Source: Tetrapyrgos nigripes (Eukaryota > Basidiomycota > Agaricomycetes > Agaricales > Campanellaceae). From it: a stretch of 64,000 nt of DNA. Each line of letters opens with the position of its first letter. Within the stretch, counting starts at the first letter, position 1. Positions 1 to 64,000 of this stretch are shown here, one piece after another. Position numbers and translations under genes: made by a program. The notes under the pieces are model-generated. The model searched no databases and had not been told where the DNA came from. It worked only from the letters and a program-made list of their open reading frames with translations. The stretch spans positions 166,700-230,699 of the forward strand of contig JAACJM010000132.1 in NCBI GenBank assembly GCA_013368315.1, read 5' to 3'.

Positions 1-2008
1 TGCAATGTCAGCATACAAGTTGAAGGACAGATGGAAAGACAAACACGCAGAGGCGTTCCTGACGTTAAAAGCAGCCCTGACGTCACAGCCAGTACTGAAA
101 GCTCCACAGTGGGACGGGTCAGACTTCATCGTCACGTCGGAAAGGTGCAAAGAAGGGTTCGTGGCAGTGCTAGCACAGAGGATGAAAGTAAAGAGGCAAG
201 ACGGCACAGTAACGGAGAAATGATTCCCCATTGCATTCGCGTTTAAACGCACATCAATGTCGGAATGCTGCTATAAACCATTCCTACTTGAATTCGCAGC
301 CCTCAAGTTCAGCTTGGACAAATTCTCAGATGTCATCTGGGGATTCCCGGTGGAGATCGAAATGGACTGTCAAGCTTTACGAGACGTCCTCAATAACAAG
401 GACCTCAACACTGCCCACACTTGATGGCGTGATGGTATCATGTCGTATTGCATTGCTGATGTAAGGCACATACCGGGAAGATTGAACATAGTAGCCGACG
501 GGTTGAGTAGGAAGTGGGAAGGGAAACCAAGAGAAGAAGGAGACGGAAGCGAGTGGACAGTCTCGGAAGACTGGGAAGTGAGCAAGGGGATAGTGAACGA
601 TGTGTGCCAAGTGCAAGAGCTGAGAAGCAAATATGAGGACATGAAGGAGAGGTTCAGGGAGGAACGAACGTTCGTGGAAGTAATTGAAGTGCTGGAAGGA
701 CTACAGTTAGTGGGGTCATATGAGAGGAGGCAGAGGGCTAGGCACCGGGCAGAAGGATACATGATAGACGATGAGAGCAGAAAGTTATGGAGAGTGGGAA
801 GTTCGAAGAGCATCAGGGCACAGACCAGGGTGGAATGCGTGTCGTGGAGAGAGGCGGTGACAATGGCAAAAGAAGAGCATGAATGAGGAGGACACTTCAG
901 GAGAGACTTGGTCAAGATTGCATTACTTGACAAAATCTGGTGCCCGGGACTCGATAAAGCAATTGTGGAAGGGATCAAAGGATGCGGACGATGCGCAAAT
1001 TTCGGAGCGTCTCACCTAAATTCTCTATTGGAACCAATAACACGACGACACCCATTAGAATTGCTGGCAGGGGATTATCTATCGATGTCGAAGGGAAAGG
1101 GAGGCTGGAACCAGCTGGGAGTGTACATAGACGGGTTCTCGCAACACGTCTGGGTATACAAGTTTAAGAAGAAGGGCTCGGCAAAGACGACATTGGAAAG
1201 CTTGGGAGAGATCTGCCGACTATACACGAAGCCTGACACGTTCATGTCAGATAACGGGTCGCACTTCAAAAACCAAGAGGTAGCAGAATTCTGCGCAAAA
1301 CACAGTATCAAACAAAGGTTCACCCCAGCGTACTCTGCATGGGTTAATGGTCTAGTAGAGGGTACTAACAAACTCCTCCTACACGTTCTGAAGCACCTAG
1401 CAGCCCCAGACCTCAACGAAAACTCCAAGCAGTTCAAAAACATGTCCTGGGAATCACTACCAGAACGTTGGCCGGAATACCTGAACGAAGCCGTCGAAAT
1501 ACTCAACAACAGAACACTACCAGCTTTAAGCTACTCCCTGAAGGAACTACTACTTGGCATTGCCATAAATACACCAACCACCCCCTTCGAAATAGCAATG
1601 ACAGCGGTAACCACAAACGACGTTACAATCAACGCAGCTTATGTCGAACAACAACAGGCTGATGGGTATGAAAACACAGTATGCCATGCAATCAAAAGGA
1701 AGTTGATATTTGACAGGATGGTAAAAAAGCAGACGAAAAAAGAAGTGGTGTTCAAAGTAGGAGACATGGTACAAATCAAAAGAGGGGACCTATTCAACAC
1801 ATTCAAGACCGAACGTCAACTGGCACTGATGTGGTCAAAACCACACAGGGTAGTGGGAAGGAACGTGAACTCATATAGAGTGGAGACAATGAGCGAAGAA
1901 AAAGTCAAAGGAGAGATACATGTCAGGAGACTAAGACTGTATGTAAAAGTGGTGGACGAAGAGGAAGATCTAGAGAGTAGAGGACAAAGGAACTATGGCA
2001 GGCGATGA
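1..2008 (+). pseudogene. Ty3/gypsy pol fragment: RNase H and integrase, three in-frame stops
   Basis: One continuous reading frame runs from the window edge to the stop at 2006-2008, interrupted by TGA at 221-223, 422-424 and 884-886. Order of domains: RNase H (about 20-520, ending in the typical IPGRLNIVADGLSR stretch), integrase zinc finger (about 870-1000, HE..GGHF then CGRC), integrase core with Asp in AGDYLS, Asp in SDNGSHF and Glu in LVEGTNK (about 1070, 1250, 1350), and a C-terminal barrel-like region to about 1960. The element would copy its RNA into DNA and integrate it. Each TGA keeps the frame on both sides, and the second lies where related elements have Arg before WRDG, so loss by CGA-to-TGA change fits. 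RT, protease and gag lie outside the window. No LTR was recognised downstream. Confidence 0.85.
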
Positions 2009-2428
2009 GGACGTCGCCATTGTTTTTGGTGGGGGCACATGGAGTAGAGCATTCTGTGAGGTCTAAGCGATGTTTGTACATGTTTGGTAGTAGCTTTAGG
2101 GTGGCCAGGCCTTGTAGCGGCAGTCAACAAGAAATCATCATCATAGTGATCCTCACATCTAGCATCTTCACCAGTCATCCCAAGTAATGTATGAAAATAA
2201 TTCAGGTATCATTGGATTCAGATTGTTCATAGGTGTTTCATTCCCTGTCCAAAAGATCATCTCACAATATCCCTCCCTTTTCTGGCAGTACTGAGCCGTT
2301 AAAGCCACTTCATGACTTTGTAAACTCTCAATGTTACGCCTACACCATCAACGGAGAGCGCAATCGGGACAAAATCCGAAATAATGGAAATTAAGGTAGA
2401 GAGTGTGTGAACATGTGTGAAGGGGTAG
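2009..2428. other. No gene seen; 3' flank of the pol fragment
   Basis: 420 bp after the pol stop contain only short frames. It may include the remaining 3' untranslated part or LTR of the element at 1-2008, but no matching second copy exists in the window, so this cannot be shown. The last bases (ggtag, 2424-2428) are the left target duplication of the next element. Confidence 0.5.
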
Positions 2429-2581
2429 TGTAATAGTCAACTCCTCCTCTTCTCACTCTCCTTACTCAGATACTCCACTATCCTCTGTGCACTAGACACT
2501 CCTACACTCCTTAGTCTTTCCCTGTTTCTCTGCCTGTTTAACTTCTCCTTTATTGTCATAGTATAAGTACTTGTACATTTC
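2429..2581 (+). repeat. 5' LTR of gypsy copy A, 3' end deleted
   Basis: 153 bp matching the 3' LTR from TGTAATAGTC to the TACATTTC stretch; the remaining part of the LTR, present at 6855-6944, is missing and sequence jumps directly into gag. Confidence 0.85.
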
Positions 2582-2585
2582 ATAG

Positions 2586-3584
2586 CAAACTTCAGCCACA
2601 TCATCCACACAGCCACCTGTCAATCAACCTTCTTCTTCTTCCACGTCGAATTCTACAGCGACTGCATCGGATCCATCTTCCTCCACATCTACCACCACGA
2701 CCACTACTATCTTGACTCTTAAACCGCCTTCTTTCACTCAACCGGAAAAGTTCAAGGGCAAATTGTTGGATGTCGAGTATTTCATTAGAGAGGTGACAGA
2801 TGCTATTGAGTTGTTGGGTCCTTCGCTTCCGACAGAGAGGTCGAAATGTCTATGGATGACAACGTTGTTGGGTGATGGGTCTCCTAAAAAATGGTATTTT
2901 TCAGTTTCAACTGGAGAGCCTACACTACTTAATTCTTTTTCGGCATTCGTTGAGCGTTTCAAAGACCATTTCGGTGACAGCAACCTGGAGTACAACGCTG
3001 AGCTCAAACTCAAAAAGCTCAAGCAAACCGGTTCAGCTGCCGCTTACGCATCTCGCTTTTTGGAACTTGTCGTTCACGTTGATTGGAGCGAAAGTACCAA
3101 GATTAACCAGTTCTACACTAATTTCAAAACTGCCACCAAAGATCAAATCAGTCAAACCAAACGCGACGACCATCCGAAGACCTTCCTTGACTTCAAAAAA
3201 TGGGTCATCGACATCGACAACCGAGTGCACGAACGTGAAGAAGAACGAAAAGAAGAAACTTCCAAATCTTCTTCTCCTCCCTCCTCCTCTAAAAACAACA
3301 AACCTTCGAATTCTCCCACTACTTCCTCTACCTCGCACAACTCTTTGTCAAGCTCTAGCCTTCCTCCTGGTGAGCCTATGCAAGTAGATGCCACCAAGAC
3401 AGGTAAACCGCATCCAAAGCTTACGGATGAAGAAAAGAAACGTAGGAAGGATCTAGGTTTATGTGGGTACTGCGGAAAATGCGGTAAGGATATCAACACT
3501 TGTCTGAACCGTCCGTTGTGGGTTGTTAAACGCATGGAGGCTGTCAAAGCTGCCAAAGCTTCTTCCCCTTCAGGAAAAGCTTAA
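2586..3584 (+). pseudogene. gag: Gag (capsid/nucleocapsid) of gypsy copy A, N-terminus deleted
   Basis: Structural protein of the retrotransposon particle. The frame is open from the deletion junction with no ATG start; a Ser/Thr-rich linker is followed by the retrotransposon capsid domain (about 2745-3230, including KWYFSVST and a KLKKLKQTG stretch nearly identical to the second copy), a Lys/Glu and Ser-rich linker, and a Cys cluster CGYCGKCGKDINTC near 3465-3510. That cluster resembles a CCHC knuckle but lacks the usual His. It ends at TAA 3582-3584, after which pol continues in the -1 frame. The first about 130 residues seen in the other copy are absent. Confidence 0.85.
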
Positions 3585-5814
3585 CCAGTAACTCTACTCG
3601 TACTCCAGAGTTGCCGGTTGGTGCAGAAGTACACCATCGCTCTCCCTCGCAATTGGGACCAGCGACCAAGTTCGAAAGAACTACGGACAGCTCATGGTGT
3701 CCTATCACTACATATGCTCCTACTTTTATATTTTCTACTTCTGCTTTCTCTTCAAATCATTTCATTATTGCAGTTTGTCTTCATTTTCCTGATCGTGAAC
3801 CCATTCGCACTCATGCTTTAGTCGATTTGGGTGCCACTGTTTCTTGTATCTCTGATTCTTTTTCTTCTTGGCACTCTCTTCCCCGACGTCTCAAGGACGT
3901 TCCTATACCTATCATGGCGGTTGATAACTGTCCTATCGCTTCCGGTCTCATCACCAGGAAGTTATTTCTGGGATTCGGGTTGGATCTCACAACGAGGTTC
4001 TTCCTTTTGCAGTTGTTTCAGTCTCTTTTCCAGTTATTCTTGGTCTTGATTGGCTTCATCGCCATAACCCCGATATTGATTGGCATTTGAATTCTCTTTC
4101 CTTAAATTGCTGTAATTTGACCCCAGTTTCTCCTTCAAAAGTCTATGCGAAAGGCTTTGGTCTCTCACATGGCCAGACTATCAACACTACCAGCATCGGA
4201 CTAGGCTTTGGTCTACTCTCTTCGCTCATTCTCTCTCCTCTTCGTGCCTCTATTTCTCCTTCTGTTACTCCTTCTGTTTCTACTTTAGATTGTACTACCA
4301 TTTCGGATTTGGATTCTACTTCTATTTCGAAATCTTCTCCTTCTTACTCTTTTCTTTCCACGTTTGTACACCATAACGGCTTCGGAAATTCTACTTCTAT
4401 TAAATACACTACTCCAACGCAAGCGTCGTTTAGCATTCCCAACAACCCAGATGTCAAGATACTAAATTCACGTTGTTTCTTTCAACAATCCAAGGGTTAC
4501 CGAGTTGCGTATCTGCGATTCTTCGACTCTTCATCCCCTCACTTCATCAATTCCTTCACTCCTCCTACTGTCCCCGAATCTACACCTCCCCATCCTGAAC
4601 CTCCTCCCCCTCCTATTGGCCACAATCCTCTCACCAACCCAGACAAAGACTTCTCATCATACGTGCCGCCGCACTACCGTTCCTATCTCGACTCCGTATT
4701 CAAAGTTTCCAATTTTGATCATCTTCCAGAACACCGTCCTAACGACATCGAAATCGAACTCGAGGAAGGAAAGATACCACCATTTGCACACATGTATCGT
4801 CTCACTGAGCAGGAAAGGCAGGCAACTGCCGAGTACGTTCACAACAACTTACATCTTGGTCATATCCGCTCATCATCTTCCCCTGCCGGTGCCCCCATCC
4901 TGTTCATTCGGAAAAAGACTGGAGAAATCCGTCTTTGTGTCGACTACTGTGGGCTAAACGCCATCACAAAGAAAAACCGATATCCATTACCACTGGTTGA
5001 TGATCTCATTGACCGTGTGCGTGGCTGTACTGTCTTCTCCATCATCGATCTCAAATCTGCCTACGCTCATCTTTGTGTTCGCGAAGGTGATGAATGGAAA
5101 ACAGCTTTTCGCACTCATCTCGGTTTATTCGAACATCTCATAGTTCCCTACGGTCTCTCGAACGTTCCTGCTGCCTGGCAATCATTCATACAGGAGGTTC
5201 TCTCTGATTTCATCGACGTCTGCTGTGTCATCTATCTCGACGATATTCTGGTGTTCCCAACGTACCTTTCTTGACTCTACCCCGTGTTCCACGTCTCGCT
5301 TCTTGAACCTTATCATGACCCGTCCGAATTCCATCTTCCATCAGACCCTGTACCCATCACTCTTCCTGACGACTCTCCCATAATTCATTCCATTCACGAC
5401 GTTCGCAAGATCAGTCAACGCTACGACTATCTCTGTCGATTCAAGGACGCCTCAGAAGACGACGACACATGGATGCCTCTCACCGACATCTCCTCACAGT
5501 ACAACCACCTCATCGAAAGGTTCCATCGCACTCATTCACGCGCACCACGACCTCACGATTTCACTATCACAAAATCATTTAACACCGAACACATCATTAA
5601 CGACTCTACGACTTCAGACGACTCCTCCTCTTCTTCCACCTCAGCTGGTCCCTCCATTCCTTCCAATCCTATTCCTCACTTCGTTCCACGCCCACCTACC
5701 CCAGTCAACAAAACCATCAGTCCCAAAACGAAATACACTCCGCCCGTTCACGCTGTCACTCGCTCGGGTAGAAAGATTACTCCACCGGAGAAATTAGATC
5801 CTATCATTAAGTAG
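3575..5814 (+). pseudogene. pol: Pol of gypsy copy A: protease, RT start, C-terminal domain; broken
   Basis: Follows gag in the -1 frame; the frame is open through the gag stop. Protease lies near 3810-3850 with DLGAT where DSGAT is expected, so the catalytic motif is altered. A 1-base deletion near 3955 shifts the frame (compare the second copy), after which the frame continues at 4087 through a Pro-rich linker and the RT palm with the box YLDDILVF (about 5230-5256). There the 1.95-kb deletion joins RT to the tail; TGA at 5272-5274 follows. The tail (to 5814) has the PVFHVSLLEPYH motif and a chromodomain-like block ending TWMPLTDI. Non-functional. Confidence 0.85.
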
Positions 5815-5953
5815 TTTTTCTTTTCCCGGTAGTGGCAACTTTTCCTGCGACTTCGGTTTTTCCCACTGGGTTTTCCGGGCCAGGTTTTTAATGTCTCCCT
5901 ACTGCGGCCCTTAATAGTATTTAGTTACAATTTTTTCTCATTGATCTTTAGCT

Positions 5954-5967
5954 AAAAGAGGGGATAA
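5954..5967 (+). promoter_or_regulatory. Polypurine tract of gypsy copy A
   Basis: AAAAGAGGGGATAA immediately before the 3' LTR; the same AAAGAGGGGATAA stands before the 3' LTR of the element at 20-31 kb. It would prime plus-strand DNA synthesis. Confidence 0.7.
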
Positions 5968-6944
5968 TGTAATAGTCAACTCCTCCTCTTCTCACTCTCC
6001 TTACTCAGATACTCCACTATCCTCTGTGCACTAGACACTCCAAGGGTGGTCAGAAATTTTATTTTCTTACACAACGTCGAAAAAAATTTTAAGGACCCCT
6101 CTGGGTCAACCGACCATCACCTCCTACCATATATAGTAATTACTAACCATATTTGGATTTTACCTAAGCCAACGCTGTAGGTATCCAAACAGGGTATTTG
6201 TCTTTTTGGTCGCTTTCTTTGTTCTGCGAGTTTTTTTGCACTTGTCGCTATTGATATGTACTTGAGACAGGAAGCCAATCCCAGCGTTCCCAAGACTGAC
6301 ATTGTCGTCGCATTTGGGACATCTGGCTCGCCTATTGACTATAGGAATCTGTATCCAGTCGTTGTCAATGCCATCCCAGGTACAGCCAACTAGAATACTT
6401 TGCTCACTTGTGTAAGGTCTGGTAGCTCTTCATCAGAGTCTATCATCCTTTGCTGCTGTAGGGAAGCTCGAGGTTGCTCAAAGTCGCTCGATGCGCAGCC
6501 GGCGCGCAAAAAAAAATCTGACCAATAGGAATGAAGCACTGCATCATTTTGGTGCGTCGGTCCTACATTGATCCTACGACTGCACCTCTACTTGTCTTAT
6601 ATGTTGCTTTTATCACTTTCTCACATCTTGATACTCTCAAATACTGAAGTATGTACATTCTGGGTTGGTTTTACTGAAAAAAATCTTTGTGGTCCAAAAT
6701 TTTTTAGTGGCCTTCGTGAGTCGACCGACCACCGTCGGAGTGTGCCGGTCCGCAATTCCGGACACCCCTTGAGACACTCCTACACTCCTTAGTCTTTCCC
6801 TGTTTCTCTCCCTGTTTAACTTCTCCTTTATTGTCATAGTATAAGTACTTGTACATTTCGTAATAGTTAGGCAGTCTAATCAACTATTATTTCTCTTCTA
6901 AGTTGTCCATCTAAGTCTTACTAGGGTTGGCCAGCACCCTTACA
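5968..6944 (+). repeat. 3' LTR of gypsy copy A, split by a MITE
   Basis: LTR parts 5968-6040 and 6780-6944 flank the insertion at 6041-6771; one 8-bp duplication is extra. Without the insertion the LTR is about 238 bp and matches the 5' LTR over the retained 153 bp. Confidence 0.85.
6041..6771. mobile_element. hAT-type MITE, 731 bp
   Basis: Terminal inverted repeats begin CAAGGGTGGTCAGAAATT and, read from the other end, CAAGGGGTGTCCGGAATT (14 of 18 match). It is flanked by an exact 8-bp duplication, agacactc, at 6033-6040 and 6772-6779, and sits in LTR sequence that is uninterrupted in the 5' LTR. An 8-bp duplication with CA..TG-type ends is the hAT signature. No coding frame resembles a transposase, so it is non-autonomous. 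Confidence 0.88.
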
Positions 6945-7459
6945 AGTAGTATATAATTAAGGGTACGCATACGAGTGCAGGGAAGGAGAGGGAGGGACTG
7001 GGGAATGGCTTGGACAGAGTTGGAAGGTTAAGGTATGGGTACAGGTAGATGGGTATACGCACAGGCTACGGCTCAATTGCCAACGTTCTGTACTTGTACC
7101 TGCCAGTCGCCAACAAGCGCCGGTTCACAGGCACATCGCCAACACATCGCCCCTCCGCTATCCTTCTCAACTTCCTCCCCCTCCCCATCAAACACCACCC
7201 TATGTTCCTCCGCTCTCGGACCACTTGTATAACCCACCAGCGTTACCCTTCCGTCTACTTTCACTACTGCGGGCGTGGTCGTTGAGTGTGAGTCGTGACC
7301 ATGACATCACACTAGGACGCGTCTTTTTGAACCAATTCACTCAAGCCTCACTCCTCCTGGTTCCACCGTATCAACCTTCCCTCCTCTCACTCTTCAATCA
7401 GGTTATCCAATCCTTCTCGGCACCTTTTACTCTTCTTCCCTTACCACATTCCGTTCCTT
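6945..7459. other. No gene recognised
   Basis: Contains pyrimidine-rich sequence and short frames without recognisable domains. Could hold promoter or 5' exons for the exon-like copies that follow, but nothing in it can be supported. Confidence 0.4.
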
Positions 7460-9130
7460 TCTCACTTCCAACAAAACACCGCCGTCATCCAAACTCTCCG
7501 CTCCTACCACGTCCACTTGACGACCATTCACCACCATGTACGGTTCCGATACCCTCAGAAGCCCAAAACATGGTCTAACACGAGTGGCCGCTGCCTCGTC
7601 ACCAACACCTCTCCACCAAGGCATACAAACCTGAGCGACTTCTATGCTAAACAGGACAAGACTGCGTACGTTTCCAAGGTTCAAGACTCAAGAGTGCCAG
7701 GAATGTGCTGGAGAAGACCGTCTGGCGATGGGCTGGCTCGTTTGGATTGTTCATAGGATTTGCGGTGGTAGTGGTATTCCTATCTGGTGCGTACGTTACT
7801 CTTTCCACAGCTACACTGGCTTACGCTGGAGGTATTGTAGGCGCCGGTATCTGTCCTCCCTTCTCGTTTTGGCGACATCAGTTAAACTTCAAAGTCCTCA
7901 GCCCCAATCCCCGTTCCTCGTCAACTCAACCATTAGAGATACTCTTAGCCCGTTTACCATGATCATACACGACGCAAAAGAGCATTCTAACACCCCCCAG
8001 CCTAGTCTCCAGGCCCATTTTAGAACATACGGACGTCGCCGGTTCATCAAACTCCAAAACCCAAGGCGTACGGCGTACGACATAGAGCGATTTCTAAGCC
8101 TAATTGGACGCTTCTGGATTCTCTACTGGAGTTTCCTGGGCTTAGGACTGCGTTGGTGGACAGTGCTTGGCGATGGGATGGATGTATGGTACGCTCTCTT
8201 CTTAGTGTACCTCCGGGGTTTTCTCGTGGGCTTTGTAGAGGAGGTATTCTTTCTCGGTGCGTATGATGCTTCCTCTACATGCTGCTCTCACTGACCCTGA
8301 AGTAATGTAGCTGTCATCTCTCTTTTTCTTCGTCTCCATCCACGTCAACCTCACGAACTTTCAACTTCTTCCTAACCAATATCACCTCGTCAGTACGCAG
8401 CCGTTTGGGACGCTCCTGGTCTCCTTCACAACGTCATCTACGGTCAAGAATACGATTCTGATGCCGACATGCGAAAACCCAGTCTAGGACGTGTGGGAGC
8501 TACATACGAAGCACGGCGGCTTCTAGGCGAAATGGGACGATTCTGGATACGTCACCGAGGTTTTGTGGTGCTGGAAATGCCTGGGTGGACACGGGTTGGC
8601 AATAGAATGGTTCGTTATGGTGGCATGGCTTTTCCAGAATCTTTGCTTGTGTCTGTGGTAGCAGTATTGCGGTCTAATATCTATGATAGAATCTTCAGAA
8701 GCTACGCTCACCAATACTGGAGTCTTGTAGGCATCAGTCTTCTCTCATTTCGTTGAAACGACATCGAGTGCCCTCAACTCTTCACTGGACAATGCCTCTC
8801 GTGCCTGTCACGTACGCTGCAGTTTTGCACGGTCTTGGTCTGTTTCGCTGGATAATACTTGACTGCCATTTCGATTACGGCGTTCTCAGAGTTCCCCCAA
8901 ACTCGGTCTGGGAAGCATGAAAGCTGCCAACTCACCCAAACCTCAAATGTAAGACATACCCTGCAATGTTGTTTTGGGACGGATTGGGACGGTACGCTCT
9001 TGGCGGATCACAACTCTGAGATGTCTTGTTCCACTGTTCTCGCTCTTCCGATTCAACGGTAAGTTTGTCCTTGCACTGTGCTGCAAAACTTCTCAACTTC
9101 TCAAGTCAAACTTCTCCCGTTAATAGATCA
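7460..9130 (+). pseudogene. Diverged tandem copies of an exon-intron unit, unknown family
   Basis: Three, perhaps four, related segments each end in a similar exon followed by a short intron-like stretch: 7797-7840, 8257-8310 and 8672-8730, with a less certain fourth at 9059-9126. The exon ends share a stretch of the type GGTGGACAGTGCTTGGCGATGGGATGG (about 8156-8182) and its counterparts at about 7707-7733 and 8585-8611. The second and third match at about 20 of 27 positions. After the introns at 7840 and 8730 both copies read GC..C.GT..TCT...C then a CGACATC. Translations around the junctions are hydrophobic. No single frame spans a complete protein. I do not recognise the family; this may be decayed copies of a membrane-protein gene. 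Confidence 0.4.
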
Positions 9131-9922
9131 TGCGCTGTAACTCGTATATGTAGCTCATTCATTCGGTCCCCGTTTCAGTACCTCATGGGAGACTTCACTG
9201 TCGTATGTCAAATATGGCTGCAATGGGATGATCAGACTTTATCACTGGCGCTGCAAGTCAGCTGCAGACGTATAAGACTTTACCCGTGCGAGGCGTCAAG
9301 CAAGGATCATGCCAGGGGACGTGCCGAGGAGTTCATCATTCTATGCCATTACAGGGACAAAACTGTCGCCGTCGAATACACCGGTGATTATAACGAGTGA
9401 TCTGGGGTTTGTCTTTCTTCTCTGACACTCGCTCGAATACGATACGCTGGCCTTTTTGACCCGTGTCACTCAAGGTACCGTGAATAAACCTATTAATGGC
9501 ATCCTTCGTTAGCTGTTGTAGCTATCGGGATAAGCGAAGGTGAGTGATTTTTAGTTCTCACTCCATACGACAAATTCGCTGCTGAAATGCTCTCAAACCT
9601 CTTCGTATATCCAGCTCTCTCCAGGGCCCCCCTCAATGGAACCCAGGTATATCCAACCACGGTCACTGGGCCCAAGCTTCTCATCGAGAAGGATCATACA
9701 GCATACATTGAATTCGCCGTTTGTTCGGATGATGTACATTTACGCCCCATGTATATCCTCTGTGATTAGCGCTATGTACACAGCACTTGTTCTCATACCT
9801 GTCATTGGTGGTGTAGCCCTTATACATATATAAGAACCTCAATGATTCGACATGCTGTCTGCAGGACCTCAGGACCCCCCCTCGTCCCGAAGCGTCCATT
9901 CGAATCCCAGCCTAAGGAAAAC
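9131..9922. other. No gene recognised; upstream of the membrane-protein gene
   Basis: Short frames only. The last about 100 bp are probably transcribed, because a good intron begins at 9923. Confidence 0.4.
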
Positions 9923-10065
9923 GTGCGTTTACTACTATTTCTTGATGTCTTCCACTAACTTCGTTACTAACTTCAGTTTTTGAGCAGATAACTACGCAAA
10001 GAAATCGGTGAGTAAATCCTCGATGATGCTTCAAAACCTTCCTTTTAATCTGACTATTGATACAG
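9923..10065 (+). promoter_or_regulatory. 5'-UTR introns of the membrane-protein gene
   Basis: Two introns can be read: 9923-9976 (GTGCGT donor, TTACTAAC branch-like sequence, CTTCAG acceptor) and 10008-10065 (GTGAGT donor, CTGAC branch, ATACAG acceptor). All upstream frames meet stops in the 31-nt exon between them, so both lie in the untranslated leader. The second intron includes the apparent GTG and ATG codons at 10008 and 10023, which rules these out as starts. Confidence 0.65.
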
Positions 10066-10076
10066 ACACGTCAGAC

Positions 10077-13000
10077 ATGTCTGATAGCACTGGAAGTTTT
10101 GGAACTACCATCACCGGTGGCATCCAGGACATCTCCGCCTTACTTCCCCTGCTAGGAACTGAGCAGTGCGAGGAGCACGTCAGTTCCGGCTTGACCAGAG
10201 GTTACTTCTACGTCGCTGCTACTCCTTTGTCCATCTTTGGCAGCCTCGGATTAGCTAGGGCTGCGTTCAAAGCTCTGGTTGCGAGCATCTACATCCCCTC
10301 TTGGAATTTCCATGGCGCACGGATATTGGCCGATGCTGGGTTTTGGGGAGCGGGGGATAACCTACCGTTGATCCTTCTTGACAAGGAAGTGTCACGGGAG
10401 AAAGAGGAGGCTACTGTCGAGAAGTCGGAGGTACCACTGGTATGGGGAGCGCCGTTGAAGCGCCGTAAACCTCAGAAACAAGGAGATAACACACCACCCC
10501 CTCAGTATCTTGCCGCTTCCCGCCTTCACTCACTCCTCAAAGACCTCCGCGTTCAGGAGGGCACCAATATCACCGTCCGTACTCGCTACACCGAATGGAA
10601 TCTGTTCATGATCGCCTTTACGGCCGTTTCATGCCTCCTTAGCATTGTCCCATATATCTATCTCAACACAAATAACAAACTTCCGCCCTTTACTCGTTGG
10701 GCCTTTCCTATCACCAGGGCACTTGGTGGCTTTCTCTGTGCTACCATGATCCCATTGATCATCGAGGTACGATTACGTGTCATAGTCGAGGAACAGCTTC
10801 GAAAACGCGCCACAAAAGAACCAGAACCCGAACTTCAGATTGCCTCCCAGACCCCCGGCGTATCGGATAATACACCTCCGGTTCATCAGAACGGACAACT
10901 TCACCGCTGCCTCTTGATTTTTCAAATCCTTTTGTTCTTCGGGGTGGTCGGTTCAGTGGCCGGCTACGTCGGTTGCTTCACCGTCGTCCAGAATTCCTCG
11001 AAATCTCTGGCTACCTTGAGCTGGCTTCTTTTGGAAGCCGGGCTCTCGATTATCCGTATAATTCTGTGGGGTGTAAATCCAGGATATGACGATGCACCTC
11101 CATTTTCCCTCTCCATCAAACTCAGTGACAATCCTCTCTTGCCTACCTGCAATAGATTTGGATCTGAGCTAGGTATAGAAATAGCAAAAGACCGCACAGA
11201 ACGGATGGCTGTACTAGCTCAATTTGTGCCTGAGGGATTTGGATCTGAACTAGCTACAGAGAAAGAGTGCACACTACCGATGGCTCGAGCAGATGACTTT
11301 CTGCCTGAGCTCACATCATATGTGGGTCAGGTGGAACACTTCAGTGATCCTCGGTATGCTCTATACTACACTCTCACTTGCAAAAGTGAAAGTGACCAGA
11401 GACTACTACTCTATATCACTGTCTTTGACTTGACAGAACGCACTGGTTGGATATATACATGTGCACCCCCCTCCTCTCCCTCTTCTGCTCCCTCATCATC
11501 AGCCACATCCCCCCCTACCTTCAAAATCCTCCGTGCCCGATCAGTTGACGTTGACGAGCATAATGTCCCACAGGCAAAGATAGACATTCCAAAACGAGGA
11601 ATTCGTCCGCTAAGACATGACATAGAAGAAAGGGTTAAAGTGCATTACCTGTCTATCATGGACCAGTTGATATTACGATTTGGCGACAAACATATTCGAC
11701 AGGAGGGGCCTCTTGCCCACAGGCATGGTATCACAATTCCCCATCGTATCCCCCTTGAACATGGTTGTGAAACGCTCTTCACAAAGTGGACTCTGATGAT
11801 GCGTAATACAAGAAGTCAGCGGTTACAATATGAGGCCGATAGGCAGCGTGTCATGGAAGCAGTCAAAGGAAAGTTAGAAGATGGAGCATGGCACGATGGC
11901 TTGTCTTACCTCAACTTCTCATCCAAATGGAGGAAAATTGAGAAGAAAGTTCTCGAATTGTACCGTGACATTAATGACGACATTGTAGTGTGCACCACCT
12001 GGCTCAGAGTGAGATTGACATCTCTAGGGGAGAAGGAACAGATGGTGATTCGGGCGTTGAATAATTACTGTATTGATATGGAGAGGGGACTTTTGGAGGA
12101 AGTTCATTGCTGGGAGCGCAAATTGTGGGACTGTCATCAGCAGATGACCAAAGAACTTGACAGTGACCGCCTGAAGGAACAGGCAGTCTGTGATTGGAGT
12201 ACAAACTCATGGAACCGGCTGAATCACCAAGTCCGTTGTATGGAAGAAAGAGCGAAAAAGATGGAGCATCAACTCAACTGGCATAAACTTCGGGATGATT
12301 GGGATTGTCTTATAGAGAGCATGACCAGCGAGAATCCAAGCCGAGACTTCAAAGTTTCTTCAGATGGTTACAGAAACTTCTATCTCGATCCACTTGCTGA
12401 TCGAATACATTCTATCATGAAAAATCTCCGACAGCAGCTACTCCAATGTCGCACCAGCCTTAATCTCCAAAGCAGCCAATCACTGTTTGGATGTAGGATG
12501 ATAGACCTGCTCGAGCTCAGTCTTACTCGAAACAGGCTGAAGATCCAGGACAAAGTTGTTTCCAGTCTGGGCGTTGATAGAGTTCTCAAGGCTATCAACG
12601 AGAACCCATTCAAAGATACAATTTTGCAGGTGGAATTTCGGGACATTACGGATTTCGACACCTTCGTCAAGCTTGCAGCTGTTGTCAATGACATGCCAAG
12701 GTTGACGTCCATTGGTTTCCTCCCCTTGCAGCGACCAATTACAAAGGAGATGGCTGCTATCCTGCGTGAAATCAGGCGTGCAAGGGGCCATAGTATCCAG
12801 ATCTATGTTGATTGGAAGTGGGATCAATGGGAGGAAACTCCAGCAGTGGAGATAGCTCAAGAGACCTCGCCTAGTATCTCCCTGTGGGGTTTTACTGCCT
12901 CTGGCAATTTCGACGAAATGACGGCAATGAAAGACAAGTCACGAATCACTCTCAATTTCCGGGCTCCAACGGAAAGCAATGTGGTACTGAAGATCATTCA

Positions 13001-13268
13001 CAAGTACTTCTTTTCTCAAGGCACCAGTATAACCATCACCAGAGACAAGAAAAGTCTCATGGAGGTCCCCGTTGAACACAGAGCTGAATGTTACACGGAG
13101 ACGATAGAGCTGAAGCCACAGGAACATTTTGCTCCAGGAGTTTACAACACTATGGAGTTGACTGTTACTAGATGGAACTACATCTTGCAGAGCCTGGAGC
13201 TTGCCGCCGAAGATGGAATACTGCTATTATCGATGCCTTGGAGAACCGAGGGAGGAACAAAGCAGTGA
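10077..13268 (+). CDS. Large multi-pass membrane protein, uncharacterised basidiomycete family
   Basis: 1063 residues in one exon. I chose ATG 10077 because the in-frame codons upstream lie in an intron. The N-terminus carries a conserved-looking block (ISALLPLLGTEQCEEHV then a hydrophobic ATPLSIFGSLGLARAAF), a pattern I associate with large uncharacterised membrane proteins of Agaricomycetes. Membrane segments can be seen near residues 175-200 (WNLFMIAFTAVSCLLSIVPY), 210-235, 280-305 and 315-340. The remaining about 700 residues are hydrophilic and Trp/Arg-rich, with helical stretches about 540-760. No catalytic motif was recognised. It is uninterrupted, unlike every transposon gene nearby, so it is the best candidate for an active host gene in the window. 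Function unknown. Confidence 0.8.
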   Translation: MSDSTGSFGTTITGGIQDISALLPLLGTEQCEEHVSSGLTRGYFYVAATPLSIFGSLGLARAAFKALVASIYIPSWNFHGARILADAGFWGAGDNLPLILLDKEVSREKEEATVEKSEVPLVWGAPLKRRKPQKQGDNTPPPQYLAASRLHSLLKDLRVQEGTNITVRTRYTEWNLFMIAFTAVSCLLSIVPYIYLNTNNKLPPFTRWAFPITRALGGFLCATMIPLIIEVRLRVIVEEQLRKRATKEPEPELQIASQTPGVSDNTPPVHQNGQLHRCLLIFQILLFFGVVGSVAGYVGCFTVVQNSSKSLATLSWLLLEAGLSIIRIILWGVNPGYDDAPPFSLSIKLSDNPLLPTCNRFGSELGIEIAKDRTERMAVLAQFVPEGFGSELATEKECTLPMARADDFLPELTSYVGQVEHFSDPRYALYYTLTCKSESDQRLLLYITVFDLTERTGWIYTCAPPSSPSSAPSSSATSPPTFKILRARSVDVDEHNVPQAKIDIPKRGIRPLRHDIEERVKVHYLSIMDQLILRFGDKHIRQEGPLAHRHGITIPHRIPLEHGCETLFTKWTLMMRNTRSQRLQYEADRQRVMEAVKGKLEDGAWHDGLSYLNFSSKWRKIEKKVLELYRDINDDIVVCTTWLRVRLTSLGEKEQMVIRALNNYCIDMERGLLEEVHCWERKLWDCHQQMTKELDSDRLKEQAVCDWSTNSWNRLNHQVRCMEERAKKMEHQLNWHKLRDDWDCLIESMTSENPSRDFKVSSDGYRNFYLDPLADRIHSIMKNLRQQLLQCRTSLNLQSSQSLFGCRMIDLLELSLTRNRLKIQDKVVSSLGVDRVLKAINENPFKDTILQVEFRDITDFDTFVKLAAVVNDMPRLTSIGFLPLQRPITKEMAAILREIRRARGHSIQIYVDWKWDQWEETPAVEIAQETSPSISLWGFTASGNFDEMTAMKDKSRITLNFRAPTESNVVLKIIHKYFFSQGTSITITRDKKSLMEVPVEHRAECYTETIELKPQEHFAPGVYNTMELTVTRWNYILQSLELAAEDGILLLSMPWRTEGGTKQ

Positions 13269-13477
13269 AGAAGACGAGGATGAAGGCAGTGAAGAAGGTG
13301 ACAAGGAAGGTGACGAGCGGGTGGGTATTGAAGGTGCTGTATTGAGATGAGTGAAGAAGCGGGCACTGCGCCGCTGACAAGTAGCGGATGGTGTAACAGT
13401 CTTCCTTCCTTCCTCATTTTGTCCTTAATCGATGCAGTCATATTTTAATCTCCTTTTCTGTCCTTCCCGTAGTCTAC

Positions 13478-13483
13478 AATAAA
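13478..13483 (+). terminator. Polyadenylation signal AATAAA
   Basis: AATAAA about 210 nt after the stop of the membrane-protein gene, in an AT-rich stretch; likely its 3' end signal. Confidence 0.5.
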
Positions 13484-14429
13484 TGTATAGTACCCAAAGA
13501 AATGATTCAATGTTGTCCGTTATGATTTGGGGTGATGCATGAGTGAAATTCTCTGGTAGTAGGAGAGATACAAACATCTACAAGACTCCATGTCAACTAG
13601 AGTAGCATCTGACTCGGAAGATGCATTATATGCATCAAAGATCCTGCGAAAAAAACCGTACACAAAAACAACACAAAACCGGATGTCAGCTGCAGGCTTC
13701 AAAGTATCGTATACAACGTCTTCCCATTTTCCAGGTCCTTCCATTTTAGAGAATGCTCAAAGCTTTCTGAAGGTGTTATCTTGACAAAAGCAAGGAGAGA
13801 CGGCGTTGGTCCCGGACCAAACATCGAGATTCCGTTGTTCCTCTCTTGTTTCCTTCCTTGCTATTTCTTCTTCGGTACATCGTACGCCCTTTTTAGTTCA
13901 TCTCCGAATAGCCCCTATGCGTGCCCGTTTGCACTTTCCACACACAACGGTTAAATACATATCTACTACTTGAATTATTATACCTAGAGACTGACTTGCT
14001 GAAGACGCGTCGCGTACGCGTTCCCTCCATGCGGCACGTGTCTTTGTTTGGCGAACAAAGCAACGTTGACAACGCCTCCTCCGAAGAATTCGTTCGAAGC
14101 TTTCGCAATGCAGTGCCGACTACGACCACGAGCAGTCACTCTCCCCCCATTAAGATGACATGCGTCTCTAGCAAAACCAAACTATTCCAACCGATCTCAT
14201 TCAAGCAGACGTCGGGTTGGCCTGCGTAGATCCGTTTCAAAGCTGAGGGTTGTTGGGTATAGAGGTTGCGAGGGTTAATCGGCTTTCAATGTCTCTCACT
14301 ACTCAAGCATAACAATGCCACGTCACAGCACAGTACTGCTGGCGTACAGCGTTGGAGAGTCATGCATGCTTCTGTTTGGTTAGTTGGGAAGGAGTGCAGA
14401 GGGTTGAGTGCTTTCATTTTGCAAAGAAC
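13484..14429. other. No gene recognised
   Basis: Only short frames; the longest, 13921-14229 on the plus strand, shows no domain and begins inside low-quality context. No repeat structure seen. Confidence 0.4.
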
Positions 14430-14810
14430 ATGGTGCGTAGTCTAATTTGCTTTCGCCCGGCTATAGTACTTGTTTAACTGGCTTCTCAGTCACCATCTTC
14501 TCTTTCGTCCTACCAGAGCTGCAAGTATACCGTCTCCCTTATAGACCCTCATGAGTCTGACGTCGTTCTGAGAGTGACTTCAATCCTCCCTCTCACCCTC
14601 GTGTGGTCTCTCAATCCGCGATTTACGGCCAACACCTTCCTGACCCTTTTGACTACCGCCGTCGTTTCTTTCCTCGTTGCCTCCAGTCAACCAAACTCTG
14701 TTTCTCGTGGTCAACGAGGCCGTAGCTCCTTACATTCTACATCACCTATCGTCGTCGGGAGTGGTGGGTCTTCTACTGAAGTCAAACAAGACTTGACTTC
14801 AGTCTCGTGA
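14430..14810 (+). CDS. Putative 107-aa membrane protein, two exons
   Basis: ATG at 14430-14432 is followed at once by an intron 14433-14489 (GTGCGT donor, TTAACTGG branch-like, TTCTCAG acceptor); exon 2 runs 14490-14810. The product has two hydrophobic stretches (about residues 30-45 and 50-66, including FLTLLTTAVVSFLVA) and a Ser/Gly-rich tail. I considered a GPI-anchor acyltransferase but none of its hallmark motifs is visible. The TGA may be premature, since exon-like sequence with good introns continues downstream. Unknown function, modest support. Confidence 0.4.
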
Positions 14811-15009
14811 ATGGAGAGCAGAGACAATGTGCTGTAAGGATTTGGATGAGTAGTCTGGCGGGTAGAGGACCGGGTATGGAACTGAGTCCATGTAACCCTG
14901 AAGGGGGGAAGGGGGCAGGTGGGAATAGCTGGCGTGAGCGGTTTGAGGAATTGAGCTGAGGGGGAGGGAGGGGGACCTTTCGGGGTACGAAGATTTTCGG
15001 ATCCATGGC

Positions 15010-15955
15010 ATGTTTGCTGAGACTGGGGAAGAGGTGGTGGGAAAAGGGGGGACAGGAACCGCTCCGGTGGGGACACGTAAACTGAGGGAAACTGCGGCGC
15101 GGGTGAAGGTGGTGGTTGTATGGAAGGAAATTGTGACGGCGCAGTTGTCAGTTATTGCTGACTATGTGGTGAGTATCCTAGTTCATTACCCGCCGCGCAA
15201 AATTTCTCAACCTCTCCCTTTTTTTCCAGAGCCTATCGAATGCACCTTTCTCTATCTGTTCCATTACTCCATCGACACCCTTCCCCCCGTCTCATCCTTT
15301 CGGTCTTCTACACTTCTGCCCACACAATCCTCCGGCTTCCGCTCGCCATTCGTTCCCCATGGCTGTATGTTTCACTGAGAACTTGGAGGCCCATTCTGGA
15401 TCTGAGGTCGGGTTCATTGAGGAAGGAGCCTTGGGCCTCTAGGACGAGATTAATATGTATGGAACGAAGATGGCTGAAAACCGGAAAACCGGTGATATCC
15501 TTGGGTACGATTGCATCGTTTGGGAAGTCTGGGTTCTGAACAATGAACAAGCCAGTAACAGGAGGGTTCGTATAGGAAAGTGTTGGAAACTAGTCGAGTG
15601 AGTTTTCTGATGGTTTTTTTTTCCACTCTAGAAGTACTAACATCCTCGTTGCAGAGCGTATCTCATCGCTCGTATCATCGCCTTCCTGTCTGCTCAACCT
15701 CAAGACCCATTCTCTTCATACCGCTCGCCGTTGTTCCCAACTCCTAGTCTTTCTCAACGTAGAGTATCCATCCCCACTCACCGTCCTATCTGGTTTTTTT
15801 CCGGAACCGACCTCGGTGTCCTTATAACCCTCAACTCATGGGTCGTGTCGAAGGAGAGATTCTGGGTGGATAATGAAAAAGAGTGTAAAGTGGATGAGAG
15901 TGGAGGATATGACCGGAGAGTCTCGTCGTCTGCGGTTTTGCCGGTCTAGTGTCAC
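15010..15955 (+). pseudogene. Exon-like region with two good introns, unknown gene
   Basis: Introns at 15169-15229 (GTGAGT donor, TTTTTTCCAG acceptor) and 15598-15654 (GTGAGT donor, TACTAAC at 15635-15641, GCAG acceptor) are convincing. The frame after the second reads through 15655-15949 (a stretch SYRSPLFPTPSLSQRR is typical). Between the introns the frame is broken by stops, and linkage to 14430-14810 cannot be decided by eye. Probably a decayed or multi-exon membrane-protein gene. Confidence 0.35.
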
Positions 15956-16790
15956 GTCTCCCCGAGAGACTCACTTTCCCTCGCTTGAGTCATCCTTTAT
16001 CTGCGGTCTTTCTAGGTGTCTTCAAGCGTTGATCTTCCTTCGCCCACAGACTATGTACCCTTGGCACCTTTCCTCAACCTACTACCAACGCCTTCGGGAG
16101 GGATGCAACCTCACTATCGCTCAAACCCTGGGATATCAGACAAGTGGTTCCGTGGGTTAGATGGGAGGAAATACGGGGACTGAAGAGTCGAGAGTGGAGA
16201 GAATTCGCAGAAAAAGCAATGGTTCGTCTTTTCTGGTTTTGTTCTTTACACTCTCGCACAACTCACGTCTTCTCTAGAATACCCCACTTCTTAACCTCAA
16301 ACCTCCATCGATTACCTGTTCCGCCCCTCGGATATCTTCCACTCTGGATCTTCTTGGGTCGCCAGTCGCCAGACTGATTACATACGAGTTATAATACCAC
16401 TTTTTCAAATCCATTTTCGACGTCGCTAGGTCCAAGTACGCCTTGGGGGAGGAAACGGAGCTGGGCAGGAACACTGAAGGGTGGAGGGTGGATTTTTTTC
16501 TTTGTCTGAAGCGCGCACGGTGTGTAGACCGCTTTCATCGGTGTAGCTCTCTGGCTGACGTTTGTCCTTTTCAGTCACCGTCATGTCTCAGGCTAGTGTT
16601 TGGATGGTGTAGGATGCGGTGCTTGTCGCAAGTAGGCGTCAAGCGTGGTTTACAGTGCGGGGTATGTATAATATGGCGTTTTGCTGGGTATATCCCTGAC
16701 ACTGTATGTTTCAAGTCGTTTTCTGATTCTCCTTTTCAGCAGACGGACTGAATTCTCTTTGTAGACTTCACTTGGTACCAGCGCTTTTGT
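15956..16790. other. No gene assigned; possible further exons
   Basis: Several short frames with pyrimidine tracts and possible acceptors, but no consistent exon chain. Nothing else seen. Confidence 0.3.
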
Positions 16791-17081
16791 ATTCATATTT
16801 GAGCTCTGTAAACGTCTACGCACCTAAGGAATTGAGATGTCGAGAACGAAGGGAAACACTAAAGCGTAGCCTGAGTCGAAATATTTATGGTCCTGATGAT
16901 ATGTGCAATGCAAGGCGTGAGTTTAGTCTTCCTACTCGTATTTGAGCTCCGTGAATGACTACGCACCTAAGAAATTGAGATGATGAGTGCGGAATGGGAC
17001 ACTGACAACTGAAATGAAGCGTGAGGGATGACTACTAGGTCGAAGTACTTATGGACCTCGTTGTATATATGGGCAATGTGG
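16791..17081. repeat. Diverged tandem duplication, two units
   Basis: Units 16791-16912 and about 16936-17081 share ATTTGAGCTCYGT, CTACGCACCTAAGRAATTGAGATG and, further on, TATGGWCCT with GYGCAATG. Diverged and with small indels, so not recent. Function unknown. Confidence 0.6.
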
Positions 17082-17126
17082 CAGCAGCGACATGAGGAAG
17101 ACCGACGAGTAGGGAATGAAAGTGAC

Positions 17127-17435
17127 ATGTCACGCCGTGACACCAAACCATCACTCAACCCGCGCAATGCGCTCAGAGTCATTACTCGTCTCTTTCTCTT
17201 CGCTTTAGTCACTGGACTCGGGTTAGGAGGAGGATGGGGGGGGGGAATGGGGGGTAATCGGATAGCAGGAGCTAGCTTGGAAGTAAAAGAACGACCGTAT
17301 ACAGTTCACTGATCGCCGGATATTTGAACCCTCCTCCTCCCCAGTACCATTCCCATTCCCACTTCCTTCCACTACCCTCTTCCGGCTGCCTCCCTTCTAC
17401 AAAGACACGTCGCCGACGCTAACGACGTTTCTTGA
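17127..17435 (+). CDS. Putative 86-aa single-pass protein, two exons
   Basis: ATG 17127, intron 17297-17344 (GTATAC donor, CCCCAG acceptor), stop 17433-17435; 170 + 91 nt give 86 residues in frame. There is one hydrophobic helix (RLFLFALVTGLGLGG) followed by a Gly-rich stretch. No family recognised. The KDZ transposon starts only 63 bp downstream, so the gene may have been longer before that insertion. Confidence 0.3.
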
Positions 17436-17498
17436 CAATGAAGTACGCTTCCCCACGAGGCGAACGCGGTGGGTTATGGCTGTTGTGTGAGTTTCGTT

Positions 17499-17763
17499 CA
17501 CCTCATATGACCAAATATCCGGATATACACAAGCGGATAGGCGAGCGTTGATCCGCTTGTGTACAAGGTGATATCGCTTACCTCCCCCAAGTCCGTTAAA
17601 GCTGGGGGACTTGTAGGGAGCAGGAGGTGGGTAAGGGAGGGTACGAGTGCCGGTAGTACCGGGAGGCTGTCGGCAACATGTGGGGGCGGGTCTGAGCGCT
17701 ATCCCGTCGCTTCCCATGAGTCATACTGATGACTCATTGATGGCGACGCGTCATCCCGCCCCT
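17499..17763 (+). repeat. Left terminal inverted repeat of KDZ-1
   Basis: Starts CACCTCATATGACCAAATA. About 90 percent identical to the inverse of 39306-39570 without indels; most differences are transitions. It contains inner inverted repeats: ACAAGCGGAT/ATCCGCTTGT, CAAGTCC/GGACTTG, and paired TGAGTCAT/ATGACTCA motifs. Confidence 0.93.
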
Positions 17764-17863
17764 CTCGTCACTGTCCCGCCCTTCTACTGTACCATACATG
17801 TATAAATAGCACGCAAATACAATAAATTCGCAAAAAAAAAATACAGTGAGTCATTTAAGTCTA

Positions 17864-19998
17864 TCAAGACCTATCAAAGGCAACGTTGAGGACAGAGGTA
17901 GCAGTGTTACCTGCTTCTTCCTCCTCTTCCTCCCCCCCCTCCTCCTCCCACTCCTCATCTCCTTCTCCCTGTCTAATACTGTTCTCCGGTTGCATGAATT
18001 GGTGATCATTGCTGAATGCGGTCTGCCGACGTAATCCCTTCCCAGCTACAAAAAATCTGGTGTTTTGAGGGTCGAATCCTTGAAGCTTGTGGATTCCACG
18101 AAGCCGAGTACGGTGAAGGTTGTTAAAGCGTCCTCGTTCTAAACGATACATGTGTATCTGGTACGCAAGGGCTGGATCGGTGTGGTTCACATAGGACTCC
18201 ATGGCGGTCAAGAAGTCCCTTTCCTCCTTCATGTATGTGACTAGACGCTTAATCTCGACATGTAAGCGGTCCAGCTCATTCCACGCCCCCCATATTTTGA
18301 AGTACTGGTTAGCTAGAACTTGGTTTGCAGGTACCGCCCAGGGCTTATCCTGCACATCACTTCGAGTGTCTTTGAGGAAGTCGAGCTCCGATAGGTAGGT
18401 CTTCTCGACGACGTCTTCGTAGGAGAGGGGATCGCGAGGCGGGGTGAGTTTAGCGGTGGCAAGTTTGTACTGATAGACTGCCTCTTGGATGGATTTTGAC
18501 CGTGTCTTGAGGGCTTTTCCTAAGTGTCTTCTATTGTACTCGGATTAGTAACTTAAGCAATGTAAAAAATGATCACTCACCTGTCCCTGCCATATGCATC
18601 TTGGACAGCTCAAAGATCCTTGCCACTACCAGCCCTTCAAGCCTGTCCACCACCTTCTGATACTCATGCATCCTGGATATCTCCTCTGCTCTCTTCCACT
18701 CCTCTGAATCCTCCTTCCACCTCTCCTTGATATCCATCCTCTCCTCCAAGAAGTGGATCTCCCCCAACAGCTTGTCCTCCTTCTCTTGCTCCTGATGTAG
18801 TTTGTGTTCCACTCTCCAGGACTGATCCCTCTTGCTAGGGTCATAGGTTTGGAATAAAGCCCTAGCTGCTTCCATCCGGGGCACAGCATTCCTTCAACCT
18901 CACGAGCTTGTCGTAGAGGTCAATACCGTTCATATCCTCCTCTGCCATCCCCTCCTGCCTTGACTCCAAGTACTGCTTCTCCTCCTCCAGCCAACCGAAA
19001 ATTGTCATTGGGTCTGTGATACCCAAGTCCCGCATCCGTTGGTACACCTCTTACTGCATCTCCAAAATCCCAAGGGCCTGGTGATAGTTGTTATAGATAA
19101 ACTTGCTCACATTTGCATACGCTTCGAAGTTGTTGTGGTGGTACATCCATTCAGAGATCGTCTGTCTGCGGTGGAACTTGCTGGCGTGTCTTGTTGCTGC
19201 TGCAAGGGAATTGGACTGGGAGAATAGCCTCTCTATGACCTTGAGATCCTCTAGGCCAGCCCCACTGATGTAGGTCAAGAGAAAGCATAGCTGGCACCAC
19301 CGGTTATGCGCATGGCCATGAAGAGAACCAATGACAATCTTGAGGCCTTCGTCATTGGCCAACTCCTTCAGCGGACTCTTCTCCAGTGTCTTGTGGAACT
19401 GGCATCCAATGTCGTACCCGCATGCCATTCTCGATGGTGTATGAGGCTGTCCTCGTTGTTGACGGTCCTTACGAACAGCTGTTATAAAGCGATGAAGAAA
19501 CGAAAGCGCGTACTTTCGTCTGCATAAAGGTTAGTACATATTATCAAGTCACAGTGCACAAAACTCACCCTTCACCACTCTTGATCATATCTGCCAACCA
19601 CAGCACGAACATATGCCTACATGCACTGGCAAATATGCCAGTACAGTCATAAATGGCCTGCTCTGCCTCGGTATGGCTGGCCTTCATATTTGCCCACCTA
19701 TCCTCACACACCTTCTTCCCTTCCTTCAGATCCTTCTCCTTCTCCTTCTCTTCCACTGTCTCTTCCATGTATCCCGGAAGATTGGGCCAATTCTTCGGGT
19801 CCCAATTGTCCACTTCCTCCAGCGACAGGAAGTACTCATCATCTCCTGTCCTAGGATCTGGCCTTTCCCTCAATCTTCCTGGTGTTGCTGAGTCCCAAGC
19901 TGGATCTCGTCGCTCCACTCGTTTGAGGGAGTCATTGCCATCCATGGCACACATCATTCCCATTTCCAAGTTGTCCTCGCCCTCCAAAGGATACTGAC
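17864..19998 (-). pseudogene. KDZ transposase of KDZ-1, catalytic and C-terminal part
   Basis: This is the 3' part of a gene that starts at 32056; the gypsy element at 20004-31034 separates the two. Visible KDZ features: the CPAC..LEGE cysteine pair straddling the insertion, MDGNDSLKR, the CRHMFVLWLADMIKSGE block, catalytic-core GYDIGCQF and GSLHGHAHNR, GLEDLKVIERLFSQSN, and a long helical tail ending in an acidic stretch near 17900. An intron near 19514-19561 (GTGAGT, TACTAAC, GCAG) keeps the frame. Damage: TAA at 19049-19051, a frameshift near 18885, and a doubtful splice near 18580. The protein would cut and paste the element by binding its inverted repeats. Confidence 0.9.
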
Positions 19999-20003
19999 AT
20001 GCT

Positions 20004-20260
20004 TGTAGTAGTTAACTCTCCTTATTCACTCTCCTCACTCTCCTTACTCACATCTCCACTTTCCTCTACGCCTTAGACACTCCTCGACTCCTACTTCGAC
20101 TCCTACGCTCCTTACTGGTTCTATTTTCATCATAGTACTCCTTTTAGCATTAGTATTTATACTTAGGCTTTTCGTAGTATTTTCCTCAGTCAAATCAACT
20201 CTTATTTCATTCTAAAGTCGTTTCTAAGTCTACTAAAGGGATCTGTCCAAGTCCCTTACA
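20004..20260 (+). repeat. 5' LTR of gypsy copy B
   Basis: 257 bp, TG..CA ends, rich in CTCCTTACTC repeats. Confidence 0.95.
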
Positions 20261-20352
20261 GTTTGATTTGACTTCTTTTTTGAAAAAATCGGCTCAACTT
20301 ACTCTCTTTTACGCCCTCTCATCTCTCTCTCTCACACTACTCCTATTCCATC

Positions 20353-21651
20353 ATGTCCCAAAACTGGACATATTACAACACTCCAGCTCCCTCCTTCGAT
20401 CCCCACACCGGCGCGGATACCACTGCTCCCGCCGTTGATCCCAACACACCCGCCAATATCAGCTTTGCTGAGTACGTTGCCATTGGCGAGGCCATCAACG
20501 CCATCAAAGATCTACAGGATTGGCACACAGCCACCACCACCACTCTTGATGACATTCAAACTCGTTTGACCATCCAGGACACCATCCTACATAACATCCA
20601 GGACGCTCAAACCAATACCGCTATGTCCATTCGCAACATCGAAGTCATCGTGACTAACCTTACTCAACAACCCTCCACCCAATCACCGACTACCAGCGAT
20701 CAATCAGGTTCTACTTCGACTTCTACGTCTGATCCAATGGCGAACACTGCCTTCACGACATCCTCCTCCACTACCACGACATCTTCTTCTCAGAAACCCC
20801 CCACTTTCGAACTTCCGGACAAATTCAAAGGAAAGGCATCAGAGGTGGAATATTTTATCAGAGAAGTGAAAGATGCAATTGAGTTGTTGGGTTTATCTTT
20901 GCCTTCGGACAGGCAGAAGTGTATTTGGATGGCTAGGTTATTAGGAGATGGTTCACCAAAGCAATGGTATTTTTCCATCATGACTAGCGAACCGGAACTT
21001 CTCAATTCTTTTGACAACTTTATTCAACATTTTAAGGATCATTTCGGGGATAGTAATCTCGAGTATAACGCCGAGATGAAACTCAAGAAGCTCAAGCAAA
21101 CCGGCTCGGCTTCAGCATATGCCTCTCGATTCTCCGAATTGGTTGTTCACGTCGATTGGAGTGAATCCACGAAAATCAATCAATTCTACACTAATCTCAA
21201 AACCACCACCAAGGACTACATCAGCCAAAGGAAACATGATGAACGTCCGAAGAAGTTCCTTGACTACATAAAGTGGGTTATCAACATCGACAATTGTGTT
21301 CACGAACGTGAAGAAGAACGTAAAGAAGAATCCCCTTCCAAATCTTCTTTCTCCCCCTCCAAACCCGCAAAAACTTCGAATTCTCACACTACTCCTCCTT
21401 CTAACAACTCTACTTCGAACTCTAGCCTTCCTCCTGGTGAGCCCATGCAAGTGGATGCTACCAAGACAGGCAAACCACACCCGAAACTTTCGGACGAAGA
21501 AAAGAAGCGAAGGAAGGACTTAATTTTATGTGTTTACTGTGGTAAATGCGGCAAGGACATTGACAATTGTCCTAACAGATCTCCATATGTCGTCAAACGT
21601 ATGGAAGCGGCGAAAGCTGCTAGGGCTTCTTCCCAGTCGGGAAAAGCCTAA
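20353..21651 (+). CDS. gag: Gag polyprotein of gypsy copy B
   Basis: 432 residues from the first ATG after the LTR; forms the particle that packages element RNA. N-terminal about 80 residues, a coiled stretch around residues 50-105, a Ser/Thr-rich linker, the retrotransposon capsid domain (about residues 155-320, with KQWYFSIMTSEPELL and a KLKKLKQTG stretch), a Lys/Ser-rich linker and a Cys cluster CVYCGKCGKDIDNCP near the end that lacks the usual His. The frame is intact. It terminates at TAA after GGA AAA GCC, a context also present in copy A; pol is open in the -1 frame across this point. Confidence 0.9.
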   Translation: MSQNWTYYNTPAPSFDPHTGADTTAPAVDPNTPANISFAEYVAIGEAINAIKDLQDWHTATTTTLDDIQTRLTIQDTILHNIQDAQTNTAMSIRNIEVIVTNLTQQPSTQSPTTSDQSGSTSTSTSDPMANTAFTTSSSTTTTSSSQKPPTFELPDKFKGKASEVEYFIREVKDAIELLGLSLPSDRQKCIWMARLLGDGSPKQWYFSIMTSEPELLNSFDNFIQHFKDHFGDSNLEYNAEMKLKKLKQTGSASAYASRFSELVVHVDWSESTKINQFYTNLKTTTKDYISQRKHDERPKKFLDYIKWVINIDNCVHEREEERKEESPSKSSFSPSKPAKTSNSHTTPPSNNSTSNSSLPPGEPMQVDATKTGKPHPKLSDEEKKRRKDLILCVYCGKCGKDIDNCPNRSPYVVKRMEAAKAARASSQSGKA

Positions 21652-24600
21652 CCGGTCGCTCTACTTGTACTCCAGAGTCGCCGGTTGGTGAAGGAGTACA
21701 CCACTATTGCTTACCCACTCAATCGGGTCCGGCGACTAAGTTCGAAAGAACTATGGATGGCACCTGGCGTCTAATTTCTATGTATGCTCCTACTTACATC
21801 TTTTCCAATTCTCCTTTTTCTTCAAATCATTTTATCATTTCAGTCTCTCTTCATTTTCCTGATCGTCCACCAATTCGTACTCATGCTTTGATTGATTCCA
21901 GTGCGACTGTTTCTTGTATCTCAGATTCTTTTTCATCTCGACATTCACTTTCTCGACGTCTAAAGAATGTACCTGTTCCTGTGATGGTGGTTGATAACCG
22001 TCCTATTGCTTCTGGTCTTATCACCCAAGAAGTTATTTCTAGAATTTGTGTAGGATCTCATAATGAGGTTCTTCCTCTTGCTGTTGTTTCGGTATTTTTT
22101 CCTATCATTCTTGGTTTGGATTGGCTACGTCATCATAATCCTGATATTGATTGGCACTCGAATTCTCTTTCTCTGCATTGTTGTGGCTTGACTCCAGTGT
22201 CCAGTACTACTGTTTATGCCAAAGGCTTTGGTCTCTCGCATTCTCAGTCTGTTAATTCTACTCGCGTTGGACTAGGCTTCGGTCTACTCTCTTCGCCTAT
22301 CTTCTCTACTATTCAAGTTCCTTCTTCTGATTGTACTTCTGATTCTTCGAATTGTACTTCTACGATTTCTTCTTTAGATTCTATTTCTTCTTTACCTACT
22401 CGATCTTTTCTTTCCGCGTTTGTTCATCATAACGGTTATGGAAATTCTACATCTACCAAATTCACCGTTCCTGTGCAAGCGTCGTTTAGCGTTCCTGACA
22501 ACCCGGACATTAAGATCCTCAATTCTCGACGGTTCTTTCAGCAGTCCAAGGGTTGCCAAGTTGCTTATTTGCGGTTTTACGACTCTACTTCTCCACACTT
22601 CATCAATTCCTTCTCCCCACCCTCTTCCCCTGATTCCAAACCACCTCCTCCTGAACCACCCCCGCCCATTGGTCACAATCCACTCACCGATCCCGATGAA
22701 GATTTTTCCGAATACGTTCCTCCACACTACCGATCTTTCCTCGACTCTGTCTTTAAAGTTTCTGATTTCGACCACCTACCTGATCACCGTCATAACGACA
22801 TCGAAATCGAGTTAGAGGAAGGAAAAACGCCACCGTTTGCGAGAATGTATCGTCTTACCGAGCAGGAAAGGCAGGCAACTGCCGAGTACGTTCACAACAA
22901 CCTTTGTCGTGGCCACATACGGGCTTCTTCATCTTCTGCTGGGGCACCGATTCTATTCATTCAGAAAAAGACTGGAGAAATCCGTCTTTGCGTCGACTAC
23001 CGCGGACTTAACGCCATCACCAAGAAAAATCGCTATCCACTTCCTCTCGTTGATGATCTTATCGACCGTGTACGCAGTTGTACTGTATTCTCCATCATCG
23101 ACTTGAAATCCGCTTATGCTCATCTTCGCGTACGTGAAGGTGACGAGTGGAAAACAGCATTTCGCACACATCTTGGTCTTTTCGAACATCTCATCGTTCC
23201 GTATGGTCTTTCCAACGCTCCCGCCGCCTGGCATCATTCATTCAGGAAGTGTTATCCAATGTCATCGATTTTTGCTGTGTCATCTACTTGGACGATATCT
23301 TGGTGTTTTCTCGATCTCAAGAGGAACATCAGGAACATGTTAGAATGGTCCTTGATCGTCTTGCCAAAGCTTCTTTGTATGCCAACCCCAAGAAATGCGA
23401 ATTTGACTGCTCCGAGGTTGAGTTCCTTGGCTACATTGTTAGCGCCGATGGACTCAAGATGAATCCAAAAAAGTTATCAACGATCGTCGACTGGCCCGAG
23501 CCTACAAATCTCAAACAACTTCAATCATTTCTCGGCTTCACCAATTTCTACCGACGCTTTATTGACGATTATTCTCGAATTGTCATTCCACTCACAGCTC
23601 TCACTCGTAAATCCCCATCTTTCTATTTCAACGACTCCGCAAAATCCGCTTTCAATTTACTTAAACATCTATTCACTACTGCTCCCGTTCTCCAGCATTT
23701 TCAGCCACATCTTCCAATCAGCCTCTCCACTGACGCCTCCGACTTCGCTATCTCCTCCGTACTCCAACAACCTGACTCTAACGGCCACCTTCACCCCGTT
23801 GCCTTCTATTCTCGGAAGTTAGCACCATCAGAAATCAATTACGATATACATGACAAGGAGCTTCTCGCCATCATTGACTCATTCAAAGAATTCCGGCATT
23901 GGCTCTCAGGCTCTCCCTCTCCCATCAAGGTTATCTGCGACCACAAAAACCTCGAATACTTCATGCATTCTCAACTCCTCAACCGACGCAGCTGCGTATC
24001 GTTCTTTCTTCCTACAACACTTTTCCCCTTTTCCATGATGATCTGGCTTCTCCGCCATCACATTCTCTGAGCTCCCTTTCCACCATTGATGCTTTTTCAA
24101 CTATTACTTTGGATAATTCTCATTTCTTGGATCAATTCCTTTTGGCTTTCAGGGAAGATATTGAGTGGCAAAAAGCAATCACAACTGGTGATTCATCCTT
24201 CAAACTGCACAATGATTTAGTTTTCCATAACAATCGACTCTACGTTCCTCCTTCCCTTCGGTCCACCATCGTCTCCTCTCGTCACGACAGCGTCATCTCA
24301 GGACACCCAGGCCGTACACGCACTTTCGCACTCGTTTCATGCGATTACTCATGGCCAGGGATGACTACGTATATCTGACGTTACGTTCAAGCTTGTGATA
24401 CGTGTTCCCGCATCAAAGCTCCTCGACACAAACCCTATGGTCTCCTCCAACCTCTCTCCATTCCTAACCGTCCTTGGCAAGCCATTACCATGGATTTTAT
24501 CATCAAACTCCCAGAATCCCATGGATACGACTCTATTCTAGTCGTTTGCGATAGGTTGACGCATGCTGCGCACTTCATTCCCTGTCGTGAATCGATGACC

Positions 24601-25788
24601 GCATCCAAACTCGCATGGCTCTTTCTGGATCGTATTTTCCGTCTTCATGGTATTCCTCAATCCATAGTCTCAGACTGTGGTTCACTATTCGTCTCGAACT
24701 TTTGGACAGCCTTACTCGGACATCTAAACATCGACTCCAAAACCTCCACCGCTTATCACGCGCAAACTGATGGTCTTACAGAGAGGACAAACCAGACTCT
24801 GGAAACATACCTCTGTGCCTATGTCTCCTACCAACAGGACGACTGGATCGACTACCTACCTCTTGCCGAATTCGCTTTTAATAACCACGAAAACACTTCC
24901 ACAAAACATACCCCATTCTTTGCCAACCTTGGATTCCACCTGACATTCGAACCAACTCTCACTTCCGTTTCTACTGTTCCCACCACTGATGATCTCGCCA
25001 AACGTCTACATATCATTCACTCCGAGCTTAAAGCAGAATTAGCACATGCTCAGGAACTGCAAGCTAAATATTACGACAAATCTCACGCCGCTCAACCTAC
25101 ACTAAAAGAAGGGCAACTTGTATGGCTTTTACATCACAATATTTGTTCCACCAGACCTTCGGACAAACTCGATCATCGTTGCCTCGGTCCCTTTCCTATT
25201 ATCAAACCCATCCACCAACGAGCATTCCTCCTACAACTTCCCTCTTACCTTTCACACCTATATCCAGTATTCCACGTTTCCCTCCTTGAACCTTATCATG
25301 ATCCTTCAGAATTCCACGAGCGCTCCGACCCTGTACCTTTAGAACTCCCTGAGGACTCTCCTATCATTCACTCTATCCACGACATGCGAAAAATTGAACA
25401 ACGTTTTGATCACCTCTGCCACTTCAAGGACTCATCAGACGACGACAATACATGGATTCCTCTTACTGACATCTCTTCCGACTACAATCATCTTATTGAG
25501 CACTTCCACCATACTCATTTGCACGCTCCACGACCTCACAAACTCATTATTTCCAAATCACATAACGCTGAATCACTTATTAACGACTCTACCTCTACTC
25601 AGACTCCATCTGTTCCCATCACTCCTTCTACTTCCGTTTCAGTTCCAAATTTCGTTCCACGACCCCCTACCCCAGTTCAAAAATCCATTAATCCCAAATC
25701 CAACTACACTCTGCCTGTTCATGCCGTTACACGCTCTGGTAGAAAGATTACCCCTCCTGATAGATTAGATCCTATTATTAAAAGGTAG
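21641..25788 (+). pseudogene. pol: Pol polyprotein of gypsy copy B, two frameshifts and one stop
   Basis: Order: protease (about 21890, DSSAT in place of DSGAT), Pro-rich linker, RT (about 22850-23310; YLDDILVF near 23285), RNase H (about 23690-24000), integrase zinc finger (about 24270-24410, CDTC), integrase core (Asp in TMDFI about 24490; SDCGSLF; Glu in GLTERTNQ) and a C-terminal chromodomain-like region (PVFHVSLLEPYH, TWIPLTDI). Breaks relative to copy A and to the family: a 1-base insertion near 23233 just before the YLDD box, a frameshift near 24000 at the end of RNase H, and TGA 24376-24378 where Arg is expected before RYVQACDTC. The frame from 24490 to 25788 is open. Confidence 0.9.
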
Positions 25789-26038
25789 TTTTTTGTCCCC
25801 GGGTAGTGGCAACTTTTCCTGCGACTCTGGTTTTTCCCACTGGCACTGGGGGCGAGCTCATGGGAAGCAGGCCCTCGGCTCCCAGGCAGGAAGCCTCATG
25901 GGAAGCAGACTGGACAGCTCCCACCGGTAATCTAAACTATTGAATCCGAAGGGCCCGAGTAGCTAGGCCCAAGTACTTCGTGTAACCTTAGCAGGGGCTG
26001 AATCCAGGATTGCACTGCAATCCGCAGTGTACCTTATA

Positions 26039-26314
26039 CTGTACTATCTCAATCAATTTGCGACGGGGTTGTGACTGTGACCCTGTCTCGCGAATATTTT
26101 TTTCGTGATTCTAGCTGAGTGACCTGTGACAGAGGAAATTTTTCGCGAATTTCGCGAAATTTTGACCTGTTTATAGCCGTTTTTGGTAGATTTTTAGTGA
26201 CATTTCGGTTGTCCCTTTCGCGAATGGGCCTCTGTGACCACGGACAGCTCAGGAAAATTCGCGAATTTTTGGGGGCCGTGACGCGTGACTCGCGAATTGA
26301 TTGAAATAGTACAG
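26039..26314. mobile_element. Short TA-flanked MITE (Tc1/mariner-like), 276 bp
   Basis: Inverted ends CTGTACTATYTCAATCAATT over about 25 bp, flanked by TA on both sides (26037-26038, 26315-26316). The interior repeats ATTCGCGAAT-type palindromes. No coding capacity. Assignment to Tc1/mariner rests on the TA duplication only. Confidence 0.7.
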
Positions 26315-26441
26315 TATACTTATATAGAAAACACTGTAGTAGTACGACAGATATAGAACAAAGACTAGACTCGCAAGCCAGTCGGTTGGTCCGCAAGCTA
26401 AGCGAGGAAGTGACAGCAGAGCTCGAATTATGGCTTGCTTC

Positions 26442-28108
26442 TAGTGTTGCGCCGGGTCGAGTTAGAGTGGAGGCCGAGCGCTCGGCTAATTGAGCTCGAG
26501 CTGGGCTCGAGCTCACTGACAAATCCTTCCGCATTAGGAAGGATCCCCCTATTCTCTGTCATTCCTCAACATATCCACCGTCTGCAGAAGTTTAGGTCTA
26601 CTTCTAAGCTTCGGTATGTATGTAATCTTTGTTATATAGTCTATGGGGGTCTACTGGCAAAAAATCACGAGTTGCACAAGCAATACTATAGTACATATGT
26701 ACTAGTAAATAGATATAGATACTAGACTAGTAGACTATATTATCGTGATGGCAGTAGTTACACAATGTGAAAAGCATTATACATTAGATCCTGTAGTAGA
26801 AATACTGTACGAAGCATTGATTAGTCGTGCAATGTCCTGAATTTGCCCATTCATCAGCATATCCTGCAACTTCTCTTGCGGCATGTCCGTCATAGTGACA
26901 TTTTCGGTCTCATCCATCGTACAAGTCCCATCAGATTTCTCTTCACCCAGCTCAGAATTTTTAGCAACCCAACTCTTCGTGAAATCTAATCGATCTTCAC
27001 GATGCATAGCTTTCAAGATCTGAAGCACTTCCATGAAGACCAGATCAAGTTGAGACCGTCGATCTGTGTCAGTCTCTTTGCTTGAGGTTGGCTTGACCTT
27101 GTGAATTTGACGTGGGGCAGTTTTGTCGATGACAGGAACAGTATCACTGTCCATAGGGGTGATAAACCACCAAACGTCGGTTGCTGTTGCCTTCGGATTT
27201 TCGCATTTGGCTTTAACAGATTTGAATATGTTTGATTCGAGAGCAGGATGATTGAGCTTGATCGAAAAAATGTCCGGGTCCAAATCAGCATAACCAGATA
27301 TAGGACCTGCACTGGTGACCGAAGCAGTGGCAGTGGGAGTAATAGAAGCGGCGCCACGAGAATCATTTTCCTTTTGACTAGTACGAAGACGGACATTACG
27401 AGTTGGTTGATCATTATTAGAATCGGCATTGCGTTTTCGAGTTTGCCTTGTATTTCGTGCAGTGGACTGGGTTAGTGGAGTGGGTGTTTGGACAGTATAA
27501 GGAAAACCACTGGGGTATGTAGTAGGGCTGTATGGTGTTTGGGGAGCTTGAACCCATGTAGGAACATGGGAGTGAGCAATGTAGGGGTAGTATCCATACT
27601 GCACAGGCTGATTGGGACGCTGGGGAGTAGAGGGCACTGCAACTTGGAATGCAGTAGGCTCATTTTGGGCAGTAGGACATGAATTTGAAGTTGATGTGGA
27701 AGTTGAAGGTGGATAGTATGTCGGATAAGGTATATGACCATATGGTGGATGGTAAGACCCATTCATCGAGAGAAAGTCAGAAAGGATTGGAAAAAAAGGC
27801 TAAAAGCCCCCAAAAGCTCAAGCTTAAATATCAGAACCGTTGTCAAGCTAGCTAAAAGCTCATATATTATCACCGAATTTGAAAATATGAAACAGATGGG
27901 CAATATCAGTAGGTACAGGTACAGAACGAGGGCAGAGAGGTGGATGAGGAGGAGAAGATGCTTTCAGCCCCTATCTGAACCAGTGGAATGGTCCCACGTC
28001 ATCATCTAATGCCAGATTGATGTGGTTGATGGGACCTTCCATATATGGGGGCGGGCTCGACTCGAGCTCAGCCCATGTGAAGGGTGGACTCGACCCAGCG
28101 CAACACTA
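26442..28108 (-). mobile_element. hAT-type element, 1,667 bp, with a 329-aa frame
   Basis: Ends TAGTGTTGCGCCGGGTCGAGT and, inverted, TAGTGTTGCGCTGGGTCGAGT; exact 8-bp duplication cttgcttc (26434-26441, 28109-28116). The TAGTG start and 8-bp duplication fit hAT. It contains one long minus-strand frame but no hAT dimerisation/catalytic region, so it is non-autonomous. The 404-bp element at 54114-54517 has closely related ends. Confidence 0.88.
26777..27766 (-). CDS. Unknown 329-aa protein in the hAT-type element
   Basis: Intact ATG-to-stop frame. The N-terminal half is Pro/Tyr/Thr/Gln-rich (PYPTYYPPSTSTS), followed by a basic stretch (TRQTRKRN) that could be a nuclear signal. Then comes the most structured part, about residues 165-205, with HPALESNIFKSVKAKC and TATDVWWFITP; this resembles in outline the start of a hAT BED-type region but has no paired Cys/His. 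The C-terminus is acidic. An open frame of this length in a young insertion could be a captured gene or a transposase N-terminal remnant. Function not assignable. Confidence 0.5.
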   Translation of the reverse strand: MNGSYHPPYGHIPYPTYYPPSTSTSTSNSCPTAQNEPTAFQVAVPSTPQRPNQPVQYGYYPYIAHSHVPTWVQAPQTPYSPTTYPSGFPYTVQTPTPLTQSTARNTRQTRKRNADSNNDQPTRNVRLRTSQKENDSRGAASITPTATASVTSAGPISGYADLDPDIFSIKLNHPALESNIFKSVKAKCENPKATATDVWWFITPMDSDTVPVIDKTAPRQIHKVKPTSSKETDTDRRSQLDLVFMEVLQILKAMHREDRLDFTKSWVAKNSELGEEKSDGTCTMDETENVTMTDMPQEKLQDMLMNGQIQDIARLINASYSISTTGSNV

Positions 28109-28429
28109 CTTGCTTCCCAACCGACTGGTATTTTTGGGCGTCGTTTTGGGAGCTTGGCGTGCGAATTTGAACTTGTAAATATTTTCGTTCGCTGCGCATC
28201 CAGAAAGCAGCGAGAGCGCTGCAGACGCAGACATTTGCTTACAATCTGAAGAGAGTCATTTCGGAGGAAGACGTGTATTAGAATAATGTACTGTAGTTGC
28301 AAATAAGACACCCAATGGTACTGTTTCCGAGTATATGTGCATTGTGGAGAATTAAGACAAAATTTACACTGAAGGGTGAGTATGAGAGGGTGTATAGTAG
28401 CCATTGTAAGGAGCTGATGGATTAGGGTG

Positions 28430-29014
28430 TTGAGGGTACCTCTGCTCATCTCTTCTCCAGACGAGAGCTTGTCAATAATAACCTATCTGACAGCTCTCCT
28501 AGCAGCTTGGCTTCATCTCAAGGGTAGTGCCAGTTGTACCGCTACCAATGTGGTTCTGAATGGCATTGCCTTCATTCTTGCAACTGCCTTCCACATCATC
28601 TCAGTATTGCTACAAACTTGTGGTTATGATATCAATATACAGGTCTCCACTCCTCAAAACATTCATTCTACTTACAGCTCTCTACAAATCAAACCAACAA
28701 TCATTCGCACTGTCTGCTGTCCCAAGTGCTTCACACTCTATCCCCACATGGCAAACCTTCCTGATCATTGTCTTTAGAAGCAAGGAGTATATCAGAGGAA
28801 TCCCTGTGGAACACCTTTGAAAACCACAAGGAGAACTGGAAGAGGAGAAATTACTGTCCCTAGGCGCTTGTATAGCACCCAGTGTTTCAGGTCATGGCTC
28901 GAGTTCTTCTTGAAACGTCCAGGGATGGAGGAGATGATCAACAGGTCCTACAATGTCCTGCCCTCTCCTGATGGAAATGTGAGGGATACCTGGCAAATTC
29001 TCCGTCGACGATGA
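28430..29014 (+). pseudogene. Plavaka-type (CACTA) transposase fragment
   Basis: Read across frames, an apparent CCPKCFTLYPH with DHC is followed by CGTPL, PRRLYSTQCFRSW and FFLKRPGMEEMI. This order (Cys pair, CG.PL, then .SW...L.RPG.E) is that of the N-terminal part of Plavaka/Tnp2-like transposases of basidiomycetes. At least one frameshift (about 28780) and loss of everything downstream (catalytic core) make it a remnant of the protein that once mobilised this family. Confidence 0.6.
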
Positions 29015-30319
29015 ACAATTTGGTCTAGACGATGATGAAGTGTTCTGCGTAGACGGAGGTTTTCTCTTAGATGACATTGGGAATGAACAGAGGGACAATA
29101 CTGAACTTGTCACTTAGGGTATGGAGATTTTTATGAGTCGGGGAATCAGTAGTGGCACAAAGGGGTTTTTTTTGTCCAATCCTTTGACTTCTGCCCTATG
29201 TTTGATAAACAACAGCATGCCATTATACCTTCAAATTTTTGAATCAAGGTCAAACTGCCCATTGTATCACTGGTCTTTGCTGTGATTTTCTTTCAACATA
29301 CCCATGTTCGGATTCCGACCTCGATTAAGCGTGTGAGTGTTATTCTGTGAAGGTGGAGGTGGTGGAGGTGGGTTAGGCATGTTTGTAGGCATTCCATACA
29401 CTTTGGTTTGGGACTCTCAAGCGAGCTGGATGAAGTTGACTCGGAGTTCAGTTTTGGTTGCGAGCGGGATAAACTCGACTTGGAGGTTGGCTTAGGTTGC
29501 AAGCTGGATGGTGTCGACTTGGATGTCCTTTCTCTCCCCAACTTTTGTCCCCTTCCTGTATATTTTTTGAAAGGATAATCAAACCACTTACCTTAGCCTT
29601 TCTTTGTTCGCATCCTTAGCCTTTCTTCGCTTTTATACCCTTTGAAAATCAAGAACTTATGGAGACTGCCAAGGCTATTGGTCTGATTTCCTCATTAATC
29701 ATTTCTCCTGGCTTGTACGAAGTACTGCACTCAGGATTCTGGCTGGAAAATTAAAGCCTCGGTCGTTACGAGGTATGCTGCCTGTTTCTCTTTTCCTGAA
29801 AAGCTACATCAATATTGTTTACAGGACCCTCCTGGTTGGCAAGAGATCCTCAAGTACTTTTGTGATTCTGAATGTCGATCATACATATTCCAATACAGCT
29901 AGCAAGGTCATCAAACGGTGATCTACTGTCTTCACGTGCAATTCCATTCTTCACGCCAAAAAAAGACTGCATTCGTTATCGAGCACAATTTCATCATGGC
30001 CACCTACCTTACCGATCGTGTCATTGTCTTTGAGGGTCAGCCTGCAGCAATCAGGATTTGTTCTGGATTTTATCAGATTTTTATTCGCGACTTTGCTGAT
30101 TTAATTGCATCACACCACAAGTCACCAACACATCACGAGTTACGGTCACGTCACGAGCTACTGTCACGTCACGAGTTACAGTCACATGTGACGTTCTGGG
30201 ATCCAAGCCACAGGAGGACATAGGGGATAGTTTCGGTTGGCGTCGCAAAGGTTGTTAGTCGGAACTAAGGTATTATCTCGAATCGATGTTTTCCGTTTGT
30301 TTGAGTGAAATGTGGCGGG
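29015..30319. other. Right arm of the CACTA element, no gene recognised
   Basis: Contains a Ser-rich minus-strand frame (29293-29541) that is partly conserved in the second copy at 60089, and a short run of TCACGAGTTAC/TCACGTCACGAG repeats near 30130-30190. No recognised domain; conservation between copies is explained by common origin of the element. Confidence 0.5.
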
Positions 30320-30347
30320 AAGTCCTCTCGTCGAGACGAGAGGACTT
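30320..30347. repeat. Perfect 13-bp hairpin in the CACTA right arm
   Basis: Arms AAGTCCTCTCGTC (30320-30332) and its exact inverse (30335-30347) around a 2-nt loop. The same hairpin is at 59340-59367 in the second copy with a different loop, so the stem is preserved. Confidence 0.7.
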
Positions 30348-30763
30348 GCACGCATTTGATAGTTCCCTAAAGTTGTTCCTTTGTTTTTCCTGTTTTAGCT
30401 GTCGACGCTTGCTTTCATTGTTGTTGTACATACATATATATCTCGTGTTTGTATTCTTTTACCATTGTATTCTTTGAAAGAAAACTATCTTGGATCTCAA
30501 AATCCGTTGCTACGCATCGGTTAGTTTCTATTATTGGAATCTAAGTACATCTTGAGTATCCTAAGAGTATCCTAAGTTCGGATCTACTTGTTTGATTACC
30601 GGCTGGTGTGATGGTGAAGTCTTGGTCCGCTTCCCGTGCGGGAGCCAGACCTCTGCTTCCCATGAGCTTGCCCCCAGTGTGGGTTTTCCGGGCCAGGTTT
30701 TTAATGTCTCCCTACTTTGGTTATTTGTAGTACTTAGTTATAAATTTCCATTGTTTTCTAGCT

Positions 30764-30777
30764 TAAAGAGGGGATAA
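30764..30777 (+). promoter_or_regulatory. Polypurine tract of gypsy copy B
   Basis: AAAGAGGGGATAA directly before the 3' LTR, matching copy A. Confidence 0.7.
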
Positions 30778-31034
30778 TGTAGTAGTTAACTCTCCTTATT
30801 CACTCTCCTCACTCTCCTTACTCACATCTCCACTTTCCTCTACACCTTAGACACTCCTCGACTCCTACTTCGACTCCTACGCTCCTTACTGGTTCTATTT
30901 TCGTCATAGTACTCCTTTTAGCATTAGTATTTATACTTAGGCTTTTCGTAGTATTTTCCTCAGTCAAATCAACTCTTATTTCATTCTAAAGTCGTTTCTA
31001 AGTCTACTAAAGGGATCTGTCCAAGTCCCTTACA
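30778..31034 (+). repeat. 3' LTR of gypsy copy B
   Basis: 257 bp; 255 of 257 positions match the 5' LTR. Confidence 0.95.
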
Positions 31035-31039
31035 ATGCT

Positions 31040-32056
31040 GGACAAGTGTTCAAGCAACGATAGTTGGGATCCGAACGGCCAAGGAGATGACTAACGCATT
31101 TTTGTATTTCGTTTTTGACAGCTAGATACACGTCGTAGGCAGCAGAAAACTGTACACATAGGTAGTTTTGAAATACAATCCCCGACATATTGCAGAGGCT
31201 TCATATGAATGATTGGATGGTGAGGCGGGCACAACAAACAGTGAGGGAATGGAAGAGTCTGAGTGTGCAGATTGAGACAACAGATTTGTGTATTAGAGGG
31301 TTACATGGAAAGTAACCCTGTCGTACAATACTGACAGCCTTGAATGTATCACAAATAAACTTTCCGACAGGTACCTGTTGCGTACATCCTGCTAATGGAC
31401 ATACCGCTGAAGACATCTATTACCTTCGTGTACTCCCACCAGCCTTCATCCACCTCACCCTGAAAGACTTGCTGATTCCTCTCGCGGTACATGTAGTCCA
31501 TGTACGCAGTCGCCATGTCTGAAAGCTGAGCCTGCCAGCGTTCCTGGTTGACTACAATCTTGTTGCGACGGTTCCTTGGATCTCTGTAGTATCTGCTTGT
31601 ACATTAGAATAGTTAAACAAAAAGAAAAAAAAGCAAATACACGCACGAACGCTGATAATCCATAGTAGCTTCGTGGTACAGCTGTACCTCCTCCTTGTAA
31701 GAATCTTCAGGTGCCCCTCTTCTCCCTCTTCCATCACCTAGTCTATTCTCCGCTAGTACATTGTCGTGGAAGATTGAGGGCCCAGCATTGTTCCTGATGT
31801 CAAAATAGTCATTGTCATTGTCTTGGTATTGGTCTTGGTACAGACTGAAGTCCACCAAAGGCTGAGCCCCAGATTGGACTGCATTCTGTCACACTTGACG
31901 AAGTTCTTCCTCATGGAGTGCGCACTGAGTCGGTGTAAATCTGCGAATACCAGAGCAAGATTGAGAGTTGGCAGAGCCAGTAAGGAGATGGCCAGGGCCT
32001 TTGAAGATTTCTTGACGGAGTTTCTTGACGTTGCTGCGCCAAATGCCCTTAGCCAT
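31040..32056 (-). pseudogene. KDZ transposase of KDZ-1, N-terminal CxC1-like part
   Basis: 5' part of the gene continued at 19998-17864. Start ATG 32056-32054 (MAKGIWRSNVKKLRQE). An intron near 31592-31645 (GTGCGT donor, GCAG acceptor) joins ATMDYQR to YYRDPRNRRNK. Then follow QERWQAQLSDMATAYMDYMY, a region GYFPCNPLIHKSVVSICT and RLTIQSF, and near 31060-31200 FSAAYDVYLAV leading to LNTCPAC at the insertion point. This order is that of KDZ proteins with a CxC1-type N-terminus. Damage: TGA 31889-31891 between RQV and QNAVQSG (Arg codon CGA likely before), and a frame change near 31440. Confidence 0.85.
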
Positions 32057-32214
32057 AGTAGGATGCTAGACTTGGAGTCTTAGAAGAAACAAAACCGAAT
32101 GCGATGCATTGCGCTTTATGTGATCTATTATCACGTGCGCACTGAAGTCGCCATTGAATAGATCAACAAAAGCTTAAGTAGATCGCTTGTCCTCCAACCA
32201 GCACCTCAAGGACC

Positions 32215-33834
32215 ATGCATTTTGACAGTAAGTGATTCAACTCCGGCTATCCCTCTTATTTCTGCACGTCTGGACCCAGGAGTTTGCAGCAACAACCCTG
32301 GGGCAGCAGAAAGTGGTCCAGACGCATTGGACGTGTCTTGTCTCATTGTCACGCAACAAAATGCTGACTTGCTCCCTTTGCAGATATGCGTCGTCTTCGA
32401 GGAGGCAAAGAATTCGCTGGCTGTGATGTCATGCAAGAACACGACGAAATTGTATGATATGCTGAATACATCCAACTCAACCTCAACGCTACCAACCTCT
32501 ACCAAACTGCCTACATAGCACAGCAACTTTTCGAGGACGAGAATCCTGAAGCAACTGACAAGCCAGTTCCCTTGGCCATCCCTACCGTTGACCTCCATAG
32601 GTGACTGATCGCTCCGAACTTGTGAAACCCCCTCCTCTTAAACTTCCGTCCAAACCCGAACGCGTTCCCTACCAACCCGATTACACATTGTTGCCCAAAC
32701 AGTGCAAGAACCTCAAATCACATGTGAGGAGGGCCCCCATCCACTTTGACCAGAGGCACGTGAAACAAGTCCAGGCTCAAAATAGCAACAAAGCCTGTGC
32801 AATTGTCAAAGCTACCATCCTCGTCCGCATCTGAGCTAATTTTAGTAGGCTGCTTCAGAGTAAGGTGGGAGTTTGGACTGGCACCAAGGCGCATTGCAAT
32901 GAGGAGATGTATTTGTTGGTGGATTTGAAGGCAATGGGATTCAGAGTCATTGAATGGGAGGGAGAGTATGTGCTGAAGGTCTTAATACTTTATTTTTTTC
33001 TAATCTTCTATTTTCTAGCACTAACAAGGTCATTGAAGATGAGAAGCACACCCCGCTTATTCTCATGGCAGCTGCTCCCAAGAGCCCAGACTGGTTCAAC
33101 AAGGTCATTCCCGGTTTGCTTCTACTCATTTGAACTGGCCCGCTGATCTGCATCGCCGAGGCAAGCACAAGTCGGTTCCTCTGACTGACAGTAAGTCATT
33201 TGGCAGTGGCCAATCTCAACCAGCCAACTTTGCCCATACGGTTGGTAACCGTAAGGTTCTGGACAAGCTGCGTTCTGACACCAACATCAAACGCGTTGCT
33301 GGTCTCATTGATCGTGCGTTTGCATACTTTTTCTGGCTCTTTCTCTATCTAACGCCACTTTCAGAATACTATAAGACTTTCTTCCCTGATCTGTACAACC
33401 TCTACCACAATGTGTCGGAATGCCTTCATGAGCACAACCCGAAGCTCAAGAAGATGTTCGACAATTCCATCTTTGCTGCCACCAACATCAACTTTGACTG
33501 TACAGTCGCTTTCCGCCATTTCGATCATCTCAATCTCCTCTTTGGACTTTGTGCCATCCTCCCTACTGGCACGTATCAGTACAAAGAGGGTGGGCACCTG
33601 GTTATTTGGCAGCTTGGCATTGTTCTTGAGTTTCCACCAGGGACGGTCATTTTCCTCCCTTCTGCTCTACTCGAGCACTGCAACTCCATCATTGGCCCTG
33701 GGGAGACCCGCTTGTTAATCACCTTCTATTCGGCCTCTGGACTTTTCCGCTGGTGTCACAATGGGAACATGAGTGATAAGGAGTTTAAGGCAAGGGCATT
33801 GAAGAGGCAGAGGAAGATTTGGGACGAGCACTGA
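32215..33834 (+). pseudogene. TET/JBP-type 2-oxoglutarate/Fe(II) dioxygenase, damaged
   Basis: TET/JBP enzymes oxidise 5-methylpyrimidines in DNA. The C-terminal catalytic domain is clear from about 33230: EYYKTFFPDLYN-like helix, the Fe(II) motif H-x-D at 33517-33525 (RHFDHLN), GGHLVIWQLG, FPPGTVIFLPSALLEH with the second His at 33676-33678, and the 2-oxoglutarate-binding Arg at 33709-33711 (GETRLLITFY), then GLFRWCHNG. Introns: 33314-33364 (GTGCGT..TTTCAG, kept in frame) and about 32968-33018. Upstream exons (about 32380-33120) contain TGA 32455-32457, TGA near 32832 and a frameshift near 33115, so the N-terminal half is probably broken, although an unrecognised intron could explain one stop. 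Transcribed away from the transposase. Basidiomycete TET/JBP genes are known cargo of KDZ elements. Confidence 0.85.
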
Positions 33835-34358
33835 AAGAATATCTGGAAATTGGGATTGGATTTACTTTGCAGCGGCCTACCTTCAATTTCTAGTACTTAG
33901 CTTACCCCTGTATAACTTTCTTGGACTCTTTCTTGGACTATTTCTGAATACATTGCTCCTTTATCGGTAATCGTAAAATATATCTCAGTAAAATAAGAGG
34001 AAGACACTCGAGGAGAGGTCATTTTGAAGCTAGGTACATTTGTATCGCGAACTCGGAAAACAAAATCAGTTACTTTGAAGAGCATTTTTATACTCAAGCA
34101 GATATTAGAATGCTTCCAAAAAATCGAACAATACAAATGTATGCATACTAATACTAAGTATCAACTTCTATGGAAACCTTAGTGTGAGTGAGGAAGCATA
34201 ATTAAACATTAGTGCTTATGGCGAACTCGGAAAACATGAATGAAAGGTCAAAACAAATCTTACATGTAATTCTCACCTCTCTTTCCTCCTTTCTTCGACC
34301 ATCCCTCACTTCAACTTTGCTTATTCATCAAGGGAGCCATATCATCCGAGTCCTAGGG
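33835..34358. other. Intergenic in KDZ-1, no gene seen
   Basis: AT-rich, contains GAACTCGGAAAACA-type short direct repeats (about 34047 and 34222). Likely 3' end of the dioxygenase gene and promoter of the next. Confidence 0.5.
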
Positions 34359-34964
34359 ATGCCTAGATGCCGTTCCAAGTCAGCAATTGCCAAAGCCAAC
34401 CATACACCTGAAGAAAAGGAGGCTGGAAATGCACGTAGCCGTCATCTTGCAGACCGTCACTACTGTTGAAAGTAAGTTTTCTTGTCTTCCTCTCCTATTC
34501 TTCCCACTATCTCCTTTCTTACTCAACTTCATGATCTTATCTGTTTATTCCTTCCAGAGTATGCCGTGAAGCTCCAGAGAAGGCAAGAGAAAGGATGGCC
34601 AAACATCAGGCTGAGATGTCATAGGAAGAGAGGACTGAGGCCAAGGAGAAGAGAAAGGCATATGACAGCAAGTACTACCTAATGTGCGTCTATATTTCTT
34701 CGTTCTATCTATCTCCACTTACTGTTGCCTGCCAGTCATTGTGACAATATTCTTCACGTCGCAATGAGACGTCATGCACAGTGCGTCTCTGCTATTTTTT
34801 TCTAAGTCCTGATGTACAAATCCTCTACCCTTTCCTTTCTACTCAGGAATTTCATTCAGCAACATGGCGAGGCAGCATTCTGGTCGGACTACCCTCATCG
34901 AAAAGTTGGATTAAGGAAGTCTTTGGGACTGGGGCTACTACTGGAAGACAAGTGCCCAGAGTAA
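34359..34964 (+). pseudogene. Small basic KDZ-associated protein, two stops
   Basis: Reading frame MPRCRSKSAIAKANHTPEEK.. across four exons separated by introns near 34473-34559, 34684-34736 and 34782-34847. Total is about 135 residues, Arg/Lys/Glu-rich, helical, ending in WSDYPHRKVG..KCPE. TGA 34467-34469 and TAG 34622-34624 interrupt it. An equivalent gene is present at 47521-47919 beside the second KDZ transposase, with the intron at the same place after KYY. Could be a DNA- or RNA-binding accessory factor; function unknown. Confidence 0.6.
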
Positions 34965-35140
34965 TAGCAGTCAGAATCTCATACAAGTCAGCTCGTACTA
35001 TTCATCATTTACTTACTAGTACTACATATGATTTGCCATTCTTTCAGTCTTCAAATAGAGCAAGTGAAATAAAATTTCTATCCAAAAGTACAACCAAAAA
35101 AGTATATAAGTTGAAGTAAATACAAGATACCCAGCTCAGC

Positions 35141-36154
35141 TCATTTCCTCAGCTTCACATGTACAAGTCCCTCCTTTTCCCACTGAGTGAACAAGGCCAA
35201 AGCAGCCCCTTTTCCCCCAATAACACGACGAACATCTCCCCCACCATACCGTAAACCATCCATTATGAGTCCCTTCCGACTAGAATAAACGAAAGGCTTG
35301 GGGCCAGTGACCACAATGAAATGTTGCTCTGCCAACAAATCGAAATCCTGGTAAAGTCTACGAGCTTCATCCTCATCCAGGTATCCTTTGATGATGTGCT
35401 CATGACAATCCACATTGTATATGGTCTTTGCCTGCTGGTACAACTCGAAGATACCAGAACAAAAAACTCCAGTCCCCAGGTCTTCCCCAGCATAAATGAC
35501 GTACCACAGGAATCGACTCCCAGGCTGCAGCTTGATGGATGGTGTGGAAGGAGAGGTTGGTAGATGAATGGTCGTCTGAGAAGGGAGGGTATGCGGACGG
35601 GAAGGAGACGACATGACAGGTTGCCATGAGGGAGTGGAAGGCACAGGGGTTAAGGTACAGTGTTTGGTGGGCATTGAGGGTGGAGTCTGAGGCGAACAAC
35701 CAGAAAACGAATCATTCATACCATCTATGAAAGTTTTAGTAAGACTGCCTAGTTCTAGAGGTAAAGAAGAATTACTCACCAACCATCACCTGCATGTTGT
35801 GAAACCTGCGATTGACATCCTCCAGCTGTTCGGAGACCTGTTGTTTGCGGCGTTGGTACTCTTCATGAGCTGCTTGAAGGCAGGCTTCAGAGGCTTGACG
35901 AGCTTCTTCAGCCTGTTGCAAGTCTATGAATGATAAGTTAGATTAGCAATGTGATTGTAGAAATGAAAGTAGACATTACACACCAGCTTGACTCTGGGAC
36001 AGACCGACACTCTCTCGCAATCCCTCCTTGATGAGCGCCAATCTCTTCAGCTTCCTAGCAGAAAATGGCCGGGTAGTTAAGTTCTCTGAACCTATCACAC
36101 AAAACATGAAGGGAACCTGTTAAAGAAGAGAAAGCGTATGACTTACCGGTCATG
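35141..36154 (-). CDS. Coiled-coil protein with a viroplasmin/RNase H1-N-like domain, intact
   Basis: Four exons on the minus strand: 36154-36148, 36091-35984, 35923-35780, 35724-35141 (843 nt, 280 residues, no stop). All three introns are 55-60 nt with GTAAGT/GTGTGT/GTGAGT donors and TAG acceptors. Residues about 10-90 form a charged coiled coil (LQQAEEARQASEACLQ). A Pro/Ser/Thr linker follows. The C-terminal part (about 155-205) has FLWYVIYAGEDLGTGVF then an Asp/Glu-rich helix EDEARRLY, matching in outline the caulimovirus viroplasmin/RNase H1 N-terminal fold that binds RNA:DNA hybrids. No RNase H catalytic domain. Domain call is by eye. It is one of few undamaged genes in KDZ-1; an analogous gene is at 48454-49488. 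Confidence 0.7.
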
Positions 36155-36269
36155 GTTGATGTTGCAGTAAGCAAACTAGCATTCATGTGAATCAGAAACA
36201 CGCATTTGTTTATTTGTATATTCCAGATTTTTTGTACTTTGTGTACTGGTTTTCTGGCTGGTGCCCAGG

Positions 36270-39217
36270 ATGTATAACCAGAATTTCCCTCAGCAATTTC
36301 CTCAGGAGCCATTCCTAAATGCCTCTGACCCATTCAATTATGAATCCGTGAATGCGACTGGCTGTCTGAATGGTCAATACAGTCAGACGTCGTCACCAAA
36401 CTCAATAGACTCAATGGGTGCTGTCAATCAACTTCGACTGGCATTTGCCCTTGCTTCTTTTCGAACTCATATCCTCAGCGTCAGTGCATTGTTTTTGTTG
36501 CGGTTCTATGCTCTGACTCTGTGTTTGTTTTATAGGACAAGTACATGGACATGGTGTCGTGAGGAATGACTTGACTTCGGGCTTGTCGCTCGGAGGGAAC
36601 CACAACTTTAATCCAATAGGTACATGTTCCTGTTTTTTTTTTTTTTTCTCAAAAAAAAACAATGTTAAGTTAATTGCATTTTGTAGTCCATTCTTCTAGT
36701 GCTATGCCAATGAGAACGGAGCCTTGCTTCCAAAATGCGTATGCAAGACCTTCCAGCACGGTTCCCTCTTCAAACTCGAACTCCTACAGTCTGTCGCAAC
36801 GTCGGGCTGGGTTGGATGTGTCTCGAAATGGTACAGGTATCCAGGTATGTGGCTGGTATCCTGTTATAATGTGAAAACTTTAGAACTACAATACCAACAG
36901 TGGAATATTTCCACAAAGCCATTCGCCGCACCCTACTTCAAGAGTGCATGATATATCGTTTGGTCCCAACAGCCAGACACCTCAGCAGGGTAGCAGCTTC
37001 TATTATCCTGCTCGACCCATTTTCACTCAAATTCCTCAGACTCACTGGCAAGGTCCGGTTCAGGACATAGTCAATTGGTCTGGTGGTTTCTCTAACCCGA
37101 TGTGTCCCTCTTCCTATCCCAACTGCCAACACCAACTGACAGCCTGTTCACAGCAGCATCCTCAAGCTCTTACTTGGACGAAGACTGTGGTCAGTGACAG
37201 TATTGACACGTCTGCCCTACTGTGTCCAGTCCCAATGCCAAAACAACCTGAACCTGCTCAAGCTCCCTCATCTGCACCTACTCCGTCATTATTTATTCCA
37301 TCAAGAACTGGGCTGGAATCATCTGGTGTAGTTGCCCTTATTGCAGCAGCTCTGGACACTGGGCTCACCTCGGAGATTTCAGGATCTGCACCGGTGACAA
37401 GGATGACGACACCCTCGACTAGTACACAAGCAACCTCTTCGACAATGACAACAACGCCTGCTCCCTTCTCCCCAACTACCATCACTCTTCCTGCCTCTAC
37501 CATTGCGACTACTTCAGCCTCGTCTTCAGTAACATCCTCCACCATCACTCGTCCTTCCTCTGGGACTACTGCCTCGATGTCGCCTTCAATATTGACAGTT
37601 GTCACTGCTCAGCAGTCATTGGAGGAAGAATTGCCATTTGAGTCCACAACATTGGAGCAGGGGACCTGGTCCATCCCTAACATTGATGAAGGGATTTCTG
37701 TCTGTGCTCCCCAGCTTGGTGATGCTGAAAGACGTCTCAAGGCCCAGACAGCTGACACTGGCTTGTGAGATGCAGTGGCAGCATTGCTGGCTGGACAAAC
37801 AGCGGAAATGGAGCATCTATCGGAACAGTTCAATGTTTCTTTAGACCATATCCAGAAGCTTATGGGTCTGCACCGTAACTTCACAGACCAGAAGGCACCT
37901 AGCGCATATAATGCTGGTGTATACATTAAAGCCAGGGAATTAAACAGGGGTATGTGTTTATAATTGACTGTTACTTTTCCATACATAACTAACTGGAATA
38001 TTGTATTTGTTAGACCAATCTAGAGACAACAAATACAAACTCCATGAGATACATCAGCTGCTGCATGAAGACCAGGACATGATGAAGGAACTGAACAACC
38101 CGAAGTGAAAGAAGGTGGTGGAGTGGGAGAAGGAGCTGGTCCAGGCCCGCTCAGATGCTTTTATTGGTACCAGGGGACCTAGAAAGCAGTCCAAGCAGAT
38201 GGCCGATAAGTATCTGGTACTATGTTATGGCGAGGTGAGTGTCCATTTCCTTTTTGTTCATCAGGGAGTTGACATTACCTTTCTTTAGGCAGCCCTTCTC
38301 AGCACACACACTGGTGCGTTCACTTGGGGGTTTGTATGCCAAAGCAACACGAAATGCGAGGTCGACCCAGCGTTCTTTGGTTATGGTCCTATGGAAGATT
38401 TCCTTATGGACCTGTGCCAGATGAACTCCTTCGAGTTTGTCAAGGCAGCCCAAGCTCATGCAATCACCCTTAACTCCAGATGACAAGGACTCTCTGGTGA
38501 CAAGATGAAGAAGGCCATTGCAAGTGTGATTGTAAAAGGACTTCGTAAGTATGTCTTTACTTTTGTATGTATACTATGCTACAGTACTAATAAGCTGAAA
38601 GGTGATATTACCAGGAACCCGAAGCTCAACATGGAATACAAGAACTACAAGACCAAGATTGTCAAGAAATACTGTGTTGTCCTCACCCCTTGGCCAGCCA
38701 ATGTCCTGTTCGATAATGTGCATGGAATGAAGGAGGAGGAATGGAAGGAGATGTATAATTTGCTTTGGAGTGGAACATTAAAGTGGAGGTCATTGACAGC
38801 TCGGGAGTATACAGAGGAGATGGGCCAGCTTGAGAAGGAGATTGAGAAGGGTGTGGTGGAGCTACCAGGCCAGAAGAAGACACGGTCTGACAAGGGAGGG
38901 ACCCACAACACGGCAAGGAAGGATACCACCACCACCACTCCACAACGACTACAGCCACAGGCAATAAGAGGAAGGGTCCCAACAGTAGTGGAAAAAGACC
39001 TGGCAAATGATCCAGATTGTCCAAGCCAAAGAGTGTCGAGTTTATTGACAACAGCGACAAGGAGAACAACAACGGTGACAACAGCGATGACAATGAAGAC
39101 GACGAGGAAGAGGAGGAGGAGGAGGAGGCAGAGGTTCTGAGCAAGGAGGAGTTGGACGAGTTGTTTGACGATCCCAATGCCAACGTTGACAACAATGACA
39201 ATGAAGACAACAATTAG
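36270..39217 (+). pseudogene. Large KDZ-associated cargo protein, four TGA stops
   Basis: Start ATG 36270 (MYNQNFPQQFPQEPFLN). Introns near 36418-36533, 36621-36687, 36845-36942, 37951-38013, 38235-38288 and 38547-38600. N-terminal half is Gln/Ser/Thr/Pro-rich. The C-terminal half contains FNVSLDHIQKLMG, KAPSAYNAGVYIKA, HTGAFTWGFV, a WPANVLF block and MYNLLWSGTLKW, the order of a large Agaricomycete-only family that I know as frequent near KDZ transposases, of unknown role. It ends in an acidic tail (DNEDDEEEEEEEEAE). Breaks: TGA 37766-37768, 38106-38108, 38481-38483 and 39008-39010, plus a frameshift near 38920. Three of the TGA codons fit Arg CGA by context. Confidence 0.7.
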
Positions 39218-39305
39218 CATATGTATAGTTTTGTTTATTAAAAAATATTTTTTTCTTCAATTTACGATGTATTTAAGACATTTTATTACATGTATACTAC
39301 GCTAA

Positions 39306-39570
39306 AGGGGTGGGATGACGCGTTGGCAGCAATGAGTCATTGGTATGACTCATGGGAAGGGGCGGGATAGTGCCCAGACCCGTCCCCACATGTACCCGAC
39401 AGTCTCCCAGTACTACCAGCACCCGTACCCTCCCCTACCTACCTCCTGCTCCCTACAAGTCCCCCAGCTTTAACAGACTTGGGGGAGGTAAGCGATATCA
39501 CCTTGTACACAAGCGGATCAATGCTCGCCTATCGGCTTGTGTATATCTGGGTATTTGGTCATATGAGGTG
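39306..39570 (-). repeat. Right terminal inverted repeat of KDZ-1
   Basis: Exact length match (265 bp) to 17499-17763 in inverse orientation; followed by the duplication gtttcatt (39571-39578). Confidence 0.93.
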
Positions 39571-39578
39571 GTTTCATT

Positions 39579-40839
39579 TCCATTCTCCCTATCCATCTTA
39601 GTTTCTTACCTACATTACCCTCCTGGTCTCCATCAACCTCACTACCCAACGTAACACGGAGCTTGCCTCAACGTACCATGAAAACACCCTCTCACATCCT
39701 CACCCAACTATGGAACGAAATGAACATCACGCAAACGAATGAAAAAGCCTCCTCCCCTTCTTAACTGTCTATCTAACCCTTGGAACCCTCTACCACTGAT
39801 ACGTCCCAAAACTCCGGGGGTTCGACCAAGTACCCTCCTTTTCTATCGAAGACACACGGTATCATGTTGGGGAGATTGACAAGGGAGGCGACCGGGGGAA
39901 ATAGCAGGGAATATAAGACAACAAATGGTGAATGGAATGAGGTGGTTTACGAGGGGAGGAGGATGATGATATGAGAGGATGCCTAAGCCTCTGCATAAAG
40001 TACACAAGAGGAAAGGATAGCATTCCTCTTAGGCGATGAGGATGAAGGGAGGATGGGGATATCACGTTGGGTGGTGAGTCGAGTTAGGCTTTGGCTTCCT
40101 CCCGCTTCTCTTCTCTGTTTCCTATTCTTTCTTTTCTTTTCTTTTCTTTTTTTTTTGCTTCCTACTTTCTTTTTGCACTCACCGTCTCCCTGATTTCCTC
40201 CCTTTTCGCTTCTCTCTTTAACCTGAATAATTTGTGATATTTCACCTGCCCCATGCCCCACCTTGGACTTTGACGTGACTTTCCTACTATACTAGACTAT
40301 ACTTCGGCTCTGTCGTCCCATGCCTTCCCCTTTCCCATTCATCTCACTTCCCTCTTTATGTCGATGTCAATGTCACTGTTGATGGGGGATGATGATCGTT
40401 GTCTGGAGTTGGAGTCAAAGTTGGACATTGGTGTTTTTTTCATCCTCTGTTTGCATTCATTACTTACTCCCCATCCTCCCTCCATTACCCATGTCCCTTT
40501 TCCATACGTTAATTTGTTATTCTCTCGTTCCTTGTTCCCTGCTCCCACATATCCCCATTACCCATTTCTCATCTCCTCAGATTCATACCTCGCGAATCTT
40601 TTCTTTCCACCTCTTGAGACACCGAGTCTGACTCTGACTCTGACTCTGACTCTGACCCTGGCCGGCCCACTGGGTTCTAGGTGTTGGTGTCGATGTTGAT
40701 GTCATGATTTTACTTTCACTTTCACTTTCATGTTTCCTCCCTTTCGCTGTTCCATTGTATACATTGTATACTTTTTTCTTCTTGTCTCCTGATTCCCTTT
40801 TTTTTTTTCTTTCGTTTTCCCAGCTGTAGCTGTAACTGC
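39579..40839. other. No gene recognised; simple repeats
   Basis: Flank of KDZ-1. Contains a TTTTC run at about 40129-40155 and a CTGACT hexamer repeat at 40625-40657. Frames are low-complexity (Ser/Thr/Leu) and show no domain. Before the KDZ-1 insertion this sequence was contiguous with 17498. Confidence 0.5.
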
Positions 40840-42845
40840 TACACATAGTATACTGATAGTACTCTGTAGGATATAATGCGTAGTATGTAGAAGCTCACTT
40901 GTACCTATATCATTGTATGATACTACACATAGTGAACACATTGTACCATGCATAGTGTACTAATACTCATATTCTCGCATTATACCATGCGTAGTGAGCC
41001 CAACTGTACCGAATATTCTTGTATTTTACCATGCGTAGTGAGACCAGCTATATCCATTATACTATGCATGGTGAGCCCAACTGCACCTATATTTGCATAT
41101 TTTACTATGCGTAGTGAGATTATATTATTGCATTATGCTATGCATTGTGAGCCCATCCGTACCTATATTCTTGGATTTCACTATGCGTAGTGAGCTATAC
41201 CTATATTATTTTCTTATACCATGCATTGTGAGCTCAACAGTGCCTATACTTGGATTTCACTATGTGTAGTGAGCCCATCTGTAAATGAAATTATTTTATT
41301 ATACTATGTATTGTGAGCCTAACTGTACGCATATTCTTGGATTTCACCATGCGTAGTGAGCTATACATATATTATTTTATTATACTATGCATTATGAGCT
41401 CAACTGTGGCTATACTCTTGGATTTTACTATGCGTAGTGGGATCGGATGAACCTATATTCCTGCATTATACTATGCGTAGTAGATTCTTGGATTTCGTTA
41501 TGTGTAGTGAACTATACCTATATTATTTTATTATGCTATGCATTGTGAGCCCGACTGTACCTATATTATCGTAGTGGGATCGGATGTATCTATATTCCTG
41601 CATTATACTATGCGTAGTGAGCTATACCTATATTATTTTATTTGTATTTTATTACACTATGCGTAGTGGGAATAGGTACATCCTGCATTATACTGTGCGT
41701 GGTATTTTCTTGGATTTCACTATGGATAGTGAGCTATACCTATATTATTTTATTATACTGGGGAAAAGTGCCATCGTTTCATGTGGCAAGCTACGAGGCC
41801 CTCAAGAGTAAGGCAAGATGTACCCTTGGTTATGCGTCCATCCGAGGAAGCCGTGAACAACGTCATGATGATCTCGACCGATGAGCGCTTGCTGAGCACC
41901 AACGAACAGGGGTGGGAGTTTAAACCCATGGAAAAGTTTTTGAGGTTGACCTAAGTTACTGGGGAAAGGTGCCACTGGTTCGCATGGCAAATTACGAGGC
42001 CCATTGTATAAGTAAGTAATACTGTAAAATTGACTAAAAAAATTAGATAGAGCTTAATATCTTCTGTAATGACATCTTGAACGTTGGGTGGAGGAGCCCG
42101 TAGTGGTTCAGAGAGCGGCAGTTGGACTTGCGACAGTTGCTGAGGGAAGGTAAATACGCCTGAAGCTCATCGTGGTTGGTGGGTGGCAAGGCAGAAATGA
42201 GCTATGACATATCGAGCATCAGTTCGGGTACTTCGGAGCACTGTGGTGGCATGTAAAAGTTAGAACCTGTGAGAACCTTTGCTACTCAATTGAGGGGTCG
42301 ACATAAGTTCACTCGGCCTAAAGGGCCTCGTAACGATGCATTGTGAGCCCAACCTGTAATTGTGGATTTTACTATGCGTAATGGGATCGGATGTACCTAT
42401 AATCCTGCATTATACTATGCGTGGTATATTCTTGGATTTCACTATGTGTAGTGAGCCTTAACTGTACCCATATTCCTGAATTTCACTATGCATTGTCAGC
42501 TATACCTATATTCTTTTATTATACTATGCATTGTGTGGCCAACTGTACCTATATTCTTGATTTTACTATGTGTAGTGGGATCGGCTGTACCTATATTCCT
42601 GCACTGTACTATGTGTAGTGAGCTATATCTATTATATCCTTAGATTTTACTATGTGTAGTGAATTATGACTACATTATTGGCATTGCCCTTGCAGCTTGA
42701 GTGGTCGTACTCTGGAAGCACTTAATACCAAGGTTATTAAATTATACTATGCATGTTGAACCTACGCCACCTTTAAATAGGTACAGAAATCAATATACTA
42801 TGCATATATACTATGCATAGTGAGACTACCAAACTTTCAAATACC
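40840..42845. repeat. Satellite array with ACTATGCATAGT-like core
   Basis: About 30 copies of a motif TATACTATGCGTAGTGAGC / TATACTATGCATTGTGAGCC spaced roughly 40 bp, alternating with ACCTATATT and TTGGATTT spacers. The core is close to a perfect palindrome. The array is interrupted between about 41755 and 42333 by unrelated sequence containing two direct copies of a TACTGGGGAAA.GTGCCA segment (41754, 41957) and an inverted TTACGAGGCCC pair. Short frames here are encoded by the repeat and are not genes. Confidence 0.85.
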
Positions 42846-42873
42846 TACAGAAATAAATCTAAATGAATACATG

Positions 42874-45800
42874 TTAATACTTCTCTTCGTCATCTGCAAT
42901 TACCTCTATATCATAATCTATATCAGCATCGTACCCGTCATATTCTTCATCGCTATCAGAATCATCAAAGTCCTTACCCAACTGCTGCACAGACATCCTC
43001 ATCACCACAGACAGGTCCTTACCTGTTTCGAGGTCATTTTCCTTCTGCTCAACCCGACCCCACAAGTTACTAAACTTCTCCAAAACCTCCCGATACATCG
43101 CCGCCTGACTACATGCATATGCAGACACCCCCTCAGCGTGAGCTGCATCACTACCCATTGTCAACGGGCCCACGTAATCCTGTTTCAGCCTCCACTCGTC
43201 CTTCCACTGCTCAATTCCCATGGCCAGTGGCCCTTCATATTTTGTCTGCTTCTCCCATTCCTTGATGGTATATCGCAGACTCTCCATGCACCGTCGCATC
43301 TCCTCCTTCACCAGGACTACCTCCATCCATCTATGTGTACGCGAGTAGGCTTTGCACCATTCGACACGGATGACTTCGTAGATAAACTTTCATTCAGTAG
43401 ACCCTTAAGATCAATCAATACAATTACTTACTTTCCTTCACAACTTCGTTGTCCACAGTTTCCCCAGTTACACCATGTTGCCAAATCCACGATGATTCTC
43501 TTGTCCCCTCCCCTGTCATATCCCGAGCACAATACAATCAGGTAGCCCTCTCATTGGCCAGCTGAACCTCCTCGTCAACTGGCTCTTCCTCCTGCGATTC
43601 ATCATCACCCTGAGTAGCCCTCCCTACTACTGCCACACCCGCTTTCTGTTTCTTGGACTTTTGCTTCCTCGCAATACCGATAGCCCTATCTCCATCCCCA
43701 TTCATCAAACGGACATCCTCATCCTGTAGAATGTGCCATGTCATCTGCTCTTCCCCAATCAGATCTTTCAACGCTTTCCAAGAATGCTGATATTTCTGTC
43801 TCGCCACTGTGATTTGATGTTGGTTCCTATTGAATATACCCCTGGATTGGGTAACGGCACCCTGATTTGCCACATTAGATGTCCTGTAAGTGAGTAATCG
43901 TGACTTCATGTGCAGATAGTTCTGAAGCTGATTGAGAGAGTTTCATAGTTGAGCCTCCCGTATTTTACGTTCGAGTTCTGGAAGGGTGGAATGGCATCCT
44001 GATGCCAGGATTGCTGATGGAAGCTGCGAGGGAAGATACAACTTGACATCTTCAGTGTGGGTTTGCTCGGATGGCTCCTTAGCAACTAGTTGAAGGGCAG
44101 CAGGCATGTAAGTCGCTTGAACTGATCAGAAGCGACCAATTGCTCTTGATATCTTTGTACGACGCTGCAGAAATGTTGATTTTTGATTGGCAGTCTCAAA
44201 CTTGCGTGATTTGTCTGTTATGTCCAGCTTGAGATTGCGCCTGCATGTTGTCAGCATCCGAAAAAAATTACCTAATGAGATACTCACTGCTGCTCCTCAA
44301 TGTCGAGGCCCAACTTGATGAACATACTGGGGCTGATGCTATGAATAGCTGGAGCTCCCGATGCCTCCTGTGCTGCTTTAATTGTCAAAAGCTCGAGGTG
44401 GACTTCACTCTCTGTCATTCCTAGAATTTCATGCTTAGGAATGCGTCAGAGATGGGCAGCCATGAGTACACACCTGATCTAGGCATTTCATAGGGATTTA
44501 CCTTTCTATGATCTGCAGATGGGAGGATTAACTCTGACTCCCATGCCTTAATCATTCCCTCCCACTCTTCTGTAACCTTCCCCTGCTGCTTGGTGAATTC
44601 TTGTAGTGACTTGGACTGGATAATCCTCTCGGAGATAGCAGTTAGCAGCCTCTGCAGCAATAATGTACCTAGTATAATATTATCTGCTCAGCACTATCTG
44701 AAAACTCATAATAAATCAATCTTACCCAATCCTACTGATTTCACCCAGTTCCAGTGCCCCCAGTGATCATCCAAAGTATCATGTCGTGATCCTGGTCCCA
44801 TGTCTCTCGTACTGGTAGCGACTGGACCCATGTGTGCCCACGGCCTCTCAATACCCTCACCATCCGTCCTTCCAGCACCCCACAACCAATTCAGGGAGAA
44901 TTTCAGCTGACAAATCATTTGGTGACCATAGATGTGGAGTTTTGGGACAACAAAATAGATTATATGTAATGCAAGGTTGAGTCGGACTAGTGGAGGCAGC
45001 TCAAGCATATGCTTGATCAGATGTTTATGCCACTGACAGGCAATGTCATAGGATTGGACCTTCGTTAAGCTAGCATGATGGTGGCGAAGTAGCGAGCCAA
45101 GACAATAGTCCATATTAGCATACCTGTAAGACCTTAATCAGTATCCCAATAAATATTTACTGGTGGTTCTAGTACATACCGTTCTCCTTTCTGCAAATCA
45201 ACCACTCCATTAATCTGTACGAATTCATGCCGAGCACATACTCCCAATCCACAGCCTGAACAGGCATATCCACGGGAATTTCGGGTATTCGCTTGTTCAA
45301 GAGTCTGCAATCCGTTGCAAGTCGACATCTGTTGATGGAGACTTAGTTCCTGCTGTAGATGAATCAACTCAAACCCACCTCGTCCTGGTCACGGATCGTT
45401 GCCAAAAACTCCTTGAAAGGCTTCTGCTCGACATAATATGCCATCCCTGTTCCCAACCCTGGGTCGCATTCGTCTGATGAGACTGTTCATCGTTTCAGTC
45501 GAAAACAGGTGTCCATTGCAAGATAGAGCCAATACTTATATCTAATGGTCAAGTAAATGCTCAGTCAGCACATTGAAGTGGATGTATTATTAATAAGTAA
45601 ACTTACTTGGTATCCTCAACAATATCTAACCAGTTGTCTGGCAGATTGACCCCAACTCGAGGACATGCGATACATCGAATACCCAATTCTCCGTTCTGAG
45701 TTTCCTCAATAGGCCTGGATCCATCGTTCCCTCGTCCAGCCCATTTCAGCATTTTGAGATGCCGCCACTCCCACACAATATGCGTGAAAGATTTATACCG

Positions 45801-46979
45801 GTCCTATGCACTCTGTCAGGCACCAAATACATAAAAAATTAACCGAAATTGATCTACCTTGGTCTTTTTGAGTCCTCCATGGTTACGCAGCTTTTCCAGC
45901 CCATTGTAATAATCATACAATGTGACTTTTCCCTGCAAGGTCAAGATATGAAAATTATTGACCAGTTCAAATGTCGCACACGTCTGAGGATCGAGATGAG
46001 TGGCTGGATATAGCTGCTTTCGCATCAGCTGTTGCCTCCATTCGCCAGCTTTGCTCTTGTCAGCACAGTTGCAATAGCTAAGATTGACCTGGTGGATCCC
46101 ATTTGTATGCATTACTGTAAAACCGGACACAGGGCGAGGATTCAGGCAGACGGAACCAAACTGGTGTCCCAGCTGTATCTTGATGCCCAAAGTCTTCAAG
46201 GGTATCACCTCAAAATGATCACCGTTCCATTTCTTTGTACTAATGTATCAGACGAAAAACAGACGAAGGAAAAGAGCAAAAATTAGCATACGCACCTCCA
46301 CTATATCCAAGGCCCGATACTCATGGTAATTCAGGCAGCACTCCTCACACATGAGTCCCAGGAAGATGCATTCTCTGCAGCGATAGACTGGAGCAGCGCA
46401 TGGCTGTTGAGCTTGATCTCTTCGACAATGAAGACACACATCTGGTGAGTGATCTCCCCTGCCTTCGTTCTGCACCATCTCAGCCAGATACTCATCGCGA
46501 TATGGTGTCCATTCTTGCAGGGGCTGGTCCTATATTCCAGTAAGAAATGGCTGAGAACATTCAATGGCATGACTTACTGAAGTTAGGTACCGTCTCCTGA
46601 CCTTAACGTCTTCAGCCACATAGTTAATGGTCGAAATCCCTTCCAACGATTGCTGTAGGTCCTCTTCGGGAATTTGGGCGAAGGCTGACTTGTAGGCGTC
46701 CCCATAGACAAAATCCTCCGATTCCAATAGGAGGTTGCTATCCTCTTTGCGCTTTTTCATGGCTTCCGGTATTTCTTGCAACTCGACTTTCTTGCGTTTT
46801 GTACAGCGGCCATCGGTAGAAACAGAGAGATCTGTGAACGTTTGAGCAGCTGGGGGTTGAGAAGTTTTTAGAGTACGTGCCGTCTTTACAATCTTATGCA
46901 GAGACATTGCTGATTGCACTTCACCACGATGCGTAACAAGGTAATAAGGGTAACAGGTCCGAGAAAGAATAGGTCCCAT
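42874..46979 (-). pseudogene. KDZ transposase with CxC2 cysteine cluster (KDZ-2), three stops
   Basis: Multi-exon gene, start at ATG 46979 or 46906 (MSLHKIVKTARTLK). Order: acidic/basic N-terminus; CxC2 cluster about 46310-46440 (CLHCRRDQ, YRCREC, CEECCLNYHEYRALDIVE); CxC2 core VIPLKTLGIKIQLGH, TNGIHQVNLSYCNC, LTLQGKVTLYDYYNGL; catalytic region YLAMDTCFRLKR, GLGTGMAYYVEQKPF, CSGCGLGVCARHEF, YDIACQW, PKLHIYGHQ, GRTDGEGIERPWA, MGPGSRHDTLDDHWGHWNW; and a long helical C-terminus with an acidic end. At least eight introns of about 50-70 nt. TGA at 45487-45489, 44126-44128 and 43943-43945, each where family members have Arg. Otherwise nearly complete. Confidence 0.92.
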
Positions 46980-47005
46980 ACCTTAGGGCAAAAACGTTCA
47001 CCCTG

Positions 47006-47231
47006 TCTGCCGGTGGCAATTCTCACCCTGAGCGGCCACCAAATAAGAATTAAATATCATCTGATCTGATTCCTACATACACGCCCACCTCAACCACCCA
47101 ATCCCAATCTTCTGGAGGTCTGCCGGTGGCAATTCTCACCCTGAGCGGCCACCAAATAAGAATTAAATATCATCTGATCTGATTCCTACATACACGCCCA
47201 CCTCAACCACCCAATCCCAATCTTCTGGAGG
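47006..47231. repeat. Exact tandem duplication, 2 x 113 bp
   Basis: 47006-47118 and 47119-47231 appear identical base for base, each starting TCTGCCGGTGGCAATTCTCA. Located upstream of the KDZ-2 transposase, in its likely promoter region; must be recent. Assembly duplication is an alternative. Confidence 0.9.
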
Positions 47232-47520
47232 TCATTCGACGTCTGCAGGTCCTGGGATGAGAATAGAAAATCATACTTACTTGGTTATCATATTTACTTG
47301 TATACTTACCTGTACCAATCCGATCCCCCACATTCCCAATCTTCCAGAGCGTGGATTTCAATGTCCACAGGGAATTAGAGTTGATATGTATGTATTTCGA
47401 GAAAAATGAGTGTGATAGCCTATACTTAATATGTAAATGGATCTAAATGTATCTATGCAGATTGAGAAATGACATCCCTGAGCCAGTCAGTGCACACGTC
47501 GAGTCGATAGCCAAGTAGAC

Positions 47521-47919
47521 TTACTTAGACTGCTTGTTGCTAGCACGACGAGCCTTCTCCTTCGATGCCAGAAGCTCTCGGTTCCAAAAGCGGTACATGG
47601 ATGCAGAGTGTTGTCGTCGAGACCGTAGTTCCTCTTGTTCTGGACCTGATAGTTGACGAATCACTTGCTGATACTTCTTGTTAGAAATCCTAGCTCGAGC
47701 AAGTAGTTCATCTCGATTTCTACCAGCATTATTAAGTATACATACCATAATTATAGAACATGTCACTCACTTTTCATAATATTTCGCGTTCTGCAATGAC
47801 TTTTTCCATTTTGCTTGTTGTTCCCTTCAAATCTTCAAGTACGGCTCCTGGTCTCTTTCTTCTATCCCCCTCTGTCGAAGCCATACAATCTCGTCAAGAC
47901 CAGTAAGATGAAGTTGCAT
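47521..47919 (-). pseudogene. Small basic KDZ-associated protein (KDZ-2), one stop
   Basis: Start ATG 47919-47917 (MQLHLTGLDEIVWLRQ), intron about 47721-47770 (GTGAGT donor, GGTAG acceptor), stop TAG/TAA region at 47521. Basic, helical, about 115 residues, ending ASKEKARRASNKQSK. TGA at 47827-47829 lies between LKI and REQQAKW, where Arg is plausible. Related to 34359-34964: charged helix, KYY at the exon end, intron in the same position. Function unknown. Confidence 0.55.
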
Positions 47920-48453
47920 GTCCTCGGAAGGACAGAACGGTGCCATGGATGACGGGATGAAAGAATGTCATCGCTTTGTAAGCATGACGTTTTCGATTTG
48001 GCAACAAGCCCCTATTGCAGCGTTGGCTGAATCACACCATGAGCGACTGAATCTCACCATGCACTTCCTCTTTCCTGTGTCTCTCTTCACTATTTTTTAG
48101 TGTATAAGGCTTAAATACTGACTATTAACGTATATTTAATCTATAGAACACTTTATAAGTCCAAGTTTGAAAACAATGTCAGAGTAAAGTCACTTTAACA
48201 ACTCAGTTTCTACTACAGTTTGCAGTATCTGACTATGTAAGTTACCCGCCGTGCAACATTTTTTTTTACATTCCAGACGATATCTTAATTGTTACTATGT
48301 TTTATGGACTTGCGCAGGATATGTACAACCATGAACACTAAAAACCTTGCAGAAATGGCCTTGGATATGGTGGGCAAACCCATATTATGATGTGCAAAAC
48401 CTCTACTCGCTCTGATCCAGATTTCGGACTTAGAGCAGTCGCTTGAGACTCAC
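47920..48453. other. No gene seen; promoter region between divergent genes
   Basis: AT-rich; separates the minus-strand small gene from the plus-strand viroplasmin-like gene, so it may carry both promoters. No defined motif. Confidence 0.4.
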
Positions 48454-49488
48454 ATGGTGCGCCACATGCTTGTCCACATCCATTCGGATAGTGACAGTGA
48501 CCACGAAACTCTTCCTACAACTATCGACAGCGACGACGAATCGTGGGAGCAGCTCTCTGACCTGGATATGGAGATAAATTCCTACCAGACTTCTCGCCCT
48601 ACCTGTACCCCTCAACTGTTTGGGCATCGTACCAAGGAGACTGAGGAGGGCAAACAACCTCTCAAGCGTGCCAAATTCTATAATGTGTACACTGGAGATG
48701 GCGCAGGGACGTACAGGGACTGGTGAGTGTTCTGTATAGACCAAGATCAACATTTCATTGACTAGTATTAGGAGTGAGGCTGGTGCAAGAACCAATAAAG
48801 TTAGCGGTGCGCTTCACCAAAGTTTCCAGTCATGGGAAGAGGCATTGGAGGCCTGGAAGCAGTACTGCCTCAGCCATCATGATCACCCATCCGATATGCA
48901 GGATGGTACAGTGTATATCCCTGTTCAAAGTACTCCACAACCTCGTTCTGTCTCTCCACCTCGTCACAGTGTACGTGCTCAGTCAATTGCACCTCAACAT
49001 GTCCCTGCTCCCTGTGAGTCATCAGATTTACCACCTCAACTTAACCACAATTTATGGTGACCTTTTAGCTACCCCCACTCAACTGGCTGGTACATCAACA
49101 AGGCGTGTGGCTGAGTCTCCTCAGGAATTGTTCTCTTCCTCTCAGAGTCGTCATGGGAGTCCTTCCAAAAAGCGCGTAGCCACTGCCTTTTATGGCCCTG
49201 AGTCTCCACCTCGCCAGCCAGTTTCTTCTCCTCGACCACCTCTCTGGGCTGTAAGTTTTGAGGGACAAAATGGGGTCTTCATGCTGTAATTATTTTTTTT
49301 TGTTCAGTGATCAGAAACGAATTGTTGTATTTAACAGAGAGGAGGTTGATGAAATTATGCGCGAGGCAGCTCGACGTGGACTCAGAACGCAACAACGTGA
49401 AGTTGACTCCATAGTTGAGGCTTCCGAGTGGTTCTCGCAGTTGGACCTCAGTACTGAGAGCAGTAGCGTTTCGGATGACCTCACGTAG
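48454..49488 (+). CDS. Viroplasmin/RNase H1-N-like domain protein (KDZ-2), intact
   Basis: Four exons 48454-48722, 48766-49013, 49069-49250, 49315-49488 (873 nt, 290 residues). Introns have GTGAGT/GTGAGT/GTAAGT donors and TAG/TAG/CAG acceptors. Acidic N-terminus (HIHSDSDSDHETL), then about residues 77-125 KFYNVYTGDGAGTYRDW followed by TNKVSGALHQSFQSWEEALEAW. This is the pattern of the viroplasmin/RNase H1 N-terminal domain (aromatic strand, G.Y..W, V.G....SF.S..EA). Pro/Ser-rich middle; C-terminal helix NREEVDEIMREAARRG. No catalytic RNase H domain. Undamaged although neighbours carry stops, as with the similar gene at 35141-36154. Confidence 0.75.
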
Positions 49489-49800
49489 TGTGGCGTTATT
49501 CTCGTTACTGGGAGTAGGGTTGCTGATGGCCTCGTGTGATGTGGCGTAGTTCTCAATAGGGCTAGGGTGAAACATGGGTTCTCAAAAAGAGGAGAAATAA
49601 ATTCCTATCGTGCTGCCAACAGCCTCATGCAGTGTGGCGTTTTCACATGAGTTCTAGAAAAAATAGAGACAAAATTCATGTAGTGCTGCCAATGACCCTG
49701 AATTAATAGAACTGTAGCAAGAGAGCTGTAGCACTGCCGATGACCTCGTACAGTGTGCTGGCTATAGGCGAGACAGGCATCCTGATAGGGCTAGGGTTGG
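49478..49800. repeat. Degenerate short tandem repeats after the viroplasmin-like gene
   Basis: Four to five imperfect units of the type CTGCCGATGACCTCRTRCAGTGTGGCGTT with variable spacing (about 49478, 49530, 49610, 49687, 49733). Probably decayed minisatellite in the 3' region. Confidence 0.45.
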
Positions 49801-50318
49801 CTATGGATTCTAAAAAGAGGAGGAAAAAGATACAATGTATATATTGCAAGGCTGTTAACCGACTTATTCTGTTCATCAACATGTCCGAGCAAGACCCAGA
49901 TATGACAGTGGATATTGTCAAAGGTGAAAGGTAGCTAAAGTTTTTTTTTTCGAGTTTTTCTAAATACTAGTAACAATGACATTTGTAGGAACACAAACAT
50001 GAACCACATCTATGGTGGAGAGAAATTATCAGTGGCAGAGAGAAAAGAGACTTAGCATAGACTGATAAGTACTTACCGGAGCTTTGATTGTATAAGCGAT
50101 CGCTCTCCAAATTGGAAATAACGATGCAATCGCAGAAGGATGGACCTGATATTCACAAGCTGCGTATGACACAAGTTATGCATTGTAGGGGCCAATCCAA
50201 AAGGAGGAAAAGAGGTGGGTAACAAACAATGGAAAATTAACAATGCATGATATTGTAAAAACTCGACTATGCGTTGCTTTACCGTTGACAATCTGTCACC
50301 TCCCTCTAGAGAAGAAAA
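49801..50318. other. No gene recognised
   Basis: Contains a short plus-strand frame around 49740-49934 with KKRRKKIQCIYCK that has no supportable context. Otherwise likely promoter of the cargo gene at 50319. Confidence 0.4.
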
Positions 50319-53300
50319 ATGTCCTCTCCTCTTGAAATACCTGTTAATCAGCCCAACACTAGCTCAACACAAACTATCCCTGTACCCTCTGCAACCCCTC
50401 CAACTGCCGATCTTGTGAGAGATAAAACCTCCAGCTCTTCCACTGGAACAGCACTAATCCCCACATTATCCACTGCTCTTACGGAGTCTACCGATGGCTT
50501 GCATCAACTGGATCAGTCCCAAGGCTTAGTCGATACGTCCTCAGGCACTGCTAAAAAACAATCTGGTGGTGTATCTGGATCCACAGATGCTGAAAGGGAT
50601 CCGGAGGGTTCATATGTGGTGCCAGACAACAAAAAGGACGCGTCAGTCGACGAGAAAAAACATGCGTCTGTTCGCCGCCCAGTAGGCCTCAAACGGAAGG
50701 GAGGGAATCCTGGGAACTTCCAAGGCATCTACTTGGAGTTTTTGCAGGAAGCTGCCGTTGGATACCTGGGTTTAGATTCAAAGTTTCTTACCAACTTCTA
50801 TCCCTGCTGGTTTGATAGGTGGCCTTGGCACACCAACAATGTTCTGGAGGAGTTCCAGGCTATTGAGAAGAAGGTACCCACAGCATCCAATCCTCATGCA
50901 ACAGTCACAGTGACACAAGAAGAATGTGGACTTGAGATAGAGGAGTATAAAAAGCTGCTAGGGCATATATGAAAGAGGAAGGTCGTCAAGTAGGTTTCTT
51001 CATTACTTTCTTAAATAAATTTGTCTAATATATATTCTACTAGGAGCTCAAGAATTGGTTTCATCGTCAGCCCGGGAAGGCAAAGGGATCTAACATCAGG
51101 GTCTACGAACCTTTCCTGAAGACACTGTGCAAAGTTGGCCAAGCTCCTACTTCCATACCCGCTCATAAATATTACATGAGCCATCCTGATTTCCAAGATA
51201 AATGCTTCAAGGAGTATGAAGCACGATGGAAGACTTCCAATCTGGTATCACAGTTCAGAGTGGATTTCCAGTGTCGAGTTGCGGCAGAGCTATATGAAAA
51301 GGAGCCAGCAAAAGTTAGGGGGAGAATTGAGAGTGAAATAGCAGCAGAGCATGAAGAGAAGTTGACTGCATACAAGCAGTTGATGAAAGGGGACAAGTTC
51401 ATACTGGATCCTACAAAACACCAGTTTGGTGACATTCCTCGTGACGTGTGAGTAGTGTGATATTTCAATATAACTTAGATGCTGAGTATTTCTTCTTCAG
51501 GTGCCATGCCAACCTCGCCAAGTTCATTCAACCTCTGCTCAATGCTATCCGCCTGCTCACCGGATTGAGCTTCTGCCTCCTAGGAGGTGCTCCTCCCCTT
51601 CCAGGACAAGGAAAGGAGGAGTTCACATTACTAACACAAGTCTGCAATCTTTTGGTCTGTTTTCACGCTGACCTTGTTTCTAACTTATTGCAGGATCTTC
51701 TCTGGGACCACAACGGGCACAAATCCTCAAAATTTCATGGAATGGAAGCAACAAGAGTTCACGAGAAAGGTCATGGGTCACTGGATGACCTTCCTATCAC
51801 TTACAACAGATGGTATGTATTCAAGTATTTACTACCGACAATCAAATACTTATTCATCCACTTCTACAGGTTTAGACACAAACTCCGAGGCTCCGCAGAC
51901 CGAGGCAGAGCTCAAGGTACAGGCTGCTAATGCTATCTCGGCTGCAATGGCTCTCTCATCATCGTCGAATCCTTTGGACGACAATACACTCATCGTGATG
52001 GACGATGACAAGCCCCAGAAGTCTAAATCTACTGCCAAGCGCAAACGGTCCAAAAAAGCATCAGGGAAAGAGGTATCCGAGAAGCCGAGAAAGAAGGCAA
52101 AGAGGGGCAGGGGAGAGAGTAAGGAGATCTTGGAGACAGATGATGAAGGCAAACAGATTGGAGGCGATGATGAAGAATCTGACCAGACAGCTGAGGAGGA
52201 TCCTGCCAATTCTAGATCAGCACCCCGTCCCACCAATCTTCAGAAAACACGTGAAGAATTATTACACAAGGAGACGAGAGACTTCCTGAGCTCAGCGTCT
52301 GAGTTGATACGCCAGGACACCATCTGCAAACTCCGTTATGGCAGCATGGCAGACTTCGAGCGCACTAACAATATGGTGAAGATCCAGCATCTACAAGCCG
52401 AAATCGACAAGGTCTGGGCTCCATTCAATGCTGGTGAAACCACTCAGCTACCTCCCGTTCTGTACCACAGTCCCTGGTCTAGCCGTCCCTCTCCCAACAG
52501 TCCTGCACTGGGTGCAAACACTTGTAATTCCTTGGATATACAGAGGAATTACACAAGACTTACACTAGTACACTCAATATGTAAGTCCACTTGACTTACT
52601 GAAGTATTACCAAAGACCACTGTGAGACTTCATGCCTTACAATAGTCATATATAATTGTTCTATTTTTCTTGGTCTCTGGTAATACTTCAGTAAGTCAAG
52701 TGGACTTACATATTGAGTGTACCAGTGTAAGTCTTATGTAATTCCTCTGTATATCCAAGGAATTACAAGTGTTTGCATCCAGTGCTGACACTTCCCTTGG
52801 CACTTCCTCTGTCTCGGACAGCGCCACCACCACCACCTCCAATGCTGCCGCTATCAACATCTCCAGATCGTCTTCAAGTGACAGATCGTCCACTGTGGTA
52901 GATCCCGTGTTCTCGGATGGTCCCAACTTGTCATCTAAGGATATTGAAGGTCATACTAGCTTAGAACAGACAGGAGATGAAGACTCGGCCCATTCAATCC
53001 CTCTCTCCCCAACAATGCCTTCAGAATGTCATTCTGGCATTGATGTATCAAATGCTAGTGGTGTTGTCTCCATGGGTACTGGTCAGCTTGATATTTCTGA
53101 TGACGTCAGTCCGGAGATAATGGAATTGCTATCTGGCGTCCCCCACTGGTTGCGTTCTGCATTCCTCGCATTCTCCAGTATTAAGGATCTGAAGGAATGC
53201 CTTGAGTGGATGCATGGCCTTGAGGAATGGATCGAGATTGAGCGGAAATTTGGGTTTCAGAATCCGAAGGGACCCCGAGCATTTTTCTCAGATGCTAACC

Positions 53301-53797
53301 GGCCAAAGCTGATTGGATGGTGGAGTGGTATTGGGAAGACAATCTGGAGTGAACCCCCTAAGGACATGGAATCGCTGGAGGCATTTGAGGGTATTTGGTG
53401 GTCATGGTGGTCGATTATCAATCCCGACTGGCGCACTCATGATTCTTTGGGGAGATTGGTGCATGACCAGTTAGAGAGGAAGATCAAGGATAGATGGGAA
53501 GCAATTAAGCGTCCAGGCCAATGTGGTCTGCTCACCGTGTTTTTGTGTCTTTTTTACTGGTTCCAGGTGCAGAAAACTCCGGAACAGCGGAGAGCCTGGG
53601 ACAACGCCCTCAAAGATGTGGTTTGGGTCTTGGAATGCTTGAATGGGAGTATGAGGTATGTGATTATTGGTTCTCGCTTGTATCCGTATTGAATTACTTA
53701 TATTTGTAGGCACAAACCTGGGTCTAAGTGTCCTGCTAGTGAGCCGGTTGATGGAGAGCCCCCTGCACGTGCCACGAGGTCCCGCAACGCAGTTTAG
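50319..53797 (+). pseudogene. Large KDZ-associated cargo protein 1 (KDZ-2), MITE inside
   Basis: Start ATG 50319 (MSSPLEIPVNQPNTSS). Exons: to about 50998; 51043 to about 51448; from about 51502; further ones after introns near 51640-51693 and 51813-51870; the last 53710-53797 after an intron near 53656. Motifs in order: GNFQGIYLEFLQEA, FYPCWFDRWPW, ELKNWFHRQ, LAKFIQPLLNAI, SGTTTGTNP, a Lys-rich nuclear-signal block (KRKRSKKASGK), then PHWLRSAFLAFSS, FGFQNPKGPRAFF, NRPKLIGWW, WWSWWSIINPDWR and GQCGLLTVFLCLFYW. This matches an Agaricomycete-specific family common near KDZ genes; function unknown. A 279-bp MITE at 52506-52784 interrupts it; removing it with one duplication restores the frame. 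TGA 50970-50972 also interrupts. Confidence 0.72.
52506..52784. mobile_element. CACTG-type fold-back MITE, 279 bp
   Basis: Nearly the whole element is an inverted repeat: about 110 bp arms starting CACTGGRTGCAAACACTTG, around a short centre. Exact 3-bp duplication ctg (52503-52505, 52785-52787). CACTG ends with a 3-bp duplication place it in the CACTA/CMC superfamily. No coding capacity. Confidence 0.88.
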
Positions 53798-54113
53798 GCA
53801 TGTATATTGCCCTATCCACAGGTATTGTGTCGCACCATGTCACTATCTATCTCACCCCTTCACCATATTCAGTACTCATATGTTTCTAGTTATGCTATCC
53901 TACCCCTATCTATCCCATCCCACTGTAATATATTCTTGACTTATCCTATCCTACCCCTATCTATCCTAGTTGTATTATATTCCCTATTCATCCTATCCTA
54001 CCTAGCTATCCCATCCCACCGTGTTTCATATTCTATTGCATTTAGTTGTAAAGTTCTGCTAAATTTAATATGCGTGATGCACCTTCCAGTCTCTTTGGGC
54101 CAAAGACCTGATT

Positions 54114-54517
54114 TAGTGTTGCACGTGGCTCGACTCGACTCTGGCTAAGCTGGTAGCCAAGCCGATGTATAGCCAAGCTGAGTCAAATAAACATTGAGCC
54201 GGCTGTATGTGACTCGGTTCTGACTCGCTTTGCAGCTTAAAATGGAGAGCTCCCATACAAAACGGTGAATACAATCTCTTTTAGGCAACGACCCAAAGTC
54301 TAGAGTGGTGAAGTAATACAATGAAATATGAATAGTCATTCAATCTAGCTATAGAAAATTATTTGAATGACTGTATTGAAACGAAATTGTCAACTCCATT
54401 CAGCTCAAGCCAAAGCCAATGAGCTGTTTACAGCTCGAAGCCAAGCCACAGCTATGACATGATCAAGCCGTTAATAGCCGAGCTGGAGTGAGCCAGAGTC
54501 GAGCCGGTGCAACACTA
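54114..54517. mobile_element. hAT-type MITE, 404 bp
   Basis: Ends TAGTGTTGCACGTGGCTCGACTC and, inverted, TAGTGTTGCACCGGCTCGACTC; exact 8-bp duplication acctgatt (54106-54113, 54518-54525). The interior repeats AGCCAAGC/GAGCCGG motifs in both orientations. Ends resemble those of 26442-28108, so both may have used the same transposase. Confidence 0.88.
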
Positions 54518-54599
54518 ACCTGATTCATACGTTGCATATTTTGTTCATACAACACATGATAAATGTCATATATGCCAACTGAAAATATAATGTGTAGTG

Positions 54600-55570
54600 A
54601 CAAAGGATGACAGACAATGCATGGTATATGCCCTAGGGATCTAAAAACCTACAATGCATAGTACATCTATGCATGGTATATGTATGCCCTGAGGAGCTGA
54701 GTTCATACAATGCATAGTAAATCTTTGAACACATACAATGCATGGTGTGGATCCGATGTATGCCCTGGTTAAAACCATACAATGCATAGTATATGCCCTG
54801 GGGACCTGAAAACATACAATGCAAGGTATGGACCCTATGTAGTATAAGTATACTACACATGTTATATGCAAACATATACAATGCATAGTATTTATATGCC
54901 TGAAGACATACAATGCATGGTATTTTCCCTGGGGACTTGAACACATACAATGCATGGTATATGCATACTGAAACTAAACATATACAATGCATAGTATATC
55001 TATGCCTGAAGACAAACAATGCATGGTATATGCCCGGGGGACTTGAACACATACAATGCATAGTGTATAGAGGGGACCTAAGCATATGCAATGCGTTGTA
55101 TATCTATGCTTGAAGACAAACAATGCATGGTGTGGATCCTATGTATGCCCCACATGGTATATGCATACTGAAACTAAACATATACAATGCATAGTATATC
55201 TATGCCACACATACAATGCATGGTGTGGATCCTATGTATGCCACACATGGTATGTGCATACTGGAACTAAACATATACAATGCATAGTGTATTTATGCCT
55301 GAACTCATACAATGCATAGTATTTATATGCCTGAAGACAAACAATCCATGGTATTTGCCCTGGGGACCTGAACACATACAATGCATAGTGTACAGATGCC
55401 TAGACACAGACAATGCATGATATAGGCCCTATGTAGTAGAAGTATACAACACATGGTATATGCATACTGAAATGATACTATGCATGGTATATGCACAATC
55501 AGAGCATACACAGACCAAGTACTACTAACTACGCATTGTGTTGTGTGGATACTGCCTATATACTATGTGT
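54600..55570. repeat. Second satellite array with palindromic ATGCAT core
   Basis: About 24 copies of ACAATGCATAGTATATGCC / ACAATGCATGGT spaced about 40 bp, with TGAACACATACA and CTGAAACTAAACATAT spacers. Read in reverse the unit is TATACTATGCATTGT, the same as in the array at 40840-42845. All reading frames across it repeat the same peptide words and are not genes. Confidence 0.85.
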
Positions 55571-55586
55571 AGTAGCTACAACTACT

Positions 55587-57257
55587 GGTGACGAGAGGGA
55601 CAAGCCAGTGCTGGAGATGCTGAAGGGTTGGGAGGATACTCTGGAGATGTGTTATACCCGACTCAAAACTATCTCAACTCCTCTCCATGAAGCTATTCGC
55701 ATTGCTTCAGAATTGAGGAGGAGTTGGTTGATGATGATTGCAATACTGGACTACGACGAGAAATTTTTCCCCAGGATGCGTGGAGTTCTGCCTTCCTCAA
55801 CATCCCCTCCCAGTTGCAGCGAGTTCCTTATGGGTGCCTTCGTTTGGGACGATGCCACCGCGTTACAGTTCTTCAAGGTTGGCCTGCCTTTCTTCTACGT
55901 CAGGCACTACAGTGACTTTGATTGTCAAAACATCATTGAAGTCAAGGCCTTTCAGAAGTCGTCAGTTTGGAAGGAGGCTGCAGATCTGCCCTACCCCGTC
56001 ATTTACTCAGGACAGGCAGGCTCTGACGACAAGTTTGCTGTGATCTACAAAGCTTCTGTGGAATGTCTTTCCGTCAACAGCCCTTTTGTCAATATGCACC
56101 TGCCAGGACAATATCACTCGTCATATCAACTTGGCAACCAAGTATTCTCGTCAGTGCAGTCCAGGATGGTGGGTCCATCAACCCTGCAGGTCGCATCCTC
56201 CACAGGTCCCATTCGGAACTCTACTTCGTTCACCTCCTCCAAGACCCCGTACCGATGACCCACCCACACTGAAGAGAAGCAGAAGAAAAATTGTGAGTTT
56301 GCTATTGTCTTGCTTCTATTTCCAAGATCTAACTCTCTTCTCAGCCCCTCAACAGCATCGAGACCTTTTTGCAGACCTTCCTTCTGATCATCCCTTTGTT
56401 CCCATCCTTCCAAAGGCATGGGCTGGAGTGAAAAAGGTCATTGATCGGTCTCAAAGACCATCTGGCCTTAACCTCAAGTTGTCAACCATAGTCCCTGATC
56501 CGGCCCTCTTCTTCAGCTCTGACCATACACGCATGATGTCCTACCTCACCCAATGGAATCATGTCCGACCTGTTTGGCTTCAGTATTGTCGTTCGGCTAC
56601 TCCAGGGGTTGTGGAGAATGGAGTGTGGAGAAAAGTTTTGGGTCAGCAATGCTTCACAGGCAACAAGGAGGGAGAGATCATGAAACCTGGCGGTCGACAG
56701 CAAAGGGACACAAATGAGGCAACCAATTTACTCCAGGACATCTTCCACCAATACTCCCCTGGAACCCCAATCAAACTGTCTTCTCCTACCAGTCTATCCA
56801 TATGCGAAGGGCATACACTCATCCGGGAGCTTTCCCTCATCAACTTTTGCTACCAATTACTGGCATTGGATAGTCTGGTGGACACCATGCAGCCAAGGAC
56901 AGGGACTCAAGCGCAGCTCACCTCACAATGGCGTCCGCAACCTACATTTGGCGTCGGGAGGAGCTGCTAGGACAAGTGTTTGAAGGTGGCGATGTGTTCA
57001 CTCTGGCAGGTGCTAGCAACCTTGGCATCTTTTTGTCTCATTGGCCATCGAGATTGGAAGCCTTGCATGCATTCCAGACAATTATGGATACCTGGCCTGG
57101 AAGCAAACCGTCTATTTGGAGCCGAGGCTCAGATGCTAATATGAGACGGATGCAACTCGCCGGTGAGGAATGGGAGCGAGCCCTTACAGTATTCTACGTA
57201 CAAACATACTATAATCAGTTTACCCACCCCTGTAATGCCAATGACTATAAGCAGTAA
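55587..57257 (+). pseudogene. Large KDZ-associated cargo protein 2 (KDZ-2), 5' end lost
   Basis: Coding similarity starts where the satellite ends (GDERDKPVLEMLKGWEDTLEMC) and no convincing upstream exon is seen; ATG codons inside the satellite are not trustworthy. Motifs: LRRSWLMMIAILDYDEKFFPR, FLMGAFVWDD and GLPFFYVRHYSDFD, an intron about 56295-56344 (GTGAGT..CTCAG), DPALFFSSDHTRMMSYLTQWNHVRP, WRKVLGQ, INFCYQLLALD, then after a frameshift near 56905 RREELLGQVFEGGD and FYVQTYYNQF. The MGAF..D...FF..GLP..YVR pattern is typical of an Agaricomycete-only family found with KDZ genes; role unknown. TGA 56256-56258 also interrupts. Confidence 0.68.
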
Positions 57258-58245
57258 CTTTACATGACTGATGTATATCTAGCCGTTCTCACCTATCTTG
57301 TCAACTGTAGTATTTTGTAGTATTTCGTTGTAGCATAGTATGTACAATGCATGGACTTCAAATTTTCCTGAATGTGACATATGCGTGACCAAATGTGACA
57401 TGTGTGACCAAATATGACGCAGCTCTAATTGTGATGTGTCTTGACTCTGCTTTCTACCTCGACCTCTCCTCCCTCAGTCGGTCCTTCCCCTACTGTATTG
57501 CTGCCCGTCCGTCCTTTGCTACGACTATAGTCGTTAGCGCTGCTTTAGCTGAGCTAGAGTATCCTGCTGACTGAGTCAGCCTCCACTTGCACCTCTCAGA
57601 AACGCAAAATAGCTGCCAACCCTGTGGGTCTGCAAGCGGCTTAACTGTGTTCGTCTGAGAGGCTATGGTGGTACCCATCCATCACTATCAGCTCTACCCC
57701 TCAAGACCAAACGTGATTATTTGTTATTGTCCTGCTCTACGGGACCTACCCTTTGTGTCTCTCCATCGTGAGCTCCTGTTTCAACCGTCTTTTCATAAGC
57801 TCTTAAATTGACACTCGTTCCCCAGTCTACGTGTTTGTCTCGGGAATGCACGTCTTCAATCACCTCTGTACAAGATGTTCAGTCATAAAAGCAATTACTC
57901 AAGAGCCAAGGGGCAATGATTGCCAGATTCCAACAACAACGTCTGTCTCTGCCAGGTGGAGAAAGGAGAGGAAAGGAAAGGAAAGGAGAAGGCCTTGGAA
58001 GAGCAGGCCAAGCAGGAAATTGAAGAGCCTTTAGTGGACGACGAAGATGACGGGCTACCATGGAGAGTCTGTCCAAGGGCCAACTTCACAGCAGATGGAT
58101 GAGTTTATTGAAGAAAGTAAGCGAGAGAGCTTCATCTGTTCCGATTTGGGGGTGATATTCCTGGTCCGAGTCTGAGGTGATTCACCCAGACTCCTCTGTG
58201 ATAGCCCTTGTCCCAGCCCCAGCTGGGCACCTCCCAATCCCCACC
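57258..58245. other. No gene recognised
   Basis: Near 57335 one more copy of the CATAGTATGTACAATGCATGG satellite word, and near 57365-57415 a short GTGACCAAATRTGAC repeat. No coding frame with recognisable content. Confidence 0.45.
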
Positions 58246-58880
58246 CTACATCGACACAGCGTGCTCCAACCCCGACTCAGTATCCTCCCACAACGACTCA
58301 TCCTCCAGCGACGACTCAGCATCTTCCAATGTGATCCAACATTGACAAAGCGTGCTCCAACCCCGACTCAGCATCCTCACACAGCGACTCATCCTCCAAC
58401 GCAACGCGGTATTTCCCTTTTCTTTGGCTTTTTTTGTGCTTTCGGAAGTTGACCAAGGTTGACCAGGATTTCTTGGACTTCTTCGCCGCTGTTGGCCTGT
58501 TTTCTGCGCGGGAGGTTGACCAAGGCTTGACCAAGGTTGACCAGGGCTTCTGGGACTTTTTCTCTTTCTTCGTCTTGTTTTCTGTGCGGGAGGTTGACCA
58601 AGGTTGACCAGGGCTTTATTCAAATTTCCTTTGCTGTCGTTTCCATTTTTCTCCGGAGGTTGACCAGGACTTCTTGTACTTTTTCACTGTTGTCGTCTTG
58701 TTCTCTGCGCGGGAGGTTGACCAAGGTTGACCAGGGCTTTATTCAAACTTCCTTTGCTGTCGTTTCCATTTTTACCCCAGAGGTTGACCAGGACTTCTTG
58801 TACTTTTTCACCATTGTCATCTTGTTCTCTGCGCAGGAGGTTGACCAATGTTGACCAACGTTGACCGAGTGTTCTATGCA
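58246..58880. repeat. Minisatellites: GACTCATCCTCC units and TTGACC-rich units
   Basis: 58246-58405 repeats CAACCCCGACTCAG and CGACTCATCCTCCA. 58446-58870 repeats a unit of about 125 bp (TTCTCTGCGCGGGAGGTTGACC..., about 58574, 58698, 58824) with at least 12 copies of TTGACC. All three minus frames stay open for 60-125 codons only because of the repeat (words such as ALVNLGQPPAQKT), so I do not call a gene. Confidence 0.8.
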
Positions 58881-59007
58881 TGTATCTTGTTGTTCTGGAC
58901 TTTAAAACAGCCTGTATTATAGCAATTTACGATGTACAATAGAAGTTGACCAGGATCTTTGGTTGAGACCAAACCTGGTCAACCCTAAGATCATCCGCGA
59001 TTCATAT

Positions 59008-60203
59008 CACTGGGGGCAAGCTCATGGGAAGCAGAGGTCTGGCTCCCACATGGGAAGCAGACCAAGACTTCACCATCACACCAGCCGGTAATCAAACAAG
59101 TAGATCCAAACTTAGGATACTCTTAGGATACTCAAGATGTACTTAGATTCCAATAATAGAAACTAACCAATGCCTAGCAACGGATTTTGAGATCCAAGAT
59201 AGTTTTCTTTCAAAGAATACAATGGTAAAAGAATACAAACGCGAGATATATATGTATGTACAACAACAATGAAAGCAAGCGTCGACAGCTAAAACAGGAA
59301 AGACAAAGGAACAACTTTAGGGAACTATCAAATGCGTGCAAGTCCTCTCGTCTCGACGAGAGGACTTCCCACCACATTTCACTCAAACGAACGGAAAACA
59401 TCGATTCGAGATAATACCTTAGTTCCGACTAACAACCTTTGCGACGCCAACCGAAACTATCCCCTATGTCCTCCTGTGGCTTGGATCCCGGAACGTCACA
59501 TGTGACCGTAACTCGTGACGTGTTTAGTGACTTGTGACATGATGCAATTAAATCAGCAAAGTCGCGAAATAAAAATCTGATAAAAATCCAGAAAAAATCC
59601 TGATCGCCGCAGGCTGCCCCTCAAAGACAATGACACAATCGGTAAGGTAGGTGGCCATGATGAAATTGTGCTCGATAACGGATGCAGTCCTTTTTTGGCA
59701 TGACGAATGGAATTGCACGTGAAGACAGTAGCTCACCATTTGATGACCTTGCTAGCTGTATTGGAATATGTATGATCGACATTCAGAATCACGAAAGTAC
59801 TTGAGGATCTCTTGCCAACCGGGAGGGTCCTGTAAACAATATTGATGTAGCTTTTCAGGAAAGAGAAACAGGCAGCATACCTCGTAACAACTGAGGCTTT
59901 AATTTTCCAGCCAGAATCCTGAGTGCGGTACTTTGTACAAGCCAGGAGAAATGATTAATGAGGAAATCAGACCAATAGCCTTGGCGGTCTCCATAAGTTC
60001 TTGATTTTCAAAGGGTATAAAAGCAAAGAAAGGCTAAGGTAAGTGGTTTGATTATCCTTTCAAAAAATATACAGGAAGGGGACAAAAGTTGGGGAGAGAA
60101 AGGACATCCAAGTTGACACCATCCAGCTCACAACCTAAGCCAACCTCCAAGTCAAGTTTATCCCGCTCGCAACCAAAACTGAACTCCAGCTCGCTTGAGA
60201 GTC
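59008..60203. mobile_element. Truncated second copy of the Plavaka-type CACTA element
   Basis: Begins CACTGGGGGCAAGCTCATGG and matches in inverse orientation the right arm of 25844-30679 (about 29400-30679), including the 13-bp hairpin at 59340-59367 and the Ser-rich frame at 60089. Similarity stops at 60203. No other end is found, so the target duplication cannot be tested. No transposase. Confidence 0.88.
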
Positions 60204-61202
60204 GTACCTTTACAGTATTATTCATACTTTCCCACAGGCTCACTACAAAAGGCTTCTCCTCTCTTTTCGTAGAGGACTCTTCTCTTACATCGCCTATAAC
60301 CGTCTTGTACGTACCAGTGGTAATAAAAGTCCTGTCTTGCGTATTGAAGCCCTAGGCACCGAGAGACCCTAGTTACAGTACGCCTACATCTTGCAAAGAC
60401 CTATCAAGGAACGATGGTTGTCCAACCGTCAACGAGTCGAAACTTTCAAACTCTCGTTCTTTCTAATCATCAGAGTCACTATCCCGTCACAATGATACGG
60501 CCATAACACGATCATCTGCACAGGCAGCTTGAAGAGGACGTGACCTACAGCTTAGTCCTGATTGCCATGGAGTATTCGAAAGTAGGCTAGCACAGAGAAA
60601 AAGAAGAGGGATTGGAGGTATTTATTGTGGGAAGACGTAGACGCAAAGAGCGACTAGCAACTGCGCAAGCTACAGTCTGTAGGACATGTTAGTTGAAGGA
60701 GAAGTACGGAATAAAAGACCGTTTCACCTCCAATATTCCGCCGCTAGACCCTAGAGGCTAGAGCATGGCAGACAGCCCGATATCCAGTCAGAGAAGTCAT
60801 ATCGAGGCTTTTAACGGGTATTGGAACCCATTATAAGCTCTTTCAGTAGGTTCTGGACCATTTTCGGGGGATATTCCCCAGAAACATTGACGAAAATGGA
60901 GTTGGATGAGAGTAACGAGGACGACTAGATGTGGGTGGTGGTGGTCGATGTGAAGAACACGTCAGATCATCGCGTCTGAACTAGGTTAAATCTCTCTAAT
61001 ATGGAAGCCTATGTCATATATATAGTGATGATAGTGGCAAGGGGTACACCGATTATTCGTTCACTGAGGAGTTCAAGGGTTCAAAATACTAGCGTTTAGA
61101 TATTTTAGATAGATAGATAGGGAATCTAATACGTACTTTCCTACTAATTAGCTATAAAAATCTCAAAGCTGAAGATATTTACGGATAGATAAACGACGTT
61201 CA
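60204..61202. other. No gene recognised
   Basis: Short frames, a TAGATAGATAGA run near 61105-61125, no recognised repeat. Includes the 3' flank of the esterase gene. Confidence 0.5.
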
Positions 61203-63143
61203 TCAGTCAGACATCGGTTGACACGACCAGCTCTCTGGTTTCGTGCTATCCCCCACCCCATCATATATGTTCCTCAAAGGGAACTTACAATGCTTCCTAG
61301 AAAGTTCAACCCCGAGACTATTCGTATCATTCACAAACTTTGTCCCTTCAATCGTCTCCGGAGCCGTCCCTCTTCAACCCATCTAAACAGCAGCCATCAA
61401 GACGTTCTTCTCCGGATCTGTATAGTCACTTTCAGGAGAAGTATCACCAAACAGCCCTTGTCCAACATTCCAAGCTCCAGGGCCGGTGAAACAGTGGACC
61501 ATACCACTAATACGGAAAAGTCGATAAAAGTCGTCCATCCGAGAAGTTGACAGGTCCATAGTACTCGAAACGTGGTCGTAGTAAATCTCCGAACTTTCGG
61601 GGGATATTAAGGAATCGGCTTGGCCGTGGTACGAAAGGAGTTTGCCTCCCCGATTTTTAAATGCAGAGATGTCTCCTTTGAAGGTAGAGATCTTGAAGGG
61701 ATCTTGGGCGATAGATTTTTTCCAGTCGGATGGTCCGAGGGTTTTGACGTCGAGGTTGGGGTCACTGTTGATCACGAATTTGAACCACTCCTATATGATT
61801 TTAAACGGGGAATCTTCAGATGAGGAGCCAGAGATTGAATCAGCTGGAATAATCGAACTTACAACGCTGAATGTAATCACATCTCCTGCCAACACCATAC
61901 TTAACGCCTCTGCAATTTCCGAACCAGGGACAAGACGAGGATAGATGAACTCATCTCCAATGAAGAAAGGGCTGAACACTTTCCTCACTGTATCGGCTTG
62001 TTCTGGCGTGATACAACTCGTTGAATTCGAATCCCTCGAACAAACAATATCCGGACTTGGGGCGTAATTGCACAAATGAGGATCCTCGATTACCCCATCG
62101 TCCACTCCATCGATGGTATCGCATTGCTTCAAAATATCTGGATGGACGATGTTGACCCAGGCTTCCGCGGTCAGGAAAGAGGGTGCGTCTGGAGTTCCGG
62201 TAAGGCTGAAAATGTAACTAAAGTCGTCCATGAGCTTGTTCCATTCGGTCGCTGCGGCACCGGCGACGACGCCATCGAAGTCTTCGGGAAGTCTTGGATA
62301 GATTTAAGGCCTTGGCGACCGCCTGTAAAATGTGTGTCAATGGATCAGTATAGCAGACAACGGCCACCTACCTGTAGAACATCCAAGAAAGTATGATTTC
62401 GTGTGTTCATAACCGTAGAATGTCTTAGTTATCTCTTTCCCAACAACCACACCGGTGTGGACACTGTTTCGAATATTCGTTCAGTCAAATTATCGTTCTG
62501 GAGTAGGAAGAGATTTACTGACGAGCGATAAGCAAAGTCCTCAACAACGTCAGAATTGTTTAGGAACGATCGCCCAGAAAAGCCATCATGCCCATTGTTG
62601 GCACCGACAGCCGCGAAACCCAAAGCAGAGGCGTATGCAATATCAGGGAACTGGATTACCTGTGCGCCACATTATCATTAGTATATCTCAAGGACGCAAG
62701 GATCGCTCTGAACCCACATCCTCCAATCCCTCCATTCCCCGTACTCAAAAACCTCCCGGTCCAATTCCTAGGAAGCCAAGTTTCCATATGAATCCCCGAC
62801 CGTTCAGAAGTCTGAACGTCTAGTGAAATCCGACAGACATCTGCTGGAACGACCAGAGATGCAGGAAGGAAAAGGGGTTCAACGTTAACTACGCATGAAG
62901 GATCACGGTCCGAGTTGGTGAACGTTTATATTGGTTCCTTGGGTAACGAGCTCTGCGAAGTGGACTGTTACATTTAGGAATGGAGTTGTTGAGCCGTGAA
63001 GCGATTGAAGAGCATTTCGAGTCGAAATCAGCCACACTGGCAGGGTATTGAACTGAGCTCGAGGTTGGGTGTCCAGCGACTAGGCCACTGCTGTAGCTCG
63101 TGAAAGACGTCGAGAGACTCGCTGCCAACAGTAGTAGTGGCAC
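61203..63143 (-). pseudogene. Secreted tannase/feruloyl esterase, decayed
   Basis: Tannase-family enzymes hydrolyse ester bonds in plant phenolics outside the cell. Signal-peptide-like start (MPLLLLAASLSTSF, 63143), then VTVHFAELVTQGTNI, DVCRISL, HMETWLPRNWTGRFL, GNGGIGG, LGFAAVGANNGHDG, the nucleophile region FLGCST/GGRQGLKS split by an intron near 62324-62373, FPEDFDGVVAGAA, CDTIDGVDDGVIEDP, the acid HGQADSLISP, and MVHCFTGPGAW with the base. The CS-D-HC pattern of the family is complete; the C-terminus ends near DSTKPESWSC (61203). Breaks: frameshifts near 62960, 62905 and 62660, TAG 61791-61793 (after FKII), TAG near 61381 and two shifts near 61360-61380. Introns 61805-61858 and about 62465-62525. 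Probably a pseudogene; sequencing error in several places is the alternative. Confidence 0.8.
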
Positions 63144-64000
63144 TGGGATGCGCGACGACTTGCAGGAAAAACATGGAAGGTTCAGGTTTTTCTTTGAGCA
63201 CTTCGAGTTGGGGTGCAGTGACTTTATACCTATTTACCCTGCAGATTTTGCCAGTCGCGACAAAGTGCGCCAAAAGACGCTTACCAGTATGCGGACCCCA
63301 CAGTCTTCGCCGTACATGGGAAAGATCAATATTGAAAAAATGAACTAAAAAGATTGGCGAGCAGCATGAGAAAGTAAATATTTTAACCCAGAGCCATATC
63401 ATGGTGGAGGCGTAGGTAGGCTTAGCTCATGTCCAATAAATTCGGGCCCGTATACATAAGCCAACGTTCATATAATCAGGGTGTCCGGAGACTCATGCGT
63501 CAGTGTGCGAGTCAGAGTCAGAGTCACCGAGTCAGTGCTTGAGTCACTACCAAAACTTGAGTCAGACCAGGTCGGCCCTGAGGTAAGGGTCAGGGAACCG
63601 ACGCGCCTTGACTTTACCCACCCCAAACTCCGACGACCGAAGAAAGGAGAGGTACTCCCTGAGGGAGTATCCAACCGAGCCGGTTGTGCCGATCTAGGTT
63701 TAAATTTTTATCTATCCTCAGCAAAAATGTGATAATTCAGAGGTTTCTAGGATCCAGAGTCCAAGTCTCTGATTTCCTGAAACTTCAAAGGGAGGAAGAC
63801 AACAGAAAGCGTAATTTGCATGAACCCAACAAACTTTTTTGTTTTTGATGTCAACCGCCCGGTCCGTGGAGGGGTCTATATTCGCGATCCAGGATATCGC
63901 ACTACTCTTGGAAATCTCCGGATGATGTCACTTCGTTCTGTCGCCTGCGTTTCCCAGAAAACATGGAAGGTTCAGGTTCAACTTCTGTGAGCACTAAGTT
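63144..64000. other. No gene seen; possible transposon end at 63478
   Basis: From 63478 the sequence CAGGGTGTCCGGAGACTC resembles a hAT-type end and the inner part repeats GAGTCAGAGTCA (63508-63545), but no inverse end and no target duplication lie within the window. The rest shows no coding content. Confidence 0.3.

Follow-up and report, generated by a model that had tools for sequence, protein, structure and literature searches.

A decayed KDZ-type DNA transposon of the agaric Tetrapyrgos nigripes with a predicted TET/JBP gene closely related to those of Plavaka-type loci

We examined a 64,000-nucleotide stretch of the Tetrapyrgos nigripes genome (hereafter the window; C129:166700-230699 of a screened genome of 98.5 Mb in 587 contigs) and find that the sequence between 17499 and 39570 is very probably a single inserted copy of a KDZ DNA transposon of the cut-and-paste kind. 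The copy has defined ends, a target duplication, an ordered set of genes, a nested LTR element and clear signs of decay, and its transposase, TET and cargo genes recur together elsewhere in the genome. Its interest lies in this recurring gene layout and in an apparent exchange of the TET gene with Plavaka elements. The features that delimit the element are as follows.

17499-39570, the whole KDZ-type DNA transposon (265-bp terminal inverted repeats, 8-bp target duplication and empty site)
17491..17498, no strand, left target site duplication gtttcgtt (single copy at the empty site)
17499..17763, + strand, left terminal inverted repeat, starting CACCTCATATGACC (inverted-repeat comparison)
39306..39570, - strand, right terminal inverted repeat (inverted-repeat comparison)
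39571..39578, no strand, right target site duplication gtttcatt, with one substitution (empty-site comparison)

An earlier note on this DNA had described inverted repeats of equal length without indels, bounded by an 8-bp duplication, and both observations were borne out: the arms measure 265 nt each and match at 241/265 positions with zero indels in an arm-to-arm alignment, while gtttcgtt and gtttcatt agree at 7/8 positions. The note had also proposed looking for an empty site, and a search of the genome with both outer flanks returned one site, located near 27 kb on the same contig and approximately 90% identical to parts of both flanks. This paralogous site reads ..TGGCTGTTGTGTGA followed by a single gtttcgtt and the right flank, with no insert between; aligned to the joined flanks (...TGGCTGTTGTGTGAGTTTCGTTTCCATTCTCC...), it resolves into left flank, one gtttcgtt and right flank. 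The match runs for about 200 bases on the right, and on the left the ungapped match comprises the last 22 bases only, the 8-mer included, beyond which there are insertions and a poorly aligned stretch (approximately 17330-17455) before a good match resumes. We take the aligned site to be empty and to lie within a duplicate of the element's flanks. Because a single gtttcgtt stands between the joined flanks, the site fixes both ends of the transposon and marks the right-hand copy, gtttcatt, as the mutated one. Divergence between the inverted repeats was considered as a measure of the element's age and rejected, since the left arm of a sibling copy at C252 matches the window's left arm at 233/238 positions and its right arm at 217/238, and much of the inter-arm difference must therefore predate this insertion. 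Adjoining the KDZ element is a diverged repeat array (40970-41760), and beside the array lies a segment (40821-40957) with relatives at many loci.

The span of 22 kb is explained by an 11,031-bp LTR retrotransposon nested in the transposase gene, which itself contains a further insertion.

20004..31034, + strand, gypsy/Ty3 LTR retrotransposon of 11,031 bp, outside the KDZ element proper (LTRs, reading frames, continuity of C252)
19999..20003, with a second copy at 31035-31039, no strand, 5-bp target duplication ATGCT of the LTR element (perfect repeat)
25844..30679, no strand, CACTA-like element nested in the LTR element and not part of the KDZ element (CACTGG..CCAGTG ends)

The two LTRs (20004-20260 and 30778-31034) have TG..CA ends and are identical at 255/257 positions, the internal frames encode gag, protease, reverse transcriptase, RNase H, integrase and a chromodomain, and the sibling copy at C252 is unbroken across the insertion point; the nested gypsy/Ty3 element is young. 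Subtracting the LTR element and one copy of its target duplication leaves a net transposon of 11,036 bp (22,072 - 11,031 - 5), which reconciles the size of 11 kb given earlier with coordinates spanning 22 kb. The CACTA-like stretch of 4.8 kb has 51-bp inverted ends (78% identical), a 3-bp duplication, TGG, and a 340-aa open frame (26777-27799, - strand) with no Pfam match.

Between the inverted repeats, we recognized the following genes.

17864..20003, - strand, KDZ transposase gene, 3' part (PF18758; homology to the C108 transposase)
31035..32057, - strand, KDZ transposase gene, 5' part, with an in-frame stop in exon 1 (homology to the C108 transposase)
32215..33834, + strand, TET/JBP dioxygenase gene, start uncertain (iron-ligand residues; modelled structure of the homologue P0005)
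34359..34965, + strand, small basic gene, decayed, limits approximate (relatives at C252, 91%, and C18, 73%)
35141..36153, - strand, 'viro' gene, limits approximate (relatives in C108, C151 and C296)
36214..39217, + strand, large cargo gene, decayed, limits approximate (relatives at 14 other genome loci and in Lentinula and Marasmius)

The identity of the transposase is well supported. Its 3' part comprises open frames at 17864-18544, 18573-18893, 19051-19530 and 19565-20003, and PF18758 was detected in 19051-19530 and 19565-20011 far above its cut-off (E = 2.1e-36 and 1.7e-23; 126.1 and 83.9 bits, cut-off 26.6). Membership in the KDZ group thus draws on this domain and on defined ends with an 8-bp duplication, 265-bp inverted repeats and an empty site; published KDZ elements have duplications of 7-8 bp, and most of them terminal inverted repeats. 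No CxC cysteine cluster was seen in the window; at the relative in C108, CxC3 (E = 0.00057) and CxC1 (E = 0.0025) matched, both below cut-off.

The TET/JBP gene required a structural argument, as PF12851 matched it weakly (E = 0.001; 18.7 bits, cut-off 34.9) and the homologues P0004 and P0005 also fell below the cut-off, and a PDB sequence search with the window protein and its profile found no match. The frame 33043-33834 keeps the HxD...H iron triad and the arginine (H159, D161, H212, R223), and the predicted structure of P0005 (pLDDT 89.3), whose alignment includes the window protein, ranked CcTet, NgTET1 and TET2 at the top. We consider the TET/JBP identity claimed earlier to be settled through this homologue, whose modelled structure predicts a TET fold for the window gene. 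The HxD motif excludes the PE type and agrees with the AG type of TET (Gly/Ser331, Asp337), whereas positions +5 and +11, counted without gaps from the first histidine, carry other residues. CcTet of Coprinopsis cinerea (PDB 7vpn, 7w5p, 8jkk), which is approximately 16% identical to the window TET and was not matched by sequence search, has Gly331 and Asp337 where the same ungapped count places N and C in the window protein.

Two further genes named in the earlier note, the small basic gene and the large cargo gene, have relatives at other loci and are broken in this copy. The small basic gene occurs at three genome loci, its C18 copy lying beside a TET gene, and contains stops as judged by eye. 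The cargo gene has in-frame stops at 37766 and 38106; a database search that scored the 7977 candidates with most shared words yielded two homologues, from Lentinula raphanica (53%) and Marasmius sp. (32%), and the homologues P0001 and P0002 had no Pfam family above cut-off. The remaining label, 'viroplasmin-like' for the gene at 35141-36153, was not confirmed: there was no PF01693 match up to E = 1, and hhalign gave a probability of 1.2% against three RNase H1/viroplasmin-type domains compared with 0.5% for a control against the TET profile. The predicted model of the viro homologue P0003 was poor (pLDDT 48).

A second KDZ element lies in the window at approximately 43500-52000, its ends not found, with a KDZ domain at 44748-45179 (- strand) and a divergent gene containing an intron-split viroplasmin-type motif (48673-48850, + strand; PF01693, E = 2.09). 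Genome-wide, 18/27 loci of PF01693 matches, listed to E = 10, fell within 5 kb of a listed KDZ match, against 0.42 expected; this count is inflated by weak E-values and by copies of one family, which make up 9 of the 18 through a single 17-residue match (E = 8.31). Among PF01693 loci over the Pfam cut-off, 4/8 were within 5 kb of a listed KDZ match when neighbours are counted.

As judged from its reading frames, the window copy is dead and could not make a working transposase or TET enzyme: the transposase is interrupted by the LTR insertion and a stop, the TET gene contains in-frame stops close to its start, beginning at 32455, and has lost 19 bp near 33118, so that its frame is shifted when compared with an open copy, and the cargo gene has stops as well.

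We then compared this copy with relatives elsewhere in the genome. The sibling at C252, whose pieces are 86-96% identical to the window and which is cut short at one end, retains the same order of transposase, TET (5' part), small gene, viro (start) and cargo gene (first part); deletions have removed the equivalents of window 32770-34036, which holds the catalytic part of TET, of 35016-35750, which covers most of viro, and of 37332-39418, the remaining cargo. A 9,240-bp relative at C108 has its own inverted repeats (CACCTGATATTACC) and carries transposase (-), viro (-) and cargo (+) and no TET; no target duplication was seen at this relative or at the C252 sibling. The decayed relative at C296 contains transposase (-), TET (+), viro (-) and cargo (+), its TET without the HxD stretch.

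The cargo gene, found at 15 genome loci including the window, allowed the layout to be surveyed more widely. Among the KDZ matches listed, 11/15 cargo loci had a KDZ match within 10 kb against 0.44 expected, the match counted for the window being a neighbouring one; at the other 10 loci, KDZ lay on the strand opposite to cargo and read outwards in every case (10/10), as does the window's own transposase. The cargo loci at C49 and C342 appear to be copies of the same element. A TET gene within 8 kb accompanied 9/15 cargo loci, always upstream on the cargo strand (9/9), and was missing at 6/15, which makes TET an optional part. Seen from the TET side, for which the best 91 of 106 rows were used and the 15 weakest set aside, 52/76 TET loci had no KDZ within 10 kb among the KDZ matches listed; those are 150 of 173 matches, with 150 of 345 candidates scored, and absence from the KDZ or Plavaka list is accordingly weak evidence. 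The 24 TET-KDZ pairs within 8 kb among listed matches comprised 6 divergent pairs as in the window, 13 same-strand pairs and 5 convergent pairs.

Because transposase, TET and cargo recur across the genome in the same order and on the same strands, these comparisons support a single co-inherited mobile unit. The earlier proposal that the whole set forms one unit is thus strengthened by the ends fixed at the empty site, by the order kept at C252 and by the cargo-TET-KDZ layout at other loci; its corollary, that a DNA-modification oxidase travels with the transposase, holds for the recurring set and has to be narrowed by the cargo loci that lack TET. It is highly improbable that the inverted repeats instead belong to a larger or different composite in which the TET, small, viro and cargo genes are trapped host or unrelated sequence. 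Elements with related inverted repeats and other content do exist, of 3 kb at C118 and C278 and of 2 kb at C21 and C93, none of whose content matches the window element; the 3-kb element has the same termini as the window element and a perfect 8-bp duplication, AGGGTCCG, on both sides. Such repeats around unrelated content were what the earlier note had named as evidence against one unit. We judge them harmless to it, as they resemble non-autonomous derivatives, and the same gene order reappears in the diverged C108 (which lacks TET) and C296, partly in C252 and at cargo loci genome-wide.

Ka/Ks values below 1 between copies also argue against trapped sequence. Between C108 and C296, they were 0.20 for the transposase, 0.40 for viro and 0.39 and 0.31 for cargo; for viro, we obtained 0.41 for C108 versus C151 and 0.45 versus the window. 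Selection appeared weaker in the N-part of cargo (0.62, C108 versus C151), and values for transposase pieces between the window and the C252 sibling ranged from 0.24 to 0.92. Synonymous sites were saturated for transposase and cargo in comparisons with the window copy. As a separate observation, contigs C118 and C278 (L015/L016) share both element and flanks, as do C21 and C93 (L019/L020), which may mean that both haplotypes, or recent duplicates, are present in the assembly.

The TET gene of this unit has a second genomic context, defined by the following block.

32124..33931, + strand, block common to the window and six Plavaka-type loci, holding the TET gene (79-82% nucleotide identity)

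The closest DNA relatives of this block are not KDZ elements; they are L011 and L024-L028 (C252, C466, C35, C107, C269 and C360). These six loci are approximately 80-99% identical to each other over most of 10 kb and show no match to the C108 transposase or cargo, and outside 32124-33931 they match the window only in low-complexity pieces of 36-54 bases. Next to the C466 TET, the stretch L046:3759-4499, divergent from TET, encodes a Plavaka transposase (PF18759; 63.1 bits, cut-off 26.3); the Plavaka assignment rests on the domain at C466 and on DNA matches at the other loci, the C466 gene itself being absent among the Plavaka matches listed. At C466, C252, C35, C107, C375 and C360, a distance of 5.3-7.6 kb separates DNA of this transposase region from TET; at C269 this DNA is broken up. 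Termini of the Plavaka family, at which a 2-3 bp duplication would be expected, were not found in the DNA stretches examined. One TET-bearing copy contains a Tc1/mariner element (L011:405-2035; DDE_3, HTH_Tnp_Tc3_2; 212-bp inverted ends). A backbone repeat, L024:9340-9506, recurs in the first 1.25 kb or so of contigs C35, C15, C184, C343 and C139 and may therefore be subtelomeric.

Between the window and five Plavaka copies, the TET catalytic part had Ka/Ks of 0.13-0.19, with Ks of 0.42-0.53 against the Plavaka copies; the middle part appeared to be under weaker selection (Ka/Ks 0.41-0.61). In a 45-row midpoint-rooted tree, which leaves out 1/38 TET homologues and includes a partial L011 row and a C296 row without the HxD stretch, the six Plavaka TETs group with that of the window in a single clade (support 100/99). 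Alignments A2 and A3 leave out 17/38 and 3/38 homologues, respectively.

Being midpoint-rooted, the tree gives no direction of transfer, and this clade would equally suit passage of the block from Plavaka into the lineage of the window element. TET-less relatives of the Plavaka elements bear on this question. In C44, the backbone runs to L024:3572, is followed by 74 bases and resumes at L024:7459; in C25, it runs to L024:3507, is followed by 86 bases and continues from L024:7459, with one further insertion outside. The segment 3573-7458 of L024, absent from both, contains TET (5585-7427) and also duplicates, in largely collinear form, the backbone from approximately 7706 onwards; between the end of the match to the KDZ element, at L024:7427, and the backbone border lie 31 bases. 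The absence of the block from both relatives, at roughly the same point, weighs against a Plavaka origin, as does the position of TET upstream of cargo on the same strand at 9/15 loci, where the other eight TETs are 39-61% identical to the window's; we regard a Plavaka source as unlikely. Quite improbable, in our estimation, is that TET was ancestral to both KDZ and Plavaka and was lost from those Plavaka copies that lack it. The TET-less junctions read number just two, and one shared deletion could underlie both, but nucleotide identity of approximately 80% confined to the TET gene (apart from the low-complexity matches) would need an exchange anyway, and the same follows from Plavaka copies that lack KDZ transposase and cargo. 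Given that Plavaka copies without TET exist and that TET is spread across diverged loci bearing the cargo gene, the Plavaka elements probably gained the block, with a KDZ element as its source. We are reasonably confident of the fuller reading, namely that an HxD TET jumped from KDZ elements, in which it would be a long-established module, to Plavaka, inserted as one block beside a duplicated stretch of backbone, with its catalytic part under strong purifying selection.

Taken together, we envisage that in intact copies the KDZ transposase would bind the 265-bp repeats and move the element, that the TET enzyme would loosen silencing by oxidising methylated bases in the DNA of the element itself, and that the cargo protein may aid transposition or expression. 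TET genes carried by transposons are believed to help these elements evade DNA methylation. For the window copy, the likely order is that the flanks were duplicated, this copy inserted, decay followed and the LTR element then split it; TET would be a separable module, most likely copied from a KDZ element into Plavaka. If this is correct, TET, the HxD type included, is an anti-silencing module that rival transposons within a single agaric genome can trade. Related TETs in two element types, along with TET-less receivers, make it possible to ask whether TET raises copy number or lowers methylation, and the recurring transposase-TET-cargo layout points to a third, unnamed gene kept by KDZ elements.

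Iyer et al. 2014 reportedly described TET-bearing KDZ transposons of Agaricomycetes. In the literature searched, we found neither a TET common to KDZ and Plavaka nor the cargo gene, though that work and the supplement of Kojima 2025 may hold part of both. The co-occurrence of KDZ and TET/JBP in Agaricomycetes, cited in the earlier note as known, is indeed already published: the portion of Kojima 2025 (PMC12730594) drawn on here, which covers part of the main text and legends, describes TET-bearing KDZ transposons (Kyakuja, Zisupton) that, like the window element, combine a KDZ transposase and a TET/JBP gene within a single agaric element, and in that portion no third gene is mentioned. Zisupton shares the 8-bp duplication of the window element, whereas two Kyakuja families of L. 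bicolor have 7-bp duplications and no inverted repeats, compared with 8 bp and 265-bp repeats here. The same portion reports TET-bearing Plavaka elements in A. bisporus and Gymnopus confluens, which resemble ours in housing a TET gene inside an agaric Plavaka element. Their TETs are listed as PE type (HxE) and not AG type, whereas the Plavaka TETs found here are HxD and near relatives of the KDZ TET. According to that text, AG-type (HxD) TETs show no transfer between superfamilies, and transfer of PE-type TETs is reported in A. bisporus and among rust elements, so that TET exchange as such is already known. The window element is a further, dead copy of the published TET-bearing KDZ kind. It also resembles KDZ1 of Cryptococcus neoformans, which was caught inserting (PMC12810828, in part). 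Compared by description, the two share a size of about 11 kb, long inverted repeats (241 bp in KDZ1), 8-bp duplications and a KDZ transposase, that of KDZ1 with CxC1; KDZ1 is mobile, with no TET gene named in that part of the source, whereas the window copy is dead and TET-bearing.
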